This document shows positions 1-64,000 of a stretch of DNA of 64,000 bases, piece by piece. The position numbers and the translations under genes are program-made. The stretch spans positions 50,267,355 through 50,331,354 of the forward strand of contig NC_016131.3 in NCBI RefSeq assembly GCF_000005505.3, read 5' to 3'. The notes below the pieces were generated by a model. That model was not told the DNA's origin and made no database searches. It saw only the letters and a program-made list of their open reading frames with translations. The stretch's first letter is position 1, and every line of letters begins with the position of its first letter. This stretch comes from Brachypodium distachyon. Taxonomy: Eukaryota > Streptophyta > Magnoliopsida > Poales > Poaceae.

Positions 1-625
1 GCCATGTTGGCTTCAAAATGGTGGCTTGATGGCAAAGCAATATTGGCTCCAAAATGGTGCCTTCGTGGCATTTTGGAGCCAAATGAGTCATATTGGCTCC
101 AAAATGCCAACATGTCACCATTTTGAAGCCAAAAGAGCCATATTAGCTCCAAAATAGTGCCATGGTGGCATTTTGGAGCCAAATGGCTCAAAAATGGCAG
201 CAAGACACCTTTTTGGACCTAAATGAGTCATGTTGGTTCCAACAGAGTGCCTTGTGCCATTTTTTGGCCATATTGGCTCCAAAATGTCACTAGGGCACCA
301 TTTTGGAGCCAAAAGAACCATATTAGCGCATTTTGGAGCCAAATGAGCCATGTTGGCTCCAAAATGGAGCCATGGTGGCATAATGGAGCGAAATGGCTCG
401 TTTTGTAGCCAAAATGGTGCCTTGGTGGCATTTTTGTGCCATTTGGCACATTTATGTGACCAAGGCACCATCTTGGTGCCAAATAAGCCATATTCGCTCC
501 AAAATGTTGCCATCGTGCCATTTTAGAGTATTTAGGGGTCATTTGGCTCCAAAATTGTGCCTTGGTGGCATTTTTGGAGCCAAATGAGCCATATTTGCTC
601 AAAAATGAGCCAAATGGCTAAGTTC
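1..625. repeat. Cluster of palindromic GGCTCCAAAATG repeats
   Basis: About a dozen imperfect units of roughly 50-60 bp alternate GGCTCCAAAATGGTGCC with its inverse CATTTTGGAGCC, so each unit is itself an inverted repeat around an AATGAGCCATATT centre. Every ORF here is a by-product of the repeat. It ends at about 625, before unique AT-rich sequence. It may be internal repeat material of the CACTA element ending at 1517 or a separate satellite. The left border lies outside the window. Confidence 0.8.
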
Positions 626-939
626 CGCTTCAAATACTACAATTGTCACTTCAATTCATTTGTTTATATCTAATTATGCTATTTCAACTCCATTTCATAG
701 GTTTCTACTGGTGCAATGGGTGGTGGATGTTGAAGGTGCCCGAGTCACCATCTTGTCGTGCATGAACACTAGCTAGCTTGTAATATGTTGCCACCATGCA
801 TGTGATGAGCACTTGTAATACTTTTGTTGTGAGATATGTGATGTTTTCGGACTTTCATGAGATGTTTATATATATGCTTGTGATGTGAATGCGTCGATGA
901 TTTTGTGTGGATGTATTGCTGTGATGTGGATGAATATAT

Positions 940-1023
940 ATCTGTATATATACATATATATACACACATAGATATACATATATATACATACATACATATA
1001 TATATGTGTGTGTGTGTGTGTGT
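940..1023. repeat. TA/TG-rich microsatellite
   Basis: Runs of ATATAT, ACATAC and a pure TG tract ending at about 1023. It lies inside the CACTA terminal part, just before the GC-rich subterminal repeats. Confidence 0.85.
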
Positions 1024-1659
1024 GCTGTGAAAATATTTCAAATTGCTGCGATAAAAAAAGCAAAAAAAATACCCTATGCCGGCGGCCAAAGGCCTGGCCG
1101 CCGGCAAAGGCTGAGCGTGGGCACGCACCAGATCGTGCCACGTGCCCACCCTTTGCCGGCGGCTTTTCCCCTGGCCACCGGCAAAGGCCCGACATGTGGG
1201 CCCAGCCGTGGCACGCGCGGCCGGCTCGCGGCGTGCCACGTGCCGGCCCTTTGCCGACGGCTTTTTCCCTGGCCGCTGGCAAAGGCCCGACATGTGGGCT
1301 CAGCCGTTAACGGCACCGCATGTCGTGATCTTCTTTTCTTTGCTGGAGGCCGTCGTTTCGGCCGCCGGCAAAGGCTTTGCTGACGGACCCGTGAGAAAGC
1401 CGCCGGCAAAGATTCCTTTGCCGGTGGTCCTCCGTGCCGACGGGCTTTGCCGGCGGCCCCGAAAAAAAGCTGCCGGCAAAAGCTTTGCCGGAGGCAAAGC
1501 CACTTTCTCCCGTAGTGCTATGACAACCCCAAATGTATAGATATTAAGAAACGGAGGGAGCATATTGTGCTGTCATACTGTTGCCCTAAAAATTAATTGT
1601 ACGTAAACAACCGTCCTCGTATACTATCTTATTTGCAAATAGCCTTGCGCACTTAAATG

Positions 1660-2560
1660 ATAAAATCACACCCCGATCAGTGTTACTTAGTGGGGGGAGA
1701 GAGACGTGTAGTTAGAGGAGCAGCGCGCGCGTACATAATTTGCTAGGTATTATTACGAAACAGGAATGACCAATAACTCCAAGATGAACAAACAAATAAA
1801 GTAGCAAAGTTATGGCACTATACCAACCCTCAATTGATGGAATTAACTACCGCTCACTTTCCCTACATAAGATGTGCTAGCTACTCTCTGCCTTAGCAGT
1901 TAGCAGGAAGCACAAACTCCATATCGTTCATTCACATATGAACACATGGGAATGGGTGGAGACGACGACCTAACAGAATATGAGGATGGAAACATAGAAA
2001 TGTGAGACGTCGGAAAAAGAGCACTTGCGCTGCCACTGCGTCCTGGACGAACCAACACCCCGCTGCCCATCGTCGCCTCCATCGATGGGTGGGTGTTCGT
2101 CGCACTCCTCCACTGCCTCCCGGCTAAGGGACTTGTGGAGTGGGTGGCCCATCACACTGATCCACCGCCTCGAGGTTCAGGGCCTCATGTGTCCTTGCTC
2201 GATGGCGCATGCCTACAAGTCCGAGCGGAGTTCCAGGGCATGGCAACATCCGTCAGGGATCGGCACAGAGATCAGCCTCCGCTGGTTGTGAAGGTTAGTG
2301 TTGGGTATGTGCACCAGATCGTAGGAGACATCGGCTTGTGTTTCAAGTTGGATTGGCCGGTAATACGGGTTGCAGCGTTGGGTGCTGATGCCCCCGTCTC
2401 CATCTACGCAAGGAAACCTCCCGGACTCCACCCATTTAGTGTTCGACTAAATGTCCCCCCTCTGGATGTCTACTTTACAAATCTCGATTGGACTGATGCA
2501 TCAAAAGAGCGCAGCTGGGGCTGTCCATTAAGGAGTTACATCGCATGATATCGTAGCAAT
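1660..2560 (+). ncRNA. Candidate 21-PHAS locus 1 (miR2118 site 1995-2016)
   Basis: The 22-nt site at 1995-2016 reads TAGAAATGTGAGACGTCGG then AAA, a left-group variant of the miR2118 target; the predicted cut is 2006|2007. Upstream sequence (AGAGAGACGTGTAGTTAGAG, CCCTCAATTGATGG, CATATCGTTCATTCACA) recurs before the sites at 5796, 9702 and 15108. Downstream sequence is GC-rich and has an open frame of 151 codons (2093-2548) that I do not recognise. The product would be a non-coding precursor cut by a miR2118-programmed Argonaute and made double-stranded by RDR6. Borders are approximate. Confidence 0.6.
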
Positions 2561-2960
2561 GGATATGGTGTGCAGAACCAAGGCTGTGGGAGGAGGCCCT
2601 TGGTCAGTTGGTCTTATTTTTGCTATGATAAGGTGGAAGAGGTTCAGCGTTTCCATGGTCATCCTCTTCTTTCACTTCTTTTAAGCAATAGGCCCTTAGC
2701 GAGGTACCTATCTTGGTTAATTTCATCGCACCAACCTTGTGTTATGACTATGCTTTGAGGGTGTCATCACTTGCAAATAAGTTGAGTTGTTGAGTTGTGA
2801 ATTTTGTGATGTGTGAAATTGAGTATATTCCTTGGTGAAGTGGATTAAAGAACTTTGTTTTTGCGCTAGCTTATGGTTATCCTGTCATCTACCTGACTGG
2901 TTGAGTTTGCTCAGAACGGACCAAAATCGGACGGCAACTATGCAAATACGATCCTGCCAA
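2561..2960. other. Gene-free stretch
   Basis: AT-rich sequence between the first two candidate PHAS loci. I see no coding frame, repeat or site here. Confidence 0.5.
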
Positions 2961-3660
2961 CTTGTTTGAAAAGAAACAATAAATACTACATTATATCTTG
3001 TTTAAAAAGGAACAGTTGCAAAACAGAGAGACCTACCAACCTACCTTACACCGTGCGTAACTACAAATAATGTCGCATATATGCGTACATATTTCCCCAT
3101 CTCCATTTAAGCTCGATGACCTACTAGATGTCGACACCCACCCACTCGTTTTGCTGCTACAAAAATAGCCAAAATAAGAAAACGGACAAACTAATTAAGA
3201 GCCTAAGTCTAAGAGGATGCATGAAAGAATGACAAAATAAAGACTGTCAGAAGGGAATAGGAGACTTGGGGAAAGAGATGGACATTGCTCCGTGCATGGA
3301 GCTATGACGCATGTCCATGCACTGGCAGGACGCTCGCTACATTCGCAGGACCTCAGAAACAGACCTCGGTAGCATACGGCTGCATTGTCGGTAGGATCCT
3401 GAGCCCCATCAAGTCCGCGCGTCCAGTTCAACTTGAGCTGCGCCATTGAGACTCCAGAATCTGACCCGTAGTGATTCTAATTAATCAACTAATGGTGATG
3501 GTTGATGTAAGCGGCCGGTGTGCTCAGGATCACGATTTAAGACCGATTTACTCAAGCGTAGACAATGTTATGCTGTGCTTGTATATTTATATTTTTTTTA
3601 ATCTTCTCCCAGATAATTAAATACCAGCAGTTCGGTACTCAGGTTGCACTGCAACTGCAA
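2960..3660 (+). ncRNA. Candidate 21-PHAS locus 2 (miR2118-like site 3252-3273)
   Basis: The site at 3252-3273 contains GGGAATAGGAGACTTGGGGA. It keeps the 5' GGGAATAGGAGAC half of the motif but has TTGGGG where most copies have ATCNGG, so it is one of the weaker matches. Predicted cut 3263|3264. The context is less conserved than at other loci. Downstream sequence is GC-rich and non-coding up to a solo LTR at 3670. Confidence 0.4.
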
Positions 3661-3669
3661 AACCAAATT

Positions 3670-3958
3670 TGTTGGGTTTGCCCAAAAATCAATCACATGA
3701 AGACGCACACGAGGATCACCAAATTATTTGGCCAAAGTCACTTGTCGTGCCTTGTTTCTTTATTCCTCTTTTAAATCTCACGTTACAAGCTTGATTCAAA
3801 TCAGCCGCATACATATGTATATATATACGCACATAGCTAGCTGAATCAAGTCCTACTCGGACTACAAACCCACGTGTACACAGACACAACTCCTAATCCT
3901 AAACTCAGAGGGACTTGGACTGTTACTAACTCACGGCAAGGAAAGATTATTTCCAACA
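3670..3958 (-). mobile_element. Solo LTR, 289 bp
   Basis: Starts TGTTGGGTTTGCCC and ends TTTCCAACA, bounded by a perfect 5-bp target duplication AAATT (3665-3669 and 3959-3963). Its left part matches the LTR at 38390-38715 (same TGTTGGGTTTGCCCAAA start, then ACATGAAGACGCA and AATTATTTGGCCAA). That element carries a primer-binding site placing it on the minus strand, so this copy is assigned the same orientation. Confidence 0.85.
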
Positions 3959-3963
3959 AAATT

Positions 3964-5288
3964 AAGCTGCCCTTTGGTAGAGGCAGCTTAAAAAGGGGGA
4001 GAAAAAAAATTGTACATGAACCTGCAGGCGGCAATATTCTTTCTTGTGGAATTTCACTAGTGCAATCAAGTGTGCGGATGAATATAACACGGATCAATAT
4101 GTTGCTCTTATGCTCTAGGGAAGGAGGGCTTGTATTTCCAAGGGCTCATTGCCAACACACGACGTGTAGAACCAATGAGGACAATTGTTAAATCTACACA
4201 ACTTGCAGAATGTTAATACTTGAAGATTTAGGGATGACCAACTGACTTGCACACTTGCTCTTGCATAAATGTATGTACTGTCTGAGGTCTGGCATTGTCA
4301 CAACTCGTGGGTGAACAAGACGCACGGCATAAGAACTACTACTGTTTTTAATCACTTTGTGTCTCATATTCTTGCTACTACTGTTTTATAAACATGGGTG
4401 CACCGGATAGATTCTGCAAAGGAGAGGCCGAATCTGTGTGCCAATCGCCCGTGCGGTTCATCCTGACCCAAATATGGGAGCATCATGGAGCCCTCGCAAC
4501 CAGGTTATCAATCTGTGATTTGGGAGATGAATGGCGCAATGTCAGACAGCCGACTGAAAGAAAAACGAATAGCAAATGACGGGTTGTCGTCCAACAGATA
4601 TTCTGGTTGTTTCTATTGTTCCCTTCCCGATGTCTCCTTCTTAATGCTGTATATGTGCTAGCTAGGATATAATGTATGCGATCTTAGCGGTCTTCTCGTC
4701 TCTTTTTTTCTCTTGTGAAATTTTCGTTTGGGTGGGGAGAGAAAGATGGTGAAACCGGTGAATTATGGAGATCTAGAACTACAACGCAAGCGCTAGATCA
4801 TATATAAATACATGTAGGTACTGATATTTCTCAAAAAATACTCTAAAGATGAAAAATCTAACAACCCTTGCGAAAATGATGCAGTCATAAAAGATGTATA
4901 CGCTGATTCGTGAGTGCTGATCGACAATTGTGTTTTAATTTGGACTGGGATGCAAATATGGACACATGTATCACCGGTCCATGTTATTTTTTTTTTGCGG
5001 GTAATCACCGGTCCATGTTATTGCAAACCATGTCACAGTTGTTGTTGATCCGGATTGTGTCTGGCATGGTCAGGCTCCTATGCTGAAGCATGATCAGCAA
5101 AGAAAAATCCATTGCAAAAAAATTTAATGTAAAATCTTTTTCTATTGGCAATGATACGTGGCTAGCGGGATGGTAGGACTTCTTAATTTGGACCATGCCC
5201 TGACCCGCAATCCGTGCCCAGTCAGTAAGGTACGGAATGCGTGGGTTAGTCCCAAATACATAGTTACCTGGTGGTGTGTGTAATTAAT
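3964..5288. other. Intergenic stretch with one possible minus-strand site
   Basis: No convincing coding frame. It holds the possible antisense miR2118 target at 4624-4645. The sequence is AT-rich and not clearly related to the PHAS units on either side. Confidence 0.4.
4624..4645 (-). promoter_or_regulatory. Possible antisense miR2118 target site
   Basis: On the plus strand this reads TTCCCGATGTCTCC then TTCTTAAT. Its complement carries GGAGACATCGGGAA, identical over 14 nt to the core of the plus-strand sites, including the seed-pairing side. The plus-strand text also resembles miR2118 itself, but I found no complementary arm nearby to form a precursor hairpin. A minus-strand target is the simpler reading. 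Confidence 0.35.
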
Positions 5289-5290
5289 TA

Positions 5291-5402
5291 CTCTTTCCGT
5301 TCCATAATTCTTGTCAAAATGTTACATGTATCTAGACATTTTTTAGGAATAGATAAATCCATTTTTGATAAATTTGAGACAAAAATTATGCGACGGAGGA
5401 AG
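5291..5402. mobile_element. Stowaway-like MITE, 112 bp
   Basis: Inverted ends CTCTTTCCGTTCCATAATTC and ATTATGCGACGGAGGAAG, flanked by TA on both sides (5289-5290, 5403-5404). Non-coding Tc1/mariner-derived miniature element. Confidence 0.8.
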
Positions 5403-5409
5403 TACTATA

Positions 5410-6180
5410 TATGGTATTTGCAAACGGCCTTGCATGTGCAGTCGAAATGATAAAACGATTTTATTAAAATCACACCCTGGAGAGAGACGTGTAATTAGAG
5501 ACAAAGAGGGGAGACACCTAATTTTCTAGGTAGGATCACTGGACTGACCAATAACGCAATCAAATAAAGTAGCTGCAAAGTAATGGCATACGCCAAGCCC
5601 TCAATCGATGGAGCTACGGTTCCCTTCTCGAACATAAGAAGTGCGAGCAACTCCCTGCCTTAGCAGGAAGCACAAACTACCTACACATCCATATCGTTCA
5701 TTCACACAGTGAACACTACTTGCAAGGTTTTTTCCTTTGAAATAAATATGGGGGCATGGGAGGAGACGACCTAAAAACATATGAGCGCGAAAACGTAGAA
5801 ATGTGAGGTGTCGGAAAATGAGCACTTGCATTGACTCTGGACGACGCAGCATCTCTCCTGAACTGATTCGTTCAAGTACTGTTGTCGGTTTTAGAGAAAC
5901 GTCTTCTTGCATTCCACTTTGGACAGTGTCAACTCGTTCTCATTTACCGGGAGCAATTGCGTCTACTCCCCATTTGCTTTGACATATCTATGTTCTGAAC
6001 ACCAGGTCATGTAACATGCAAGCGAGCACATTAGATTAGCTTTAGTGCCGGAAATTAACCTTTGTGAACAGCACTGTAGATGACCATTAGTTTAGAAAAT
6101 ATGCATCAGAGAATTATCTCAAGTAAATAATTAATGTTCCGGGACAACCACGACATTTATATGGTAGGTAGGTACGTGCC
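5410..6180 (+). ncRNA. Candidate 21-PHAS locus 3 (miR2118 site 5796-5817)
   Basis: Site 5796-5817 contains TAGAAATGTGAGGTGTCGG followed by AAA; predicted cut 5807|5808. The 400 bp before it repeats the locus 1 leader (GAGAGACGTGTAATTAGAG, CCTCAATCGATGGAGCTACG, CATATCGTTCATTCACACAG), so loci 1, 3, 5 and 6 form one paralogous subfamily. Downstream is non-coding. Confidence 0.65.
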
Positions 6181-6813
6181 TATAAATATGTATACAACTG
6201 ATTTGTCGAGTGCGTTTTCTGTCTGTTTCATGACTTTTGCCGTCTCTCTTTCTATTATAGTATCAAGTTAGCATAAGCAAGGCACATATAAAGAGTTCTA
6301 AATTTAGGTGCAGGCTGGAAAAGTAGCAAACGAACATGCCTGCACTGCACATTAAGACATGTAAATTGAGAATTGGAGACACCGGGAAGGAAAAGAGATT
6401 GGATGATGAATAGCACACATCGCCGTTATGTCAGTTTGGCATCCGGCATCGGGTCTCTCGCAGATGATGACGTTCTGATTGCGAAGCGGAGGAGATTGCA
6501 GTCACTATCTCCATAGGTCTCTCTGCTTGCAGATCGATCGGTCATCTGCTATATAGAAATCTGGTTCTTGTAATAACTGACAAAACTGAAGAAACAAACG
6601 TTGCTCGTATGTGTGTATGCATTGTGATGCAGAGGCGGCATGTTTCTTAGTCGAGGCGTTGTCTTTGACGACATTTTCCATGAACACAAACTCGCACATC
6701 ACTGCATAATCTTCGCGCAAGTATTTACTCCCTCACCTCACACAAGACTGCTTTAATTGCTACCTTTGTCGAGGTTGACAATGACAATTTTGGCAGATAT
6801 ATATAAGATCAAT
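6180..6813 (+). ncRNA. Candidate 21-PHAS locus 4 (miR2118 site 6367-6388)
   Basis: Site 6367-6388 contains GAGAATTGGAGACACCGGGA; predicted cut 6378|6379. Downstream, 6640-6700 carries CGACATTTTCCATGAACACA, a block also found after the sites at 15108 and 24681. The unit continues as TCGAGGTTGACAATGACAATTT and is interrupted by a mini-CACTA at 6814, then by a retroposon at 7128. Confidence 0.65.
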
Positions 6814-7060
6814 CGCTACGTCACGATAGATAACCGGACGCATTCCAAAGTGCGTCAAATTGGCTTTAAAGTGTGTCAAATTCATATTAGTGGTATTTTA
6901 AAAGTGTTGAATATACTCGTGTTGGCAAAAATATTTGACGCACTTTTATTGCCAAAATCTGCGGTTGAAGTGCTAAAGATGCGGTTAAAAACCAAAATTA
7001 ACTACATTTGAGCAAAGTGTGGCTAACATAGTGTGGGCAAACGTCTACCGTGAGGTAGTG
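6814..7060. mobile_element. Miniature CACTA element, 247 bp
   Basis: Left end CGCTACGTCACGATAGA, right end TCTACCGTGAGGTAGTG; these are inverted repeats with one substitution in the CACTA start. Flanks are AAT (6811-6813) and CAT (7061-7063). The paralogous PHAS sequence at about 15745 reads AGATCAATGCAAAAA without the insert, which fixes the insertion point and shows the right copy of the duplication has mutated. Confidence 0.75.
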
Positions 7061-7127
7061 CATGCAAAAATTTTAATGGCCCAACAACCCTTGGACCATG
7101 TATATAAGTACCAACTCATGTAGCATC

Positions 7128-9440
7128 GTTCCGGCATTCAGTCCCCATCAATCACCGCTTTTCCTCTCCCGAACTCTCCGGCAGCCCCTGGTTTTCTTAG
7201 TTGTGCCTGTCGGTCGGCCTGCTCCTCTTCCCCTCTCCTCTGTCGGCGCCGCCGGCCGGAGTGGGAGGGGAAGGGGAGTATGTGCTTTGTATATTTTAGC
7301 TAGTTGCCTCCTCTCCATCCCTTTGGAGGTTGTTCCCCTTGGCCCTAACCTGCTCCGTCCTGCCATGGTGTCCTCCCCGTTGCCTCTGTTGAGCGCGGCC
7401 GGTGAGCGGCACGGCGGTCCGGTCAGGCCAGTGCCTCCTTTCCTCCTCCTCTTCTGTCGTCGCACGGGGCTCTGACACCGGGGGCGTGCCGGCACACCCT
7501 CTTTTAGGTTCGGCAGGAGCGTCGGGGATCGCTCCGGCGATCGCCGGTGTGGCCGATGGCCTACGTAGTCCGCAAAGTAATGTGCTCAGAATGCATGCAA
7601 GCTAATGACACATGCACACACGTTTTACCTAGGTTCGGGCCACCCGGAGGTGTAAAACTCTACGTCCTGCTTGCCTAAGCTCGTATTATCACCAAACCAA
7701 GTGTTTACAGGTTGCCGGGTGGGTTCTCGGGTAGTCTCCCCTTTTGGCTAAGTACTTCTTGCTATTCTCTGTCAATACTAGAGGCTAACTGCGAGCTGAT
7801 CGAACCCTTTGACCGTGGGCGGGGGTCCTCCTTTTATAACCAAGGGGATGTCACAGGTGCCACGGTGCATGGATTACAAATGGCGAGCAGGAAGGTAGGG
7901 CAGCTCCCCCTCGGTGCGCTGGTGGCATGCATGAATGCCAACTCCGCTGCTAGGGGTCTAGAGCCCTACAAGTAGGATTGGACATCCACTGTTTACCTGA
8001 CTAGACAGGTAACTTCCCTCCTGTCGGCTCATTAAATGCGCCGTGCGCTTCACTCCTCGCCCTGGCGGAACTGCGCACTGGGTGCCTGACGCGCGCCCAC
8101 GTGGCGCCGTTGCTCTGCCTGTTCGGCCCCGCCCCGTCGGCGGGAGCCTGCGCCCGGGAACCCCCCTCTCGGCTGACTTCCCGGGAGGCGGCCAGGCGGG
8201 AATATTCCCAGAAGCCCCGCTAGCCCTTCCGGGCTGGTGGCTTGCCGGGCAGCACGTTAACTGCTTTTCGGGATGATGCCTTCCCGGGAGCTCGGTGATG
8301 CGACCCACGCGTCGCGCAACGGTGGTACCCCGGGTGCCACTGGTGCGACATCTTCCCCAATTATCCCATCGATTCATCTCCAGAGATCCTAAAAATCCAA
8401 CTTTTTCCCCTTTCTTGCTGGTGACCCAACTGCTTTCCAGTAGATCTAACGATTTCTTCGTTGGATCTTTGCCTGTGCCGGTCAAGGAGGATTCCGGGGC
8501 GTTGGTTCGGCAGAACCCCTGCTCATGGAGTGCTGGTTTCACGGCGCATGTGTTTGGCGTTGAAAAGTGCAGAGAAATCAAGATGGAGGTGTGGGGGAGA
8601 TTGCAGGTTTGGGGTTCTGTTGACCCCTTGTGCTTCGAGGCCGTCATCTCCTCGGCAAGCTTCTACACGGTGAGCCACCATATTTCTCCTCTCCTGGTGG
8701 TCAGCAGCAGAGAACAGGGTGCTATGAGATATCAGAGCCCGTTGGTGATTAGGAGATCAGGAATCATGAATCCTGATGGTTGCTGCTCGGTGCCTGAGCT
8801 TCATTTTCATTGCTCATTTGATGATTTTAGCTATTCGTGGAAGATTTCTAATCTGAACCTTGTCACGGTTGAAATCAATTTCTTCATGGTTCTTAGATCT
8901 TCATTCCATGAAATACTGCTTGAGCAGCGCTGTGCTTTGAAGCTTGGCTTAAGGGGTGTCAAGAGCTTTAAGTGTGAGTGTATCTTTTGCATTCTGGAAA
9001 CAAGACTAGCTAATGAACATGCTGAAGACGGTGATTCTCGATCATTCGGGTTGATTCGCAGATGGCAGGTGAGAGAGCCATTGTTGCTGATCCCCAGATT
9101 TGATGATCGAGAAAGATTCCTATTGGGCTCGGTGAAGCGCCTTCAAGATCTACAGCCCAATATTCCTAACCTCGTGTGCATTTGCCCGCTCGATTGCTAG
9201 GAGAGTTGCTGGCTCTACTGCTGGCTCGCACTTTCGAGGCATGTTGAAGACTCCAGTTGTGGCTTTGTGTCAGTCTTCTCAACTGACCTGCCATCAGACT
9301 CCAGCTGTAGTCTTTCCCGTCTTAGGCGCGATGTTTCTGTTCTTGTAACCAAGTTGTACAAGAATGCACTTCCATATGCTCTCTTCATGAGAGTAGTGTA
9401 ACCCCTTTGTATTAGTAATATATATCTCTTTCCAAAAAAA
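7128..9440 (+). mobile_element. Non-LTR retroposon with 15-bp target duplication
   Basis: A perfect 15-bp repeat AACTCATGTAGCATC flanks the insert (7113-7127 and 9441-9455) and the right end is a poly-A run, the signature of LINE-machinery retroposition. Without the nested LTR the insert is about 1.4 kb. It has no reverse transcriptase, so it is non-autonomous or 5'-truncated. The open frame at 8295-9200 (301 codons, beginning inside the LTR) is not recognisable to me. The 3' end (GTAACCCCTTTGTATTAG then ATATATATCTC) and a GCTCGGTGAAGCG stretch resemble the element at 60425-61597, suggesting one family. Confidence 0.8.
7455..8350. mobile_element. Solo LTR, 896 bp, nested in the retroposon
   Basis: Starts TGTCGTCGCACGG and ends GGTGCGACA, bounded by a perfect 5-bp duplication TCTTC (7450-7454, 8351-8355). 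It shares long stretches with the solo LTR at 32082-33035, such as TTTTAGGTTCGGCAG, CACCCGGAGGTGTAAAAC and CAACGGTGGTACCCCGGGTG. No internal retroviral region remains, consistent with LTR-LTR recombination. Confidence 0.9.
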
Positions 9441-9455
9441 AACTCATGTAGCATC

Positions 9456-10045
9456 TGATAGAGTCGACAATCACATGCATGTGTGTTTAAATTACTGATG
9501 GGAATCAACATAAATGAATGCCGTGCCAACCTTCTCCTACATAAGAGATGTGCCAGGTACTCTCCGCCTTCTAGGTTATAGCACAAAGCGCAAACTGATC
9601 CATATATATCGCTCATTCGCACATAAACACTATATATGTCTCTTACAGGCCATTTGTTCCCTTTGAAATAAACATGGCAATGGGAGAAGACCTAAGAAAC
9701 ATAGAAATGTGAGACGTCGGAAAAGGAGGATGCAGTGCTTCTCAAGGCTGCCTTTGATCGTGCAGTGCAACAAGAGCATCGTTCGCGTGGAAGCGTTTTC
9801 TAGCGGTGCCGTCACCTGCCAGCGAGGCATCGACCGCTCGCTTCCATCGTGATTCACGCAGCTATTGTGGTCCGATTCGTATCCTTCCTGTAATTCCTGG
9901 TATTCCTTTTTTTTCATCCTTTTCTTGCCATCATTATTTGGATGGGTTCCCATACTAAAATCTGGACCCACCCGTGTACCAAAAGGCAAAAAGCCAGGTG
10001 GTGCGCTTTCAGTTTTTTCAACCCCTACTATTTACTAATGTGATG
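9456..10045 (+). ncRNA. Candidate 21-PHAS locus 5 (miR2118 site 9702-9723)
   Basis: Site 9702-9723 is identical to the locus 1 site (TAGAAATGTGAGACGTCGG then AAA); predicted cut 9713|9714. The leader CCTACATAAGAGATGTGCCA and the block TTTGAAATAAACATGG match loci 1, 3 and 6. The unit starts right after the retroposon target duplication, so the retroposon separates it from locus 4. Confidence 0.65.
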
Positions 10046-10049
10046 GATC

Positions 10050-10695
10050 TATCAGATTTTTTTTGAGAGCAAAGATCTGACTTTATTGATTCAAGACAGA
10101 AAGTACAAAAAGATCGATACACGAACGAACACAAATAACAAAAATACTCAACAAAACTAAAAACTTCATTGTAGACTTTTGAAGCAAACTTCTCTTGATC
10201 CATCCTTCGCATCTTGATGCTTCTTCACATATTCGTTGACAAAATTGCAGATTACCATGCTTGCACAAGCTGACTAATCTCAGAGATTTTGAAAAGCCAA
10301 ACGGTGAGTACCTAAGATCGTTGAACGTATCATGACCGGGGTCATACCCCTTGCAAGACAAGCTATAAAACTGCTTCTCCGCCGATGAATTAACAAGGAA
10401 AAGACCAAAACCCCGAAAAGACGTGTCGTTATAACCACTGACTTCATGGCATAGGTTGCAACGCCTATACCAGGATGATGAAGGAGTTAGGACAACAATC
10501 TTCTAGACGACGGTGTCTCCATCGCCAAGACGCCACCGAGAAGCACAAAAAAACCTAACAAAAGAAGGTAGTAAAACTTGATGCCAAACGTTGATCCGTG
10601 GTTCCCCTCGTCTCTTAAGGCCAGATCGGCCGTGAGAGACGAGGGAAACCGCTGGAGATGAGATCGAAGCTTCTTCAAAGACGGCGGCGGCTAGG
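10050..10695 (-). mobile_element. Probable non-LTR retroposon remnant
   Basis: Read on the minus strand, it runs from GC-rich sequence beginning AAACCCTAGCCGCCGCCGTC at about 10695 through AT-rich sequence to AATAAAGTCAGATCTTTGCTC and an A-run (plus-strand TTTTTTTT at about 10055-10062). That polarity suits a retroposed transcript. I found no clean target duplication, and no open frame is recognisable. Confidence 0.45.
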
Positions 10696-10783
10696 GTTTG
10701 TACATGTGTAATTATAATCTGCTACGATCGTCCCATTTGCCAAATTAACGTACAACGTCCCTTGCCGGGCCTGGGCTTGGCCC

Positions 10784-10989
10784 ATGTCACACCCAAAGCC
10801 TGGATTTCTCTGCCCTTTCCCTTTAATTAACATCCACACGCGCCGGCGCCGCCCCAGCCCTCGTATCCTAGGCCGCTATTCGCCCGACACCGGGATCCCT
10901 CAGCCTCGATCTGCAAAAACGGATTTGGATGCTCAAGCTGAATTAGCTTATGTTCATGAAGCGGCGGCAGAATCATCAACGGCAGATCC
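10784..10989 (+). other. Possible 5' exon of the F-box gene
   Basis: A GC-rich open stretch ends at AACCCGTA followed by the strong donor sequence GTAAGT at 10990. It could be an upstream exon spliced to the acceptor TTGCAG at 11961-11965. The encoded residues match nothing I know, so this is positional inference only. Confidence 0.25.
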
Positions 10990-11058
10990 AAACCCGTAGT
11001 AAGTAGCAGCATCTCGTCCCTTCATATCATATTTTTCTTGCATTCAATATTATAAGAA

Positions 11059-11562
11059 GGGAAAATTGGATGGAGGACACCGTTATTTCGTGGCCTTTGT
11101 CGAAACACACCGCCGGAATGTGTCTTTGCCCAGTACCATTGCAATTTCGTGGACATTTGCCAAAACACATTGTATGGTCCAAAACAGAAAGTTTGATTAT
11201 TTTTTTCACATTGAATTATCATTCTACCCTTTAGCAAATGTGTCTAGAATTTTTCAAACTCTTTGTTCGAAGCGCTTCCTCTCATGCAGAGTGCAGCAAC
11301 ACAGGGTACAAATGGCCACCTCAACCAATAGCGAACCCTAGTAGATGTCAAATATCGATTCGTACAAAGGAAAAAAAAAGTGTTCAAAATCGGATTTAAG
11401 ATGGTCGTCAACCAAGTAAAAATGTCAAATTCTCAATTTTAGTCGATGCAATGTGTTCTAGCAAATGTCCACAAAATTTTAATGGTATTGGGCAAAGACC
11501 CATTCCAGCGGTGTGTTTTGGAAAAGGCCACAAAATAACGGTGTCCTCCAGCAAATTTCCCC
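11059..11562. mobile_element. Mutator-like foldback element, 504 bp
   Basis: Terminal inverted repeats of about 140 bp: the left arm GGGAAAATTGGATGGAGGAC pairs with the right arm whose complement reads GGGGAAATTTGCTGGAGGAC. Flanks are the 9-bp duplication TTATAAGAA / TTATAAAAA (11050-11058, 11563-11571; one mismatch), as expected for a MULE. It is non-coding and lies in the putative first intron of the F-box gene. Confidence 0.8.
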
Positions 11563-11965
11563 TTATAAAAATTATGGATGTGAGCAGCCTACCCATTGTT
11601 TATGTAAGCATATATTATACATATAGCCTTAGGGCTTCTTCGTATACATGCATTAGCTGAGATAATAGACTATTAGCTGGGATCCAAACGGGCTAATTAA
11701 TTTCTACCATCTAAATTTTAGCTGAACAACATTAGCATGATTTGGGGAGTTTCTACTTTTTTTTTAAAAAAAAGGAAAAATCTAGTTGGTTAGCATTTTT
11801 TACTGTTATGTGGAAACAGTTTGGGGTCTCTAACTTTTAGACCTTCTGATTCTTGCGCTCAAGATTAGTTGGATTAACTAATTTTCACACAAAAGATTAA
11901 TTTTAATATGAACAAAATTAGATTTCTGTGTGCATTCTTTCGTGACCATGAACGGTGTGTTGCAG

Positions 11966-14239
11966 ATGGATCGATTGCTTCATGTGCAAAAAGAAAGGGT
12001 CAACATGATGATGAACATTCTCTGGATGGCCAAATAAAGGGATACTCATATCAAATCTCCCCGAGGTACAACATTGATGCTGGAAGATTTACATTGCTCA
12101 GTATGACTACTCGAGGTTTTAAATAGACATTTAGCGGTGGTCTCATCTAGGAGTTCTAAAAAGCTATAGCAGGATATAGTAGAGCTATATCATTATGCGG
12201 TTTTGTCAAACATGATTTTTTTACTGAATTATGCACAAAAACATGGAACTAATGAAATTTCATGGACATAAACGTCATGATCATTCCATCAACCAACATA
12301 GTCACAGTTATAATCAACATTATATTCATTCAACAATAAACAACTAAGCATTCCTTCAATGGTTCATTACATAGTTTATATTGAAGTAAAGAACACAATA
12401 GAGAGACACAGATTGCACTAATCCAGAACAAAGAATGAACATTTTCTCGGTCATGTTATGTTGGCGGCCTTCATGTTGCAGCCTCCGCAAGAAACCAATC
12501 CTGGGTGACTGGCCTCTACTTAAGATAACCAACATCACATTCCAACTGTCACATGTCTGTAATTCAGTTTACTTTGTGCATTCAGGTGACTCTGTACAGT
12601 TCTATTGTTTTGCTTATAGAAATAATGTTACTGTGTTTGCCTTTACAATTCCGCTGTTGATTTTTCTACCACACATGTGCATGCAGGATATCTTGTGTCA
12701 TATACATTCCTTAATGCCAATTCAAGATGCTGCCCGAGCTGCCTGTGTGTCTCAGACCTTTTTGCATTCCTCGAGATGCCGCCCTAACCTTGATTTCAGT
12801 AGGGAAACATTGGGCTTAACAATAGAAACACAAAGGGACATCACCAGCATAGTTGATCACATTCTGCAAAACCACTCAGGCATTGGAGTGAAGGCAGTCA
12901 AGTTTCAAGATGACAGTTGGCTTTGGAATAGTATTAAAAATCAAGACTTCCGTCATCTTGATGTTGAAAATCAAGACTTCTCTCATCTTGATCTCGACCG
13001 CTGGCTTCGGAATACTATTAAACCAGGGATTGAAGAACTGAACATTTCTCTGCATGGAGAGAATACAGTGTACAACTTTCCATGCTCACTTTTATCTGAT
13101 GAAATTGGAGAGTCACTCCGTAATCTTAAGCTTGTCGGCTGTTACTTTGATCCCACAATCGGACTTGGTTCCTTGAGAAACTTGAGAAGAATACAGCTGG
13201 GTAGCGTATCTATTACCGATAGTAAGCTAGAGTGTCTTCTTTCTAATTCTTTCTCTTTGGAGCAGTTGGTGGTACTCAGGGTTTGCAGTGGGATTATTTG
13301 CCTGAAAATACCTTGCCTGCAGAGGCTTAGCTACCTTTAGGTGAACGCTTGCACTGGGCTGGAAGTGTTAGAGAGCAAAGCTCCAAATCTATCTAGTGTT
13401 ATCATTGAAGGAGCCCCCCATGTACAACTCTCACTTTTGGAATCGCCGCGTATTACAAAATATTACAGATCATGTCCTGGAGCTGCCTTTTATGCTCGTA
13501 CTGATCTTCCATCCAGCATGCCAAATCTCGAGACTCTTAGCTTAGTTTCAAACACTGAGGTATGGACTTTCTGTGAGCAATATGCTTAGAATTAATTATT
13601 TTACAGCAGGCATGCAGTGGAATATAATTAAAGCACATTTCCCCCCTTTTTGCAGACGGTTAATACGCCGGTAATGCCTAGCAAATTCCTCCACCTCAAG
13701 TGGTTGAGTATTAGTCTTTCTGGACGTGGACAGGCATATGATATTTTTTCTCTGTCATCCTTTTTTGATGCTTCTCCTTTCCTGGAGACTTTCAAGTTGA
13801 ATGTAACTCATTGTCCGTCCTGCAAAACATTGGTAACTGACAGAAATCGTTAATTCAAATTTGCTTTTTTCATCTTTAGGCACCATCGCTACATGTGAAG
13901 CGTGCCTCAATTTTTGAAGATCGCTCGGATCTGAGGAAGATGCCAGAGAAGCATAGTTACAAGCTCAAGTGTGTTCGAATCACCAATTTCTCATCTGCAA
14001 AGAGCTTGATTGAGTTGATCTGTCATATTCTCGAGTCTGCAATGTCACTCGAGTGCCTCACATTGGACACCACTCATGGTGCGCCTAGATGCTCGGTCAT
14101 GAAAACTGGCAGATGCTGGCCAATGAAGAAGGATGCACTCATGGAAGCGCATAGAGCACTATCGGCTGTCCAAACATACGTCAAGTCAAAAGTTCCTTCA
14201 ACAGTCGAGTTAAATGTTTTTGAGCCCTGTAGTCAGTGA
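11966..14239 (+). pseudogene. F-box/LRR/FBD protein gene, disrupted
   Basis: Exons: about 11966-12065 (RKGQHDDEHSLDGQ), 12687-about 13560 (F-box DILCHIHSLMPIQDAARAAC then leucine-rich repeats), about 13657-13833 and about 13880-14239 (FBD-like end, stop 14237-14239). Family members recruit substrates to an SCF ubiquitin ligase. Two lesions: the conserved Leu-Pro-Glu before the F-box reads only in another frame (CTCCCCGAG at 12057-12065), so exon 1 is frameshifted, and TAG at 13338-13340 replaces a codon inside the LRR region with homology continuing in frame. A 30-bp tandem duplication (AATCAAGACTT, about 12939-12998) adds residues. A truncated protein from an internal Met is possible. Confidence 0.75.
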
Positions 14240-14680
14240 CATGCTGTTGCATGCACTTTGGGTGGTAAGTGACCCGATCAATATTAATTTCATGAGCTCT
14301 TTTACGACACCCTAAGGTGTTAATATGAACTCTAAATCTAATGGCCTATTTTAACTGGTACTTCCAAAATAAATCTGGTGGAGTACCACCTCAAGCTGCC
14401 GGAATATCCAAACTAGTTTAGAAGACCTTCAGACTTCATTAGTAGTCAACACTCAACACCTGGACGGTTAGAGACGGGAGGGAAGAGACAAGGGGGTGGC
14501 GCTCTTTCTTTTCTTGTCTTTTGATCTGCAGTCCTTTTGATCTGACGACGGGAAGGACGAAGAGGCTCGACGGTTTCTGTCTAATCTAGAAGATAAAAAC
14601 TCTTAACTACAAGTGTAAAATGGATGGTTGGATTCGTTTAGCACTCCCATACCTCTTACGGAGTACAGCGGTACCGTAAA
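14240..14680. other. 3' flank of the F-box pseudogene
   Basis: Non-coding; I see no transposon ends or RNA gene. The PHAS-type leader of locus 6 begins near 14690. Confidence 0.4.
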
Positions 14681-15560
14681 ATATCCCTATTACTTAGTGG
14701 AGAGATAGACATGAGTATATAATTAGAGACAGAGATCCTCTCAAAATTAGAGACAGAGAGGAGAGAGACGAGTAATCTGCTAGGTAGGGTCACGAAACAT
14801 GAGTGACCAATAATAACTCCAATATATACTACAGCCGTAATGTAAGAGAGGCCTAAAAGAAAAATAACTCCAATATGAACAAACAAGTAAAGTAGCAAAG
14901 TAATGGCATTAATATGCCAACCCTCAATTGATGGAGCTACGGTTCTCTTCCCCTACATAAGATGTGCGAGCTAGTCTAAGCACAAACTCGATATCGTTCA
15001 TTCACACATTGACTCTATGCACTGACAGTTTTCCCCCCTTTGAAATACAAACATGGGAATGGGAGGGAGAGACGACCTAAGGAAATACGAGCTAGGAGGC
15101 AAAGGCATAGAAATGTGAAACGTCGGAAAAAGAGCACGCGGTGCCACTCTACATAGAGGTACTTGGAGTTTTACTTGGAGGTTTTGGATCCGCATGGGGT
15201 CTCTCTGCTTGCGGATGATGCCGCTCTGATTGCAAAGCCTACCGAGGAGGAGATGGCATTAGTGGAAGGAAAGGATGATTCAAGTCACTTGGAGGTTTTT
15301 ACTCCACAACCTCTTTGATGATGATTCAAGTCGCTTGTGCTCCACTAGTGGTATGGCATTAGTGGAAGGAAAGAAACTTTAGGGTGTTTCAGCAGAAAAC
15401 GAAAGATGTTGCTACTTTGTGTAAGCTAATTGACGAGGATTACAGCCTCCTCTGATTGATCATCTGCTTAAGCAATTCAGTATCCCTAGGAAAAATATTG
15501 AACAAATAGAAATAAGACCATGAAAGCAAGTCATCAAATCACAGTGTGGGTGTGTGTAAA
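14680..15560 (+). ncRNA. Candidate 21-PHAS locus 6 (miR2118 site 15108-15129)
   Basis: Site 15108-15129 contains TAGAAATGTGAAACGTCGG then AAA; predicted cut 15119|15120. The leader repeats loci 1 and 3 (AATTAGAGACAGAGAG, CCCTCAATTGATGGAGCTAC, ATATCGTTCATTCACACA). Downstream, GGCATTAGTGGAAGGAAAG occurs twice (about 15253 and 15354). The CATTTTCCATGAACACA block shared with loci 4 and 8 follows at about 15640. Confidence 0.65.
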
Positions 15561-16407
15561 CAAGAGCTATGTGTATGTATTGCGATGCATAGGCCGTGCA
15601 TAGGCCGTGTGTTTCTTAATCGAGGCGATGTCTTGAGGACATTTTCCATGAACACAAAAGTATTTACTCTGTAACCTCTCACAGAAGCTAGTTTGCTACC
15701 TTGTCGAGGTTGACAGTGGCAATTTTGGTAGTGTAAGAGATCAATGCAAAAACAGTGATGACCTCCACTCGACATGCATGCACTCTTTTCTGCTGCTATC
15801 AAACATGCCACCACTGATGAGAAAACAAGAAAAGCTAGTGCGGCTTGGAGGAGCAAGACTACAGGAAGAAAAATTCTTCCTCGATCGAAGAAAAAGAGAG
15901 GAACAAAAATCAAGAATCTGACAAAGCTAAGTAGGACTCTGACTGGAATACAACCTTTTGGTAGGAAGTTGCGTGCCTGTTTGTTTGTTCAATTGCCAAC
16001 TAAGTGTGTGTTTTGTCCGTCCCAGTTTCTGTTATTGGGCTTGAGTGCTCTTAATAATTCATTGTAGCCGGGTAAATTCCTTCGTCCCTGATGGATAAGC
16101 TCATAAGCTAGCTCTAACAATAATAGACGTCTAGAAGTGAGATCCCAACTAAGTCTAGAACTGAAGATATCACAACGAAGCTGTTGATCCTTGTGGAAGG
16201 AGTTCTTAAAGCTTTAGGTTTTCTAGAAAGGTATTGGTATTGGTATTGGTATTTGTAAAAGTATTTAAATACAATTTTACTTTCAACTAGCCCTTGTGGA
16301 CTTACGGTTGACCAATGGGAAGAAATAGAGTATAAAAATCTTTTTGTACGTCCGGAGCATAAATATATTGCACACCCACCTTTGATTGAGAAGTAGATAG
16401 CTATATA
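15561..16407. other. PHAS-unit tail and unassigned sequence
   Basis: 15600-15750 repeats the downstream block of locus 4 (TCGAGGCGATGTCTTGAGGACATTTTCC in pieces, then TCGAGGTTGACAGTGGCAAT), an empty version of the site where the mini-CACTA sits at 6814. 16230-16253 is a short GGTATT-type microsatellite. No gene is visible. Confidence 0.45.
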
Positions 16408-17837
16408 CACTATACCACGTACAAGTTTTGAAGGCATTTTGGTAAAGGCTTTTTTAAAAATTGTCTTAATTACTCGTTATGGCAGGCAATTTCATGAAAA
16501 GCCTTAAAAGAACAGAGATAAGGAGGCAATTTTAATAAAAAACCTCAAAAACTTTTAACATCAAAGGCATAACGAAGAAAAAAGCCTAAAAAATTCTAAG
16601 CATCGGAGGCATTTTGAAAAAAAACCACAGCAAAAATTATTTAGGGGCTATCTGTAAAATTGCCACAGCAAGTTTTGAGGCAATCTCAATAAAACTGCCT
16701 TCAAATGTCTGTAAATTATGCAAAAATGCCCTCGGCTTTTTTAATTTTATCCTTCAATCAAGTTTGGGACACTCACGGTAGATTTCTCTCCCAATTCTTT
16801 CTTCCCCCAATCTTCCCGATCTCCCACACGACGCCACCGCCACCATCGCCCCGGCGAGCCACCGTCGCGCCGCCTCCGGAGCCGTGGAGGTTAAAGAAGA
16901 GCTGGCCCGTCCTCCTGCACTCCCATGGGAGCCGCTCCCTCCTATTCGTCCGTACGGAAGCACCCCGCCCTCCCTCCTCCCCCCCTCTGCCGCCCCGAGC
17001 TCGTGTTAGAGGCACGCCGCGGCTGCCGCCGCCTTCGGCTGCTCTTCTCTGCCGTCCCCACTCCCCAGGCAACTCCTGAGCCGCCTTCAATCCTTCCGCG
17101 AAGGCTGCCGCCTACAGCGCCGCCCGCCCGTTGTTGTTCCTTCCACGGATCGAGGCCGCCGGCTGCTCTCCTCTGTTGTCGTTCGGCAGATCTCGAACCC
17201 GCCGTTATCTCTTCCGCGGAGGCGCTGCTGCTGCCGCTGGCTAGCCGGCGCATGCGCTGCTCTCCTTCGGGCTTCGGCGCACGAGAGGATGGGGTGTCGA
17301 TGAGCTCTGTTACCACCCGTGGAGTATGGTAATTTTAGTCCCACATCGCCGATTAACAAAATATCCCACCAATTTATAAGTCAATAGGAAGAACAGAAGG
17401 CAAGAGAAAATCAGGAACTTACCATAAAGCCATGGGTCACGTCCCTTAATTAGCAAATGTTTTAGCCATAAAATAAGAATATTTTAATCATATAAACATA
17501 CCAAAAAAATGGATGGTGGGCCAGTGAGATGAGATCGGAGATGAGCTGGGAGAGCGTGTAGGAAGAATTGACGGGGTGCACCAAATCTTTTGTGAAGTCT
17601 AGTTTCTAGTTGACAATTCGAGTCATTTGTAAGAATGCCATACATAACAATTGAAGGCTTTTACTAAAAGAGCCTTTGTTGATATATTTAGAGGCTTTTT
17701 TCTAATTGCCGAAATGACATTCCCCTTCCCCAATATCCTTGTCATTTTAAAAAAAAGCCTCCAAACCTTTTTCAAGGCATTTTGTTATCATTTTGAGGCT
17801 TTTCAAAAAGCCTCCTAACTTGGAACGTGGTGTAGTG
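16408..17837. mobile_element. Non-autonomous CACTA element, 1430 bp
   Basis: Left end CACTATACCACGTACAAG, right end inverse CACTACACCACGTTCCAAG, flanked by ATA on both sides (16405-16407, 17838-17840). Both subterminal regions are rich in GAGGCNTTTT / AAAAGCCT motifs. It encodes no transposase but carries a GC-rich gene-like block in the middle. Confidence 0.9.
16754..17340 (+). pseudogene. Captured GC-rich gene fragment inside the CACTA
   Basis: About 590 bp with high GC, CCGCCGCC-rich and resembling the 5' leader and first exon of a host gene, abruptly bounded by AT-rich subterminal repeat. Several frames are open (16705-17079, 16925-17332 plus; others minus) and none is recognisable. Gene-fragment capture is known for CACTA elements; the donor gene is unknown. 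Confidence 0.5.
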
Positions 17838-17840
17838 ATA

Positions 17841-18390
17841 GGCAGGTTTTCCTTCTCCTACCGTCCAATCTTTTTGCGTGTGTGTATATATACATATGTC
17901 CCACTTTGATCATTTACAGCCTTTTCCTTCACATGAACACATAGGATAGAACAAGACTACACAAAAATTCCTTTTAATGAACGAGAACGCGTAGAAATAG
18001 GAGATGTCGGGAAAGGCGTATGTGCTCCGGCTTCACCTATGAGAGCTGATTTGTCGACATTCCCCAACATGCTGACATACACTGTGCTGAGAGATATCCG
18101 ATCTTTCTACAAGCAACGCCGGTTAAATTCCAGCATGGGAAGAGATGGAAGAAGAAACATTGTGCTTCTACCAGCTATAACGAGATACTGAAAAAGAGCT
18201 CGTAGAATTTGCATTCCAGAAGACAAATGTTGCTACCAACTACTCACAATGCTTCATGAGATATTGAGTTTTAGCGCCTTTAATTGGATTCTCTCCTGCG
18301 CACCAACTGTTAGCAAGCAACAAAAATACATGAAATTAACTTGCACTCATGTGCGCACTGAAACCTGAATTACACAACAACAAAACTCCA
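17841..18390 (+). ncRNA. Candidate 21-PHAS locus 7 (miR2118 site 17992-18013)
   Basis: Site 17992-18013 contains TAGAAATAGGAGATGTCGGG then AA; predicted cut 18003|18004. It is intermediate between the left-group (TAGAAATGTGAGACGTCGG) and right-group (GAGAATAGGAGACATCTGG) variants. A TATATATACATATG run lies about 100 nt upstream. Downstream, TCTCCTGCGCACCAACTGTTAGC (18291 onward) recurs near 42125 beside the site at 42188. Confidence 0.65.
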
Positions 18391-18394
18391 CCCG

Positions 18395-18622
18395 GAGGCG
18401 AGCTTAATAATCCTCAACCAAGCTGAATAACCGATTATAATAATATAATACAAAGTTCACAATGATGCGAATACCAATGTAGAAAATAGCACATCACGCC
18501 AACCCTGAGGCGAGCTTAATAATCCTCAACCAAGCTGAATAACCGATTACAATAATAATAATACAAAGTTCACAATGATGCGAATACCATGTACTCCAGA
18601 AAATAGCACACCACGCCAACCC
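18395..18622. repeat. Tandem duplication, period about 112 bp
   Basis: GAGGCGAGCTTAATAATCC begins at 18395 and again at 18507; the two copies stay nearly identical through GCACACCACGCCAACCC. It lies 300 bp beyond the stop codon of the NLR gene and may fall in its 3' untranslated or flanking region. Confidence 0.85.
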
Positions 18623-18923
18623 TTACAATACCAGTACTTTTTTTTTAGAGCAGGGCACCAGTACTTGTACAATAATCTTCCGTCTCCATCACAACATTCT
18701 GATCAACCCAACAGCAGACAACGCCACAGTTTGTAAGTACTTCCAAGAGGAAGCGCCCCTTAAAAAAACAGATATAGGACATGACCGTGAGAAAACTTGC
18801 TGCTGGTATCATGGTACTTTTCTGAAAAACTGAAACCATGAACAGCTAAAGAAGTGGTAATAGTGAATCATACCTCCCTGTGTTGTTGACGAAATGTCAT
18901 GATAAGAGAGAACCACTTCAAGT

Positions 18924-21900
18924 TTATTCATCATCACACTCATCATCGCTCTCGTCCCCTAGTCCCACGATAGTTACTCTGAGCGGGTTGCGATGGGCAT
19001 CTGTTTCATTCCTTATGGCAACTGATGCAGCCTTCAATTCAGAATATGTGGCTCCCATCGTGTCAAGACGAAATTTTGCATCTTTCAGACTTGCGAGGTG
19101 CACAATACCAAAATAATACCCATTCTCTGTTGCCGCTGAAAGTGGCACATCAAGCTTCTCAAGATTTGGCAATGCCCCTTCCATAAATACAAAGTTAATC
19201 GTAGCAGTACCATAAAACGAAACGCGAAAGTGCAACTCCTTCAAACATTGGAATCCTCTGCCTTGCACAGCAAGAGTTCTCGTCTTCCCTCGTTCCAACC
19301 AAAGTTCCAGATAAATTAAACCAGGAAGCTCTCCAAGCATGTGAAGTTCCTCCTGTGTTACGTCACTGACAATAAGTAGTAGGTATGTAAGATTAGTGAG
19401 TGCTGGTGTGATCCACTTTGGAATTTTTGGAAAATAGTAGTTTGTGGTCATCCCAAATACTTGGAGGGAAGATGGCAGAGGGGACCAAGAATCTAAGAAC
19501 TCGAGGGAAGTTGAATCGTCACTGGATATCCAGAAACATTGGAGTTTGCATGTTCCAAGCCTGCATACAGAGGAGAGTAACATATCTGCACACCTGTTGT
19601 CTGCATCATCCAATTGAACATGGAGTTCATTCAATGTATTCAGATTCCCGAGCTCCTCCACTGCACCAACTGAACTGAGGGAAATATTAAAGCCTGAGAC
19701 CACTTGTAAGCTCCTCATATTCCCAATCCCATTTGGTACCTTCATTCTCCCATGTCTGTATCTGTATCTATATGGCCCACTTTCAGTGAGCAGATGCTGT
19801 AGCTTAATGAGCTGATCAATTCCAGCAGGCAACTCATCTATGTATGTATTCCTAAGATCTAGCGTCTCTAGACCATGTAGCGTCACAATTCCTGATGGTA
19901 GCTCTGATATGTATGTGTTCTTAAAGCTGACGAACTTTAGCTGGAATAGCTTGTCCATAGGGCTCATGTCATATTCCTCTATATCGTCACAATCTTCAAA
20001 ATCTAGTACACGTAAAGCTTCAAATTTACCAAGACTGGGCAAGTATTTGATGCAACCTGATCTTGTCACAGTCAGAGATCGAACATGGCTCAGATCTTCA
20101 TTTTCCAATACAGATGCAACCTCCTGGTCAATGTCCTGGATTGATAGTCGTCGAATAAAACCTTGGCGATTTGCCAGAACTTTTTGCCCGCTGCCTACCA
20201 CAGTGATGAAATTCTCTTCGGCTGATTTGGAAATAATAAGTTCAAGCATCATGTCGTGCACCCTACAGGCACGAGCTTTACCATCATGGCCAATGTCCAC
20301 TGGTTGGACCATGTTTTTATTGATAAGCTCGTAGAAGTACTTCTCGGCAACATCCTGTTTGCTCTGTCCACGCTCTTCAGAGATGAAGCCTTCTGCTATC
20401 CATCGCCTGACTAGCCTCTCTTTGTCAATGACATAATCCTCAGGAAAAATACTTAAATACAACAAACAAGTCTTGAGGTAACCAGGAAGAACATTGTAGC
20501 TCAAGGATAATATATTTTTCATGCCCTCTAGACTTTGGCTTCTGCTCAGGTCAGAACCAATTGACCTTTTCACCTTCTCCCACTCTTGTTTGTTAGTTGG
20601 TATTCTTGCCAATAAACCAGATATACTGTTAATTGCCAATGGTAGGCCTCCACATTTTTTCAGTATCTCATTGGAGATCTCTCTCAGCATATCAGGGCAA
20701 CCATCCTCAGAGCCAAATATTGTTTTGTGAAACAATCTTTCAGAATGAAAACCATTTAAGGGCTTCAGTTCATAGATGTGGTCATCAGTACCCAGGGAAC
20801 ATGATTTTGCTACATCAAAAATGCGTGTAGTAGCTATAATCCGGCTAGAGCGGTTATTCTCTGGAAAAACACACTTAATAGCATTCCATGCTGATATGGA
20901 CCATACATCATCAACGATGATTAGATACCTAATAGATAGAATGGAGAAGAAATTTGATTAGAAAAAGTAAACGACAATGGAACTCCAAAATTATGTACTC
21001 TTGCTTCAGGTGCTCAAATACTTAAATCATGCTTACAACTTATGTTTATATATGAATCTTAGAGTAACTAGGTATAATGCCCATTGAGATATAGGCCCCC
21101 TTCTTTTCGGCTTCTAAAATTGCAGCTTATGGTCTGATTTGGGTAGGAAATGTCTACAACACCCCTGGACTTCAATTGTTTCATGTCTAATTGATTCATA
21201 ATATCATTATTTTTCACAATTTAACCACAGAACTGACCGATAATATGAATTCGAAGAAAAAATAAAGTATTAAATAACAATAAACATGATCTCATTGTTT
21301 ATTTTGCACAAGTCCAACAAAAGAAATGCACACAGCGCACTTAGAAGTTCACTGCATTTCTTCTGTTTATGCATATAGCACGTACAAACAATACCTGTAC
21401 AACAATTTTGACACTTTCTTCTTTACAAAATCTATACAACAATATTCTTAAAATTTCGCTGTATACAACAACATTAATCTACAATATTCTGAAAAAACCA
21501 TAGCAGAACAAACCCAAAAGAAGATTATTTGCTTCAACAGAGGCAGGGAACAGCATTAGCAATCGCATCTCCTGATGCTGCTGCATCTCCAAACAGGGGT
21601 TCGTCGCAGAGGCGAGCTCATGGATTCGGGAAGGGGCGGCGGTAGGGAGAGAACCAACCTGGGCGGCGACCGGGGAAGAACCTGGGAGCCCTCCGGCCTT
21701 CGTCGGCGCAGCGGCAAAGCTAGCAGACGAGGCGACGGCGATACGCGCAGCCATCGACGAAACCACGGCCTCCATCTATGGGGAGATACTGGCGCCGGCT
21801 ACCAAGAGGAGGAGAACGGGGGGACTGCGGGAGCTCCGGGGAGAAGAACAGCGGGGGCGTCTAGGAGCTGGCGGCGGCGGCGGTGGCGGCGGTGGCGGAG

Positions 21901-23571
21901 AAATCCTAGGTAGGGGCGAGCGAACTGGGAGAGATGAGAGGCCGGCGAGTCAGGGTGGGGAACGGCGGCCGGAGGGATTATGGAGGGCTCGGCGGCGGCC
22001 GGAGGGACTTCTTTCGGGGTTCTCGCGGTGGCATTCCGTGGGTAATTACGCGAAGTAGTCGGGGGCACTTACACACGGGATGGGTTGAAAACTATAGGCG
22101 GTCTGGCTTTCAAAAGGCCGCCCGTTGGCCTGGCATGCCGGCCCGACACCGGAATTAAACGGGCCGTGCCTGCCCGCGACCCGTCTTGGGCCATACCCGA
22201 CCCTGGGCCTCCAGCCCGCGGACCGGCACAAGACGCCCATGCTGGCCCAGTTAAGAGGCGGGCCATGCCTGGCCCGGCTGTGCCGTGACGGGCCAGGCCG
22301 GCCCGTTGGCCACCTATAGGGGATAACCTATTGCTCCGTTCTGTACGAACTTATTGCTCCGTTCGTTGCTTTTGAATGGAGTGCGGCCGTTGTTTGCAGG
22401 CGGGTGGAAAAAAAAATCTATAGGGGAGAAGTCTGGGATACTGGTCCGGGGATTGCACTGCGAGAAGCATATGGGCTGCCAAGTAAAGCGGAGGAAAAGC
22501 TTGCCCTTCTTTTGTGCTTGAGTTGTCAGGAACTAAGAAACTGGCCTAGAAGCGCAGATGTGTTTTGACTACTTTATATAATTAACTTTTGTGCTATACT
22601 GTTCAAATTTGCACTAAAACCATGACAATTATTTAGGAATGGAAGGAGTACATCTATTGAAATGCTGAGGAACCTGCTACAAGATAAAAATGAAAAGGTA
22701 CGTTTGACAAATGTTTTGCTGGAAAGTAGAAATAAATCTGAAGTTACCTCTTATCTTGTAGCAAGTTTCTCAGCTTTTCAATAGATGTGATTTCATCCCA
22801 GGTGTCGATGCCTTTTGTAAAATCCTTCGGACAAGGCACCTTATGGATCAGATCCTTGACTATTTTCTTCATATCTGGGTTTTGCGAGATTGATACAAAA
22901 GCCCGGCAATCAAAGTGCCCTTCAATCTTGATGCAAACCTCATTCGCTAATGTTGTCTTTCCCAGTCCACCGAACCCAACAATTGACAACACCTTGCGAC
23001 GAAGTTTGGTTGAGCTACTGTTTTCTTCCATCATCCACTTGGCAAGATCATTTGTCGGACCGTCGATGCCGACAAGGTTATCGTTAAAACGAGCACCAAG
23101 TCGAGGATCCACGGTACCATGATTAGAGTTACTAGAAGCAATGTCATCGAGCTTGTAACTGCTCTTGAGCTCTTTCACTTCCTTTATACGAGCCTTGAGT
23201 TCGTCGATTTGGTCTGCGAGACCATGCCGATGCCCAAGTGTCTTGAGGGAGCGAGCAATTTTGCAGAAGAACTCCTTGCAGCCACCATGATTGCCGCCGC
23301 CACCGCCGAGGTGGTGAATGAACTTGTCGAAGCAATCTTCGGTGTCGTACGCGAGCTCTCTCAGGAGCGATATCCATGTCTTGACTTGGACATCCGGGTC
23401 TTCTATCATGGTGTACTTCTTGAGGGCACCATGCATGCTGGTGAGCTCAGATTTGAGGGAGCGGATCTCGCCACGCACCCCTTTCAGGCGGCTGTACTCC
23501 TCGGCAAGAAGAGTAGCGAGCTTCCCCAACAGGGGACCCAAGGCGCCGTCCGCAGCGCTCACCACCTCCAT
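18924..23571 (-). CDS. CC-NB-ARC-LRR (CNL) disease-resistance receptor
   Basis: Intracellular immune receptor. Exon 1 is 23571-22748 and exon 2 is 20928-18924; joining at GT (22747-22746) and AG (20930-20929) gives 942 residues without interruption. Rx-type coiled coil (residues 1-140, EDVID-like AYDTEDCFDKF at 74-84), P-loop GFGGLGKTT (199-207), kinase-2 YLIIVDDVW directly across the splice junction, RNBS-B SSRIIATTR, GLPL as CGGLPLAINS, RNBS-D CLLYLSIFPEDYVI, MHD-position VHD, then about 14 leucine-rich repeats and an acidic tail. The upstream start MEVVSAADGALGPLLGKLAT fits the family. The 1.8-kb intron holds foreign GC-rich DNA and an inverted copy of the end of exon 1. It lies antisense within the PHAS cluster. 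Confidence 0.93.
21479..22068 (-). other. GC-rich gene-like insertion in the NLR intron
   Basis: On the minus strand a GC-rich leader (about 22068-21776) leads to an ATG at 21775 and a 98-codon frame starting MEAVVSSMAARIAVASSASF, rich in Ala and Ser like an organelle transit peptide, then losing resemblance to any domain I know. It may be a captured or retroposed 5' gene fragment, or an alternative first exon for the NLR. Composition differs sharply from the AT-rich intron beside it. Confidence 0.4.
22099..22312. mobile_element. GC-rich MITE-like insert
   Basis: About 215 bp rich in GGCCCG, starting GCGGTCTGGCTTTCAAAAGG and ending GGCCCGTTGGCCAC. The 7-bp CTATAGG flanks it on both sides (about 22092-22098 and 22313-22319). 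The ends share a CCCGTTGGCC motif rather than clear terminal inverted repeats; hAT-like is a guess from the duplication length. Confidence 0.4.
22650..22789. repeat. Inverted duplication of the NLR exon 1 end
   Basis: The plus-strand arm 22650-22688 (ACATCTATTGAAATGCTGAG onward) is a near copy of the complement of 22751-22789, which encodes the exon 1 residues TSIEKLRNLLQDK. The arms of about 39 bp differ at about five positions and are separated by about 62 bp. The NLR pre-mRNA could fold here across its donor site. Confidence 0.8.
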
Positions 23572-24480
23572 CTAGCGCCCTAGCTAGTCACAAATTTGTC
23601 AATGTGACTCAACGTTTGGCTTTGTGTTTTTGTGTACTTGGTGGTGTTACAAAAGCAGGAAGATCAAATAGCTAGTTGGCATTGCTCACATAGCTAGCAG
23701 CACGAGTTCCTTCTGCAACCTCTCGTTGACCAACCTAATTAAGGAGTCACCTAACGGTGGCTCAGAGCTCACAACTCACACTAATCGGAAAGCAGGCATC
23801 ATCAAGCAAGCAACTGGGACAAATTAAGTGATGAAGCGACGAATTAAGAACAACATGTCATGTCCAGAGCTGGTACCATACAGCAAGTCACTTATCCACG
23901 AACAATTCTTATACGCCAGCCGATGTGGATATGCGAATGTCATCAAATATAATTAGACTTAAACCTCGAATTGTCAATGGTGACAGCTGTACGCCAGCGT
24001 ATTAAGTCCGCTAGTCATACACTATATTTCATGTCATTTTCTAGACGACATCAGATCTTGTTTTTCTAGTAAAGTGATATAGACTGATCGATCAGATGAA
24101 GTCACACAGCATGCATCACCGTGCAATGCGCTTGGCCTCAGCTTTGAAGACTCGTTCATGCGCCTATACGTGCAAGTGCCGCTTCACACAGCATACGTCA
24201 CCGTGAGAAGCAGCTCCTATATGACGTCGGGCTGCTGCCGTGGTGGCTGACGTGTGGGCCCGGACGCACGTGTCAGCCACAGCTAGCACCTACGTCAGGG
24301 GTGTTGGATAATGTTGTTGTAGTATTAGTTATTACTCTTCCTGTTTCACAATACATCTCATATATATTTGTGTATTTGGATCAAGAAAACTCTTGTTTTT
24401 AGTGCCTGATTATTCTTATTGGTCTCCTTCCGGCGATGGTGTGAACGGGAAGATTGGTGATATATATGTTGGGCAGCAAG
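23572..24480. other. NLR 5' flank
   Basis: Promoter-side region of the minus-strand NLR gene. Visible items: the 12-14 bp palindrome at 24243-24280 and an imperfect repeat TCACACAGCAT(A/G)C with GTCACCGTG (about 24101 and 24184). No coding sequence or transposon ends recognised. Confidence 0.4.
24243..24280. repeat. Short palindrome
   Basis: GTGGCTGACGTG (24243-24254) pairs with CACGTGTCAGCCAC (24267-24280) around a GC-rich loop. The CACGTG and TGACG cores also resemble bZIP-type binding sites upstream of the NLR gene; function is not shown. Confidence 0.5.
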
Positions 24481-25100
24481 AGCAGAGTCCGGTTAATTAA
24501 TCTGCCTGACGTGGATATATAGTGGACTTCCCATATATATGTGCATACAACACGAGGTCCATTGTTCATTCACATATATAGTTGTCACAAATTTGATCTC
24601 ATGTACATCTCGTCTTTGTTTTTGGCGTATACACATATTGATACACAGAACGACCAATAGAGATGAATTATAAGAACTTGTAGAAATAAGAGACATCGGG
24701 AAAGAAGTACGTGCAATCGTGTGTGAGAAGAGGCCGTCCTTACGGAGATCAGCCTGACGAGATGCAATTGATTTGTATGCTCGGCAAATTGGGCTGCGAT
24801 GGGCTTGGACGGGAGATGCGGCCCAGTTACGCGAGATGTCTGTCAAGCCAGGCCTCCTCCTCCAGTAGCGACATAAGCTTGGGCAGAGGTACACACTGTT
24901 TGAGAATATATAGCAGTGGACACTCTTGATGTCTACAGAATAAACTGATATGATTACAAGGGATTTTGTATAGTTATGTCTTGTGCGTCTTTCCAGGAAG
25001 GTGCATCAGGTTTTGATCATGTTACAATTAGCAGTCGTGTGACAGATTGTCGAAATATTTTGATGTCAGCATAAATATTATATACTGATCTAATAAATAG
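24480..25100 (+). ncRNA. Candidate 21-PHAS locus 8 (miR2118 site 24681-24702)
   Basis: Site 24681-24702 contains TAGAAATAAGAGACATCGGG then AA; predicted cut 24692|24693. TATATAT runs lie about 105 nt upstream. About 100 nt downstream is TTGGGCTGCGATGGGCTTGG followed by GCGGCCCAGTTACG, a block also found after the site at 44637. The ATTTTCCATGAACA block shared with loci 4 and 6 appears at about 25590. Confidence 0.6.
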
Positions 25101-25670
25101 GCGAGGATGATAAAACTGAAAATCCCGGAACTAGAGCACACATGCAAGCACGGAAGTATTAGTTGGGAAAGAAGTACAGGCATTTACTATTTCACCTTGA
25201 TTCAAACATCCCACTTCTCCTACGAAAAACACAAGAACGGTTCAGATCACTTCGTACTCCTTCATAAAAGAGGTATGATGGGCATTAAACAATATATCCT
25301 TCTCTCTTTTCCGTCCGGTACGAAGAGAACCTCACATGATGCAAGTTTACCACTCCGTCTCAAAACTTCTGTCAGTGATCCATGAAAAGTTCATGACAAG
25401 CTGGTCGATCGACGCAGTCAAGATCGGGTGTTTTAGGTGAACCCATCACTGACATGTCCATCGTTGATCTTTATGAGTTTTATTTTGCTTGCTGTGCTGG
25501 TTTTTATCGGACAATAAAACACTGTAATAAAACAGATCTTGTATATTATGTGTGTGTATTCCTCTTAATCAAGGCGCGTGCTGTCTTGACGACACATTTT
25601 CCATGAACAGACAAACTCGTGTACCACCATCCGTGTCTAATGTCTTAATAGCTGTCAACCTGGATATATG
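25101..25670. other. Locus 8 tail, non-coding
   Basis: Includes the TCTTAATCAAGGCGCGTGC and CGACACATTTTCCATGAACA block (25563-25610) shared with loci 4 and 6. I see no gene. Confidence 0.4.
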
Positions 25671-25749
25671 TACTCCCTCCCTCCGTTTCATAATTTTTGT
25701 CTCAAATTTGCTCAAAAATAGATATCTATTCTTAAAAGTTGTCTACATA
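25671..25749. mobile_element. Left half of a Stowaway MITE split by a CACTA
   Basis: CTCCCTCCCTCCGTTTCATAATTTTTG to GTCTACATA is the left half of the same MITE type as 5291-5402. The CACTA inserted at ATA; after it (37212) the MITE resumes only as ATACATGTAAG and then stops, so its right half has been lost. Confidence 0.7.
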
Positions 25750-26448
25750 CACTACTACAGAAAACCCCATCCGTGATCCACCTCCAGTGGCGGTTAAAAC
25801 GGACCAAAAAACACACCGCCACTGGAGACCTCTCGAGGCATCTACGAGCGCCACCAGTGGCGGTGAATATTGTCCCGAAACAAGTTACCGCCACTGGTGG
25901 TCCATCACAACCACCAGTGGCGATGTTTGTCACCGCCACTGCAAATGTCCATGAAAACCCTAACAACCACCAGTGGCGGCCGTAAAAAAGACCCGCCACT
26001 GGTAGGTCACCCGATACATGATGGTACTAATCAGTTTCAGTGACCTTTCCTGAACCCCTTAAGCACCGCTCGATCATTCGTTTAGTACTCAACCGGAACC
26101 GGAAACACACTGCGCACTGAGTAGTAACCACCGGTAAGTGGGGCGACGGAATCCCTTTTATGTTGGTCGGAACTCATGTAAACTAGCGAGATGGGACTAA
26201 AGAGGGGAAACTGGTGGGAGAGCACCAGTGGCGGGCCTCAGGTTACGCGCCACTGCTGAGGCCTCCAATGGCGGTTTATTTTTCCGCCCGCCGCTGGAGG
26301 TCACCAGTGGCGGTTTATCCGTACACCCACCACTGGTGACCTTCTTATATATAAGTATTGTGCGAGCCCGAAGCTGTTCGAGCTCGCGCGTCTATCTTGG
26401 ATCAGATGTGGCTCTGCTCCTCACCGGCGGCGAAGCCCTGCCAAATTG

Positions 26449-29283
26449 ATGGCGGCGGCTCGAAGGTAGCTCTCCCCCCATCTCCTTCTTCTTTCTCTCC
26501 CTTCTTCCTCCGCTTCTTCTTCTTCAATTTGGACAAAAATCCATTAATGGCGCGGTGGCCGATGGTGGCAAATTCGGCCCCGATCTCTCTCCGGCGGCTC
26601 TCCCGGGCTGCCCCCGCTATCTCTGGAGCTCCCCCTCACCCTAGTGAGGGCCCTCCCTCCCGGATCCCTCTCTCTCTCGCTTTAATTTTGCTCCGATGAG
26701 CTCCCTCTCTCTCTAGCTCTCTCTCTCTCTGCAGCTCTCTCTCTCTCCGCAGCTCTCTCTCTAGCTGCTTATGGGGAAGCTTAGCCCCTGGGGGTTAGCC
26801 CTAGGGTTAAGCTTAACCTCGGGTCCGGTGTACGTGCATGTTAAGCATATTAAATGTGTGTTAACACCGGCCTTCGTGCCGTGTATTTCTTATGTGATGT
26901 GATACCGACCGTCGTGCCGATGTGGGTGGGGGTAATTTGTTTTTGATGCAGGCATCAAATTTCGTAGTGCAAAATGCTATTTTTTTAGCAAAGGTCATGT
27001 CGCAGTTTTCCATTTTTGTCGATCAAGTTGATTTGTTTATTTAAAAAAAAATTGTGTTGTAGCTCGATGGGCCGTGCTTGGATGTACGAGGACAGGTTAC
27101 GTGTTGAGTGGATAGAGCGGCTGAAGACTTTTGTCGATGCCGGCGTGGAAGATATGCATAGGAAAGGGGGTGATAAGATGTGTTGTCCTTGTGTGAGATG
27201 TTGGAACAGCAAGCTGTACGAGCCAGAGGATGTCGAGATGCACTTGCTCATGCGAGGATTTGTGTCTGGTTATTCAAGGTGGACTTCTCACGGGGAGGAT
27301 GGCATTGAAGTCGATGACGGCATTGAGATGGAAAACATGGAGTCCGATGACCAGCCTGGTGAAAAAGCATACCGTGGCGAGGATCCAGTACAGGACATTC
27401 CAACCGGTAGTATGGTTGAAATGCTGGACGACCAGCATCTGCAGAATCAGTTGGATGACCCCGAGGATGAGAGGGTGTCCCGTAAGTTCGAGATGTTGAG
27501 GGAGGATGCTGAGACACCGTTATATGAAAATGCCGGCGTGGATAACTGTGTGCTAGAAGTAAGGCTCGAGCTTTTGCGTATAAAGGCAAAATACAACATC
27601 GTGGACTCGGAATTCACGGAGATTCTGAGTTACCTACATATGGTACTTCCTCCGGGAAACAAGTTGCCTAAGAACACGTACGAGGCAAAGAAAGTTACAT
27701 GCCCCCTCAGGTTAGAGATCATTAGATACCATGCTTGTCCGCTAGACTGCATCATATATAAGGGCGACTACAAAGACATGCACAGCTGTGCAGTATGCAA
27801 AACATCCCGATACAGGAAGAAAGACCCCAATCCTGACGGCGGCGAGGAGGAAGAATTGAATTCTGGTGCGGTGGCAAAGACGGTCTGGTATCTCCCGTGT
27901 GGACCAGGCTGGAGCGTTGGTTCCAGAACGAGAAGGAGGCCAGGTGGTTCATCTACCACGACGCGACTCAGGCGGATATCGATCATGAGGGCGTGTACCG
28001 CAACGATGATGGAGTCCTCAGACACCCCGCAGATGCGGCTCAATGGAGGACTCTGGACGACGAATTCCCCGAGTTCGGCGCAGAGCCCAGGAATATCAGG
28101 TTCGGGATGAGTATAGACGGGATCAATCCGTTCGGAAACTTGAGCAGCAAACACAGCACATGGCCGGTGATCCTGTTCATATACAACCTCCCCCCGTGGC
28201 TTGTCATGAAGAGGAAGTACATCCACCTATCAATGCTCATACAGGGCCCTAAGTAGCCTGGAGCTGATCTGAACGTGTATCTGGAGCTGCTGAAGGAAGA
28301 GCTCAAGGAGTTTTGGGAGAAGGGTCGAAAGGTTTGGGACGCTCATAAGAAGGAGGAGTTCACCCTTCGAGCAGCATGCCCGCCAAAGAATGGACGACTT
28401 TATAAGAGCACACACAATGGTGCTGCAACTCACGCCAAAGGTCGAGCCGTTCATCGACATGCACATCGAAGAACTTCGAAACCTCAACCCTAACAGGAAT
28501 GATGATTGTATCCAGCGAAAACACAATTCTACATTCGCCATGTGGCTCAAGGATCTTTGGTATCCGAGGGCTGCGGCGAATGAAGATGAGAAGATTGTCC
28601 AGAAGTTGTCACGGCTTCACGACCGCAACGTCATGACATACCAGTCGTACGAAATGAATGGGTATACGTACTACACCAAGGCTCAAGACCGTAAGAGTAC
28701 GTACCAAAACAATGGTATAGTGCTCGTAGCTGAGACGGGGACCGACAGCGAAGGCCAGACTGAAGTGTACTATGGCGTGGTCGAAGAGATCTGGGAGCTT
28801 GACTACACCTTCACCACCATCGCCATGTTTCGCATCAGATGGGCACGCGATGTCAGGCATGAAGATCATAGGTTCACAACAATGATTCTGCCAAAAGAGG
28901 TTCCGTGTCATCAGGTGAACGTCAAAAGAATCTCGGCACTGCTTGAACCATTGCAGTTTGCTTCCAAATGCAAACAAGTCTTCTTCATAGAAGACCCGAT
29001 AGCGAAAAACCGCGTAGTCGTGAGGAGAGGTAAAAGGAGCATTGTTGGGGTTGACAGAGTAACTTCACAACAAGACTATGAAGGTTTTCCCGATCCCACG
29101 ACCAGGCAAGAAGAAGAGGTGGCAAGACGGACGATCCAGACAAGAAAGAAGTCAAAATACCCACACAAGACGGAGCCTACGCCAGAAGCAGCCACGATGA
29201 GGTCCAAACGTATAAGAGAAAAGAGAAGACAACAAAGAAAACAGACAAGATTGTCCAATAGTTCACTATTTGTGTACTTTTGA
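26449..29283 (+). pseudogene. TNP2-like CACTA transposase, internally deleted
   Basis: A tiny first exon (26449-26465, MAAARS across the junction) joins an exon from 27063 after TTGTTGTAG. The N-terminal transposase-associated domain is intact (GRAWMYEDRLRVEWIERLK, then CCPCVRCWN). TNP2 sequence follows (MVLPPGNKLPKNTYEAKK, HSCAVCKTSRYRKKDPNPDG), shifts frame near 27895, continues as RWFQNEKEARWFIYHDATQA and FGMSIDGINPFGNLSSKHST to a stop at 28253, and after FTLRAA jumps to the C-terminal part at 28390 (NGYTYYTKAQDRKSTYQNNG, DUF4216-like). Most of the catalytic DDE region is missing. Full-length TNP2 mediates excision in intact CACTA elements. Confidence 0.85.
26668..26765. repeat. CT-rich microsatellite
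   Basis: CTCTCTCT runs broken by AGCT and GCAGCT, in the long first intron of the TNP2-like gene. Confidence 0.85.
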
Positions 29284-29511
29284 TCAATTATGCTCGTTGA
29301 TGATTTTCAATGTAATTTGAATTCTAACAAGGTTCGAATTTTAACTTGTTCAAACTTGAAAACAAATGCCGTAAATTTGTTCGAAATATTTTTCTAGTGT
29401 GAATGCATATTTTATTTGTTTCTTTCGATTTCGGAAACAATTAAGAGATATGGATTTTTTTAAAATCTTATTACATGTTATTTTCATTATAAAGGAGAAA
29501 AAAAAGGTTTT

Positions 29512-30440
29512 TAAGCCTGCCGGGTCAACTGAGCGTTTCGGGTTCGGGCCCAGCCAGCCGAACCCGGGAGCAGCACCTACTACCTACTAGGCCAGAGCAG
29601 ACCCGGGCCCACGGGGCTGTAATCCGAGCCCACAAAGAACAGTATAGGTACCGAGCGCACGGGCCAGGCGAGGAGCACAGGAGACAGGCAAGAGGAATAT
29701 TTGGAAGCTGATGGGAGAAGGGAGGAAAGCCTTATATGCTGGTCGAATCGCTTGTAAACTAGCAAGGTGAGACTAAACTCCCACCTCGCCTCGCGCGGCA
29801 GCCCGCAGAAGGCCACCAATGGCGGTGATTTCCTGAAACCCGCCACTGGAAGGGGTACCGGTGGTGGTGATTACAGGGAAACCCGCCACCCGAAGCCGGC
29901 ACCAGTGGCGGTGATTTTTGTGAAACCCGCCACTGGTGCGTGCTACCAGAAAAGGAGGCAAAAAATTTTTTTAGCCCGCCGTCGGTCAACTAGGCTGTTT
30001 CGGGTTCGGGCCTAGCCAGGCAAGAACTCCGGAGCTGCCTACTACCTACTAGGCCAGAAGAGCACGGGCCCACAGGGCTATAATCCGAGCCCATCAGAGC
30101 ACACATAGGGTACCGGGCCCACAGGCCAGGCGAACGGGAGTGGACGAGAGAGCGGCATTTGATTTTATTCGGAATCTGCATTGGGAGGGGGAGCAAGCTA
30201 TTTATGCTGGTCGAAACGCTTGTAAACTAGTAAGGTGGGACTAAACTCTCGCCTCGCGCGGCAGCCCGCAGAAGGCCACCAGTGGCGGTGATTACAAGGA
30301 AACCCGCCACCGGAAGTTGGCACTCGTGGCGGTGATTTTCCTGAAACCCGCCACTGGTGAATGATGCAGAACTTAGGAATTTCCCAAATCTTGTCCAACT
30401 CGCCAGTGGCGGTGAGTTGTATGAAATCCACCACTGGTAA
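29512..30440. repeat. Tandem duplication within the CACTA, period about 465 bp
   Basis: The block starting GGTCAACTGAGCGTTTCGGG (29522) recurs as GGTCAACTAGGCTGTTTCGGG (29983). Each copy runs through ACTACCTACTAGGCCAGA, TTATGCTGGTCGAA and CGGCAGCCCGCAGAAGGCCA to a TGGCGGTGATT repeat cluster. Part of the block (GCTGGTCGAA to GGGACTAAA) resembles the TNP2 promoter side at 26160-26200, so promoter-like DNA has been duplicated between the two genes. Confidence 0.8.
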
Positions 30441-31507
30441 TGATTTCAGAATGCACTATTACAAGTCTATTATATTCTCTGCGTTCGCAAAAGATATAGC
30501 AGTTGTACTTTTGGGTGTAAAATAATATTGTTTGTTCACAATACAAGTTTTAGACATTAATTCATAGTATTTCATACAAATTTCTATGATTATGTGTGGC
30601 TTTGGTGCTAATTTAATTCCATAAAATTCAATTTTCATCAAAATGAGCTGAAGCTTGGCATGGGAACACCTCTCAGTCTAATGAAGCCACATGGAAAAAA
30701 TCAAGCCCAAAGTTGTTATAATGTTACAATTTGGATGTTGGCTTAGAAGATATCAGAGATATCTACCTAGATGATCCCAATATGGTATTCTTATGGGCTT
30801 CATTTAGAATTTTGACACCAAACTTCATATACAGGCATATTGTTGTGTGAGAAGCCTCCATGCCAAATATCAGACCATTCTGAGCAATTTTGTAATTTAT
30901 AACAATTTTTAACCACAGTAAACACTACAAAAGCATAAATATTTCATTTTCAGCAATGTATTTAGCATTGAAATCTTTAGTGACACAAGAAATAATTATT
31001 ATACACTTGAAATTACAGGTGCCATAATTTTCAGAAAGATACAGAATATAATAAGAATATAATACTACAGCCAAAATATTAACCAGTGGCGGGTATATAC
31101 AATATCACCGCCACTGATGGGTGGAACAGGAATGTGGTGAACCCTCACTCGGGTTCCAATTACCAGTGGCGGGGTTTTCATATACCCGCCACTGGTGGGT
31201 CACCAATGGCGGGTATACCGAAATCCCCGCCACCGGTGGTCTCGTGTACCAGAAACCCTAGGAGAATGCCCGCCACTGGTGACCCCTGGGTATATATTTG
31301 ATGCGCGGGACTTAGCAAAATTTCGCATTTCCAGTCCCGCGCGTCCTAACCGACCAACAGCGACGACCATCTCTCCCGACGCAGGCGAAGCCCTGCCTGA
31401 GCTGCCATCCTTCCCCTCCCGCCGCTAGCCCTTTGCGCGCCACCCTACTCGCCTCCGCCGCTGCCCTTCGCGCGCCGCCGCCTCCCTTCTCCCAAACCCT
31501 ATCAGCC

Positions 31508-34500
31508 ATGAGTAGCTCCGCTGGCGGCTCCGGACGCTCGACGCGGAGCGGGACGCCGCTGGACGCCCCGGCCGTCGGATCGGGATTCGGCGGCACTGCC
31601 TTGCCACCGAGCCCGCAGCCGCCGCCCCCACCGCGCCTGCCACGGCCGCCCCCGCCGACCCCGCCACCACCACGGCGCCCTCCTCCGCCGACCCTGCCCC
31701 CACCGCGCCCGCCGCGGACGCCACCACCACGGCCACCGCGACCCCCGTGACCGCCGACGCCACCACCACGGCGGCCGTCCCCGCCGCCGACACCACCACC
31801 GCAGCCATCCCCGCCGCCGTCACCGCCCCTGCCCAGGTAAGAGTTAGGGTTAGGGTTCAATTTTCTGTTAAATGGGTTCAATTTCATGAATTTGCTGTTG
31901 TTTAGTGTCAAATTATGGTTCAATTTGAAGAATTTGGTGTTAAATTGGTTTAATTAGATCAATTTGCTGATGTTTAGTGGTAAAATATGGTTCAATTTGA
32001 TCAAATTGCTGCTGCTTAGTGTCAAATTATGGTTTAATTTGATTAATTTGCTGCTAGTTATTGATTTGTTTGATGAAATATTGTCGTAGCCCGGGGCTTA
32101 GACACCGGGGATGCTAGGCACCCCCTTTTAGGTTCGGCAGTGGGTGTTGGGTATCGCTCCGGCGATCACCGGCGAGGCCAATGACGAGCGTTGCAATGCA
32201 CAAGTCGGTTTACCTAGGTTCGAGCCACCCGGAGGTGTAAAACCCTACGTCCTGCTTCTGAGTGTGTATTAACCAATGAACAAGTGTTTACAGGTTGTCG
32301 GGGGAGTACCTGGGCGCTCTCTTCCTTTTTGCTCAGTGGCTACTTGCTACTTCTGGACTAAATCTCTAGGGATCGTAACCTCAGCTCGAGTCTAACCTTA
32401 GGAAAATCCGGACCGAACCCTTTTACCGGTGACTCTGGTCCTCTTTTTATACTCAAGGGGATACCACAGGTGCCTTGGTCTACATGGGGACGCGCCTCAG
32501 GACACGCGCCGAACGAAGACCCAAGACAGCTTGCCTTTGCTGTGCTGGCATGCATGCACGGTAAAACGCACTGTAGCTAGGGCCATACGTACTCTAGATT
32601 CACTGCGGGCTACACACTGTAGGTTGACTAAACAGGAAATCACCACCCTGTCGGAGCATTTAATGCTCGGCTTGTGCCACACTCCACGCTCCGACCAGCC
32701 CTGTAGAAAAAGAGCCTGCTGGGCGGCCACGTGGCGCCGATACTCTGCCTGCATTGGGCACTGGCCCTGTTGTAAGCGCCTGCGCCAGGGATCACCTTCC
32801 CCGGCAAGTGAGCTTCCCGGGGGGCGTCCTGACGAGGATTCACGTTGTCATCTGAGGTAACCCCCGCAGCCCGGCTAGTCCTGCTCCACGGCAACCCCCT
32901 TTCCAGGCTCTTGCCGGGCTGGTAGCTTCCCGGGCAGCTCGCACTGTGCTGCCCATGGTGCCGTCCTTGCGGGGAGCGAGCGAGGCGACCCACGCGTTGA
33001 GCAACGGTGGTACCCCGGGTGCTACTAGTGGGACAAATATGATTGAATGTGATCCCGACCATCGTGTCGGTTGATATGAGAAATGTGGGCCCGGCCATCG
33101 TGCCGGGTCATTGAGAAGGGTCCGGCCATCGTGCCGAGGGGGTATATGTGGGTGGGAGTTTTTTTTATGCAGGTATAAAATTTGGGTAGACTCATTTGTT
33201 GTTTTACAGCAATGGTCATGCTGAAATTTTCTTGTTTTACAACATAGGTCATGCCGAATTTTTCCGTTTTTTTTAAATTACTTTTATAATTGTTGGATAG
33301 GAACCTCAGGTTCGCGTTGAAGAGGTGCCTGAGCAGCCACCGGGTGTGGAGTGAGAAGTCGAAGAAAAAGCGGGGGCATCTTCCTCGGGCTTGGAAATTG
33401 CCATGAACGATGGCTTCGAGCATGGCGAAGAAGGAGCCGAGGAGCAGCTGTTCCTTGAAGGAGCCGAGGAGCAGCTGCTCCTTGAAGGAGCAGCTAACGA
33501 GAAAGAAGCCCAGGGTGCGACATCTCAAGCTACGGAGTCGACTACTCAGTCGAAATCCAAGCGGGGGGCGAACAAGGTGCCGACGGAGTCGGCAGGGTTG
33601 TCACCAAACTAAATAAAGAAAGCTACCCGGAGGAACCGGTGGAGGCTACAGAAAGATTCTCGAACACATGCAACACCATCGTACGGGTACGCGCTCGGAT
33701 CTATCAAAGATGGAGCGACATCCCGGAAGATGTGAAGCAGGACTGTTACGAGGCGGCATGGAAGTGGTTCGTGCCTCCCAATGATGAGATCAGGAGACGG
33801 TTGGAGTGGCGGATGCACCAAGTCACGAGGAAGGGCCAGACCACGTGGCAATATAACTGTAGGAAGCTCATCGGCAAAGACTGGAAGACAGTGGTTAACA
33901 AGCACTGGAAGGGGATCTCGGAGGAGGACTGGGAGAGGTTCAATGTGTGGGTCAGGTCAGATGAATTCAAGGCCAGCCAAAAAAAGGTACAAGGAGCTTC
34001 GTGAGAAAAGGCCCTTCGACCACCGCCTCGGCAGTCGTGGACGCCCCGGAAAGGAGAAGGTGTGGGCGAAGGAGGACGCCGCATTGGACCAAGCCGGTAT
34101 ACAGCCGAGGGTCCCAACTTTGCTTCGCGGTGAGCGCTCCAGCAGATGGCTACGGTCCTCCATGACCGCAAATCAGTGGGCGGGCCTGGAGCCTATCGTC
34201 AGAGAAGCAAGAGGCTGCACTCGTAAGGCCTCGTCCTGACATCTTTTTTTATCAGTTGGGCTTCTTATACTCACATATAAGATTAACACCAAGCATTTAT
34301 TTTTTGTATACAGGGTGCAATGGCAGAGTGGGAGTCGGATGGCTCCCACTCGTCTATCAACCAACAGTGGGATGATGCCATCAGCTATGCTCTGCAACGA
34401 AATGAGCACGGGGGCCATATGCGAGGTGTCGGTTCCGGGCCCTTTCGCAGGCAGATGGCGAAAGAGCAAGGTTCCCGCAAACGCAAAAGGGCGTCCAGCA

Positions 34501-35550
34501 AAGAACAGAGCTCGAAGGAATTAGATGAGAAGATCCGGGTGTTGGCGAGGGAGGAGCTCAGGAAGCTCATGCGGCATGCAAGGGACCAGCGTGACGTCGA
34601 CAACTTCATTGATCACGGTGTTTTCCCGCCGTCGCCAATCCAACCAACCCCACCCACACCGGATCCGTCCCCGCTACCCAATAAGAGCACCTCATGCTCC
34701 AGCACCGAGTGCCAGCTTGACCCGCTTGGGCCACCCGACAAGAACCTCACGGTAAGCATCTTCCCGCGCTACGAAAAATAGTGAAATACCACTATCAGGC
34801 TTCAATCTATTAATGATGTTGCCATGTTTATCATGCGCAGAAGGGCGTCAAATGCCGGCTACACATGCCGACGGTGGGGAATCCTCTGGGCGCGTGCGGG
34901 TTGCTGATGCCGCGTACGGCCGTGGTGCACCACGTGACCCTGCGAGACGACATGGTCAGGGTGCAGGTGGACTCCGTGCTCAAGGGCTTCGAGGACGAAC
35001 CAGTCCCTTATCCTCCGCACGAAGAGGCGACGACCCTAAGGGATTGCGTCAACTTCTACCTCATCAAGCCTAGGAGGTTGGCGGTCCTTGCTACGGATCC
35101 TTCTCCATCTCCGTCGCCCCGCCTCGGTCCGTCTCCACCCGCCCGGCGCCTGACGTCTCCGTCGCCGCTTGGCGCCTCACCCGGTCCTTTGGACTACGAG
35201 CGCGTGGAACGAGACTTCTCACCTGCGGCGGAGTGCAGCGACGACAATGCAGGCCAAAATCCTCCGTCGCCGCCCAAACCCGAAGCCATCCACACCAAGA
35301 CCCGTCCCTCGGAGAGCCGCAGCACAATCGGCCCCGTTGGAGCCCCGTCCAAGTGTCCCATCTGGGATGCAGGTCCCCCATAAACCGGACAGTTCCGATT
35401 TCCTGAGACGCAGGAAAAACAAGAGGGGGACAGGCGGCAAGGCAAGCAAGGGCTCCTCCAAGGAGGGCAAAGAGTCGTCTTCTACGGGAAGAAAACCAAA
35501 GACTGCGCCGCAGATAGAAGGGATTTGGGAAGATGCCCACCCACCCCCGT
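31508..35550 (+). pseudogene. CACTA second gene, Transposase_24-like part
   Basis: Begins MSSSAGGSGRSTRSGTPLDA with a proline-rich run; a frameshift stops it at 31750 although coding-like sequence continues to a donor at 31837 (CCCAG|GTAAGA). The intron holds a solo LTR. From 33301 the next exon has a stop at about 33352, a duplicated acidic block (EEGAEEQLFLEG, EGAEEQLLLEG) and a stop before 33612. 33639-34240 resembles the plant Ptta/En-Spm transposase family (YNCRKLIGKDWKTVVNKHWK, RYKELREKRPFDHRLGSRGR) with a frameshift near 33985. Later exons 34320-34781, 34861-35383 and 35404-35561 are low-complexity and also frameshifted. Confidence 0.7.
32082..33035. mobile_element. Solo LTR, 954 bp, inside the CACTA gene intron
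   Basis: Starts TGTCGTAGCCCGGGGC and ends CTAGTGGGACA, flanked by perfect AATAT (32077-32081, 33036-33040). Same family as the LTR at 7455-8350. It inserted after the CACTA element was in place or while it resided elsewhere. Confidence 0.9.
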
Positions 35551-36660
35551 GTTGGAGATAGATGGCCTGATGGATCTTATTTCGTGGACAGGCGGTTCTC
35601 CCAATTTTTGTTGTTCCATCCCGGACAACCGATGGTGTCCCAGGATGACCTGTATCGCCTGCCATGGGAGATGCAAGAGCTGCATGAAAAGTACATGAAT
35701 GTGGCATCATCAGGCGCAGATCTAACAAATCTAGAAATTAGGGTTCGAGTGCCAAAGCATTATGGCTTCTTCCACTCCAATACGGGGGAAATCCAGAGGA
35801 AAAACGACATTACCTTCGGCGTTGACTTTCTCGCCTTGTTTCACCTCTTCAACCGCAAGTGCCTCGATAATGCCATATTAAGACTGTGGTGTGTACACTA
35901 CACGAGGGAGGGCTATATGGTGAATCAATATGGGATGACCGTCGCCGACCCCCTTCTCTTCAACGCCACTTTGCTTGGTCCAGACCCATTGTTGACCGAA
36001 AGTAGAAGGTTGGCGATTGAATACCTCACTCAATTCATGTTGAAGCACCAAGACCGCCGTTTTGTATTGATATTGTACCATCTATAATAAGTTGTTTTCA
36101 ATTCGCGTGAATACATACATCTTTTTCCGTTAGAAGACTTGCTTGTTATACTATTTGGCTAATACAATGTGCGTCCTTTTGTGGAACAGCGGCCATTGGA
36201 TGACAATCGCCATCTGCCTTGATATGGGAGGGGTCACATATTTTGATCCACTGCGACGCAAGGGGAATGAACCACAACGCGACTTTGAGCCGATCAAATA
36301 TGTCATCGACGCAGCCTATCGCGACGCGGTGAAATGGTATGCGATGCCTAGCTTCAGCTGCAATCGTGACACTCCCCACAGGCACACTTTCAACTTCCCC
36401 TGCGAGCAACAGCCTGAAGGATCCGTCTACTATGGTTACTACTGCGCGCACAGTATTCAGCAGATGATCAACGACTTCCAGCCGAAGGGGAAGAAGACCT
36501 TCGAAGAAGTGAGGAATTGGTTTCTGTCCAACGCCGAGTTAGTGCACAACTCAGAAATTCTTGTGTACGAGATCTAGAAGGACATCGGCGAAATACTCAA
36601 CAAGGAGGTTCTCAAATCTTGCGGGGATTACTACGGCGGCGGGATTGTCACCAAAAGTGG
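35533..36660 (+). pseudogene. CACTA second gene, Ulp1-like C48 peptidase part
   Basis: 35533-36087 (184 codons, DRRFSQFLLFHPGQPMVSQD) and 36143-36577 (144 codons) give the 3' portion. The second frame has a C48/Ulp1-type arrangement: GHWMTIAICLDM with the His, VTYFDPLRRKG with the Asp, and YYGYYCAHSIQQM with the Cys, in the order His-Asp-Cys. Such deSUMOylase-like domains are common passengers in grass CACTA and Mutator-like elements. Upstream frameshifts make a full product unlikely. Confidence 0.7.
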
Positions 36661-37214
36661 CTAAATTGTGTGGAACACTTTTATTTGTGGCTCAATCTTT
36701 CAAACACTTTATATACATGCATGTGACTTGAATGTTTAACTCGTGTGAAACTTTGTAATATATTTGCTGCTATTCTATTTCTTTGGTGTTGTATACCGTG
36801 CTGCTGTATTCTTGCTATTTCTGTGCTACATGAATATTTATTTCTATAAATAATTCATTTATTTTTTCGGAAAAAACAGTACTAGTGGCGGTTATACACC
36901 ACCGCCACTGGAAAAGGTTCCAGTGGCGGTGGCAAAAGACTCCTACTAGAAATTTCCAGTGGCGGGTAATTTGCCCACCACTGATGTACTCCACGCACTT
37001 TTCGGGTGGTGCCGAAGAGATTTATAGTGGCGGTTTGTAGGTCTTCGGTGGCGGGTATTTTACCCGTCATTGGTGATCTCGGTGCAGCAGTGGCGGGTAT
37101 TTTACCCGTCACCGGTGCTAAAACCTCAAGTGACGCAGAGTTGGTAGCGGACGTGATCACCGCCACCAACCTATTTTTTGACCGCCACGGGAGGAATTTT
37201 CTAGAGCAGTGATA

Positions 37215-37444
37215 CATGTAAGATTGCTACGGCCAGCTAGTCCAGGTTGACGTACGATGGCAATTTGGCAGCTGCAAAATTAATGCAGAAACAGTAACGA
37301 TCACCCTCAACAACCCTTGGACCATGCACGTACCACCTTGTGTTGTGCAAATAAATACTACACCGTGGGGATCGAATGTGACAAAACATGCATTGCACGA
37401 TTCCAACTTCAACCGATCGATTAACAGTACTCTCTTCAGACAAC
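37215..37444. other. PHAS-unit remnant after the CACTA
   Basis: GCTAC then CCAGGTTGACGTACGATGGCAATTTGG and ATGCAGAAACAGTAACGATCACC match the unit tails at 6760-6800 and 15700-15760, and CAACAACCCTTGGACCATG matches 7083-7100. This is therefore the continuation of locus 8, split from it by the 11.5-kb CACTA. Confidence 0.55.
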
Positions 37445-38715
37445 TTGAAACGATTACACAATTATTTGACCAAGGACGCATATCGCGTCCTTTATTTTAT
37501 TTTATTTTTTATTAAATCCCACGACTTTATTACGAACCATGGTATGCATGCACATATATATGACCAATGTCAAGGTACTAATCCTACTTGCACACGGACA
37601 CAGATCCTAAACTCAGAAGAACACAAGCAACACGTAGGAACTTCAAACCTAGTACTATTCGGACACCACCATGTGAACTAAACATGGTACTCCTACCTAG
37701 ACTCAAACTCAAGATTACTCCTAACAATCTCCACCTAATCTTGAAGTTGATGTCTTCAGCGCTCTCCCTGATCTTGGCTCTCTTTATCTTCATGACTCGT
37801 CGACTCAACTCAATGCATGATCCGGACTACCAGCCTACGCGGACACATCTCGCGTGCTACATGCAGATTAGACACGCCATTAATCTCACGCAGGAACTCA
37901 ACTAAACTAGTCATGGTCCCACTACACGCCGAACTTGATCTTCTCGCCGAGACACGCAGATGACCACATGCCACCTCGTCTGCATGCACGTCGATCTCTT
38001 GCTCCGATGACACACCATACCGGACAACTTTCGACCGTGACGCACTTCCGCTGCAACAGAGCCTCACACCGACGAGCACTTGGACACAACCACGACTCAC
38101 GGACGCTGATGCTAAAACACATAACTCCTCACGAGCTTGCCGACAACAGTTTGCCCTGATGCCGACTACTTTCCGGCGATCAGTATTATGATCTCCCGTT
38201 ACTGAAAGATCGGCCCACCTCGATGACAACTCGATCCAATCCACTCCATGCTACTTCGTTGCACAACCGCAGATCGTCATCCTGATCAACGGACGCCGCT
38301 TCGCCACCGTTGCCCGCCCCGAGACGCTAGCACATCGCCTCCCCGGGGCAAGCGCGTCTTCAAATCTTGGACCTCGCTCTGATACCAAATGTTGGGTTTG
38401 CCCAAAGATCAAGACATGAAGACGCATACGCAGAAACGGTCACACAATTATTTGGCCAAGGACGCGTATCGTGCTTTTTATTTTCTTTTTATTTCTTTCT
38501 CAAATCCCATGACCTTATTACAAGTCACGGTATGCATGTACATATATAGGACCAATACCAAGCTACTAGTCGTAGTTGCACACGGACACAAATCCTAAAC
38601 TCAAAAGAATACAAGCAACACGTAGGAACTTCAAACCTAGTACTATTCGGACACCACCACGTGAACTAACACATGGTACTCCTGCCTAGACTCAAACTCA
38701 AGATTACTTCTAACA
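37445..38715 (-). mobile_element. Short non-autonomous LTR retroelement (TRIM-like)
   Basis: Two LTR copies, about 37445-37726 and 38390-38715, share long blocks (ACACGTAGGAACTTCAAACC, ACTCAAACTCAAGATTAC). A primer-binding site TGGTATCAGAGC lies on the minus strand next to the right LTR, and a purine tract (complement GGTGGAGAT) adjoins the left one, so transcription is leftward. The interior is only 663 bp and lacks gag-pol; a 144-codon minus frame (37810-38244) is unrecognised. The outer part of the left LTR is truncated. The solo LTR at 3670 belongs to the same family. Confidence 0.8.
38376..38387 (-). other. Primer-binding site for initiator tRNA-Met
   Basis: The minus-strand sequence TGGTATCAGAGC is the standard plant LTR-element complement to the 3' end of initiator methionine tRNA, three bases inside the LTR boundary. 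It fixes the element's orientation. Confidence 0.85.
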
Positions 38716-38792
38716 TCTCCGTCCCAAATTAAGTGACGTGGATCCTATAAGAGTCTATTCAATTTCATGTCACCTATTTTGGGACGGAGGGA
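38716..38792. mobile_element. Small Stowaway-like MITE
   Basis: TCTCCGTCCCAAATTAAGTG and TATTTTGGGACGGAGGGAG are inverted ends; about 77 bp, directly abutting the LTR element. The right side has TA; the left boundary is blurred by the LTR end. Confidence 0.65.
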
Positions 38793-38799
38793 GTACTCC

Positions 38800-39880
38800 A
38801 TATGTAGCTACAAACTTTCATTAGCTAGCGGCACTCTTTGCAGCTGCTTGCCGCAGCTGAGAATGTAGGAAAGAAGAAGAAAAGCTCTTGCATTATTGGC
38901 GGCATGGAGAGACAAGAGAAGAACAAAACTAAGAACAATTGGGCAAAGCATTTGGGAATAAGAGACACCAGGAACAGGAAGACCGCTGCTCTGATAAAGC
39001 ACGCACCTAGGCCAACGCATCGATGTGATATATTAGTTTAGTGCTTTCTTGTTCAAGGTTGTGAAACCAAGGCAGAAGTGCTGTGTCATGTGACTCATGT
39101 CGAAATCTGGCTTGTTGCCATTGTGTCTTCACGACCACTCCCTTTGATCACATTGCTTGATGAGTTGGTACTTGCAGTGCAGCTTCCCTTTTGCAGCCCT
39201 TCTCAACATATATACAAGCTTAAAACACATTGGTTAATGCTGATTGGCACCGCAGCCTAAAGCGAGAAAGATGTCTAGAGTAACTCGACGGCACCTCGCG
39301 AAGGCACCTGGTTGACGAACACAGATGGAGGCGGACGAGAGCGGCAGTGGTGATAAACAACCAAATTAAAGAAGAAAAAGCAAAACCAAATGAGAAAACC
39401 ACTAAATTAATTATATACACTAATCAACGGTACATCAAGAATATCAAGACCAGGAGGTTTCCTCAAAAAAAAAAAATCAAGACCAGGAGGCCGGTGCTGC
39501 TAAATTAGGACCGACACTAGTGTTCATGGGTGCAGGCAGCGTTGGCAGCGCCTGCCGTCATAGAGAACCAACAATCTCTCCAACGGCTATCTCGACTCCG
39601 TCCCAAAAAATTCCGTAAATACGAGATTTGCGACCCCGATTTCTATTCTCGGGGTGAGTTATATTTTACCTGTGTGACTTGGTACTTTCATCTTCTCATG
39701 CACGTACACTCGATGAAGCGGTAGCAGGAGGTACCAAGTGACGGTGGCAGCTAAGATAGACATGCAATGATGGTGGAGGTACTTTTCAGTTATGGTCGAA
39801 TCGCTCAAATTAAATTGATACAAAGATAAATGTTTCAACCACCCAACTTGTATGACCATATATCGACAGATATATACATA
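38800..39880 (+). ncRNA. Candidate 21-PHAS locus 9 (miR2118 site 38953-38974)
   Basis: Site 38953-38974 contains TGGGAATAAGAGACACCAGG then AA; predicted cut 38964|38965. The purine tract GACAAGAGAAGAACAAAAC precedes it, like the GAAAGACAGAAAGAA tract before right-group sites. Downstream to about 39880 is non-coding, with an A-run at 39465-39476. Confidence 0.6.
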
Positions 39881-39975
39881 TACTTTTTCCGTCTAACAAA
39901 AGATGTCTCAAATTTGTTAAAATTTGGATATATCTAGACATAACTTAATGTATAAATGCATTTAAATTTGATCAA
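39880..39975. mobile_element. Partial Stowaway MITE
   Basis: CTTTTTCCGTCTAACAAAAGATGTCTCAAATTTG is a Stowaway left end; the matching right end is absent and PHAS-type promoter sequence follows. Confidence 0.55.
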
Positions 39976-40470
39976 AGTTGAAGCATTCTTTGTTGAAGGA
40001 GTATGTATACCACCACCGCTCAAGTGTGTGTTCGATCTCTCCATGCTCGATGAGTTACTTAGCCTCAACGTGTTCTATTATTTCTATGTATCCTACACCA
40101 ATTGCAAGGAAAACGAAATGCAAGGCAAAGAAAGAAAAGAGAGGAATGTACGCATGGGAGTAGGAGACATCGGTAATGAAACGCTTAGCAGATAGAAAGG
40201 ATTGTGTAGTCGAAGCACTACTTTCCTTTCGAGGTAGCAACATCGAAGCTTGTACACTCTAGGTAGCAGCGAGTTCCCCAGACCTAGATCGTACCCCTGC
40301 CTATTGCTCCAAACCTGTCAGGCGTGTTCCCCTCTACATATCTCTGCCCGGAGCTCCACTTCACACTCCTCCTCAAGCTCTTCGTGGTATGCTGACCTCG
40401 CCTTGGACTGCATGTGGTCGGGGGCTCGCAAACATGTAGGCCAAGTGGTAGAGTAGCACCGGCGAGGAAG
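39976..40470 (+). ncRNA. Candidate 21-PHAS locus 10 (miR2118 site 40155-40176)
   Basis: Site 40155-40176 contains GGGAGTAGGAGACATCGGTA; predicted cut 40166|40167. It has the right-group architecture: GTATGTATACCACCACCG about 140 nt upstream, CTCCATGCTCGATGAGTTAC, AAGGCAAAGAAAGAAAAGAG, then the site followed by ACGCTTAGCAGATAG, which is shared with 52467 and 56087. Confidence 0.75.
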
Positions 40471-40479
40471 AGCGTTTGG

Positions 40480-40850
40480 TGGTAGCATTTTTGGCTCCCG
40501 GGCTACATGGAGCCCTTTATTTTGGAAGAAGACGAATGATATTTCAAAGTTTCAGAAAAAATCTAAAAAATTTCTAGTGTAAGTATAGATGTTCTAGATA
40601 CGTGTGCATTTCATCAAAAGATATATTGATTTGTAATCTGTGTAAAAATCATAAATCTTTAGATCTAAGATAATAAAGTTTTGATCCATTTGAAACATTT
40701 TTTATTTTTCCAAATTACAAATTAACTTATTTTCTTGCCAAAGATTTATATATACGTAGAATACATCTGTATTTACACTGAATATAATTTTGGGAATTTG
40801 AATTTGATTTTCGTTTTTCAAAAATAAAGGGTGGCAAGGGTGTAACAATT
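40480..40850. mobile_element. Foldback (long inverted repeat) element
   Basis: The left arm (GGAGCCCTTTATTTTGGAAG to AAGTATAGATGTTCTAGATACG) pairs imperfectly with the right arm (TACGTAGAATACATCTGTATTTACAC to AAAATAAAGGGTGG). AT-rich and non-coding; target duplication not resolved. Confidence 0.5.
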
Positions 40851-41229
40851 TGTTTTACGTTTCAATTTTTGGCACTTGCTGCAGGTGGAGGAAGCTAATG
40901 GATAAAAAAAAATCTAACTTCTAATAAGCCTGAACTAATATGAGATGGGTAAAATTATTTTATTGGCACTGAGTGGGTCGTGGCGGGGGGCTAGGTAGTT
41001 ATATTCCTTCTTACCTAAATTATTTTATTGGCAATGGGTCTTTCCGACTCGGTCATAGTTACATTGTAATTACATAAATATAAAAAATAATTACGCTAGC
41101 TAAAAAATGTCTGTCCTGCAAATTGATTACCCTTAAAAAGTACAAATTAACTAATGGCTCATCCTTCTTTGTTTGTTCCTAGTAGGCCCATTGTCATTCT
41201 CGTCCTCGATCGTCGCACACCCCACCTCA
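40851..41229. other. AT-rich gene-free stretch
   Basis: Contains two copies of ATTATTTTATTGGCA-type sequence (about 40950 and 41020). Nothing else recognised. Confidence 0.4.
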
Positions 41230-42060
41230 TAGCGACACATTCGTACCACACATAAAGAAGTAAATTTTGTGTAGTTGGTGCAGGTTGCAGGACACATGCA
41301 CATGCTTAAATTACTGACGACATGAAATCGACGAAAATGAATTGCCTATATACAAACCTCCAATTGATATCGACATACTCGTGCATAAATATATATGTGC
41401 GTGTGTGCGCTAGCTCAACTCATGCATAGGTTGTTAGTCCATTCAGCATCTCCGCATATATTTTTATACAATACGTAATTAACATAAACCTGAGAGAAGA
41501 TGAACCGAAAATTATGAGCGAGAGTACGTAGGAATGCGAGATGTCGGAAAAAGACCAAAAAGTATTATACATAACCCTCCCCTCTTTTTTTTCATGGTAC
41601 TTAGAAAGCAAATTGCGGTGGGTGGATTCACCGTGGAGGCACCTAGGACACGTGCCCGAGCTCCCAGCCGTCTCTCTCCGTAGCTCCGACGAGCTGCTCC
41701 GGCTGATCGAAGGTTCAGAAACTGTGCGTGCCCCTGAAGACGAAGAGGTCGATCCTCTTTTCCGGGCCACACCATCTCTCCGGCTGGCTCCTCTTAATTT
41801 CCGAGTTGGGCCTGATTTTCCTAGGCCTGTTAACTGCGTAACTATGTCCAGCTCTCCCTCTCCCTTGGGCTTGGGCCTAATCCTCTCCTCTGGCGATCGA
41901 TCCGCCGGTCTATTCCCCCCGGCTCCTTCGTTTCCCACATAGAGGCTCTCTCGACGAGCTAGCTCATCGAATTTGGATTCCAGAAGGCCATTCTTTCTGT
42001 TATAAAATTATCTCAAGACAAATGTTTCCACCAACCACCACCACAGTACGCATTCAAGCT
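41230..42060 (+). ncRNA. Candidate 21-PHAS locus 11 (miR2118 site 41529-41550)
   Basis: Site 41529-41550 contains TAGGAATGCGAGATGTCGG then AAA; predicted cut 41540|41541. Its 5' end TAGGAATG matches the miR2118 complement exactly, while its 3' end follows the left-group form. Downstream is GC-rich with an open frame 41541-41942 that I do not recognise. It is the last site with the CGG-AAA ending. Confidence 0.65.
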
Positions 42061-42850
42061 GTATATGTTCTCACTTCTCACAATTCTTCATGAGTTACTG
42101 AGTTTTGGAGCCTTTGAATCTCTCCTGCGCACCAACTGTTGGCTATCAACAGAAATACATGAAATTAACAGACAAGGGAGGCTAGCTTGAGAATATGAGA
42201 CATCAGGAAAAGAACCTCTAGTGACAAATGAAAAGCCCGTGCTCTAGAGTTCTGTCGTCCTTCTGGAGCGCACTGGGTTGTTGTTCCGGCTCCACACGTA
42301 CGTCTTTGTCCACTTTAACATCGAATTTTCTGCAGCTTACACAGTAGATAGATATCCACAAAAATACATTCGGCCAAATCTGAGCTCTCGTGTATTTCTC
42401 TGGTTGCGATTCTCTTCTAGATTGCAAATTTGACATCTACTATGCAGCTACCCATGCTTCTAGTTCGTCTGATTTCCTTTCACGTGGATAATCCCAACTG
42501 GTAATAGATCGCATACAGCCGGTGGGATTGCATACGTGGATAATCCCAACTGGTAATGGTCTTTCTCCTGATCCCTCCCGTGGCCAATTGCAAGTTACTG
42601 AGTACTTGTGTGTGAACTGTGGATAAAACATCTTCAGTACTAGTTCCAACAGTCTGTCATCTAACTCACCGCAATTTATGGGCCGGGTTGATCTTCTTGC
42701 ACTATATACTTAATTAGTTGAACACATTCAAGGTTTTTTCAACTCGTAGAAAAAAATCCCGAATATTTACTGCCTGAAAATTTGAATGAAAATTTGGAAT
42801 TTGCTAGAATTTAAATAAAATTCTTGTATTCATAAAAATAATACCCAAAC
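42060..42850 (+). ncRNA. Candidate 21-PHAS locus 12 (miR2118 site 42188-42209)
   Basis: Site 42188-42209 contains GAGAATATGAGACATCAGGA; predicted cut 42199|42200. The leader TCTCCTGCGCACCAACTGTTGGC and AGAAATACATGAAATTAACA match locus 7 sequence at 18291-18340. A local repeat GTGGATAATCCCAACTGGTAAT occurs twice downstream (42484 and 42536). Confidence 0.7.
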
Positions 42851-42852
42851 TT

Positions 42853-43380
42853 GTACTCCCTCCATTTCATAATTTCACAATTCTTGTTGAAATATTACAT
42901 GTATGTAGACACTTTTTTAGAAATAGATACATCCATTTTTTTTGTCAAATTTGATGTATTTTCAAACAACTATATGATCACAGCTAGTTATATATCTACT
43001 TAATTGTATCCATCTAGAATAATTTCCCCCGTAAAGTGGAGGAATTGACCCGTTAATTTGCAAGCTGTGTTAGGATAACTAAAAAGGGTTCCATTTTTCA
43101 TTTTTCTGTACTTTAAAGTTAAATCATTAAAATTAAAATAACCAGCCCAAGAGCTCCTGAACTAATATAAAACATTAAAATTACCAGAAAATATGTGGAT
43201 TATGAATGAAATGGAAACCTTAGCTTGATTATATCAAGGTTATTTGGATCACCATGGGCTGACAATTGGGACGTCCACAACCATGCTTAATTGATCAAAT
43301 AGCCCACCTAGACGTGAGAAACTGATATGAGATGTACCGAGACCAGTTCTCCTACATGATTTTATTATCGTCTTTAATTA
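42853..43380. other. Partial Stowaway and gene-free sequence
   Basis: TACTCCCTCCATTTCATAATTTC onward (42855-42960) is a Stowaway left half with an internal ATTTCACAATTC variation and no right end. The remainder is AT-rich and non-coding. Confidence 0.5.
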
Positions 43381-44270
43381 CAAAAAAGGCCGGTTTCACA
43401 TGAAAATCATTATGAGAAGTAAAGGCCCACCAATCTACAGCCATATATACCTCTTTTTTTTTTTCTTTACCAAAGGATGTAGCACCCCGGCCTCTAGCGC
43501 ATATTTATACTGCATGCTCGCATGTAGAAAATGCAAGCTCTAGGCTCTAGCTACCCACAGTTAAAACACATATATCCTTTTCTTTCTGTTGCTATACCTC
43601 AAGTAGGTACGCAAAGAAAAACAGAGTCTTAGGGAATAGGAGGCATCAGGAGAGACGCATCTATTGCTGTGGCAAACTAGCGAGGTTCATGGCCAATAAC
43701 TTGCACTTTCATGCATGATGTTGGAAAATTGGAGGCAAGGAGAAGCAGGGGCGCAAGTCATAGCAGGAGTGGACCTGAGGTGAGGTCAACTTTCAAGACG
43801 CTTGCACTAGCGGAATCGCAGGGACCAACGGTGCATTAGGGGGCAGAGTGGAAGCTTTAACATCGCAGAGGCGACCCTGCAACCTCGGCTATGGATGAAG
43901 GCTGCTCCACTGCTGCTACCGGCAAATTTGGAGGATATAGATTGATTGGCGGCAGCTCAACTCCAAGGCACCGAGCTAGCAGAGGAAGAACGAAATCCCC
44001 GGGTCGCACCGGTTAGCAACTTAATCGGAGTAGTGCGTGCCGTGTTTGCACGGGAAGGAAATTTTCTACCATACTGTTTAAGACTTATGGTGTGAATTCC
44101 GACTCCCAGACTATACTTTCTTTCTACGCTAATCAACGGATGATCGATTTCATGTACACATCTTTTAATAATTCCATTCCTTGGCTGTGGCTTCGCGATT
44201 TGAGGATTTCTGACATGTCCCAAATATGAGAGGAGGCTCTGTTTACAGTTTTGCACATATTTTCATAATT
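43380..44270 (+). ncRNA. Candidate 21-PHAS locus 13 (miR2118 site 43631-43652)
   Basis: Site 43631-43652 contains GGGAATAGGAGGCATCAGG then AG; predicted cut 43642|43643. The 13-nt core GGAGGCATCAGGA matches the canonical miR2118 complement exactly. Loci 13, 14 and 15 are recent duplicates: all share TTCACATGA(A/C)AATCATTATGAGAAG upstream, GCAAACTAGCGAGGTTCA just after the site, and GAGGTCAACTTTCAAGAC-type sequence further on. Confidence 0.8.
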
Positions 44271-45380
44271 CCATTTTCTCTTTGTATGTACGTGAATCCA
44301 CAGACGATGCCTCCATCTACTTTTCCACGAAATAAGGTTAATTATCGCCTTTAATTACAAAAGGAGGTTTCACATGAAAATCATTATGAGAAGGCCCACC
44401 AATATACAGCCATATATGTTACCTCTCTTTTTTTTCTTTACCAAAGGATGTAGCACCCCCTGGCCTCTAGCGGATATATGTACTGCATGCTCCCATGTAG
44501 AAAACGCAAGCTCTAGCTACACACATATCGTTTTCTTTCTGTTGCTATACGTCAAGTAGGTACGCAGAGAAAGAGAAAGGAAAGGTGTTGGCCTAGAGGA
44601 AATGAGCTAGAAAAGAGCAAAGAAAAATAGAGTCTTAGGGAACAGGAGGCATCAGGAGAGACGCATCTATTGCTCTGGCAAACTAGCGAGGTTCACCCTC
44701 AAGAACCTGCACTTTCATGGATGATGTTTGAAGTTTGGAGGCAAGGAGAAGCAGGACCGCAAGTCATTGCAGGAGCGGACCTGAGGTGAAGTCAACTTTC
44801 AAGACATTTGCAAGAGCATCATCGCAATGACCAACCGCATTATGAGTCGAGAGGCTGGCGGAGATTGAACATCGCACAGGCGACCCTGAAACATCGGCCC
44901 CTGACGAAGGCTGCTCCACTGCTGCTACCGAAATCGGCAAATTGGGAGGAGATAGATCGATTTGGGGAAGTTCAACTCCAAGCCGCCGAGGCTCTGTTTA
45001 CACATTCTTTCGCTCGCTTGGGTTGGAATGAACTGACGCGATCGATTTGCACGCTGGCTCAGTTGGGCTAGGATGGGCTTCGACGGGAGACGCGGCCCAG
45101 TTACGAGAGATTATCTGAGATGTGGCCGGCCCAAGTTCAGGCGAGTTTCCTCCAATAGGCAAGCCAAATCCGCCCAACATTTATATTCAAAGCGGGTCTG
45201 AGGAGCCCGCCCCCGTTACAACACACTATCTCAATTGAGACCCAGAAAAGAGAAAGTATATTGTACGAGAGGCCGTCTGAGATCATTGGCTATGATCAGT
45301 AGATCCTGTCCCTGATCGAGCAAGATATATAACATTCCTTTCATAGTGAAGTTTGTCTAATATAATTTGTTAATCTTATT
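44270..45380 (+). ncRNA. Candidate 21-PHAS locus 14 (miR2118 site 44637-44658)
   Basis: Site 44637-44658 contains AGGGAACAGGAGGCATCAGG; predicted cut 44648|44649. It lies 1006 bp after locus 13 with matching flanks. At about 45063-45103 it carries GTTGGGCTAGGATGGGCTTC and GCGGCCCAGTTACG, the block also found in locus 8, which loci 13 and 15 lack. Confidence 0.8.
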
Positions 45381-46600
45381 AAGGGCATACGCAATGGTAA
45401 AGTCATTTCACGCTTCCATCCCTCCACGTTATTTAGAGTCAATAAACTATAATGGTCCGACTTTTAAACTGTGTCTAGAGTAATTAATGCTTCCACAGAA
45501 TAAGGTTAGGATTTCTCTTAAAAAACAAAATATTTTCTCTTTGCATGTACGTGAATCCACGGACGATACCTCCATCTACTTTTCCACAAAATAAGGTTAA
45601 TTGCCGCCTTTAATTACAAAAGGAGGTTTCACATGACAATCATTATGAGAAGTAAAGGCCCACCAATCAACAGCCATATATGTATACCTCTTTTTTCTTT
45701 TACTTTCCCAAAGGATGTAGCACCCCTGGCCTCGAGTGCATATATATATACTGCATGCTCCCATGTAGAAAATGCAAACTCAAGCTACCCCAGTTAAAAC
45801 ATATATACTTTTCGTACTGTTGCTATACGCCAAGTAGGTAGATATAGCAAAGAAAGAAAAAGGAAAGCTATTGGCCTAGAGGAAATTAGCTAGAAAAGAA
45901 CAAAGAAAAACAGAGTGTTTCAATTCGGGAATAGGAGGCATCAGGAGAGACGCGTCTACTCCTCCGGCAAACTAGCGAGGTTCATGGCCAATAACTTGCA
46001 CTTTCATGGGTGATGTTGGACGATTGGAAGCAAGGAGAAGCAGGGGCGCAAGTCATAGCAGGAGCGGGCCTGAGGTGAAGTCAACTTTCAGGACATTTGC
46101 AAGAGCGAGATCGCAGGGAGCAACCGCATTAGGGGGCTTGCCGTGTTTGCGTGGGAAGGAGTTTTTTTTTTTCAAGCCTACTGTTTAAATACTGATTCTC
46201 AATTAATTTGTATTTCTCTGTTTCTTAATGTTCGTTCTGCAAAATGTGCACTAATTATTATGCCATTATTCTAGTGTGCACTGCTTCTTGAATGGAATAA
46301 TAGACCCCAGGTGCTACCTTTGCCAAATACTATTTAACCAAGAAAGAACATGACATGTTAGTGTGCACTGCTTCTTCAATGGAATAATAGACCCCATGTG
46401 CTACGTTTGCGAAATACTATTTAACCAAGAAAGAACATGACATGTCTTTGTTGGCTAATCAACTCAAAACATTTACTTTTGAAAATAACTACTGAACTAG
46501 ATGTCGGGCAACACGTCAGTGCCGACCGGTCATGAGAACCCGACATGTGAGCCCCACCGGTTAGGATTCGAGCAAAACCACCAGCATAAGCGGTTTCGGG
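45380..46600 (+). ncRNA. Candidate 21-PHAS locus 15 (miR2118 site 45926-45947)
   Basis: Site 45926-45947 contains CGGGAATAGGAGGCATCAGG; predicted cut 45937|45938. It is 1289 bp after locus 14. After about 46190 it acquires the tail of the right-hand units (AATTTGTATTTCTCTGTTTC, TTTAACCAAGAAAGAACATGACATGT), so it bridges the two unit types. Confidence 0.8.
46272..46445. repeat. 87-bp tandem duplication
   Basis: TAGTGTGCACTGCTTCTTSAATGG through AAGAACATGACATGT occurs at 46272 and again at 46359, nearly identical. It duplicates part of the conserved unit tail in locus 15. Confidence 0.9.
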
Positions 46601-47390
46601 GTTAAGTGAGATGGGCTGTCACAAAAGATGTGGTTCTGCAAACGGTATTGCGTTACCAGTGGCTCCGCGATAGAGCTGCACAAGGCCACAATTGAAAAAG
46701 TATTATTTGACGGTATATATACCAAGCAACTGATAAAAGTTGGTTCTTTCAGCAACTTTGATTATACATCAATCCACAGGAAAATGAATGCAAGAAAGAC
46801 AGAAAGAAGGAGCATTGTTAGCTTGAGAATAGTAGACATCTGGAACAGAACGCTTAGTAAGCAGAGGAGGCTTTGTAGTCCTTCATGTGTTGCCCGGGCA
46901 CGACATTGTTCCCTGCTCGCATATGGGATCAGGAAAGCTCAGGTACTATATCCCTGCAGTGTCCGCGTCTGGAGAAAAAATTATACAAAACCATCACAAT
47001 TGTGACAACAAACATGTGAGCCTTCTTGTCAGGTTTTGCATCAAAATGTTGTCAACTGAATTATCAGTGAGCAAGAGTACCTATGTGCTCAAAACGGTGA
47101 TCATTTGTAATTTTTTTTAAAAAGATAGTTTTCCTAGACTTGAGAGTGAGCGAGAAGTGAGAAGGATGCTGGCATGCTGTTGTGCTTGGTCAAACGACTT
47201 TGGGCTTAGTTTGTATTTATTTTTCAGATTATTTTCCCGCGGAACAATGGTCACATGATTATTCTAATGTGCACTGTTTTCCTTCACCAAATAATATACT
47301 GACATGCCTCCATGTGTTTCGTTTAAGAAATATATTTACTATCAAGGGATAACATAAGATGCATGTTTTTGTTCACTCATCGAATTTGAA
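46600..47390 (+). ncRNA. Candidate 21-PHAS locus 16 (miR2118 site 46824-46845)
   Basis: Site 46824-46845 contains GAGAATAGTAGACATCTGGA; predicted cut 46835|46836. TATATATACC lies about 110 nt upstream, then GAAAGACAGAAAGAAGGAGC. After the site, ACGCTTAGTAAGCAGAGGAGG and GTTGCCCGGGCACGACATTG are shared with loci 20, 21, 23 and 24. Confidence 0.8.
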
Positions 47391-48060
47391 CCGACCAGAA
47401 TATGATTTTGACATCTGAAAGATCGCAATAACCGTGGAACAAGTACAAAGTAAGAAATATCACATTGATCGATACCGCCATTACATACAAAGATCTTCCG
47501 TTCGAAAATATCTCACAAAGCAGAATTGAACCGAGATAAATATATTCAGCAACAACAGCATGGGTGACCAGTAAATGTATGGTACATATATATGCATGCT
47601 TCTTCGATTTATTCCCTCCTACACGAATACAGCTGATAGCAAGCGCAATACACGAAAGAAGAGTCAAACAAAAAAAAAAAAAGCAACATTAACATGAGAA
47701 TAGAAGACATCAGGAACAAACGGCCTAGTATCCGGGATCGGCACATATGCCACCCGAGGAACCTTCCTAGCCTATGTGTTTCTCCAGCCCGACAACATAT
47801 GCAAAATCATGTGCGATCCTGATGGCGATTAGATCCAAGACAGAACAGAACGATACGGTACCTCCGGACACAAAATACTACTCCGTATCTCTTTCATGTT
47901 AATTCTGCTTGGGATAGTCCTTCAAGGAAAAGCTGCAGGATGCGTGGCATGATTCTAGTTCGTCAGATTGCTCGAGAATCCCAAGGAATCAATATGGTCG
48001 TATGGACATGAGCATGGCCGCATGCATAGGATGGGGGAGAGCTTAAACATATCTTTGTTG
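47390..48060 (+). ncRNA. Candidate 21-PHAS locus 17 (miR2118 site 47695-47716)
   Basis: Site 47695-47716 contains GAGAATAGAAGACATCAGGA; predicted cut 47706|47707. The upstream promoter-like block (AAAGTAAGAAATATCACATTG, GAGATAAATATATTCAGCAAC, GTACATATATATGC) is present, with the TATA-like run about 105 nt before the site. A 12-A run lies just before the site. Confidence 0.75.
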
Positions 48061-49230
48061 GCTCATCGAATTTGAAATAATCATACTCCCGATCCATATT
48101 ACTTGTGGAAGATCGAAGGGAGTAATGCATTTGAACGATCAGAATAATTGTTGAACAGGTCCAAAATAAGAAACATCACATCATATTGAAGACTGCCACT
48201 ACATAAAGTGAACATCATCTGGGCAAAAATATCTCAGAAAATTGATCCGAGATAAAAATAAAAAATTCACAGTATTGCAGTACTGAAACGAACAATTACT
48301 TGTGAAACAACGGAGAGGTGTGTTTCTCACACTAGATCGACATGGCTAACTATTTATACACGACTGCCCAATGGGTGTGTTTCTCACCATGCTTCATGAG
48401 TCGTCAGGGAGTTTCAGCACATTGGTTCTCTCCCTGCACCAACTGTTACAAAAAATTAAGAAACAACGGAGAGGTTAGCTTGAGAATGGGAGATATCAGG
48501 AAGCAAATGCTTGGTAGAAAACTAAGGAACTGTTCTTTGATAAGCTCAAGAAGTTAAGGCATGAGCAAGATTTCTGCCGAAAAGTCGTTCTGAGTTATAC
48601 AGTTGTACACACCTTCGAACTACATCGTGAAACTCAGCCCACAATCTGTGGGATTGACTTGCCACGTATGTGGATAATGCCAAAAATGGAAGTAGCTCAT
48701 GGCTTGATGGGCCAGCCCAAAAACAAAGGAGAAGAGCTAGCAAGTGAATTAGAAGTTTACTTTGAAGGATTACAATAGAGCTTTTAGTTTTATTGAATAT
48801 ATTCGTTGTTTTGTGTTCGTTCATATATCGATTTTTTGTACTACTTGTTTCATCAATCAATAAAGCCACGTCGTTGCTTAAAAAAAAATTGTACTCGGCT
48901 GCGAGCGCGTTTCTGCCATCTTGTTCTGCTATAGGCCACAACCCCTCACATGCATGCCATCCACCAGCAACGTGTATGCAAAATGCCACCATTTCTACGT
49001 TAGCAGCTTTTGCAAGCACTTCTTAGTGACCTCTCACTTTGGAATCTTTCGTCTGGAGGGTCGACCGTGGTGGCCACTGGCCACAGCACGTTTGGATTTT
49101 GTTTTTGTTTTTCTAGTTTTAGGGTTCTTCTTGCGCAAAACATGGGATAATTGTCATGCCATTATTCTAACGTGTACTGTTTCCCTTTAGCAGATAATAG
49201 ACTGAAATCTGTCCATTTGTTTGGTTTTAA
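48060..49230 (+). ncRNA. Candidate 21-PHAS locus 18 (miR2118 site 48481-48502)
   Basis: Site 48481-48502 contains GAGAATGGGAGATATCAGGA; predicted cut 48492|48493; 18 of 22 positions match the TAGGAATGGGAGGCATC-type complement. TATTTATACA is about 125 nt upstream. The leader CTTCATGAGTCGTCAGGGAGT resembles locus 26. Downstream is non-coding. Confidence 0.75.
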
Positions 49231-50238
49231 AAATATATTAATTATCCAAGGCATCCTCATAGGTCTATGTTGGCACATTGAATTTGAAACGATGAGAAGA
49301 AAAAACTGACATTTGGAAAATCCGAATAACTGTTGAACAAGTACAGAGTAAAAACATCAACGTTGGATACTGCCATTATATACGACGAATATTTCTTAGT
49401 GAAAAAAGTATCTCAAAAAAATAGGTTGGAAATAAATATTTTATCCACCGCAAGATATAATGATTAATAATGGATGATATATATACACATTCCACCACCG
49501 ATCAAGTGCAATCTCTCCATACTTCACGAGTTAGTGACCCTCTTGGCTCCTTTGTTTGATTCTCTCCTACACCAATCTGTAGCAAAAGAGGTGCAAGAAA
49601 GACGACAGAAAAAAAGAGCCATGGTATATAGCTTGAGAATTGGAGACATTGGGAACACAAGGATTAGGACCCGAAAGAGGCACTGTACTCTAACGGATGT
49701 TGCTCCGGCGTGAGAATGTTCTCTACACGCTGCTCCCATCATGGACGCTCCTCCATGTGGTTCTCATTGCATGTTTTCCTTCCAAGTGGCCAGCTTCATG
49801 ATACAAGATGCGACGATGCAATCCGGCGACCTACGATCCAAACTGGCCACTTGGAAGTGACTGGCGTCTCTTCATACTTACCGTCACCATGCATGCATGA
49901 GGCCACCTATCTGACATAAGCGGGATTTCTGCTTAAAATTCATCCTCTGAACTGCCCTGGGATCCGAGCCTATATTCTCTGATTGATCTCCTTGTAACCG
50001 TGCTTCTCGATTAATTTGTATTTCTCTGTTTCTTATTGTTCGTTCTCCAAAATGTGCAATAACTATTATGTCATTACTCTAGTGTGCACTGCTTCTCCAA
50101 TGGAATAATAGATCGAGATGCCCCAGGTGCTATGTTTACAGAATATTATTTAACCAAGAAATTAAGAACATGACATGTCTTTGTTGGCTCACCAACTTGA
50201 AACATTTACCTTTGAAAATAACTATGGACAAGATAGTA
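49230..50238 (+). ncRNA. Candidate 21-PHAS locus 19 (miR2118 site 49634-49655)
   Basis: Site 49634-49655 contains GAGAATTGGAGACATTGGGA; predicted cut 49645|49646. TATATATACACATTCCACC about 150 nt upstream, then CCGATCAAGTGCAATCTCTCC and AAAGACGACAGAAAAAAAGAG-type purines. Tail blocks AATTTGTATTTCTCTGTTTC and AAGAACATGACATGTCTTTG complete the unit. Confidence 0.8.
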
Positions 50239-50874
50239 CTACCTCTTCCCGAAAAAAAAAAAAGTAAGTAGAATAGTAAATTTCAAGAAACCACAGGTTT
50301 TGGGGTTAGGATTTCACGGGGCACAAGTTTTGTGCTTTGCAACAGAAAACCACAAGTTATGAGCCTAATTGTTTCAGAAAATCCAAATGACTAGGATTAG
50401 GCATTTTGACAGCGAAACCGACAGATATGGCCCACAAGTAAGTCGCCATGTCAGACAATCTCTCTTTTCGCCAACTCCTCATCTTAGTTTGTATTTGCAC
50501 CCAACTCCAAATTACATCTCAAAAAACAAAAGTTACCCAACTCCAAATCACATCTCCAAATCATAGCACGGGGCAGGGGCGGGCCAGCGGTGGGATGGGG
50601 CAGGCGGACGATATATGTGTTCTAGTTTTTTTTTGCGAGGATATATGTGTTCTAGTTGCCTTGTTCTCTAATTAGTCAAACTTTTACACTTTGACCAAGC
50701 TTATAGAAAAATATATTAATATTTGCAATATCAAATAGGTTTACTATGAAGATATATAACATCACAACTAATGAAAAGTTATAGTTGGTGGCTGGTTTTT
50801 CTATAAAGTTGATCGAGCTTTAAGAAATTTAACTTAGAACAAACTAAACATTTTATATTTCAGAATAGAGGGAG
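50239..50874. mobile_element. Stowaway MITE with a nested insertion
   Basis: The left end CTACCTCTTCCCG follows TA at 50237-50238; the right end ATTTCAGAATAGAGGGAG is followed by TA at 50875-50876. The outer MITE has the TTTACTATGAAGATATA core seen at 53555. Between about 50252 and 50635 lies unrelated DNA (CACAGGTTTTGGGGTTAGG, ACCCAACTCCAAATTACATC) with a short duplicated GATATATGTGTTCTAGTT near its right edge; I could not classify it. Confidence 0.65.
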
Positions 50875-50876
50875 TA

Positions 50877-51990
50877 CAAAATAAGAAACATCACATTGGA
50901 GAACACCAATATATACGAAGATCTTTCCTTCAAAAATATCTCACAATATTGACTAGCTTGAGATAAATATTTTCAACAACCACAACATGAAGTTGAATAT
51001 TTGACAATATATATACTATACCATCATGGCACCACCCGATCAAATCGGTTCTTTAATTCCATGGTTCACAGTTTCATGATGGCAAAAGCAGTTCAAGAAA
51101 GATAGACATAAAGAGTAATGTTAGCTTGAGAATAGGGGACATCTGGAACAGAAGGCTTAGTAAGCACAAGAAGGCTTTGTGCGTGGTTCACGTTTTGCCC
51201 GGGCATGACATCAATCCCTCATCGCCGGCGGCATCATGAAAGCTCCTGCTTGCGAGTTCAGCTTTGTGGTTGTAGTCTAACGTGTTGTGCTCAGGCGAGA
51301 CAATATTCCCCTTGCCGGCAACACGATAAAAGCTCGTGTGCTCTTGGATAAAGAAAAATCTCCAATGAAGCCATGTACCTCTATGCCTCTCCACGTTCTG
51401 CACCAGAATATCGGGTTTCCCAAGCAAATTTTTGGGCGATCTTTCTTTGATCTCCTTGCAGTGGAGCTTCTGGAGGGCCGACAATGGCAGGCAGATCAAC
51501 TTTGCCACTTGTGAGAGACCCTTTGAGCTCAATTTGTATTCCTCTGTTTTCTGGAGTTCCATCTGCAAAACGTGCAATAATTATCATGTCATTATCCTAG
51601 CGTACAAATGGTTGCCCTAATCAAATTATAGTCTGAAATGTCTCCAGGTGTTACGTTCAGAAAGTATTATTAAACCAAGAAATTAAGAACATGACATGTA
51701 TGTTGGCTCATCAAATTTCAAGGAACACTCATAATATATTTCTGACATTTGCGAACCAGCCCATCCAGTTTTAAGTCTCCGACTTAACATGAGTGCTCGT
51801 ATTTTCCTGAATTTATTCCAGGACCAAATCGGCGTTGTGCTTTCAGTGGGCCTATGGTGACTTCGCCAATATCAAGATGATGTGTCATAGGGGTAGAGTG
51901 TGCGTACGTACGTTCATAGGGGTGAGTGTCTGTGCGTGCTTGTGAGCGTCTGTGTCTATACTGTATTTCCTAAAAAAAAATCTGAAATTT
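50877..51990 (+). ncRNA. Candidate 21-PHAS locus 20 (miR2118 site 51127-51148)
   Basis: Site 51127-51148 contains GAGAATAGGGGACATCTGGA; predicted cut 51138|51139. Full right-group architecture: AAGAAACATCACATTGGAGA, TTGACAATATATATAC about 115 nt upstream, CACAGTTTCATGATGGC, CAAGAAAGATAGACATAAAG, the site, then AGAAGGCTTAGTAAGCACAA. Closely related to locus 23. Confidence 0.82.
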
Positions 51991-53554
51991 GAGAATAACC
52001 GTTACAGATACAACAACAAAAAAATTCCTCACATCGGAGACCGCCATTAAATATGAAAATCTTCGACACAAAAATATCTCACAATATTAATCTGAGATAA
52101 ATATTTCAACGGCCACAACATGGAGCTTGAATATTGAACAATATATATGCACCACCACCTGCGGTGGCGGAACCGGAAACTGAAGAAAGATGGTGCTATA
52201 TTTGTGAGTCTTCCATACTTATGAGTTAGCTAGATAGCTAATAGTTTCTCTTTTAAAACACTCTTGATGGACCGGTGATACCAAATGGGTAGCACCACCC
52301 CTCACCACCTGATGACCTGATCAAGCAAGATCTTTCCATGGTCCACCCTTTGCGTGATAATTAGTGAGCCTCGGCGACTTGGATTGATTTTCTCGTGCAG
52401 CACCAGTAGATAGTAAAAAAGCAATGAAAGAAAGACGGAAAGAAGAGCAAGGATAGCTTTGACCTTTGAGAATAGGAGACATCCGGAACGAGGCGCTTAG
52501 CAGATACATGAGGCTTTGTGCGCGGTTTGTGTGTTGCCCGGCCACGGCATCGTGCTCTACAGCCACGCTAACAGCAGTCCCTGCAAGCAGGCCTGTCGAT
52601 GGACATGAGCGAGGTGCACCATCGCTCGGGGCCTCCCAAAAAATATTGCCCCCAAATCGCAATTAGTTAGATAGGATTAAGTCAAACAAAAAAATTGTGA
52701 CAACCAGTCAATCACGCACGGCCATGACCCAGAGGCCAGGGGCATATACAGCTGTATGTCACAATCACACGGAGGAAAAAAAGAAATCCGTCTGTTCGAC
52801 TTCGTCGGCAGTCTTCAAACTGAAGCTGATCTCCAGTCACCCTGCGTCCGTCTGTCTTTACACGGTTGCGTCCAAACCGATCAAATACCCAAATACCACT
52901 CTGGTCTAATAATTCAATTAAAGATCGATTCAATTAATTCCATTTTGCAGGTCTAATCAATTGATCGGTTTTGTGAGACTAATGGTACGCGACACTATTA
53001 CACTCTAGTTCGCCAAGCTATTGTCCGAGAGACATGATCCTGTGTTCTTCTTTCATTTTCAGTCATAATTTCAAAATCAAAATTTTCAATTTCACTCTGA
53101 GGGCCCCAATTCCTGGAGACGGCCCTGTCTAGAAGCAGACAATGTAGGTCGATTTCCTTCTGACTTGAGCTTTAAGATGTGTGGTAGGATTTTAGGTCAT
53201 CGAGGTGTTGAAGTGATGAATAACGCAGATAAATACAAATACTGACAGATTACAACATATGACAATCATATAAAAAAACAAGAGAGGGAGAAAAATTATG
53301 TGTTTCTCTAATTCTTTGAGACTGAGCTCAAAGCATTTGTATTTCTCTGTTCCTAGCTTAGAGTTATTTCGGCAAAATGTGCAATAATTATTATTGCCAT
53401 TATTCTAGTAGGCTGAGATGCCTCTATGTGTTCCGTTTAAAATATATATTATTTAACCAAGAAAAGAACATGACATGTCTTTAGTGGCTCACTGAACTTG
53501 AAACAATTAGAATATATTTTTGAGATTTGAAAATAACTATTGAACTAGATTGTA
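51990..53554 (+). ncRNA. Candidate 21-PHAS locus 21 (miR2118 site 52467-52488)
   Basis: Site 52467-52488 contains GAGAATAGGAGACATCCGGA; predicted cut 52478|52479. CAATATATATGCACCACCACC is about 325 nt upstream because of extra sequence in the leader (52160-52320). The site is followed by GGCGCTTAGCAGATACATGAGG, as at locus 24. The tail at 53150-53540 matches 56210-56540. Confidence 0.8.
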
Positions 53555-53782
53555 CTACCTTTGTTCCTAAATATAGGAGTGTTTACAGTTTGACTAAGTT
53601 TATAGAAGATATACTAATATCTAGAATATAAATAAATTTACTATGAAGATTATATCGTGATGGATTTAACACAACAAATTTAGAGTTGCAGATGTTGATA
53701 AATTTTTCTATTAATTTGGTCAAACTTTAAAAAACTTGACTTAGACAAAGTTAGAACATCTTGTATTTAGAAACAAAGGGAG
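53555..53782. mobile_element. Stowaway MITE, about 228 bp
   Basis: Ends CTACCTTTGTTCCTAAATAT and TATTTAGAAACAAAGGGAG; TA on the left (53553-53554), mutated TG on the right. It interrupts GAACAAGTACAAAATAAG of the PHAS unit at the same TA as the copies ending at 50874, 54867 and 56672. Confidence 0.8.
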
Positions 53783-54740
53783 TGCAAAATAAGAAACGTC
53801 ACACTGGAGAACACAAATGTAAACAAGGATCTTCCATTAAAAAATTTCTCACAATATTGATCCAAGATAAATATTTGGCTCATCAAAACTTAAGAAACAA
53901 TCCAAATAAATTTTTGACATATTTGAAAATAAATTACCATTGAAAATGTACAAAATAAGAAACCTCACAGCGAAGACCACCATTAAATGTAAAGATCTTC
54001 CACGCAACAAAATATCTCACAATATTAATCGGAGATAAATATTTCAACAACCACAAGTCCACAACATGGAGCTTGAATATTTGACAATAATACACCACCA
54101 AACTGTAAGTCGCGGTTTCTCCATGGTGCACACCATTCGCTTCAGTGAGCCTTGGCAGCTTTGATCTAAAAGGAAGAGCAATGTTTCTTTTGAGAATAGG
54201 AGGCACCTGGAACATGACACTAAGGAAGCACACCAAGCTTTGTGCCTTGTTTATGTGTTGTCCGAGCATGACATCTTGCCCTATAGCGACGGTGCCCTGA
54301 AAATCTCCAAACAATTCCTGTACTGCTACTGTTTCGAAAAAAACTGTCTCGGGAGTTCAGCTTTAATGTATGTGCTAGGATTTCTGGTCGTCGGATTGAT
54401 TTCCCACGACTTCGACAATGCCGATATATTCATTCAAAAACACAGGAGAGGAGAGGGAGAGTGAGCACTGAGCAGAGTGGGCATGTTGTGCTTGGGGGCG
54501 AGCTCCTAGTTGCCGTCTCCGACCACCACCGCGCATGCCGCCTAGTTGCAGCACTGAGGGCAGCCGCCGCACGCTCCAACCACGTTGTGCCTTTGTACCT
54601 CTCCACGATCTGCCACACCATGCATGTTCTTGGATTGTCTCGTCGCATCTTTCATGATTTCAAGAAATAAATAATTACGGTAGATAGAGCAAGTGAAGTG
54701 ACAGTTGAGGCATGCATACGAGGATATATTTTATGACAGA
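53783..54740 (+). ncRNA. Candidate 21-PHAS locus 22 (miR2118 site 54191-54212), with PPR fragment
   Basis: Site 54191-54212 contains GAGAATAGGAGGCACCTGGA; predicted cut 54202|54203. Leader TTGACAATAATACACCACC about 105 nt upstream, AAAAGGAAGAGCAATG, site. About 265 nt after the cut the transcript carries a broken copy of the 5' end of the PPR gene (54468-54588), so phased siRNAs from cycles 13-19 would resemble PPR coding sequence. Paralogous to locus 25. Confidence 0.78.
54468..54588 (+). pseudogene. Fragment of the PPR gene 5' end inside a PHAS unit
   Basis: Matches 61612-61745. GTGGGCATGTTGTGCTTGGG, then GTTGCCGTCTCCGA, GCGCATGCCGCC and GAGGGCAGCCGCCGC align with the PPR start. Reading from ATG at 54483 gives MLC-GAS, LPSP and HAA in the same order as the PPR N terminus, but with in-frame stops. 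It has no coding capacity and is embedded downstream of a miR2118 site in the same orientation as the gene. Confidence 0.85.
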
Positions 54741-54867
54741 TTCAATATAGAACTAATGAAAAGTTGTAGAATTGTAGTTGTTGCCATATTTTTCTATAAA
54801 GTTGATCAAACCTTAAGACGTTTGACTTAGAACAAGCTAAACATCTTATATTTAAGAATAGATAGAG
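54728..54867. mobile_element. Truncated Stowaway MITE, right part
   Basis: GAACTAATGAAAAGTTGTAG to ATTTAAGAATAGATAGAG followed by TA; right half of the MITE found whole at 53555-53782, at the same position in its unit. Confidence 0.7.
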
Positions 54868-55790
54868 TACAAGATACACTAAGAAACATCACATAGGAGA
54901 ACACCATATTATATATGATCTTCCCTTCAAAAATATATCACAATATTGACTTGATATAAATATTTTCAACAACCACAGTATGAGGCTGGATATTTGATAC
55001 TAATATATATACCACCATGGGACCACCGGCCCGCTCAAGTTGGTTCTCTTTCCATGGTTCACGGTTTTATGTGTTAGTGAGCCTCAACAACTTTGATTGA
55101 TTCTTTCGTACTGCAATTGATGGGCAAAAGCAGTTCAAAAGAAAGATAGAAATAAAGGGTAATGTTAGCTTGAGAATAGGGAACATCTGGAACAGAAGGC
55201 TTAGTAAGCACAAGAGGCTTTGTGCGCGGTTCACGTTTATCCCAGGCATGACACTATTCCCCCGTCGCCGGCAGCATCATGAAAGCTCCTGCTTGCATGG
55301 TCCTTTAGAGTTCAGCCTTATGGTTTTAGTCTAACATGTGTTGCTCGGGCGAGACAATATTTCCCTCGCTGGCGATACAATGATAGCTCGTGTGGTCTTG
55401 GCTGGACAGAGATCTCCCATGAAGCCATGTACCTCTCGAAATTTCCTTTCAGATCCCGGGACTTACGTACCTATTGTGCTTTCTGGAGGGTCGACCATGG
55501 CGGGTAGAGCACCTGTGTGAGAGTCGACCCTTGGCTTAATTTGCATTCCTCTGTTTTCTGGAGTTCCATCTGCAAAACGTACGTGCAATAATTATCACTA
55601 TCATGTTATTATCCTAACGTGCGCTGCTTGTCCTAATCAAATAACAATCTGAAATGCCTCCAGGTGTTACGTTCAGAAAGTATTGTTTAACCAAGAAATT
55701 AAGAACATGACATGTATGTTGGCTCATCAAATTTTAAGAAGCACTCAGAGAATGTATTTTTGACATTTGAAAATAACTGTTGAACAGGAA
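54868..55790 (+). ncRNA. Candidate 21-PHAS locus 23 (miR2118 site 55171-55192)
   Basis: Site 55171-55192 contains GAGAATAGGGAACATCTGGA; predicted cut 55182|55183. Nearly the same unit as locus 20: CACAGTATGAGGCTGGATAT, TAATATATATACCACCATGG about 165 nt upstream, AAGAAAGATAGAAATAAAGG, site, AGAAGGCTTAGTAAGCACAA, then GCATGACACTATTCCCCCGT and CGGCAGCATCATGAAAGCTC. Confidence 0.82.
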
Positions 55791-56547
55791 CAAAATAAGA
55801 AACCTCACATCAGAGACCACCATGAAATTTGAAGATATATATTCAATGCAAAATATCTCACAATATTAATCCGAGATATATATTTCAACAACCACAACAT
55901 GGAGCTTGAATATTTGACAATATATATACACCTCGACATACATGAACAAGTCTGTTCTCTCCATGGTCCACCCCTTCTCGTGTTAAATAGTTAGCCTTGG
56001 CGACTTCGATTGATTTTCTTGTGCACCACCAATAGAGAGGAAAAGAGCAATGGAAGAAAGACCGAAAGAAACAGCAAGGATAGCTTTGAGAATAGGAGAC
56101 ATCTGGAGTGATGCGTTTAGCAGATACGAGAAGCTTTGTGCGCGGTTCGTGCATTGCCCGGCCATGTCATTATGTCCTAGAACAATGCTAACAGGAGGAT
56201 CTACAAGCAGAGAATGTAGGTCGATTTCCTTCTGACTTCAGCTTTAAGATGTGTGCTAGGATTTTCCGTCATCACACTGCAGAAGTGACGAATAATGCAA
56301 ATAAATAAAAATACTGGCACAGATTACATATTATGACAACTATACAAAAAAAACAATAGGGAGAAAATTCTATGTTTCTCTATTTCTATGAGAATGAGCT
56401 CAAATCATTTGTACTTCTCTGTTTCTTTGAGTTTTTTTTCCTGCAAAAGGTGCAATAATTATTATGTCATTATTCTAGTAGTGTGATTTGCTTCCCTAAT
56501 CGAAAAACAGACTGAGATGCGTCTATGTGTTCCGTTAAAAAAAAATA
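55790..56547 (+). ncRNA. Candidate 21-PHAS locus 24 (miR2118 site 56087-56108)
   Basis: Site 56087-56108 contains GAGAATAGGAGACATCTGGA with G at the last position; predicted cut 56098|56099. TATATATACACC about 165 nt upstream, GAAGAAAGACCGAAAGAAAC before the site, GATGCGTTTAGCAGATACG after. Paralogous to locus 21 over more than 1 kb. Confidence 0.82.
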
Positions 56548-56672
56548 CTATGAAGATATTTTTATATCGCGATAGATTTAACACAACTAATTCAGAGTTA
56601 CAGATGTTGATATATTTTTCTATAAACTTGATCAAGCTTCAATATTTTTGACTTAGGACGAAACGAAGGGAG
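56548..56672. mobile_element. Truncated Stowaway MITE, right part
   Basis: TATGAAGATATTTTTATATCG to GACGAAACGAAGGGAG followed by TA; the fourth copy of the MITE at the same place in the unit. Confidence 0.7.
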
Positions 56673-57540
56673 TACAAAATAGAGAACACAAATGTAAACA
56701 AAGATCTTCCATTCAAAAACATCTCACAATATTTGACCCGAGATAAATATTTCAAGCAACCACTGTTTGCTCTAATCAAATAATAGACTGAAATGTCTCC
56801 ATGTTTAGGCTCAGAAAATGTTATTTAACCAAGAAATTAAGAATATGACATATCTTTGCTGGCTCATCAAATTTCAAGAAACAATCAGAATATATTTTTG
56901 ACATTTGAAAATAAATAACTCTTGAACAAGTACAAAATAAGAAACTTTGCGTCGAAGACCGCCATTAAATAAGAAAACCTTCGACGCAAAAAATCTCACA
57001 ACATTGACCCGAGATAAATGTATCAACAACCACAACATGAAGCTTGAATATTTGATAATATATATACCACCACCTGTAGGTTTTGGTTTTTCCATGGTGC
57101 ACCACCGTTACGTGAGAGTGAGCCTTGGCAACTTTTGATTCACGTCCACCAATCGATAGCAAAAGCAATCCAAGAAAGACAAAAGGAAAGAAGAAGCATT
57201 GTTTTTTGGAATAGGAGACATCTGGAAAATGACACTTGGTAATCACAGGAAGGCTTGTGCTTTTTTTCTGATGTGTTGTTGTCCGGGGACGATCGACGTC
57301 TTGCCCGATAGCCGCCAGATCGCCGAACAGTTGGTGCCATGCGATTCGGCTTTAATGTACGTGCTACTAGTTACTAGTATGATTTTTGGCTGTCGGACTG
57401 TTCGCATGTAGCAGAACTGAATAAGTAATGGACTCCAGCAGCTTACAGAATAATCACAATTAATTCACAGAAAAACACAGCAGCTGAGTGGGCATGCTGT
57501 GCTTGATGGCGAGCTGAGTGGTATAAATGTACCCAGCAAC
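56673..57540 (+). ncRNA. Candidate 21-PHAS locus 25 (miR2118 site 57206-57227), with PPR fragment
   Basis: Site 57206-57227 contains TGGAATAGGAGACATCTGGA; predicted cut 57217|57218; 18 of 22 positions match the miR2118 complement, among the best in the window. GATAATATATATACCACCACC is about 145 nt upstream and CAAGAAAGACAAAAGGAAAG precedes the site. A PPR-derived piece lies at 57482-57521, 264 nt after the cut. Confidence 0.82.
57482..57521 (+). pseudogene. Short fragment of the PPR gene 5' end
   Basis: AGCTGAGTGGGCATGCTGTG then CTTGATGGCGAGC matches 61609-61650, spanning the PPR start codon. It breaks off after 40 bp. It lies at the same distance from its site as the fragment in locus 22. 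Confidence 0.75.
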
Positions 57541-58010
57541 GAGCCAACGACCCTACAAAAGGCTAAAAAATTTATACGTTCCGGCAATGTTTCATGAGTC
57601 GTCAATGAGTTTCAACTTTCAACACACCGATCCAGTGATCCACTCATGCACGGAGGTTAGCTTGAGAATAGGAGATATCGGGAAGCGAATGCCTAGGTTG
57701 ATCCGAAAACTTCGTGCTCCCAGAAAGTTTCTTGCTCCGGCGCCACCCCGTTCTCGGCTCGCTGACGGCGAAACCGAAGCTGGAGTAGAAGCGGAGGTGT
57801 CAGCAAGAGTTCCGGTGAAACATTGTTCTGAGTCGTTATATTGTTGTACTCAGCTTTGAAACTCACCTGGGGCTGAATCTGAGTCTGTCAAGGTTGCTTC
57901 TTTGTTGCCCTTTTCTTCGGTAAGATTAACTTTGAAATCCATGGATCTGATGCTCTTTCAGTTGTTGGGATTGGCTTGTCTCATGGAGAATCACAAAAAA
58001 TACATGTTCT
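57540..58010 (+). ncRNA. Candidate 21-PHAS locus 26 (miR2118 site 57663-57684)
   Basis: Site 57663-57684 contains GAGAATAGGAGATATCGGGA; predicted cut 57674|57675. It is only 457 bp after the previous site, the shortest spacing in the array, so loci 25 and 26 could share a transcript. The leader TTTCATGAGTCGTCAATGAG matches locus 18. Downstream is GC-richer and non-coding. Confidence 0.75.
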
Positions 58011-58661
58011 CATGCTTCACGAGTTAGTGAGCCTCGACACCCTACATGAGTGCGTAGCAAAAGCAGACCAGAAAGACAGAAACAAAGAGCAATTCATGTT
58101 AGCTTGAGAACAGGAGACGTCAGGAACAACAGAACGGTTAGCACGCACGCACAGGAGGCCTGCGGGTACCAGCTAAATTTGCTTTGTAATATTTCAGACT
58201 CTGGCACTCTGCTGTTCCAGTGTATTATAGATGATACATCAGCTTCGGTGTATCATAGAACGAAAAAAGTTTATTTTGTATTCTTCTCATGTTAGAGTTA
58301 TTTCTACAAAACATGCGAATCATCATGTACATTATTCTAGTGTGACTTTTTGTCCTGATCAAATAATAGACTGAAATGTCTCCATGTTTCTCATTTAGAA
58401 AATATTGTTTAACTAAGAAAGAACATGCCATGTCTTTATTGGCTCATCAAATTTGCAACAGTCAGATAATATATTTTTGACATTTGAAAATAACTTTTGA
58501 ACAAGTACAAATAAGAAACATCACATTACAGACTGCCATTATTACCAAGATATTTCATGCAAAAATAATTACAATGTTAATGTGAGATATAAATATTTGA
58601 ACAACCACGATATGGAATTGAATATATATACCACCATCATATACATGTACCACCGCCGATC
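58010..58661 (+). ncRNA. Candidate 21-PHAS locus 27 (miR2118 site 58105-58126)
   Basis: Site 58105-58126 contains GAGAACAGGAGACGTCAGGA; predicted cut 58116|58117. CTTCACGAGTTAGTGAGCCT and CAGAAAGACAGAAACAAAGA precede it. The tail from 58290 (TTCTAGTGTGAC, TAGACTGAAATGTCTCC, TTTAACTAAGAAAGAACATG) runs into the promoter-like block of locus 28, which is cut by a solo LTR at 58662. Confidence 0.75.
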
Positions 58662-60006
58662 TGTGAGATCGAGATAGGCAATCAGAGGGGGGGGTGAATG
58701 ATTGCGCGGAAGCAAATTAAAACTTTTCCCAAAAGTTCAAACCCTAAAACACCTTTCTGTCCGTGATAGTAAAACAGCCGTAACTTTTGATTGGATGAAC
58801 CAAAAAATACGTATGAGTATGTAAAAAAAGGTATTGAAATTATCTAACCAACGCAAGAAGAATCAGCTTAATCGGACGTACCAATCAAAAGATATGATCA
58901 AAATAGTAACAGCTGACAGAAAGTTACGAGGATTAATCTAAAACCAATTTCGAGGAATAACAAGAAAAATGAATTAATCGCAATCTTCTCTTGATCTCGT
59001 GATAAACCTGCAACAAAGTATTATGAACTTGTGATGAACCTGCACCAAAGTGTTAGAAAGATCTAGCACGAAGATTTCACGAAGATCCGAGAAGAACAGA
59101 GATGACACTGCCAACGAATCTCTTTATTGCAACGATGTCGATCGATTACAAAAGATGCAACCATGCATCCAAGAACTCTCCAAGAATTGATCTAGATCCA
59201 AAGCTCTGAGTTCCCTCATGTACTTGCTAAAACCCTAGTTAGGATTCCCTCTATTTATAAGAGAAAATTCGCAACCCTAAACCGAGTTCGAATCCAACAC
59301 GAACTCCTCTGTCCCGGTCGGTATTTTGTCCGTGGGGCCCGCATACGACCTCGGATTGAGATGACTCCAAAAGAAAAGTTGTTCGTCTCGACGACGCGCA
59401 CAACTTTCATGTGGACCACTTTTCCATCCGACACCATTTTGATGACAGTACTGTTTAATTTTTAAACAGCTCTCATTCAGTCACGGCTGGATCTACATAT
59501 CTTCACGTCGATGCCACTCCATGCCATCAACTCTTCTTGTGATGTTTTCAAAACTCGATCATCACGTATCGAATATCTCCAATACCGTATATATCCGGTA
59601 TAAACAACGTATGACAAACCGGTGCCCTCCCGGATCATCGTAGCCTTCACTTCCATTGTTTCTTCGCACGAACATCCCGCATGACCTTGATCCTCGACCT
59701 CAGCTTCTCCCAAGCTTCGTCCATCGATCCCGTCATCGACCACGTTCCACTAGCTCTGGCAACACCTGAAAGCGAACACACAAATAACCAGTACGAGCAC
59801 AAGTCCACGACTTGACTCAGGGTAAGTTTCACACAACTCACGTCATGTTTTCACATAAGAAACTAATGGATCAGCACACCACTAGCAAAGCACTAAGTCC
59901 AAACAAGATACATGTCATCACATAAATATCCATATTATTCAAAGTATCCACATCAATGTTTCGTCTAAAACACTTGCCAATGTTACAAATCACCTATGAT
60001 TTCACA
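58662..60006. mobile_element. Solo LTR, 1345 bp
   Basis: Starts TGTGAGATCGAGATAGG and ends ATGATTTCACA, flanked by perfect CGATC (58657-58661, 60007-60011). Removing it rejoins CCACCGCCGATCAAGTCGGTTC, the intact leader of other PHAS units, confirming the insertion. No internal coding region. Confidence 0.9.
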
Positions 60007-60424
60007 CGATCAAGTCGGTTCTTTCCACGGTGCACCTTTTAAGGCTCGTTCGGTTGAGTAAATCCATGCAGGGATTGGACGGGATTGAGGAGAAATTGAA
60101 TGGCAATCTCATCAATCCCCTTTGATCCCCTTCGGGCTGGGCATAACCGAAGTAGGCCTTAGGTGTGAGCTTCGACAACTTTGGTTGATTCTCTTAGTAC
60201 ACCCATCAATAGCAGAAGCAATGCAAGAAAGACACGGATGCTAAGTCGAGAATGTGAGACATACAGGAATGGGCTTTACCTTGATTGCAATTTTTCTCTG
60301 ACTTCAGCTGTATAAGATGTGTGTTAGGATTTTAAGTCATACAGATCGCCTTGCCGTTGCCGAGTGATGATAACGCCGATAAATATAAATACCGGCAGAT
60401 TACAGCATATGCCAATCATCATTA
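60007..60424 (+). ncRNA. Degenerate 21-PHAS locus 28 (site 60246-60269)
   Basis: 60246-60269 contains CGAGAATGTGAGACATACAGG then AA: the motif with one extra base in the ATCAGG part, which would bulge opposite the miRNA seed side. The leader (AGTCGGTTCTTTCCACGGTG, CAAGAAAGACACGG) and tail (GACTTCAGCTGTATAAGATG) match loci 21 and 24. The unit is broken by a solo LTR, a MITE and a retroposon, and is probably dead. Confidence 0.45.
60042..60158. mobile_element. Tourist-like MITE, 117 bp
   Basis: AGGCTCGTTCGGTT at the left and the complement GGCCTACTTCGGTT at the right are inverted ends; TTA flanks both sides (60039-60041, 60159-60161), as for PIF/Harbinger-derived MITEs. It interrupts the leader of locus 28. 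Confidence 0.6.
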
Positions 60425-61597
60425 CCAAACGGACGCCCCTTCCTTCTTCCCCATCCTCTGCAGCTCGCTCCTCGTCTCTCTCCGGGTCCGCCGCTTCTCC
60501 CCCTCGACTCCGCCGGCCCTGCTAGCTGGAGAAGAGGGGGAGGAGGGCTCGGGGGTTCTCCCCTTCCAGTTTATTCTAGCAGTAGTAGTTTCGGTTTGGT
60601 TGCCTTAGAGACCCCTGGCGCTATGCCGTATATCCGTTCTTCGTCGAGATGGAGCCCTCGCCGGAGACCTATGAGGTGGCGTCGGGATTCAGTTCCTCCA
60701 GTCGATTTGGTCACTGGGGAAGCCTTGGATGCTGCGCTCCTCCTTCTGGATCTAAATAATCGTGCTCCTCCAGGTGTGGATCTTGGCCGCCAGAGATCGT
60801 CCACTCCGGTCGGAGGGCGGACGCATGGTGGGTCGCCGTCCTACTGGCGGATGGCGGGAGGGCCGCGGTGTGGTGCTTCCGCGCGCTGGCTGTGGCTGCC
60901 TCTCTGGTTTGTCCAAGTTCTTCGATCTGATGTTGGGAGTCTGGATTTTGGGGTCTGGATTTTCCTTTCTGTCCGGCATGCTGTCATGGTGGAGGATGTG
61001 GTGACAGTTCAGGAAAGTTCCTCGATTTCCTCCGATCTGGCTCTGGTCTGCAATCCTCCAGTGCTACGGTTTATGGTTTGGATCAACTTCTTCACCTACA
61101 GTTTTTGCTTACAACTATCTTTTGGCTGTGGAGCTACTGGCTTCTGTTGAGTCGTGCTGGTTTTGCTCGGGCTGCTCGCCGAGGGCAGATGAGAAAGCCC
61201 TTGTCGCCGAGCCCCAGATGCGGCAAACCGGAAATATCCTGATTGAGCTCGGTGAAGCGTATTCAAAACCTACGGTTCAATCCACTACCTCCTGTGCACA
61301 AGTCATAAAGAGCGTCCGTCAAGCCACCGGCGGGACATCAACTGGTTAGCACCATCTTGGAGGCCCTTGAAACTTCGGTCGGCTATTTCGCGTCGGATTT
61401 CTCCTCCGAACAAACGGGTGGCTTCTGCCGGATTCTTCATCGACTCTTAGCTATAGTTCTAGCTTTCCATTTATATCGATGTAAGCAGCTGTTTGTTGCT
61501 GGTTGTTGCTCCATTCACTCATGGAGCTTTGTACTTTCCTTTTCCTTCTAATATATTTCTTCTTCTTACAAAAAAAAAAGAAAAGAAAAAGAAAACA
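60425..61597 (+). mobile_element. Non-LTR retroposon ending beside the PPR start
   Basis: A GC-rich start (ACGCCCCTTCCTTCTTCCC), open but unrecognised frame 60596-61150, an AT-rich end (TTCTAATATATTTCTTCTTC) and an A-rich tail (61570-61596). It shares GCTCGGTGAAGCG and general layout with 7128-9440. PHAS unit sequence ends at about 60422. I could not find the target duplication. It ends 28 bp before the PPR start codon, so it supplies or disrupts the proximal promoter and 5' leader. Confidence 0.65.
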
Positions 61598-61624
61598 AGT
61601 CGTGAGCTAGCTGAGTGTGTGGGC

Positions 61625-63832
61625 ATGCTGTGCTCGGCGGCGAGCGCCTCCTCATCGTTGCCGTCTCCGATTACCGCCGCAACGCATGCCGCCCCCGACG
61701 ACCACCACGCGCGCTTGAGGGCGGCCGCCTCGCGCTCCGACCTGCGAGGCGCGCTCGCCGCCTTCGCCGCCATGTCCCCCGCGTCCGGCTCCGGCCCCGT
61801 GCTCCGCACCTTCACCTCCCTCCTCAAGCTCTGCGCGGCGCGCGCCGACCTCGCCACGGGCCGCGCCGTCCACGCGCAGCTCGCGGCGCGGGGGCTCTCC
61901 CCGGAGGCCCTGGCGGCCACGGCGCTCGCCAACATGTACGCCAAGTGCCGCCGCCCGGGCGACGCCCGCAGGGTGTTCGACCGGATGCCCGCCCGGGACC
62001 GCGTCGCCTGGAACGCGCTCGTGGCCGGGTACGCGCGCAACGGGCTCGCCGAGGCGGCCGTCGGGATGGTCGTCCGGATGCAGGAGGAGGACGGGGAGCG
62101 GCCCGATGCCGTCACGCTCGTCTCCGTGCTGCCCGCCTGCGCCGACGCCCAGGCGCTCGGGGCCTGCCGGGAGGTGCACGCCTTTGCTGTGCGTGGTGGG
62201 TTCGATGAGCAGGTGAATGTCTCCACGGCGATCCTTGACGTGTACTGCAAGTGCGGGGCCGTCGACTCGGCGAGGAAGGTGTTCGATGGGATGCAGGACA
62301 GGAACTCTGTGTCTTGGAATGCCATGATCAAGGGGTATGCGGAGAACGGGGATGCCACTGAGGCTCTGGCTCTGTTCAAGAGGATGGTGGGGGAGGGCGT
62401 GGATGTGACCGATGTGTCTGTGTTGGCAGCGTTGCATGCTTGCGGCGAGCTCGGGTTTCTTGATGAGGGGAGGCGTGTCCATGAGCTTCTTGTGAGGATT
62501 GGATTGGAGTCGAATGTGAATGTGATGAACGCGCTGATCACCATGTACTGCAAGTGCAAGAGGACCGACCTTGCTGCACAGGTGTTCGATGAGTTGGGCT
62601 ACAAGACACGGGTCTCATGGAATGCCATGATCCTCGGGTGCACGCAGAACGGAAGTTCAGAGGATGCAGTGAGGCTGTTCTCTAGGATGCAGCTGGAGAA
62701 TGTGAAACCTGATTCCTTCACCCTCGTCAGTATCATTCCTGCCCTTGCAGACATTTCAGACCCGCTGCAGGCCAGGTGGATCCATGGGTACTCTATCAGG
62801 CTGCACCTTGATCAGGATGTGTATGTACTGACAGCACTTATCGACATGTACGCAAAGTGTGGCCGTGTTAGTATAGCTAGAAGTCTATTCAATTCAGCAA
62901 GGGACCGGCATGTTATCACATGGAATGCGATGATCCATGGGTATGGCTCACATGGTTCTGGCAAGGTTGCAGTTGAGCTATTTGAAGAGATGAAAAGTTC
63001 TGGCAAAGTACCCAATGAGACAACATTCCTCTCGGTCCTCTCGGCGTGCAGTCATGCTGGTCTGGTTGATGAAGGACAGGAATATTTTTCGAGCATGAAG
63101 GAGGACTATGGGCTTGAACCTGGGATGGAGCACTATGGTACCATGGTGGATCTTCTTGGCCGAGCTGGGAAGCTACATGAAGCCTGGTCTTTCATCCAAA
63201 AGATGCCTATGGAGCCTGGCATTAGTGTGTATGGTGCAATGTTAGGCGCTTGCAAGTTGCACAAGAACGTGGAATTGGCAGAAGAATCAGCACAAAGGAT
63301 CTTTGAGCTAGAGCCAGAAGAGGGGGTGTATCATGTCCTCCTAGCAAACATTTATGCAAACGCTTCACTGTGGAAGGATGTTGCAAGGGTGAGAACTGCT
63401 ATGGAGAAGAAAGGCCTCCAAAAGACTCCTGGATGGAGCATTGTTCAGCTAAAAAATGAGATCCATACGTTCTATTCCGGAAGCACAAATCACCAACAGG
63501 CAAAGGATATATATGCAAGGCTGGCGAAGCTGATAGAAGAGATCAAAGCTGTGGGGTATGTGCCAGACACTGATTCTATACATGACGTAGAAGATGATGT
63601 GAAGGCACAGCTTCTCAACACCCACAGTGAGAAGCTTGCAATTGCATATGGGCTCATTCGCACAGCCCCTGGTACAACAATTCAAATAAAGAAGAACCTC
63701 CGAGTCTGTAAGGACTGTCATAATGCAACCAAGTTAATATCTCTGGTGACAGGGAGGGAAATAATCATGAGAGATATTCAACGATTTCACCATTTTAAGG
63801 ATGGTAAATGCTCGTGTGGAGACTACTGGTAG
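61625..63832 (+). CDS. DYW-class pentatricopeptide repeat RNA-editing factor (CRR22-like)
   Basis: 735 residues, single exon, typical of PLS-DYW proteins that bind organelle transcripts and deaminate cytidine to uridine. I chose the ATG at 61625 (MLCSAASASSSLPSPITAAT): it begins a Ser/Ala-rich presequence, while the in-frame upstream ATG at 61493 reads through a poly-A retroposon tail. PLS repeats run from about residue 60 to 540 (VAWNALVAGYARNG, VSWNAMIKGYAENG, ITWNAMIHGYGSHG), then E/E+ and a PG box (KTPGWSI). The DYW domain is residues 644-735 with HSE (667-669), CKDC (695-698) and terminal DYW, so catalytic ligands are intact. The wording (RWIHGYSIRLHLDQDVYVLT) resembles chloroplast CRR22; orthology is inferred from memory. 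Confidence 0.93.
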   Translation: MLCSAASASSSLPSPITAATHAAPDDHHARLRAAASRSDLRGALAAFAAMSPASGSGPVLRTFTSLLKLCAARADLATGRAVHAQLAARGLSPEALAATALANMYAKCRRPGDARRVFDRMPARDRVAWNALVAGYARNGLAEAAVGMVVRMQEEDGERPDAVTLVSVLPACADAQALGACREVHAFAVRGGFDEQVNVSTAILDVYCKCGAVDSARKVFDGMQDRNSVSWNAMIKGYAENGDATEALALFKRMVGEGVDVTDVSVLAALHACGELGFLDEGRRVHELLVRIGLESNVNVMNALITMYCKCKRTDLAAQVFDELGYKTRVSWNAMILGCTQNGSSEDAVRLFSRMQLENVKPDSFTLVSIIPALADISDPLQARWIHGYSIRLHLDQDVYVLTALIDMYAKCGRVSIARSLFNSARDRHVITWNAMIHGYGSHGSGKVAVELFEEMKSSGKVPNETTFLSVLSACSHAGLVDEGQEYFSSMKEDYGLEPGMEHYGTMVDLLGRAGKLHEAWSFIQKMPMEPGISVYGAMLGACKLHKNVELAEESAQRIFELEPEEGVYHVLLANIYANASLWKDVARVRTAMEKKGLQKTPGWSIVQLKNEIHTFYSGSTNHQQAKDIYARLAKLIEEIKAVGYVPDTDSIHDVEDDVKAQLLNTHSEKLAIAYGLIRTAPGTTIQIKKNLRVCKDCHNATKLISLVTGREIIMRDIQRFHHFKDGKCSCGDYW

Positions 63833-64000
63833 TGACGTGAAGGAGGCTGTCTCAGTATGCATTTTGAGTTGAGAGAACCTCACACAGCCTATATACAAAT
63901 AAGAATCTAAGATCAGACTATCATGTGAACTTCAGGTAACTGCTGTGTTTTATTTGTGGCCCACATCCTGTGACCATAGCATTCTCTTTGATTTTCTATT
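63833..64000 (+). other. PPR gene 3' flank
   Basis: Presumed 3' untranslated region; AAATAAGAATC at about 63897 could act as a polyadenylation signal. Nothing else seen before the window ends. Confidence 0.4.

What the first reader, a model, noticed from the sequence alone, without database searches (positions are those of the whole stretch)
1995..60269. Very large one-directional cluster of miR2118-type target sites: a 21-nt phasiRNA (PHAS) locus array
A 22-nt motif (core GGAGRCATCNGGAA) recurs at 1995, 3252, 5796, 6367, 9702, 15108, 17992, 24681, 38953, 40155, 41529, 42188, 43631, 44637, 45926, 46824, 47695, 48481, 49634, 51127, 52467, 54191, 55171, 56087, 57206, 57663, 58105 and 60246. All are on the plus strand. 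The motif is the complement of the grass miR2118 family, which triggers reproductive 21-nt phasiRNAs from non-coding transcripts. ORF-based annotation would call this DNA empty.
Basis: partly seen in the sequence, partly recalled or inferred. Interest (0 to 1): 0.95.

Follow-up and report, generated by a model that had tools for sequence, protein, structure and literature searches.

The report
Grass anther small-RNA (21-PHAS) gene array
A stretch of grass chromosome with few ordinary genes carries dozens of target sites for one microRNA family, and the DNA after the sites is patterned in 21-base steps, as expected if it is chopped into small RNAs used in the developing anther; this is a known kind of locus, but the pattern can be read from the DNA alone.

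Summary
The genome (271.3 Mb; contig sizes fit Brachypodium distachyon, from recall) has at least 17 MIR2118 precursors by Rfam RF01911. The array runs past both window ends, over about 111 kb of C1.

Conservation peaks over the 22-nt site. Counted from the predicted cut, the DNA favours C at siRNA position 1 and G at position 19 (the antisense partner's 5' C), at period 21 only. This repeats in 32 held-out loci, there mainly as G19, and is absent at 14 MIR2118 loci and 164 control anchors.

This is a 21-PHAS supercluster of the known grass kind; 288 miR2118-initiated loci are published for Brachypodium (PMC4053937). Added here: the DNA-level phase signature, and a preference of this array for an unusual miR2118 variant (U at nt 10). 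No small-RNA or degradome data could be consulted.

The parts
38953..38974 (+). miR2118 site; dense core of the array begins (19 sites, median spacing about 1.06 kb)
   Evidence: penalty 2.5; register rank 6 of 21; spacing
40155..40176 (+). miR2118 site
   Evidence: penalty 2.5; register rank 1 of 21
41529..41550 (+). miR2118 site, no register signal
   Evidence: penalty 3.0; rank 21
42188..42209 (+). miR2118 site
   Evidence: penalty 2.5; rank 4
43631..43652 (+). miR2118 site; local duplicate family with 44637 and 45926, no match elsewhere in the genome search
   Evidence: penalty 2.0; rank 1; genome search
44637..44658 (+). miR2118 site
   Evidence: penalty 3.0; rank 1
45926..45947 (+). miR2118 site
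   Evidence: penalty 2.0; rank 1
46824..46845 (+). miR2118 site
   Evidence: penalty 3.5; rank 3
47695..47716 (+). miR2118 site, no register signal
   Evidence: penalty 2.5; rank 21
48481..48502 (+). miR2118 site
   Evidence: penalty 2.5; rank 1
49634..49655 (+). miR2118 site
   Evidence: penalty 3.5; rank 2
51127..51148 (+). miR2118 site, no register signal
   Evidence: penalty 3.0; rank 19
52467..52488 (+). miR2118 site; a dispersed repeat starts about 120 nt after the site start
   Evidence: penalty 2.5; rank 4; genome search
54191..54212 (+). miR2118 site
   Evidence: penalty 3.5; rank 1
55171..55192 (+). miR2118 site
   Evidence: penalty 4.0; rank 2
56087..56108 (+). miR2118 site
   Evidence: penalty 3.0; rank 1
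57206..57227 (+). miR2118 site
   Evidence: penalty 2.0; rank 1
57663..57684 (+). miR2118 site
   Evidence: penalty 2.5; rank 3
58105..58126 (+). miR2118 site, end of the dense core
   Evidence: penalty 3.0; rank 8
1995..2016 (+). miR2118 site, sparser left part; member of a local family
   Evidence: penalty 3.5; rank 11; relatives of the site region only at C1:50.25-50.28 Mb
3252..3273 (+). miR2118 site
   Evidence: penalty 4.0; rank 7
5796..5817 (+). miR2118 site, weak register
   Evidence: penalty 3.0; rank 15
6367..6388 (+). miR2118 site
   Evidence: penalty 4.0; rank 1
9702..9723 (+). miR2118 site
   Evidence: penalty 3.5; rank 1
15108..15129 (+). miR2118 site
   Evidence: penalty 4.5; rank 4
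17992..18013 (+). miR2118 site
   Evidence: penalty 2.5; rank 1
24681..24702 (+). miR2118 site
   Evidence: penalty 2.5; rank 6
60246..60269 (+). doubtful site: needs a 1-nt bulge
   Evidence: no ungapped match at penalty <=5.5; sequence
25750..37030 (.). CACTA-type DNA transposon region within the gap between sites 24681 and 38953; right end not resolved; not part of the PHAS system
   Evidence: CACTA start at 25750, no well-matched right terminus or target duplication found; subterminal CCAGTGGCGG inverted repeats; Transpos_assoc domain

Best explanation
This is a 21-nt reproductive PHAS supercluster. Inferred chain: each unit of about 1 kb is transcribed from the plus strand as a non-coding RNA; a 22-nt miR2118 cuts it between bases 12 and 13 of the site; RDR6 makes the 3' fragment double-stranded; DCL4 dices it in 21-nt steps from the cut; the products are sorted into a 5'-C-preferring Argonaute of the AGO5/MEL1 type in premeiotic anthers. 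Shown here: the sites, the trigger genes in the same genome, conservation peaking at the site, and a 21-nt register in the downstream DNA with C at siRNA position 1 and G at position 19. Inferred: transcription, cutting, dicing and loading.
For: 27 of 28 sites pair at penalty <=5; 38 plus against 3 minus sites in 104 kb, shuffled sets 2.3. At least 17 MIR2118 precursors by RF01911; 13 of the 30 loci folded are hairpins at >=16 pairs and z < -3. Information peaks over the 22 nt (26.9 bits in 38 array loci; far flank about 0.1 bit per column). Register statistic (C at position 1 plus G at position 19), cycles 1-8, 53 loci: period 21 gives 0.712, no other period from 15 to 30 above 0.552; at period 21 the other 20 phases give at most 0.526. 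Cluster-weighted p: 0.0007 for the 27 window loci (0.02 for the 19 core loci alone, 0.008 for the 8 left loci), 0.0005 for 11 flank loci, 0.007 for 15 loci elsewhere. Position 1 C z +5.7, position 19 G z +5.2. Held-out 32 loci: 0.637, rank 1 of 21, z 4.5, p 0.0003 (the limit of 3000 draws), period 21 best. Controls: 14 MIR2118 loci 0.348, rank 21; 164 GGAGR anchors 0.477, rank 17. Rice MEL1 binds 5'-C 21-nt phasiRNAs, and position-19 G is explained by the duplex (PMC7305157 section 10). 288 miR2118a/b-initiated phased loci reported in Brachypodium from PARE data (PMC4053937 section 13).
Against: No small-RNA, degradome or transcript data were available. The signature was first noticed in array loci; only the held-out set is a clean test. 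An upstream bump also appeared in the first 53 loci (cycles -6 to -2, cluster-weighted 0.552, p 0.0025); for the 8 left window sites it is as strong as the downstream signal (0.636, p 0.01, rank 1). It did not repeat in the held-out set (cycles -5 to -2, 0.367, rank 18). In the held-out set position 19 G is strong (z +4.9) but position 1 C weak (+1.7), and cycles 5-8 alone rank 2. Four new array loci at the right end give rank 2, p 0.18, for cycles 1-8 and rank 14 for cycles 1-12. In the window, 4 of 27 loci have register rank 15 or worse (5796, 41529, 47695, 51127). The signal fades after about 8-10 cycles.
Confidence: 0.93

Rival explanations
1. The motif is part of a transposon or other dispersed repeat.
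For: A dispersed repeat lies downstream of site 52467 (query 219-701, about 80% identity on several chromosomes), a short one in the unit of site 1995 (query 521-599), and a CACTA element lies inside the array.
Against: In the three units (of 27) searched against the whole genome, matches that cover the site lie only in this array. The tool warns that such counts are lower bounds and that very common words are skipped. The 53 loci tested fall into 33 clusters, and conservation falls off outside the 22 nt.
Confidence: 0.02
2. Sites are remnants of NLR P-loop codons, the eudicot-type miR2118/482 targets, from decayed resistance genes.
For: An NLR gene lies in the window on the minus strand; miR2118 and relatives are known to target the NB domain of NLR genes in other plants (stated in PMC4053937).
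Against: Bases after the site show no conserved P-loop continuation: in 47 loci outside the array offsets 22-26 hold 0.1 bit or less. No site at penalty <=5.5 lies on the NLR's coding strand within the gene. None of 8 further ORFs matched Pfam.
Confidence: 0.02
3. The array is a relic: units were PHAS loci, but many are no longer made into phasiRNAs.
For: 4 of 27 window loci have register rank 15 or worse, and 60246 is degenerate. Local copies are diverged (about 65-85% identity).
Against: Sites hold at penalty 2-4.5 in 27 of 28 places, and 11 of 27 loci show the register at rank 1 (ties counted) on their own.
Confidence: 0.08
4. The units encode MIR2118-like hairpins rather than targets.
For: A precursor carries the complement of such a site on its other strand.
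Against: No Rfam match at gathering score in the window or in the 40 kb of flank. The one window site folded on the miRNA strand (24681, L037) gives z 0.0 with 11 pairs. True MIR2118 loci lack the register.
Confidence: 0.01

Closest known systems
Grass reproductive 21-PHAS loci triggered by miR2118 (rice, maize, wheat, Brachypodium), including the rice superclusters of Johnson et al. 2009 (recalled; cited in papers seen here, text not seen)
   Same: 22-nt miR2118 site, non-coding units, clustering, conservation centred on the site, 21-nt register, 5'-C bias, trigger family in clusters (here C6 and C5 as far as found; rice chromosomes 4 and 11, PMC7305157 passages)
   Different: No structural difference seen. 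Here the register is read from DNA without small-RNA data, and the array prefers a U10 variant of miR2118.
Eudicot miR482/2118-NLR phasiRNA loci
   Same: Related trigger microRNA, 21-nt secondary siRNAs
   Different: Targets there are codons of protein-coding NLR genes; here the sites show no P-loop continuation and are not in the nearby NLR.
Grass 24-PHAS loci (miR2275)
   Same: Clustered non-coding anther loci
   Different: Other trigger and 24-nt step; the statistic used here gives 0.507 at period 24 against 0.712 at 21.

Membership tests
Grass reproductive 21-PHAS locus | 22-nt miR2118 complementary site | tested here: met
   27 of 28 listed sites at penalty <=5
Grass reproductive 21-PHAS locus | miR2118 genes in the same genome | tested here: met
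   >=17 RF01911 precursors at C6:13.92-14.00 Mb and C5:7.47 Mb, in loci fetched by a pattern search; the genome-wide family search did not complete
Grass reproductive 21-PHAS locus | Non-coding units, clustered, conservation centred on the site | tested here: met
   array loci also share weaker conservation next to the site (7.8 bits over -30..-1, 6.8 bits over 22..40; 2.2 and 1.4 bits in 47 outside loci), which fits local duplication
Grass reproductive 21-PHAS locus | 21-nt register from the predicted cut | tested here: met
   At DNA level only: held-out
Grass reproductive 21-PHAS locus | Phased 21-nt siRNAs in premeiotic anthers and degradome cut at the site | not testable with these tools
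Grass reproductive 21-PHAS locus | RDR6/DCL4 dependence and AGO5/MEL1 loading | not testable with these tools
   Inferred from the C1/G19 signature and PMC7305157 section 10
Eudicot-type NLR target of miR2118 | Site encodes the NB-ARC P-loop | tested here: not met
   No conserved continuation after the site; no Pfam domain in 8 ORFs. Site-spanning frames were not each compared with NB-ARC.
Transposon-borne repeat | Site lies inside a repeat found genome-wide | tested here: not met
   (3 of 27 units searched)
24-PHAS locus | 24-nt step | tested here: not met
   Period scan anchored on the miR2118 cut; miR2275 sites were not searched

The most novel reading that the evidence does not exclude
Two linked claims. 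First, the genome at miR2118 loci is under selection in a 21-nt register, most clearly for a 5' C on the antisense siRNA (G at position 19), so individual phasiRNAs and their Argonaute sorting matter for fitness although the loci look unconserved; PHAS loci and their register could then be called from DNA alone. Second, this array has co-evolved with one variant of miR2118 (U at nt 10, C6:13995720), which gives a matched pair next to the slicing bond, so different superclusters may answer to different family members.
Probability: 0.45. Interest if true: 0.65.

Novelty: new member of a known kind. Interest (0 to 1): 0.42.

Why it matters
Why grasses make thousands of weakly conserved phasiRNAs in anthers is an open question. 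A phase-locked bias written in the DNA, found without small-RNA data, suggests that which strand and which 5' base each phasiRNA has is worth keeping. It also offers a way to find such loci in genomes that have no anther small-RNA data. The locus itself is an ordinary, though large, example of a known system important for male fertility.

Tried and rejected
Rejected: transposon origin, NLR P-loop remnants, hairpin genes at the sites, other periods. 'Largest cluster in the genome' is not claimed. With a pattern open to A or G opposite nt 10, 18 of 60 non-MIR matches with <=1 mismatch lie in the array. With the C10-type pattern at <=2 mismatches, only one of the matches listed (100 of the 101 counted) lies in the window, and other places are richer (13 at C3:1.85-2.11 Mb).

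Led nowhere: upstream phasing (in the first 53 loci, not in the held-out set); the RF01911 search of the whole genome (seven tries, never answered); Rfam on the window (0 matches). I found no statement in print of a DNA-level register. That rests on listings of searches, one section of PMC7305157 and one of PMC4053937, and passages of PMC7305157, PMC4053937, PMC6822278, PMC7057497, PMC7960677, PMC7695705 and PMC7902584. The likeliest paper, Patel et al. 2018, is not in those listings; I know it by its title in reference lists and by recall. Dropped before counts: 60246, 16597 and the two weak minus hits from all register tests; C4:15935359 from the held-out set (not fetched, close neighbour of a fetched locus); the 14 MIR2118 loci among the 74 matches. 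L010 fails the hairpin cut (z -2.7) but passes Rfam.
Full report
Where it is. The window is C1:50,267,355-50,331,354 of a 271,293,937-base genome in 11 contigs. Contig lengths of 75.07, 59.13, 59.64, 48.59 and 28.63 Mb fit Brachypodium distachyon chromosomes 1-5. That identification rests on recalled sizes.

The observation. The 14-nt core is exact at only two plus places, but the full 22 nt is strongly over-represented: with a recalled consensus, 28 plus and 1 minus places have <=5 mismatches, against a mean of 0.25 in 40 Markov sequences scanned on one strand. I then used the genome's own microRNAs. Of 30 loci folded, 13 are hairpins (>=16 pairs, z below -3). Rfam RF01911 finds at least 17 distinct precursors, on C6:13.92-14.00 Mb and C5:7.47 Mb. 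With the pairing rule of PMC4053937 (mismatch 1, G:U 0.5, limit 5), 27 of the 28 sites pass. Over the window plus 40 kb of flank there are 38 plus and 3 minus sites, against a mean of 2.3 for column-shuffled sets and 4 for mirror-read miRNAs. Site 60246 needs a bulge and is doubtful. The array continues on both sides, from C1:50,250,660 to at least 50,361,887, with one well-paired inverted site at 50,333,207. Beyond 50,351,354 only four 521-base pieces were read.

What surrounds it. The dense core has 19 sites at a median spacing of about 1.06 kb between 38.9 and 58.1 kb. Its two reading frames of at least 150 codons have no Pfam match. Elsewhere the window has an NLR gene on the minus strand (18.9-23.6 kb), an LRR fragment of F-box type (12.4-13.3 kb), a CACTA-type transposon region (about 25.75-37.0 kb, right end unresolved) and a DYW-type PPR gene (61.5-63.8 kb). 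The transposon takes up most of the gap between sites 24681 and 38953.

Units. Aligned on the site, information peaks over the 22 nt (26.9 bits in 38 array loci) against about 0.1 bit per column in the far flanks. Array loci also share weaker conservation just beside the site (7.8 bits over -30..-1 and 6.8 bits over 22..40), which outside loci mostly lack (2.2 and 1.4 bits). Some units are local duplicates at about 65-85% identity, so I read this as shared descent. Searched against the whole genome, three units (of 27) have site-covering matches only in this array. A dispersed repeat begins about 120 nt after the start of site 52467, and a short one lies in the unit of site 1995. These results argue against a transposon origin of the motif; the tool warns that its counts are lower bounds.

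A phase signature in the DNA. If miR2118 cuts between bases 12 and 13 of the site, plus-strand siRNAs begin at offset 12+21k (0-based), and the partner strand's 5' base is the complement of offset 12+21k+18. Rice MEL1 prefers 5' C, and the position-19 G of anther phasiRNAs is explained by the duplex (PMC7305157 section 10). I noticed that columns 51, 54 and 72 of the alignment fit this and then tested it. For 53 loci and cycles 1-8, the summed frequency of C at position 1 and G at position 19 is 0.712 at period 21; the other periods from 15 to 30 reach at most 0.552. At period 21, other phases reach at most 0.526. With duplicates down-weighted and registers randomised by cluster, p is 0.0007 for the 27 window loci (0.02 for the 19 core loci, 0.008 for the 8 left loci), 0.0005 for 11 flank loci and 0.007 for 15 loci elsewhere. 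In the map of four bases by 21 positions, the largest departures are C at 1 (+5.7), G at 19 (+5.2), A at 19 (-5.2) and A at 1 (-4.7); the next are T at 1 (-3.2) and T at 2 (+3.1). Two controls show nothing: 14 MIR2118 loci 0.348 (rank 21 of 21) and 164 GGAGR anchors 0.477 (rank 17). A third does not come out clean: upstream of the site (cycles -6 to -2) the first 53 loci also show a bump (0.552, p 0.0025), and for the 8 left window sites it is as strong as the downstream signal.

Held-out test. Because the signature was noticed in these loci, I fetched 32 further target-like loci outside the array (32 of the 42 non-array places; 9 were already held, 1 was not fetched). They give 0.637, rank 1 of 21, z 4.5, p 0.0003 (limit of 3000 draws), and period 21 is again best. 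The upstream bump is absent there (cycles -5 to -2, 0.367, rank 18). Position 19 G is strong (+4.9), position 1 C weak (+1.7), and cycles 5-8 alone rank second. So the general signal is mainly a 5' C on the antisense siRNA; the first set, mostly array loci, shows both. Four more array loci at the right end give rank 2, p 0.18, for cycles 1-8 and rank 14 for cycles 1-12. In 47 outside loci, two of the better conserved columns after the site are offsets 33 (C) and 51 (G), the first positions the model predicts. DNA cannot know the register except through its products, so I read this as selection on the siRNAs. That step is inference.

Which trigger. In the array 34 of 42 sites have A opposite microRNA position 10, next to the slicing bond; 16 of 47 outside loci do (15 of those 47 came from a pattern favouring G). 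In the list, whose pattern is open to both, the figures are 16 of 18 in the array and 16 of 42 elsewhere (Fisher p 0.0005). Of 16 distinct mature sequences compared, only that of the precursor at C6:13995720 has U at position 10; at least one Rfam precursor (L013:753-917) was not read for its mature sequence. The U10 member is strictly best for 22, tied for 7 and worse for 13 of 42 array sites, and best for 12 of 47 outside; its mean advantage in the array is small by penalty (0.12) and 1.1 kcal by duplex energy, against -0.69 and -3.6 outside. Whether this variant is expressed is not known here.

Mechanism and status. The best reading is a grass 21-PHAS supercluster feeding a 5'-C Argonaute in premeiotic anthers (confidence 0.93). 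U is not enriched at position 1 (z -3.2), so the array looks like the germ-cell (MEL1) class rather than the U-rich anther-wall class of PMC7305157. [quoted passage not shown] Whether this interval is on that list could not be checked, because supplementary files could not be looked up. The rice superclusters of Johnson et al. 2009 and the composition study of Patel et al. 2018 are known to me by recall and by citation in papers seen; neither text was seen.

Novelty and interest. As a locus, this is a new member, possibly already catalogued, of a known kind. The added value is that the 21-nt register is legible in genome sequence and repeats in held-out loci, and the hint of a preferred trigger variant. 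Interest 0.42.

Noticed in passing
window 25750-37030: CACTA-type DNA transposon region with subterminal CCAGTGGCGG repeats and a Transpos_assoc domain, inside the PHAS array; the right end was not resolved.
   Followed up: partly
window 18924-23571, minus strand: NLR gene (Rx_N, NB-ARC, winged helix, LRR) inside the array, with no miR2118 site at penalty <=5.5 on its coding strand.
   Followed up: partly
window 61463-63832, plus strand: 789-codon reading frame with PPR repeats, E motif and DYW deaminase domain, just beyond the dense core.
   Followed up: no
window 12402-13340, plus strand: LRR fragment of F-box/FBD type.
   Followed up: no
L010:2016-2131 (C6, among the MIR2118 genes): Rfam MIR5070 precursor match on both strands inside the MIR2118 gene cluster.
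   Followed up: no
G000:C6:13995720-13995741 (L025): MIR2118 precursor whose mature sequence has U at position 10, the only one among 16 distinct sequences compared; it fits this array better than other loci.
   Followed up: partly
G000:C6:13.92-14.00 Mb and C5:7.469 Mb: MIR2118 precursors in tandem at about 234-276 nt spacing, which would fit the stem-sharing arrangement described in PMC4053937.
   Followed up: partly
window about 52586-53067: Dispersed repeat (about 80% identity on several chromosomes) just downstream of site 52467.
   Followed up: partly
array sites, offsets -40 to -11: A- and purine-rich tract just upstream of the array's miR2118 sites, weaker at loci elsewhere; meaning unknown.
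   Followed up: no
first 53 loci, cycles -6 to -2 upstream of the site: In-register bump upstream of the cut that did not repeat in 32 held-out loci; unexplained.
   Followed up: partly
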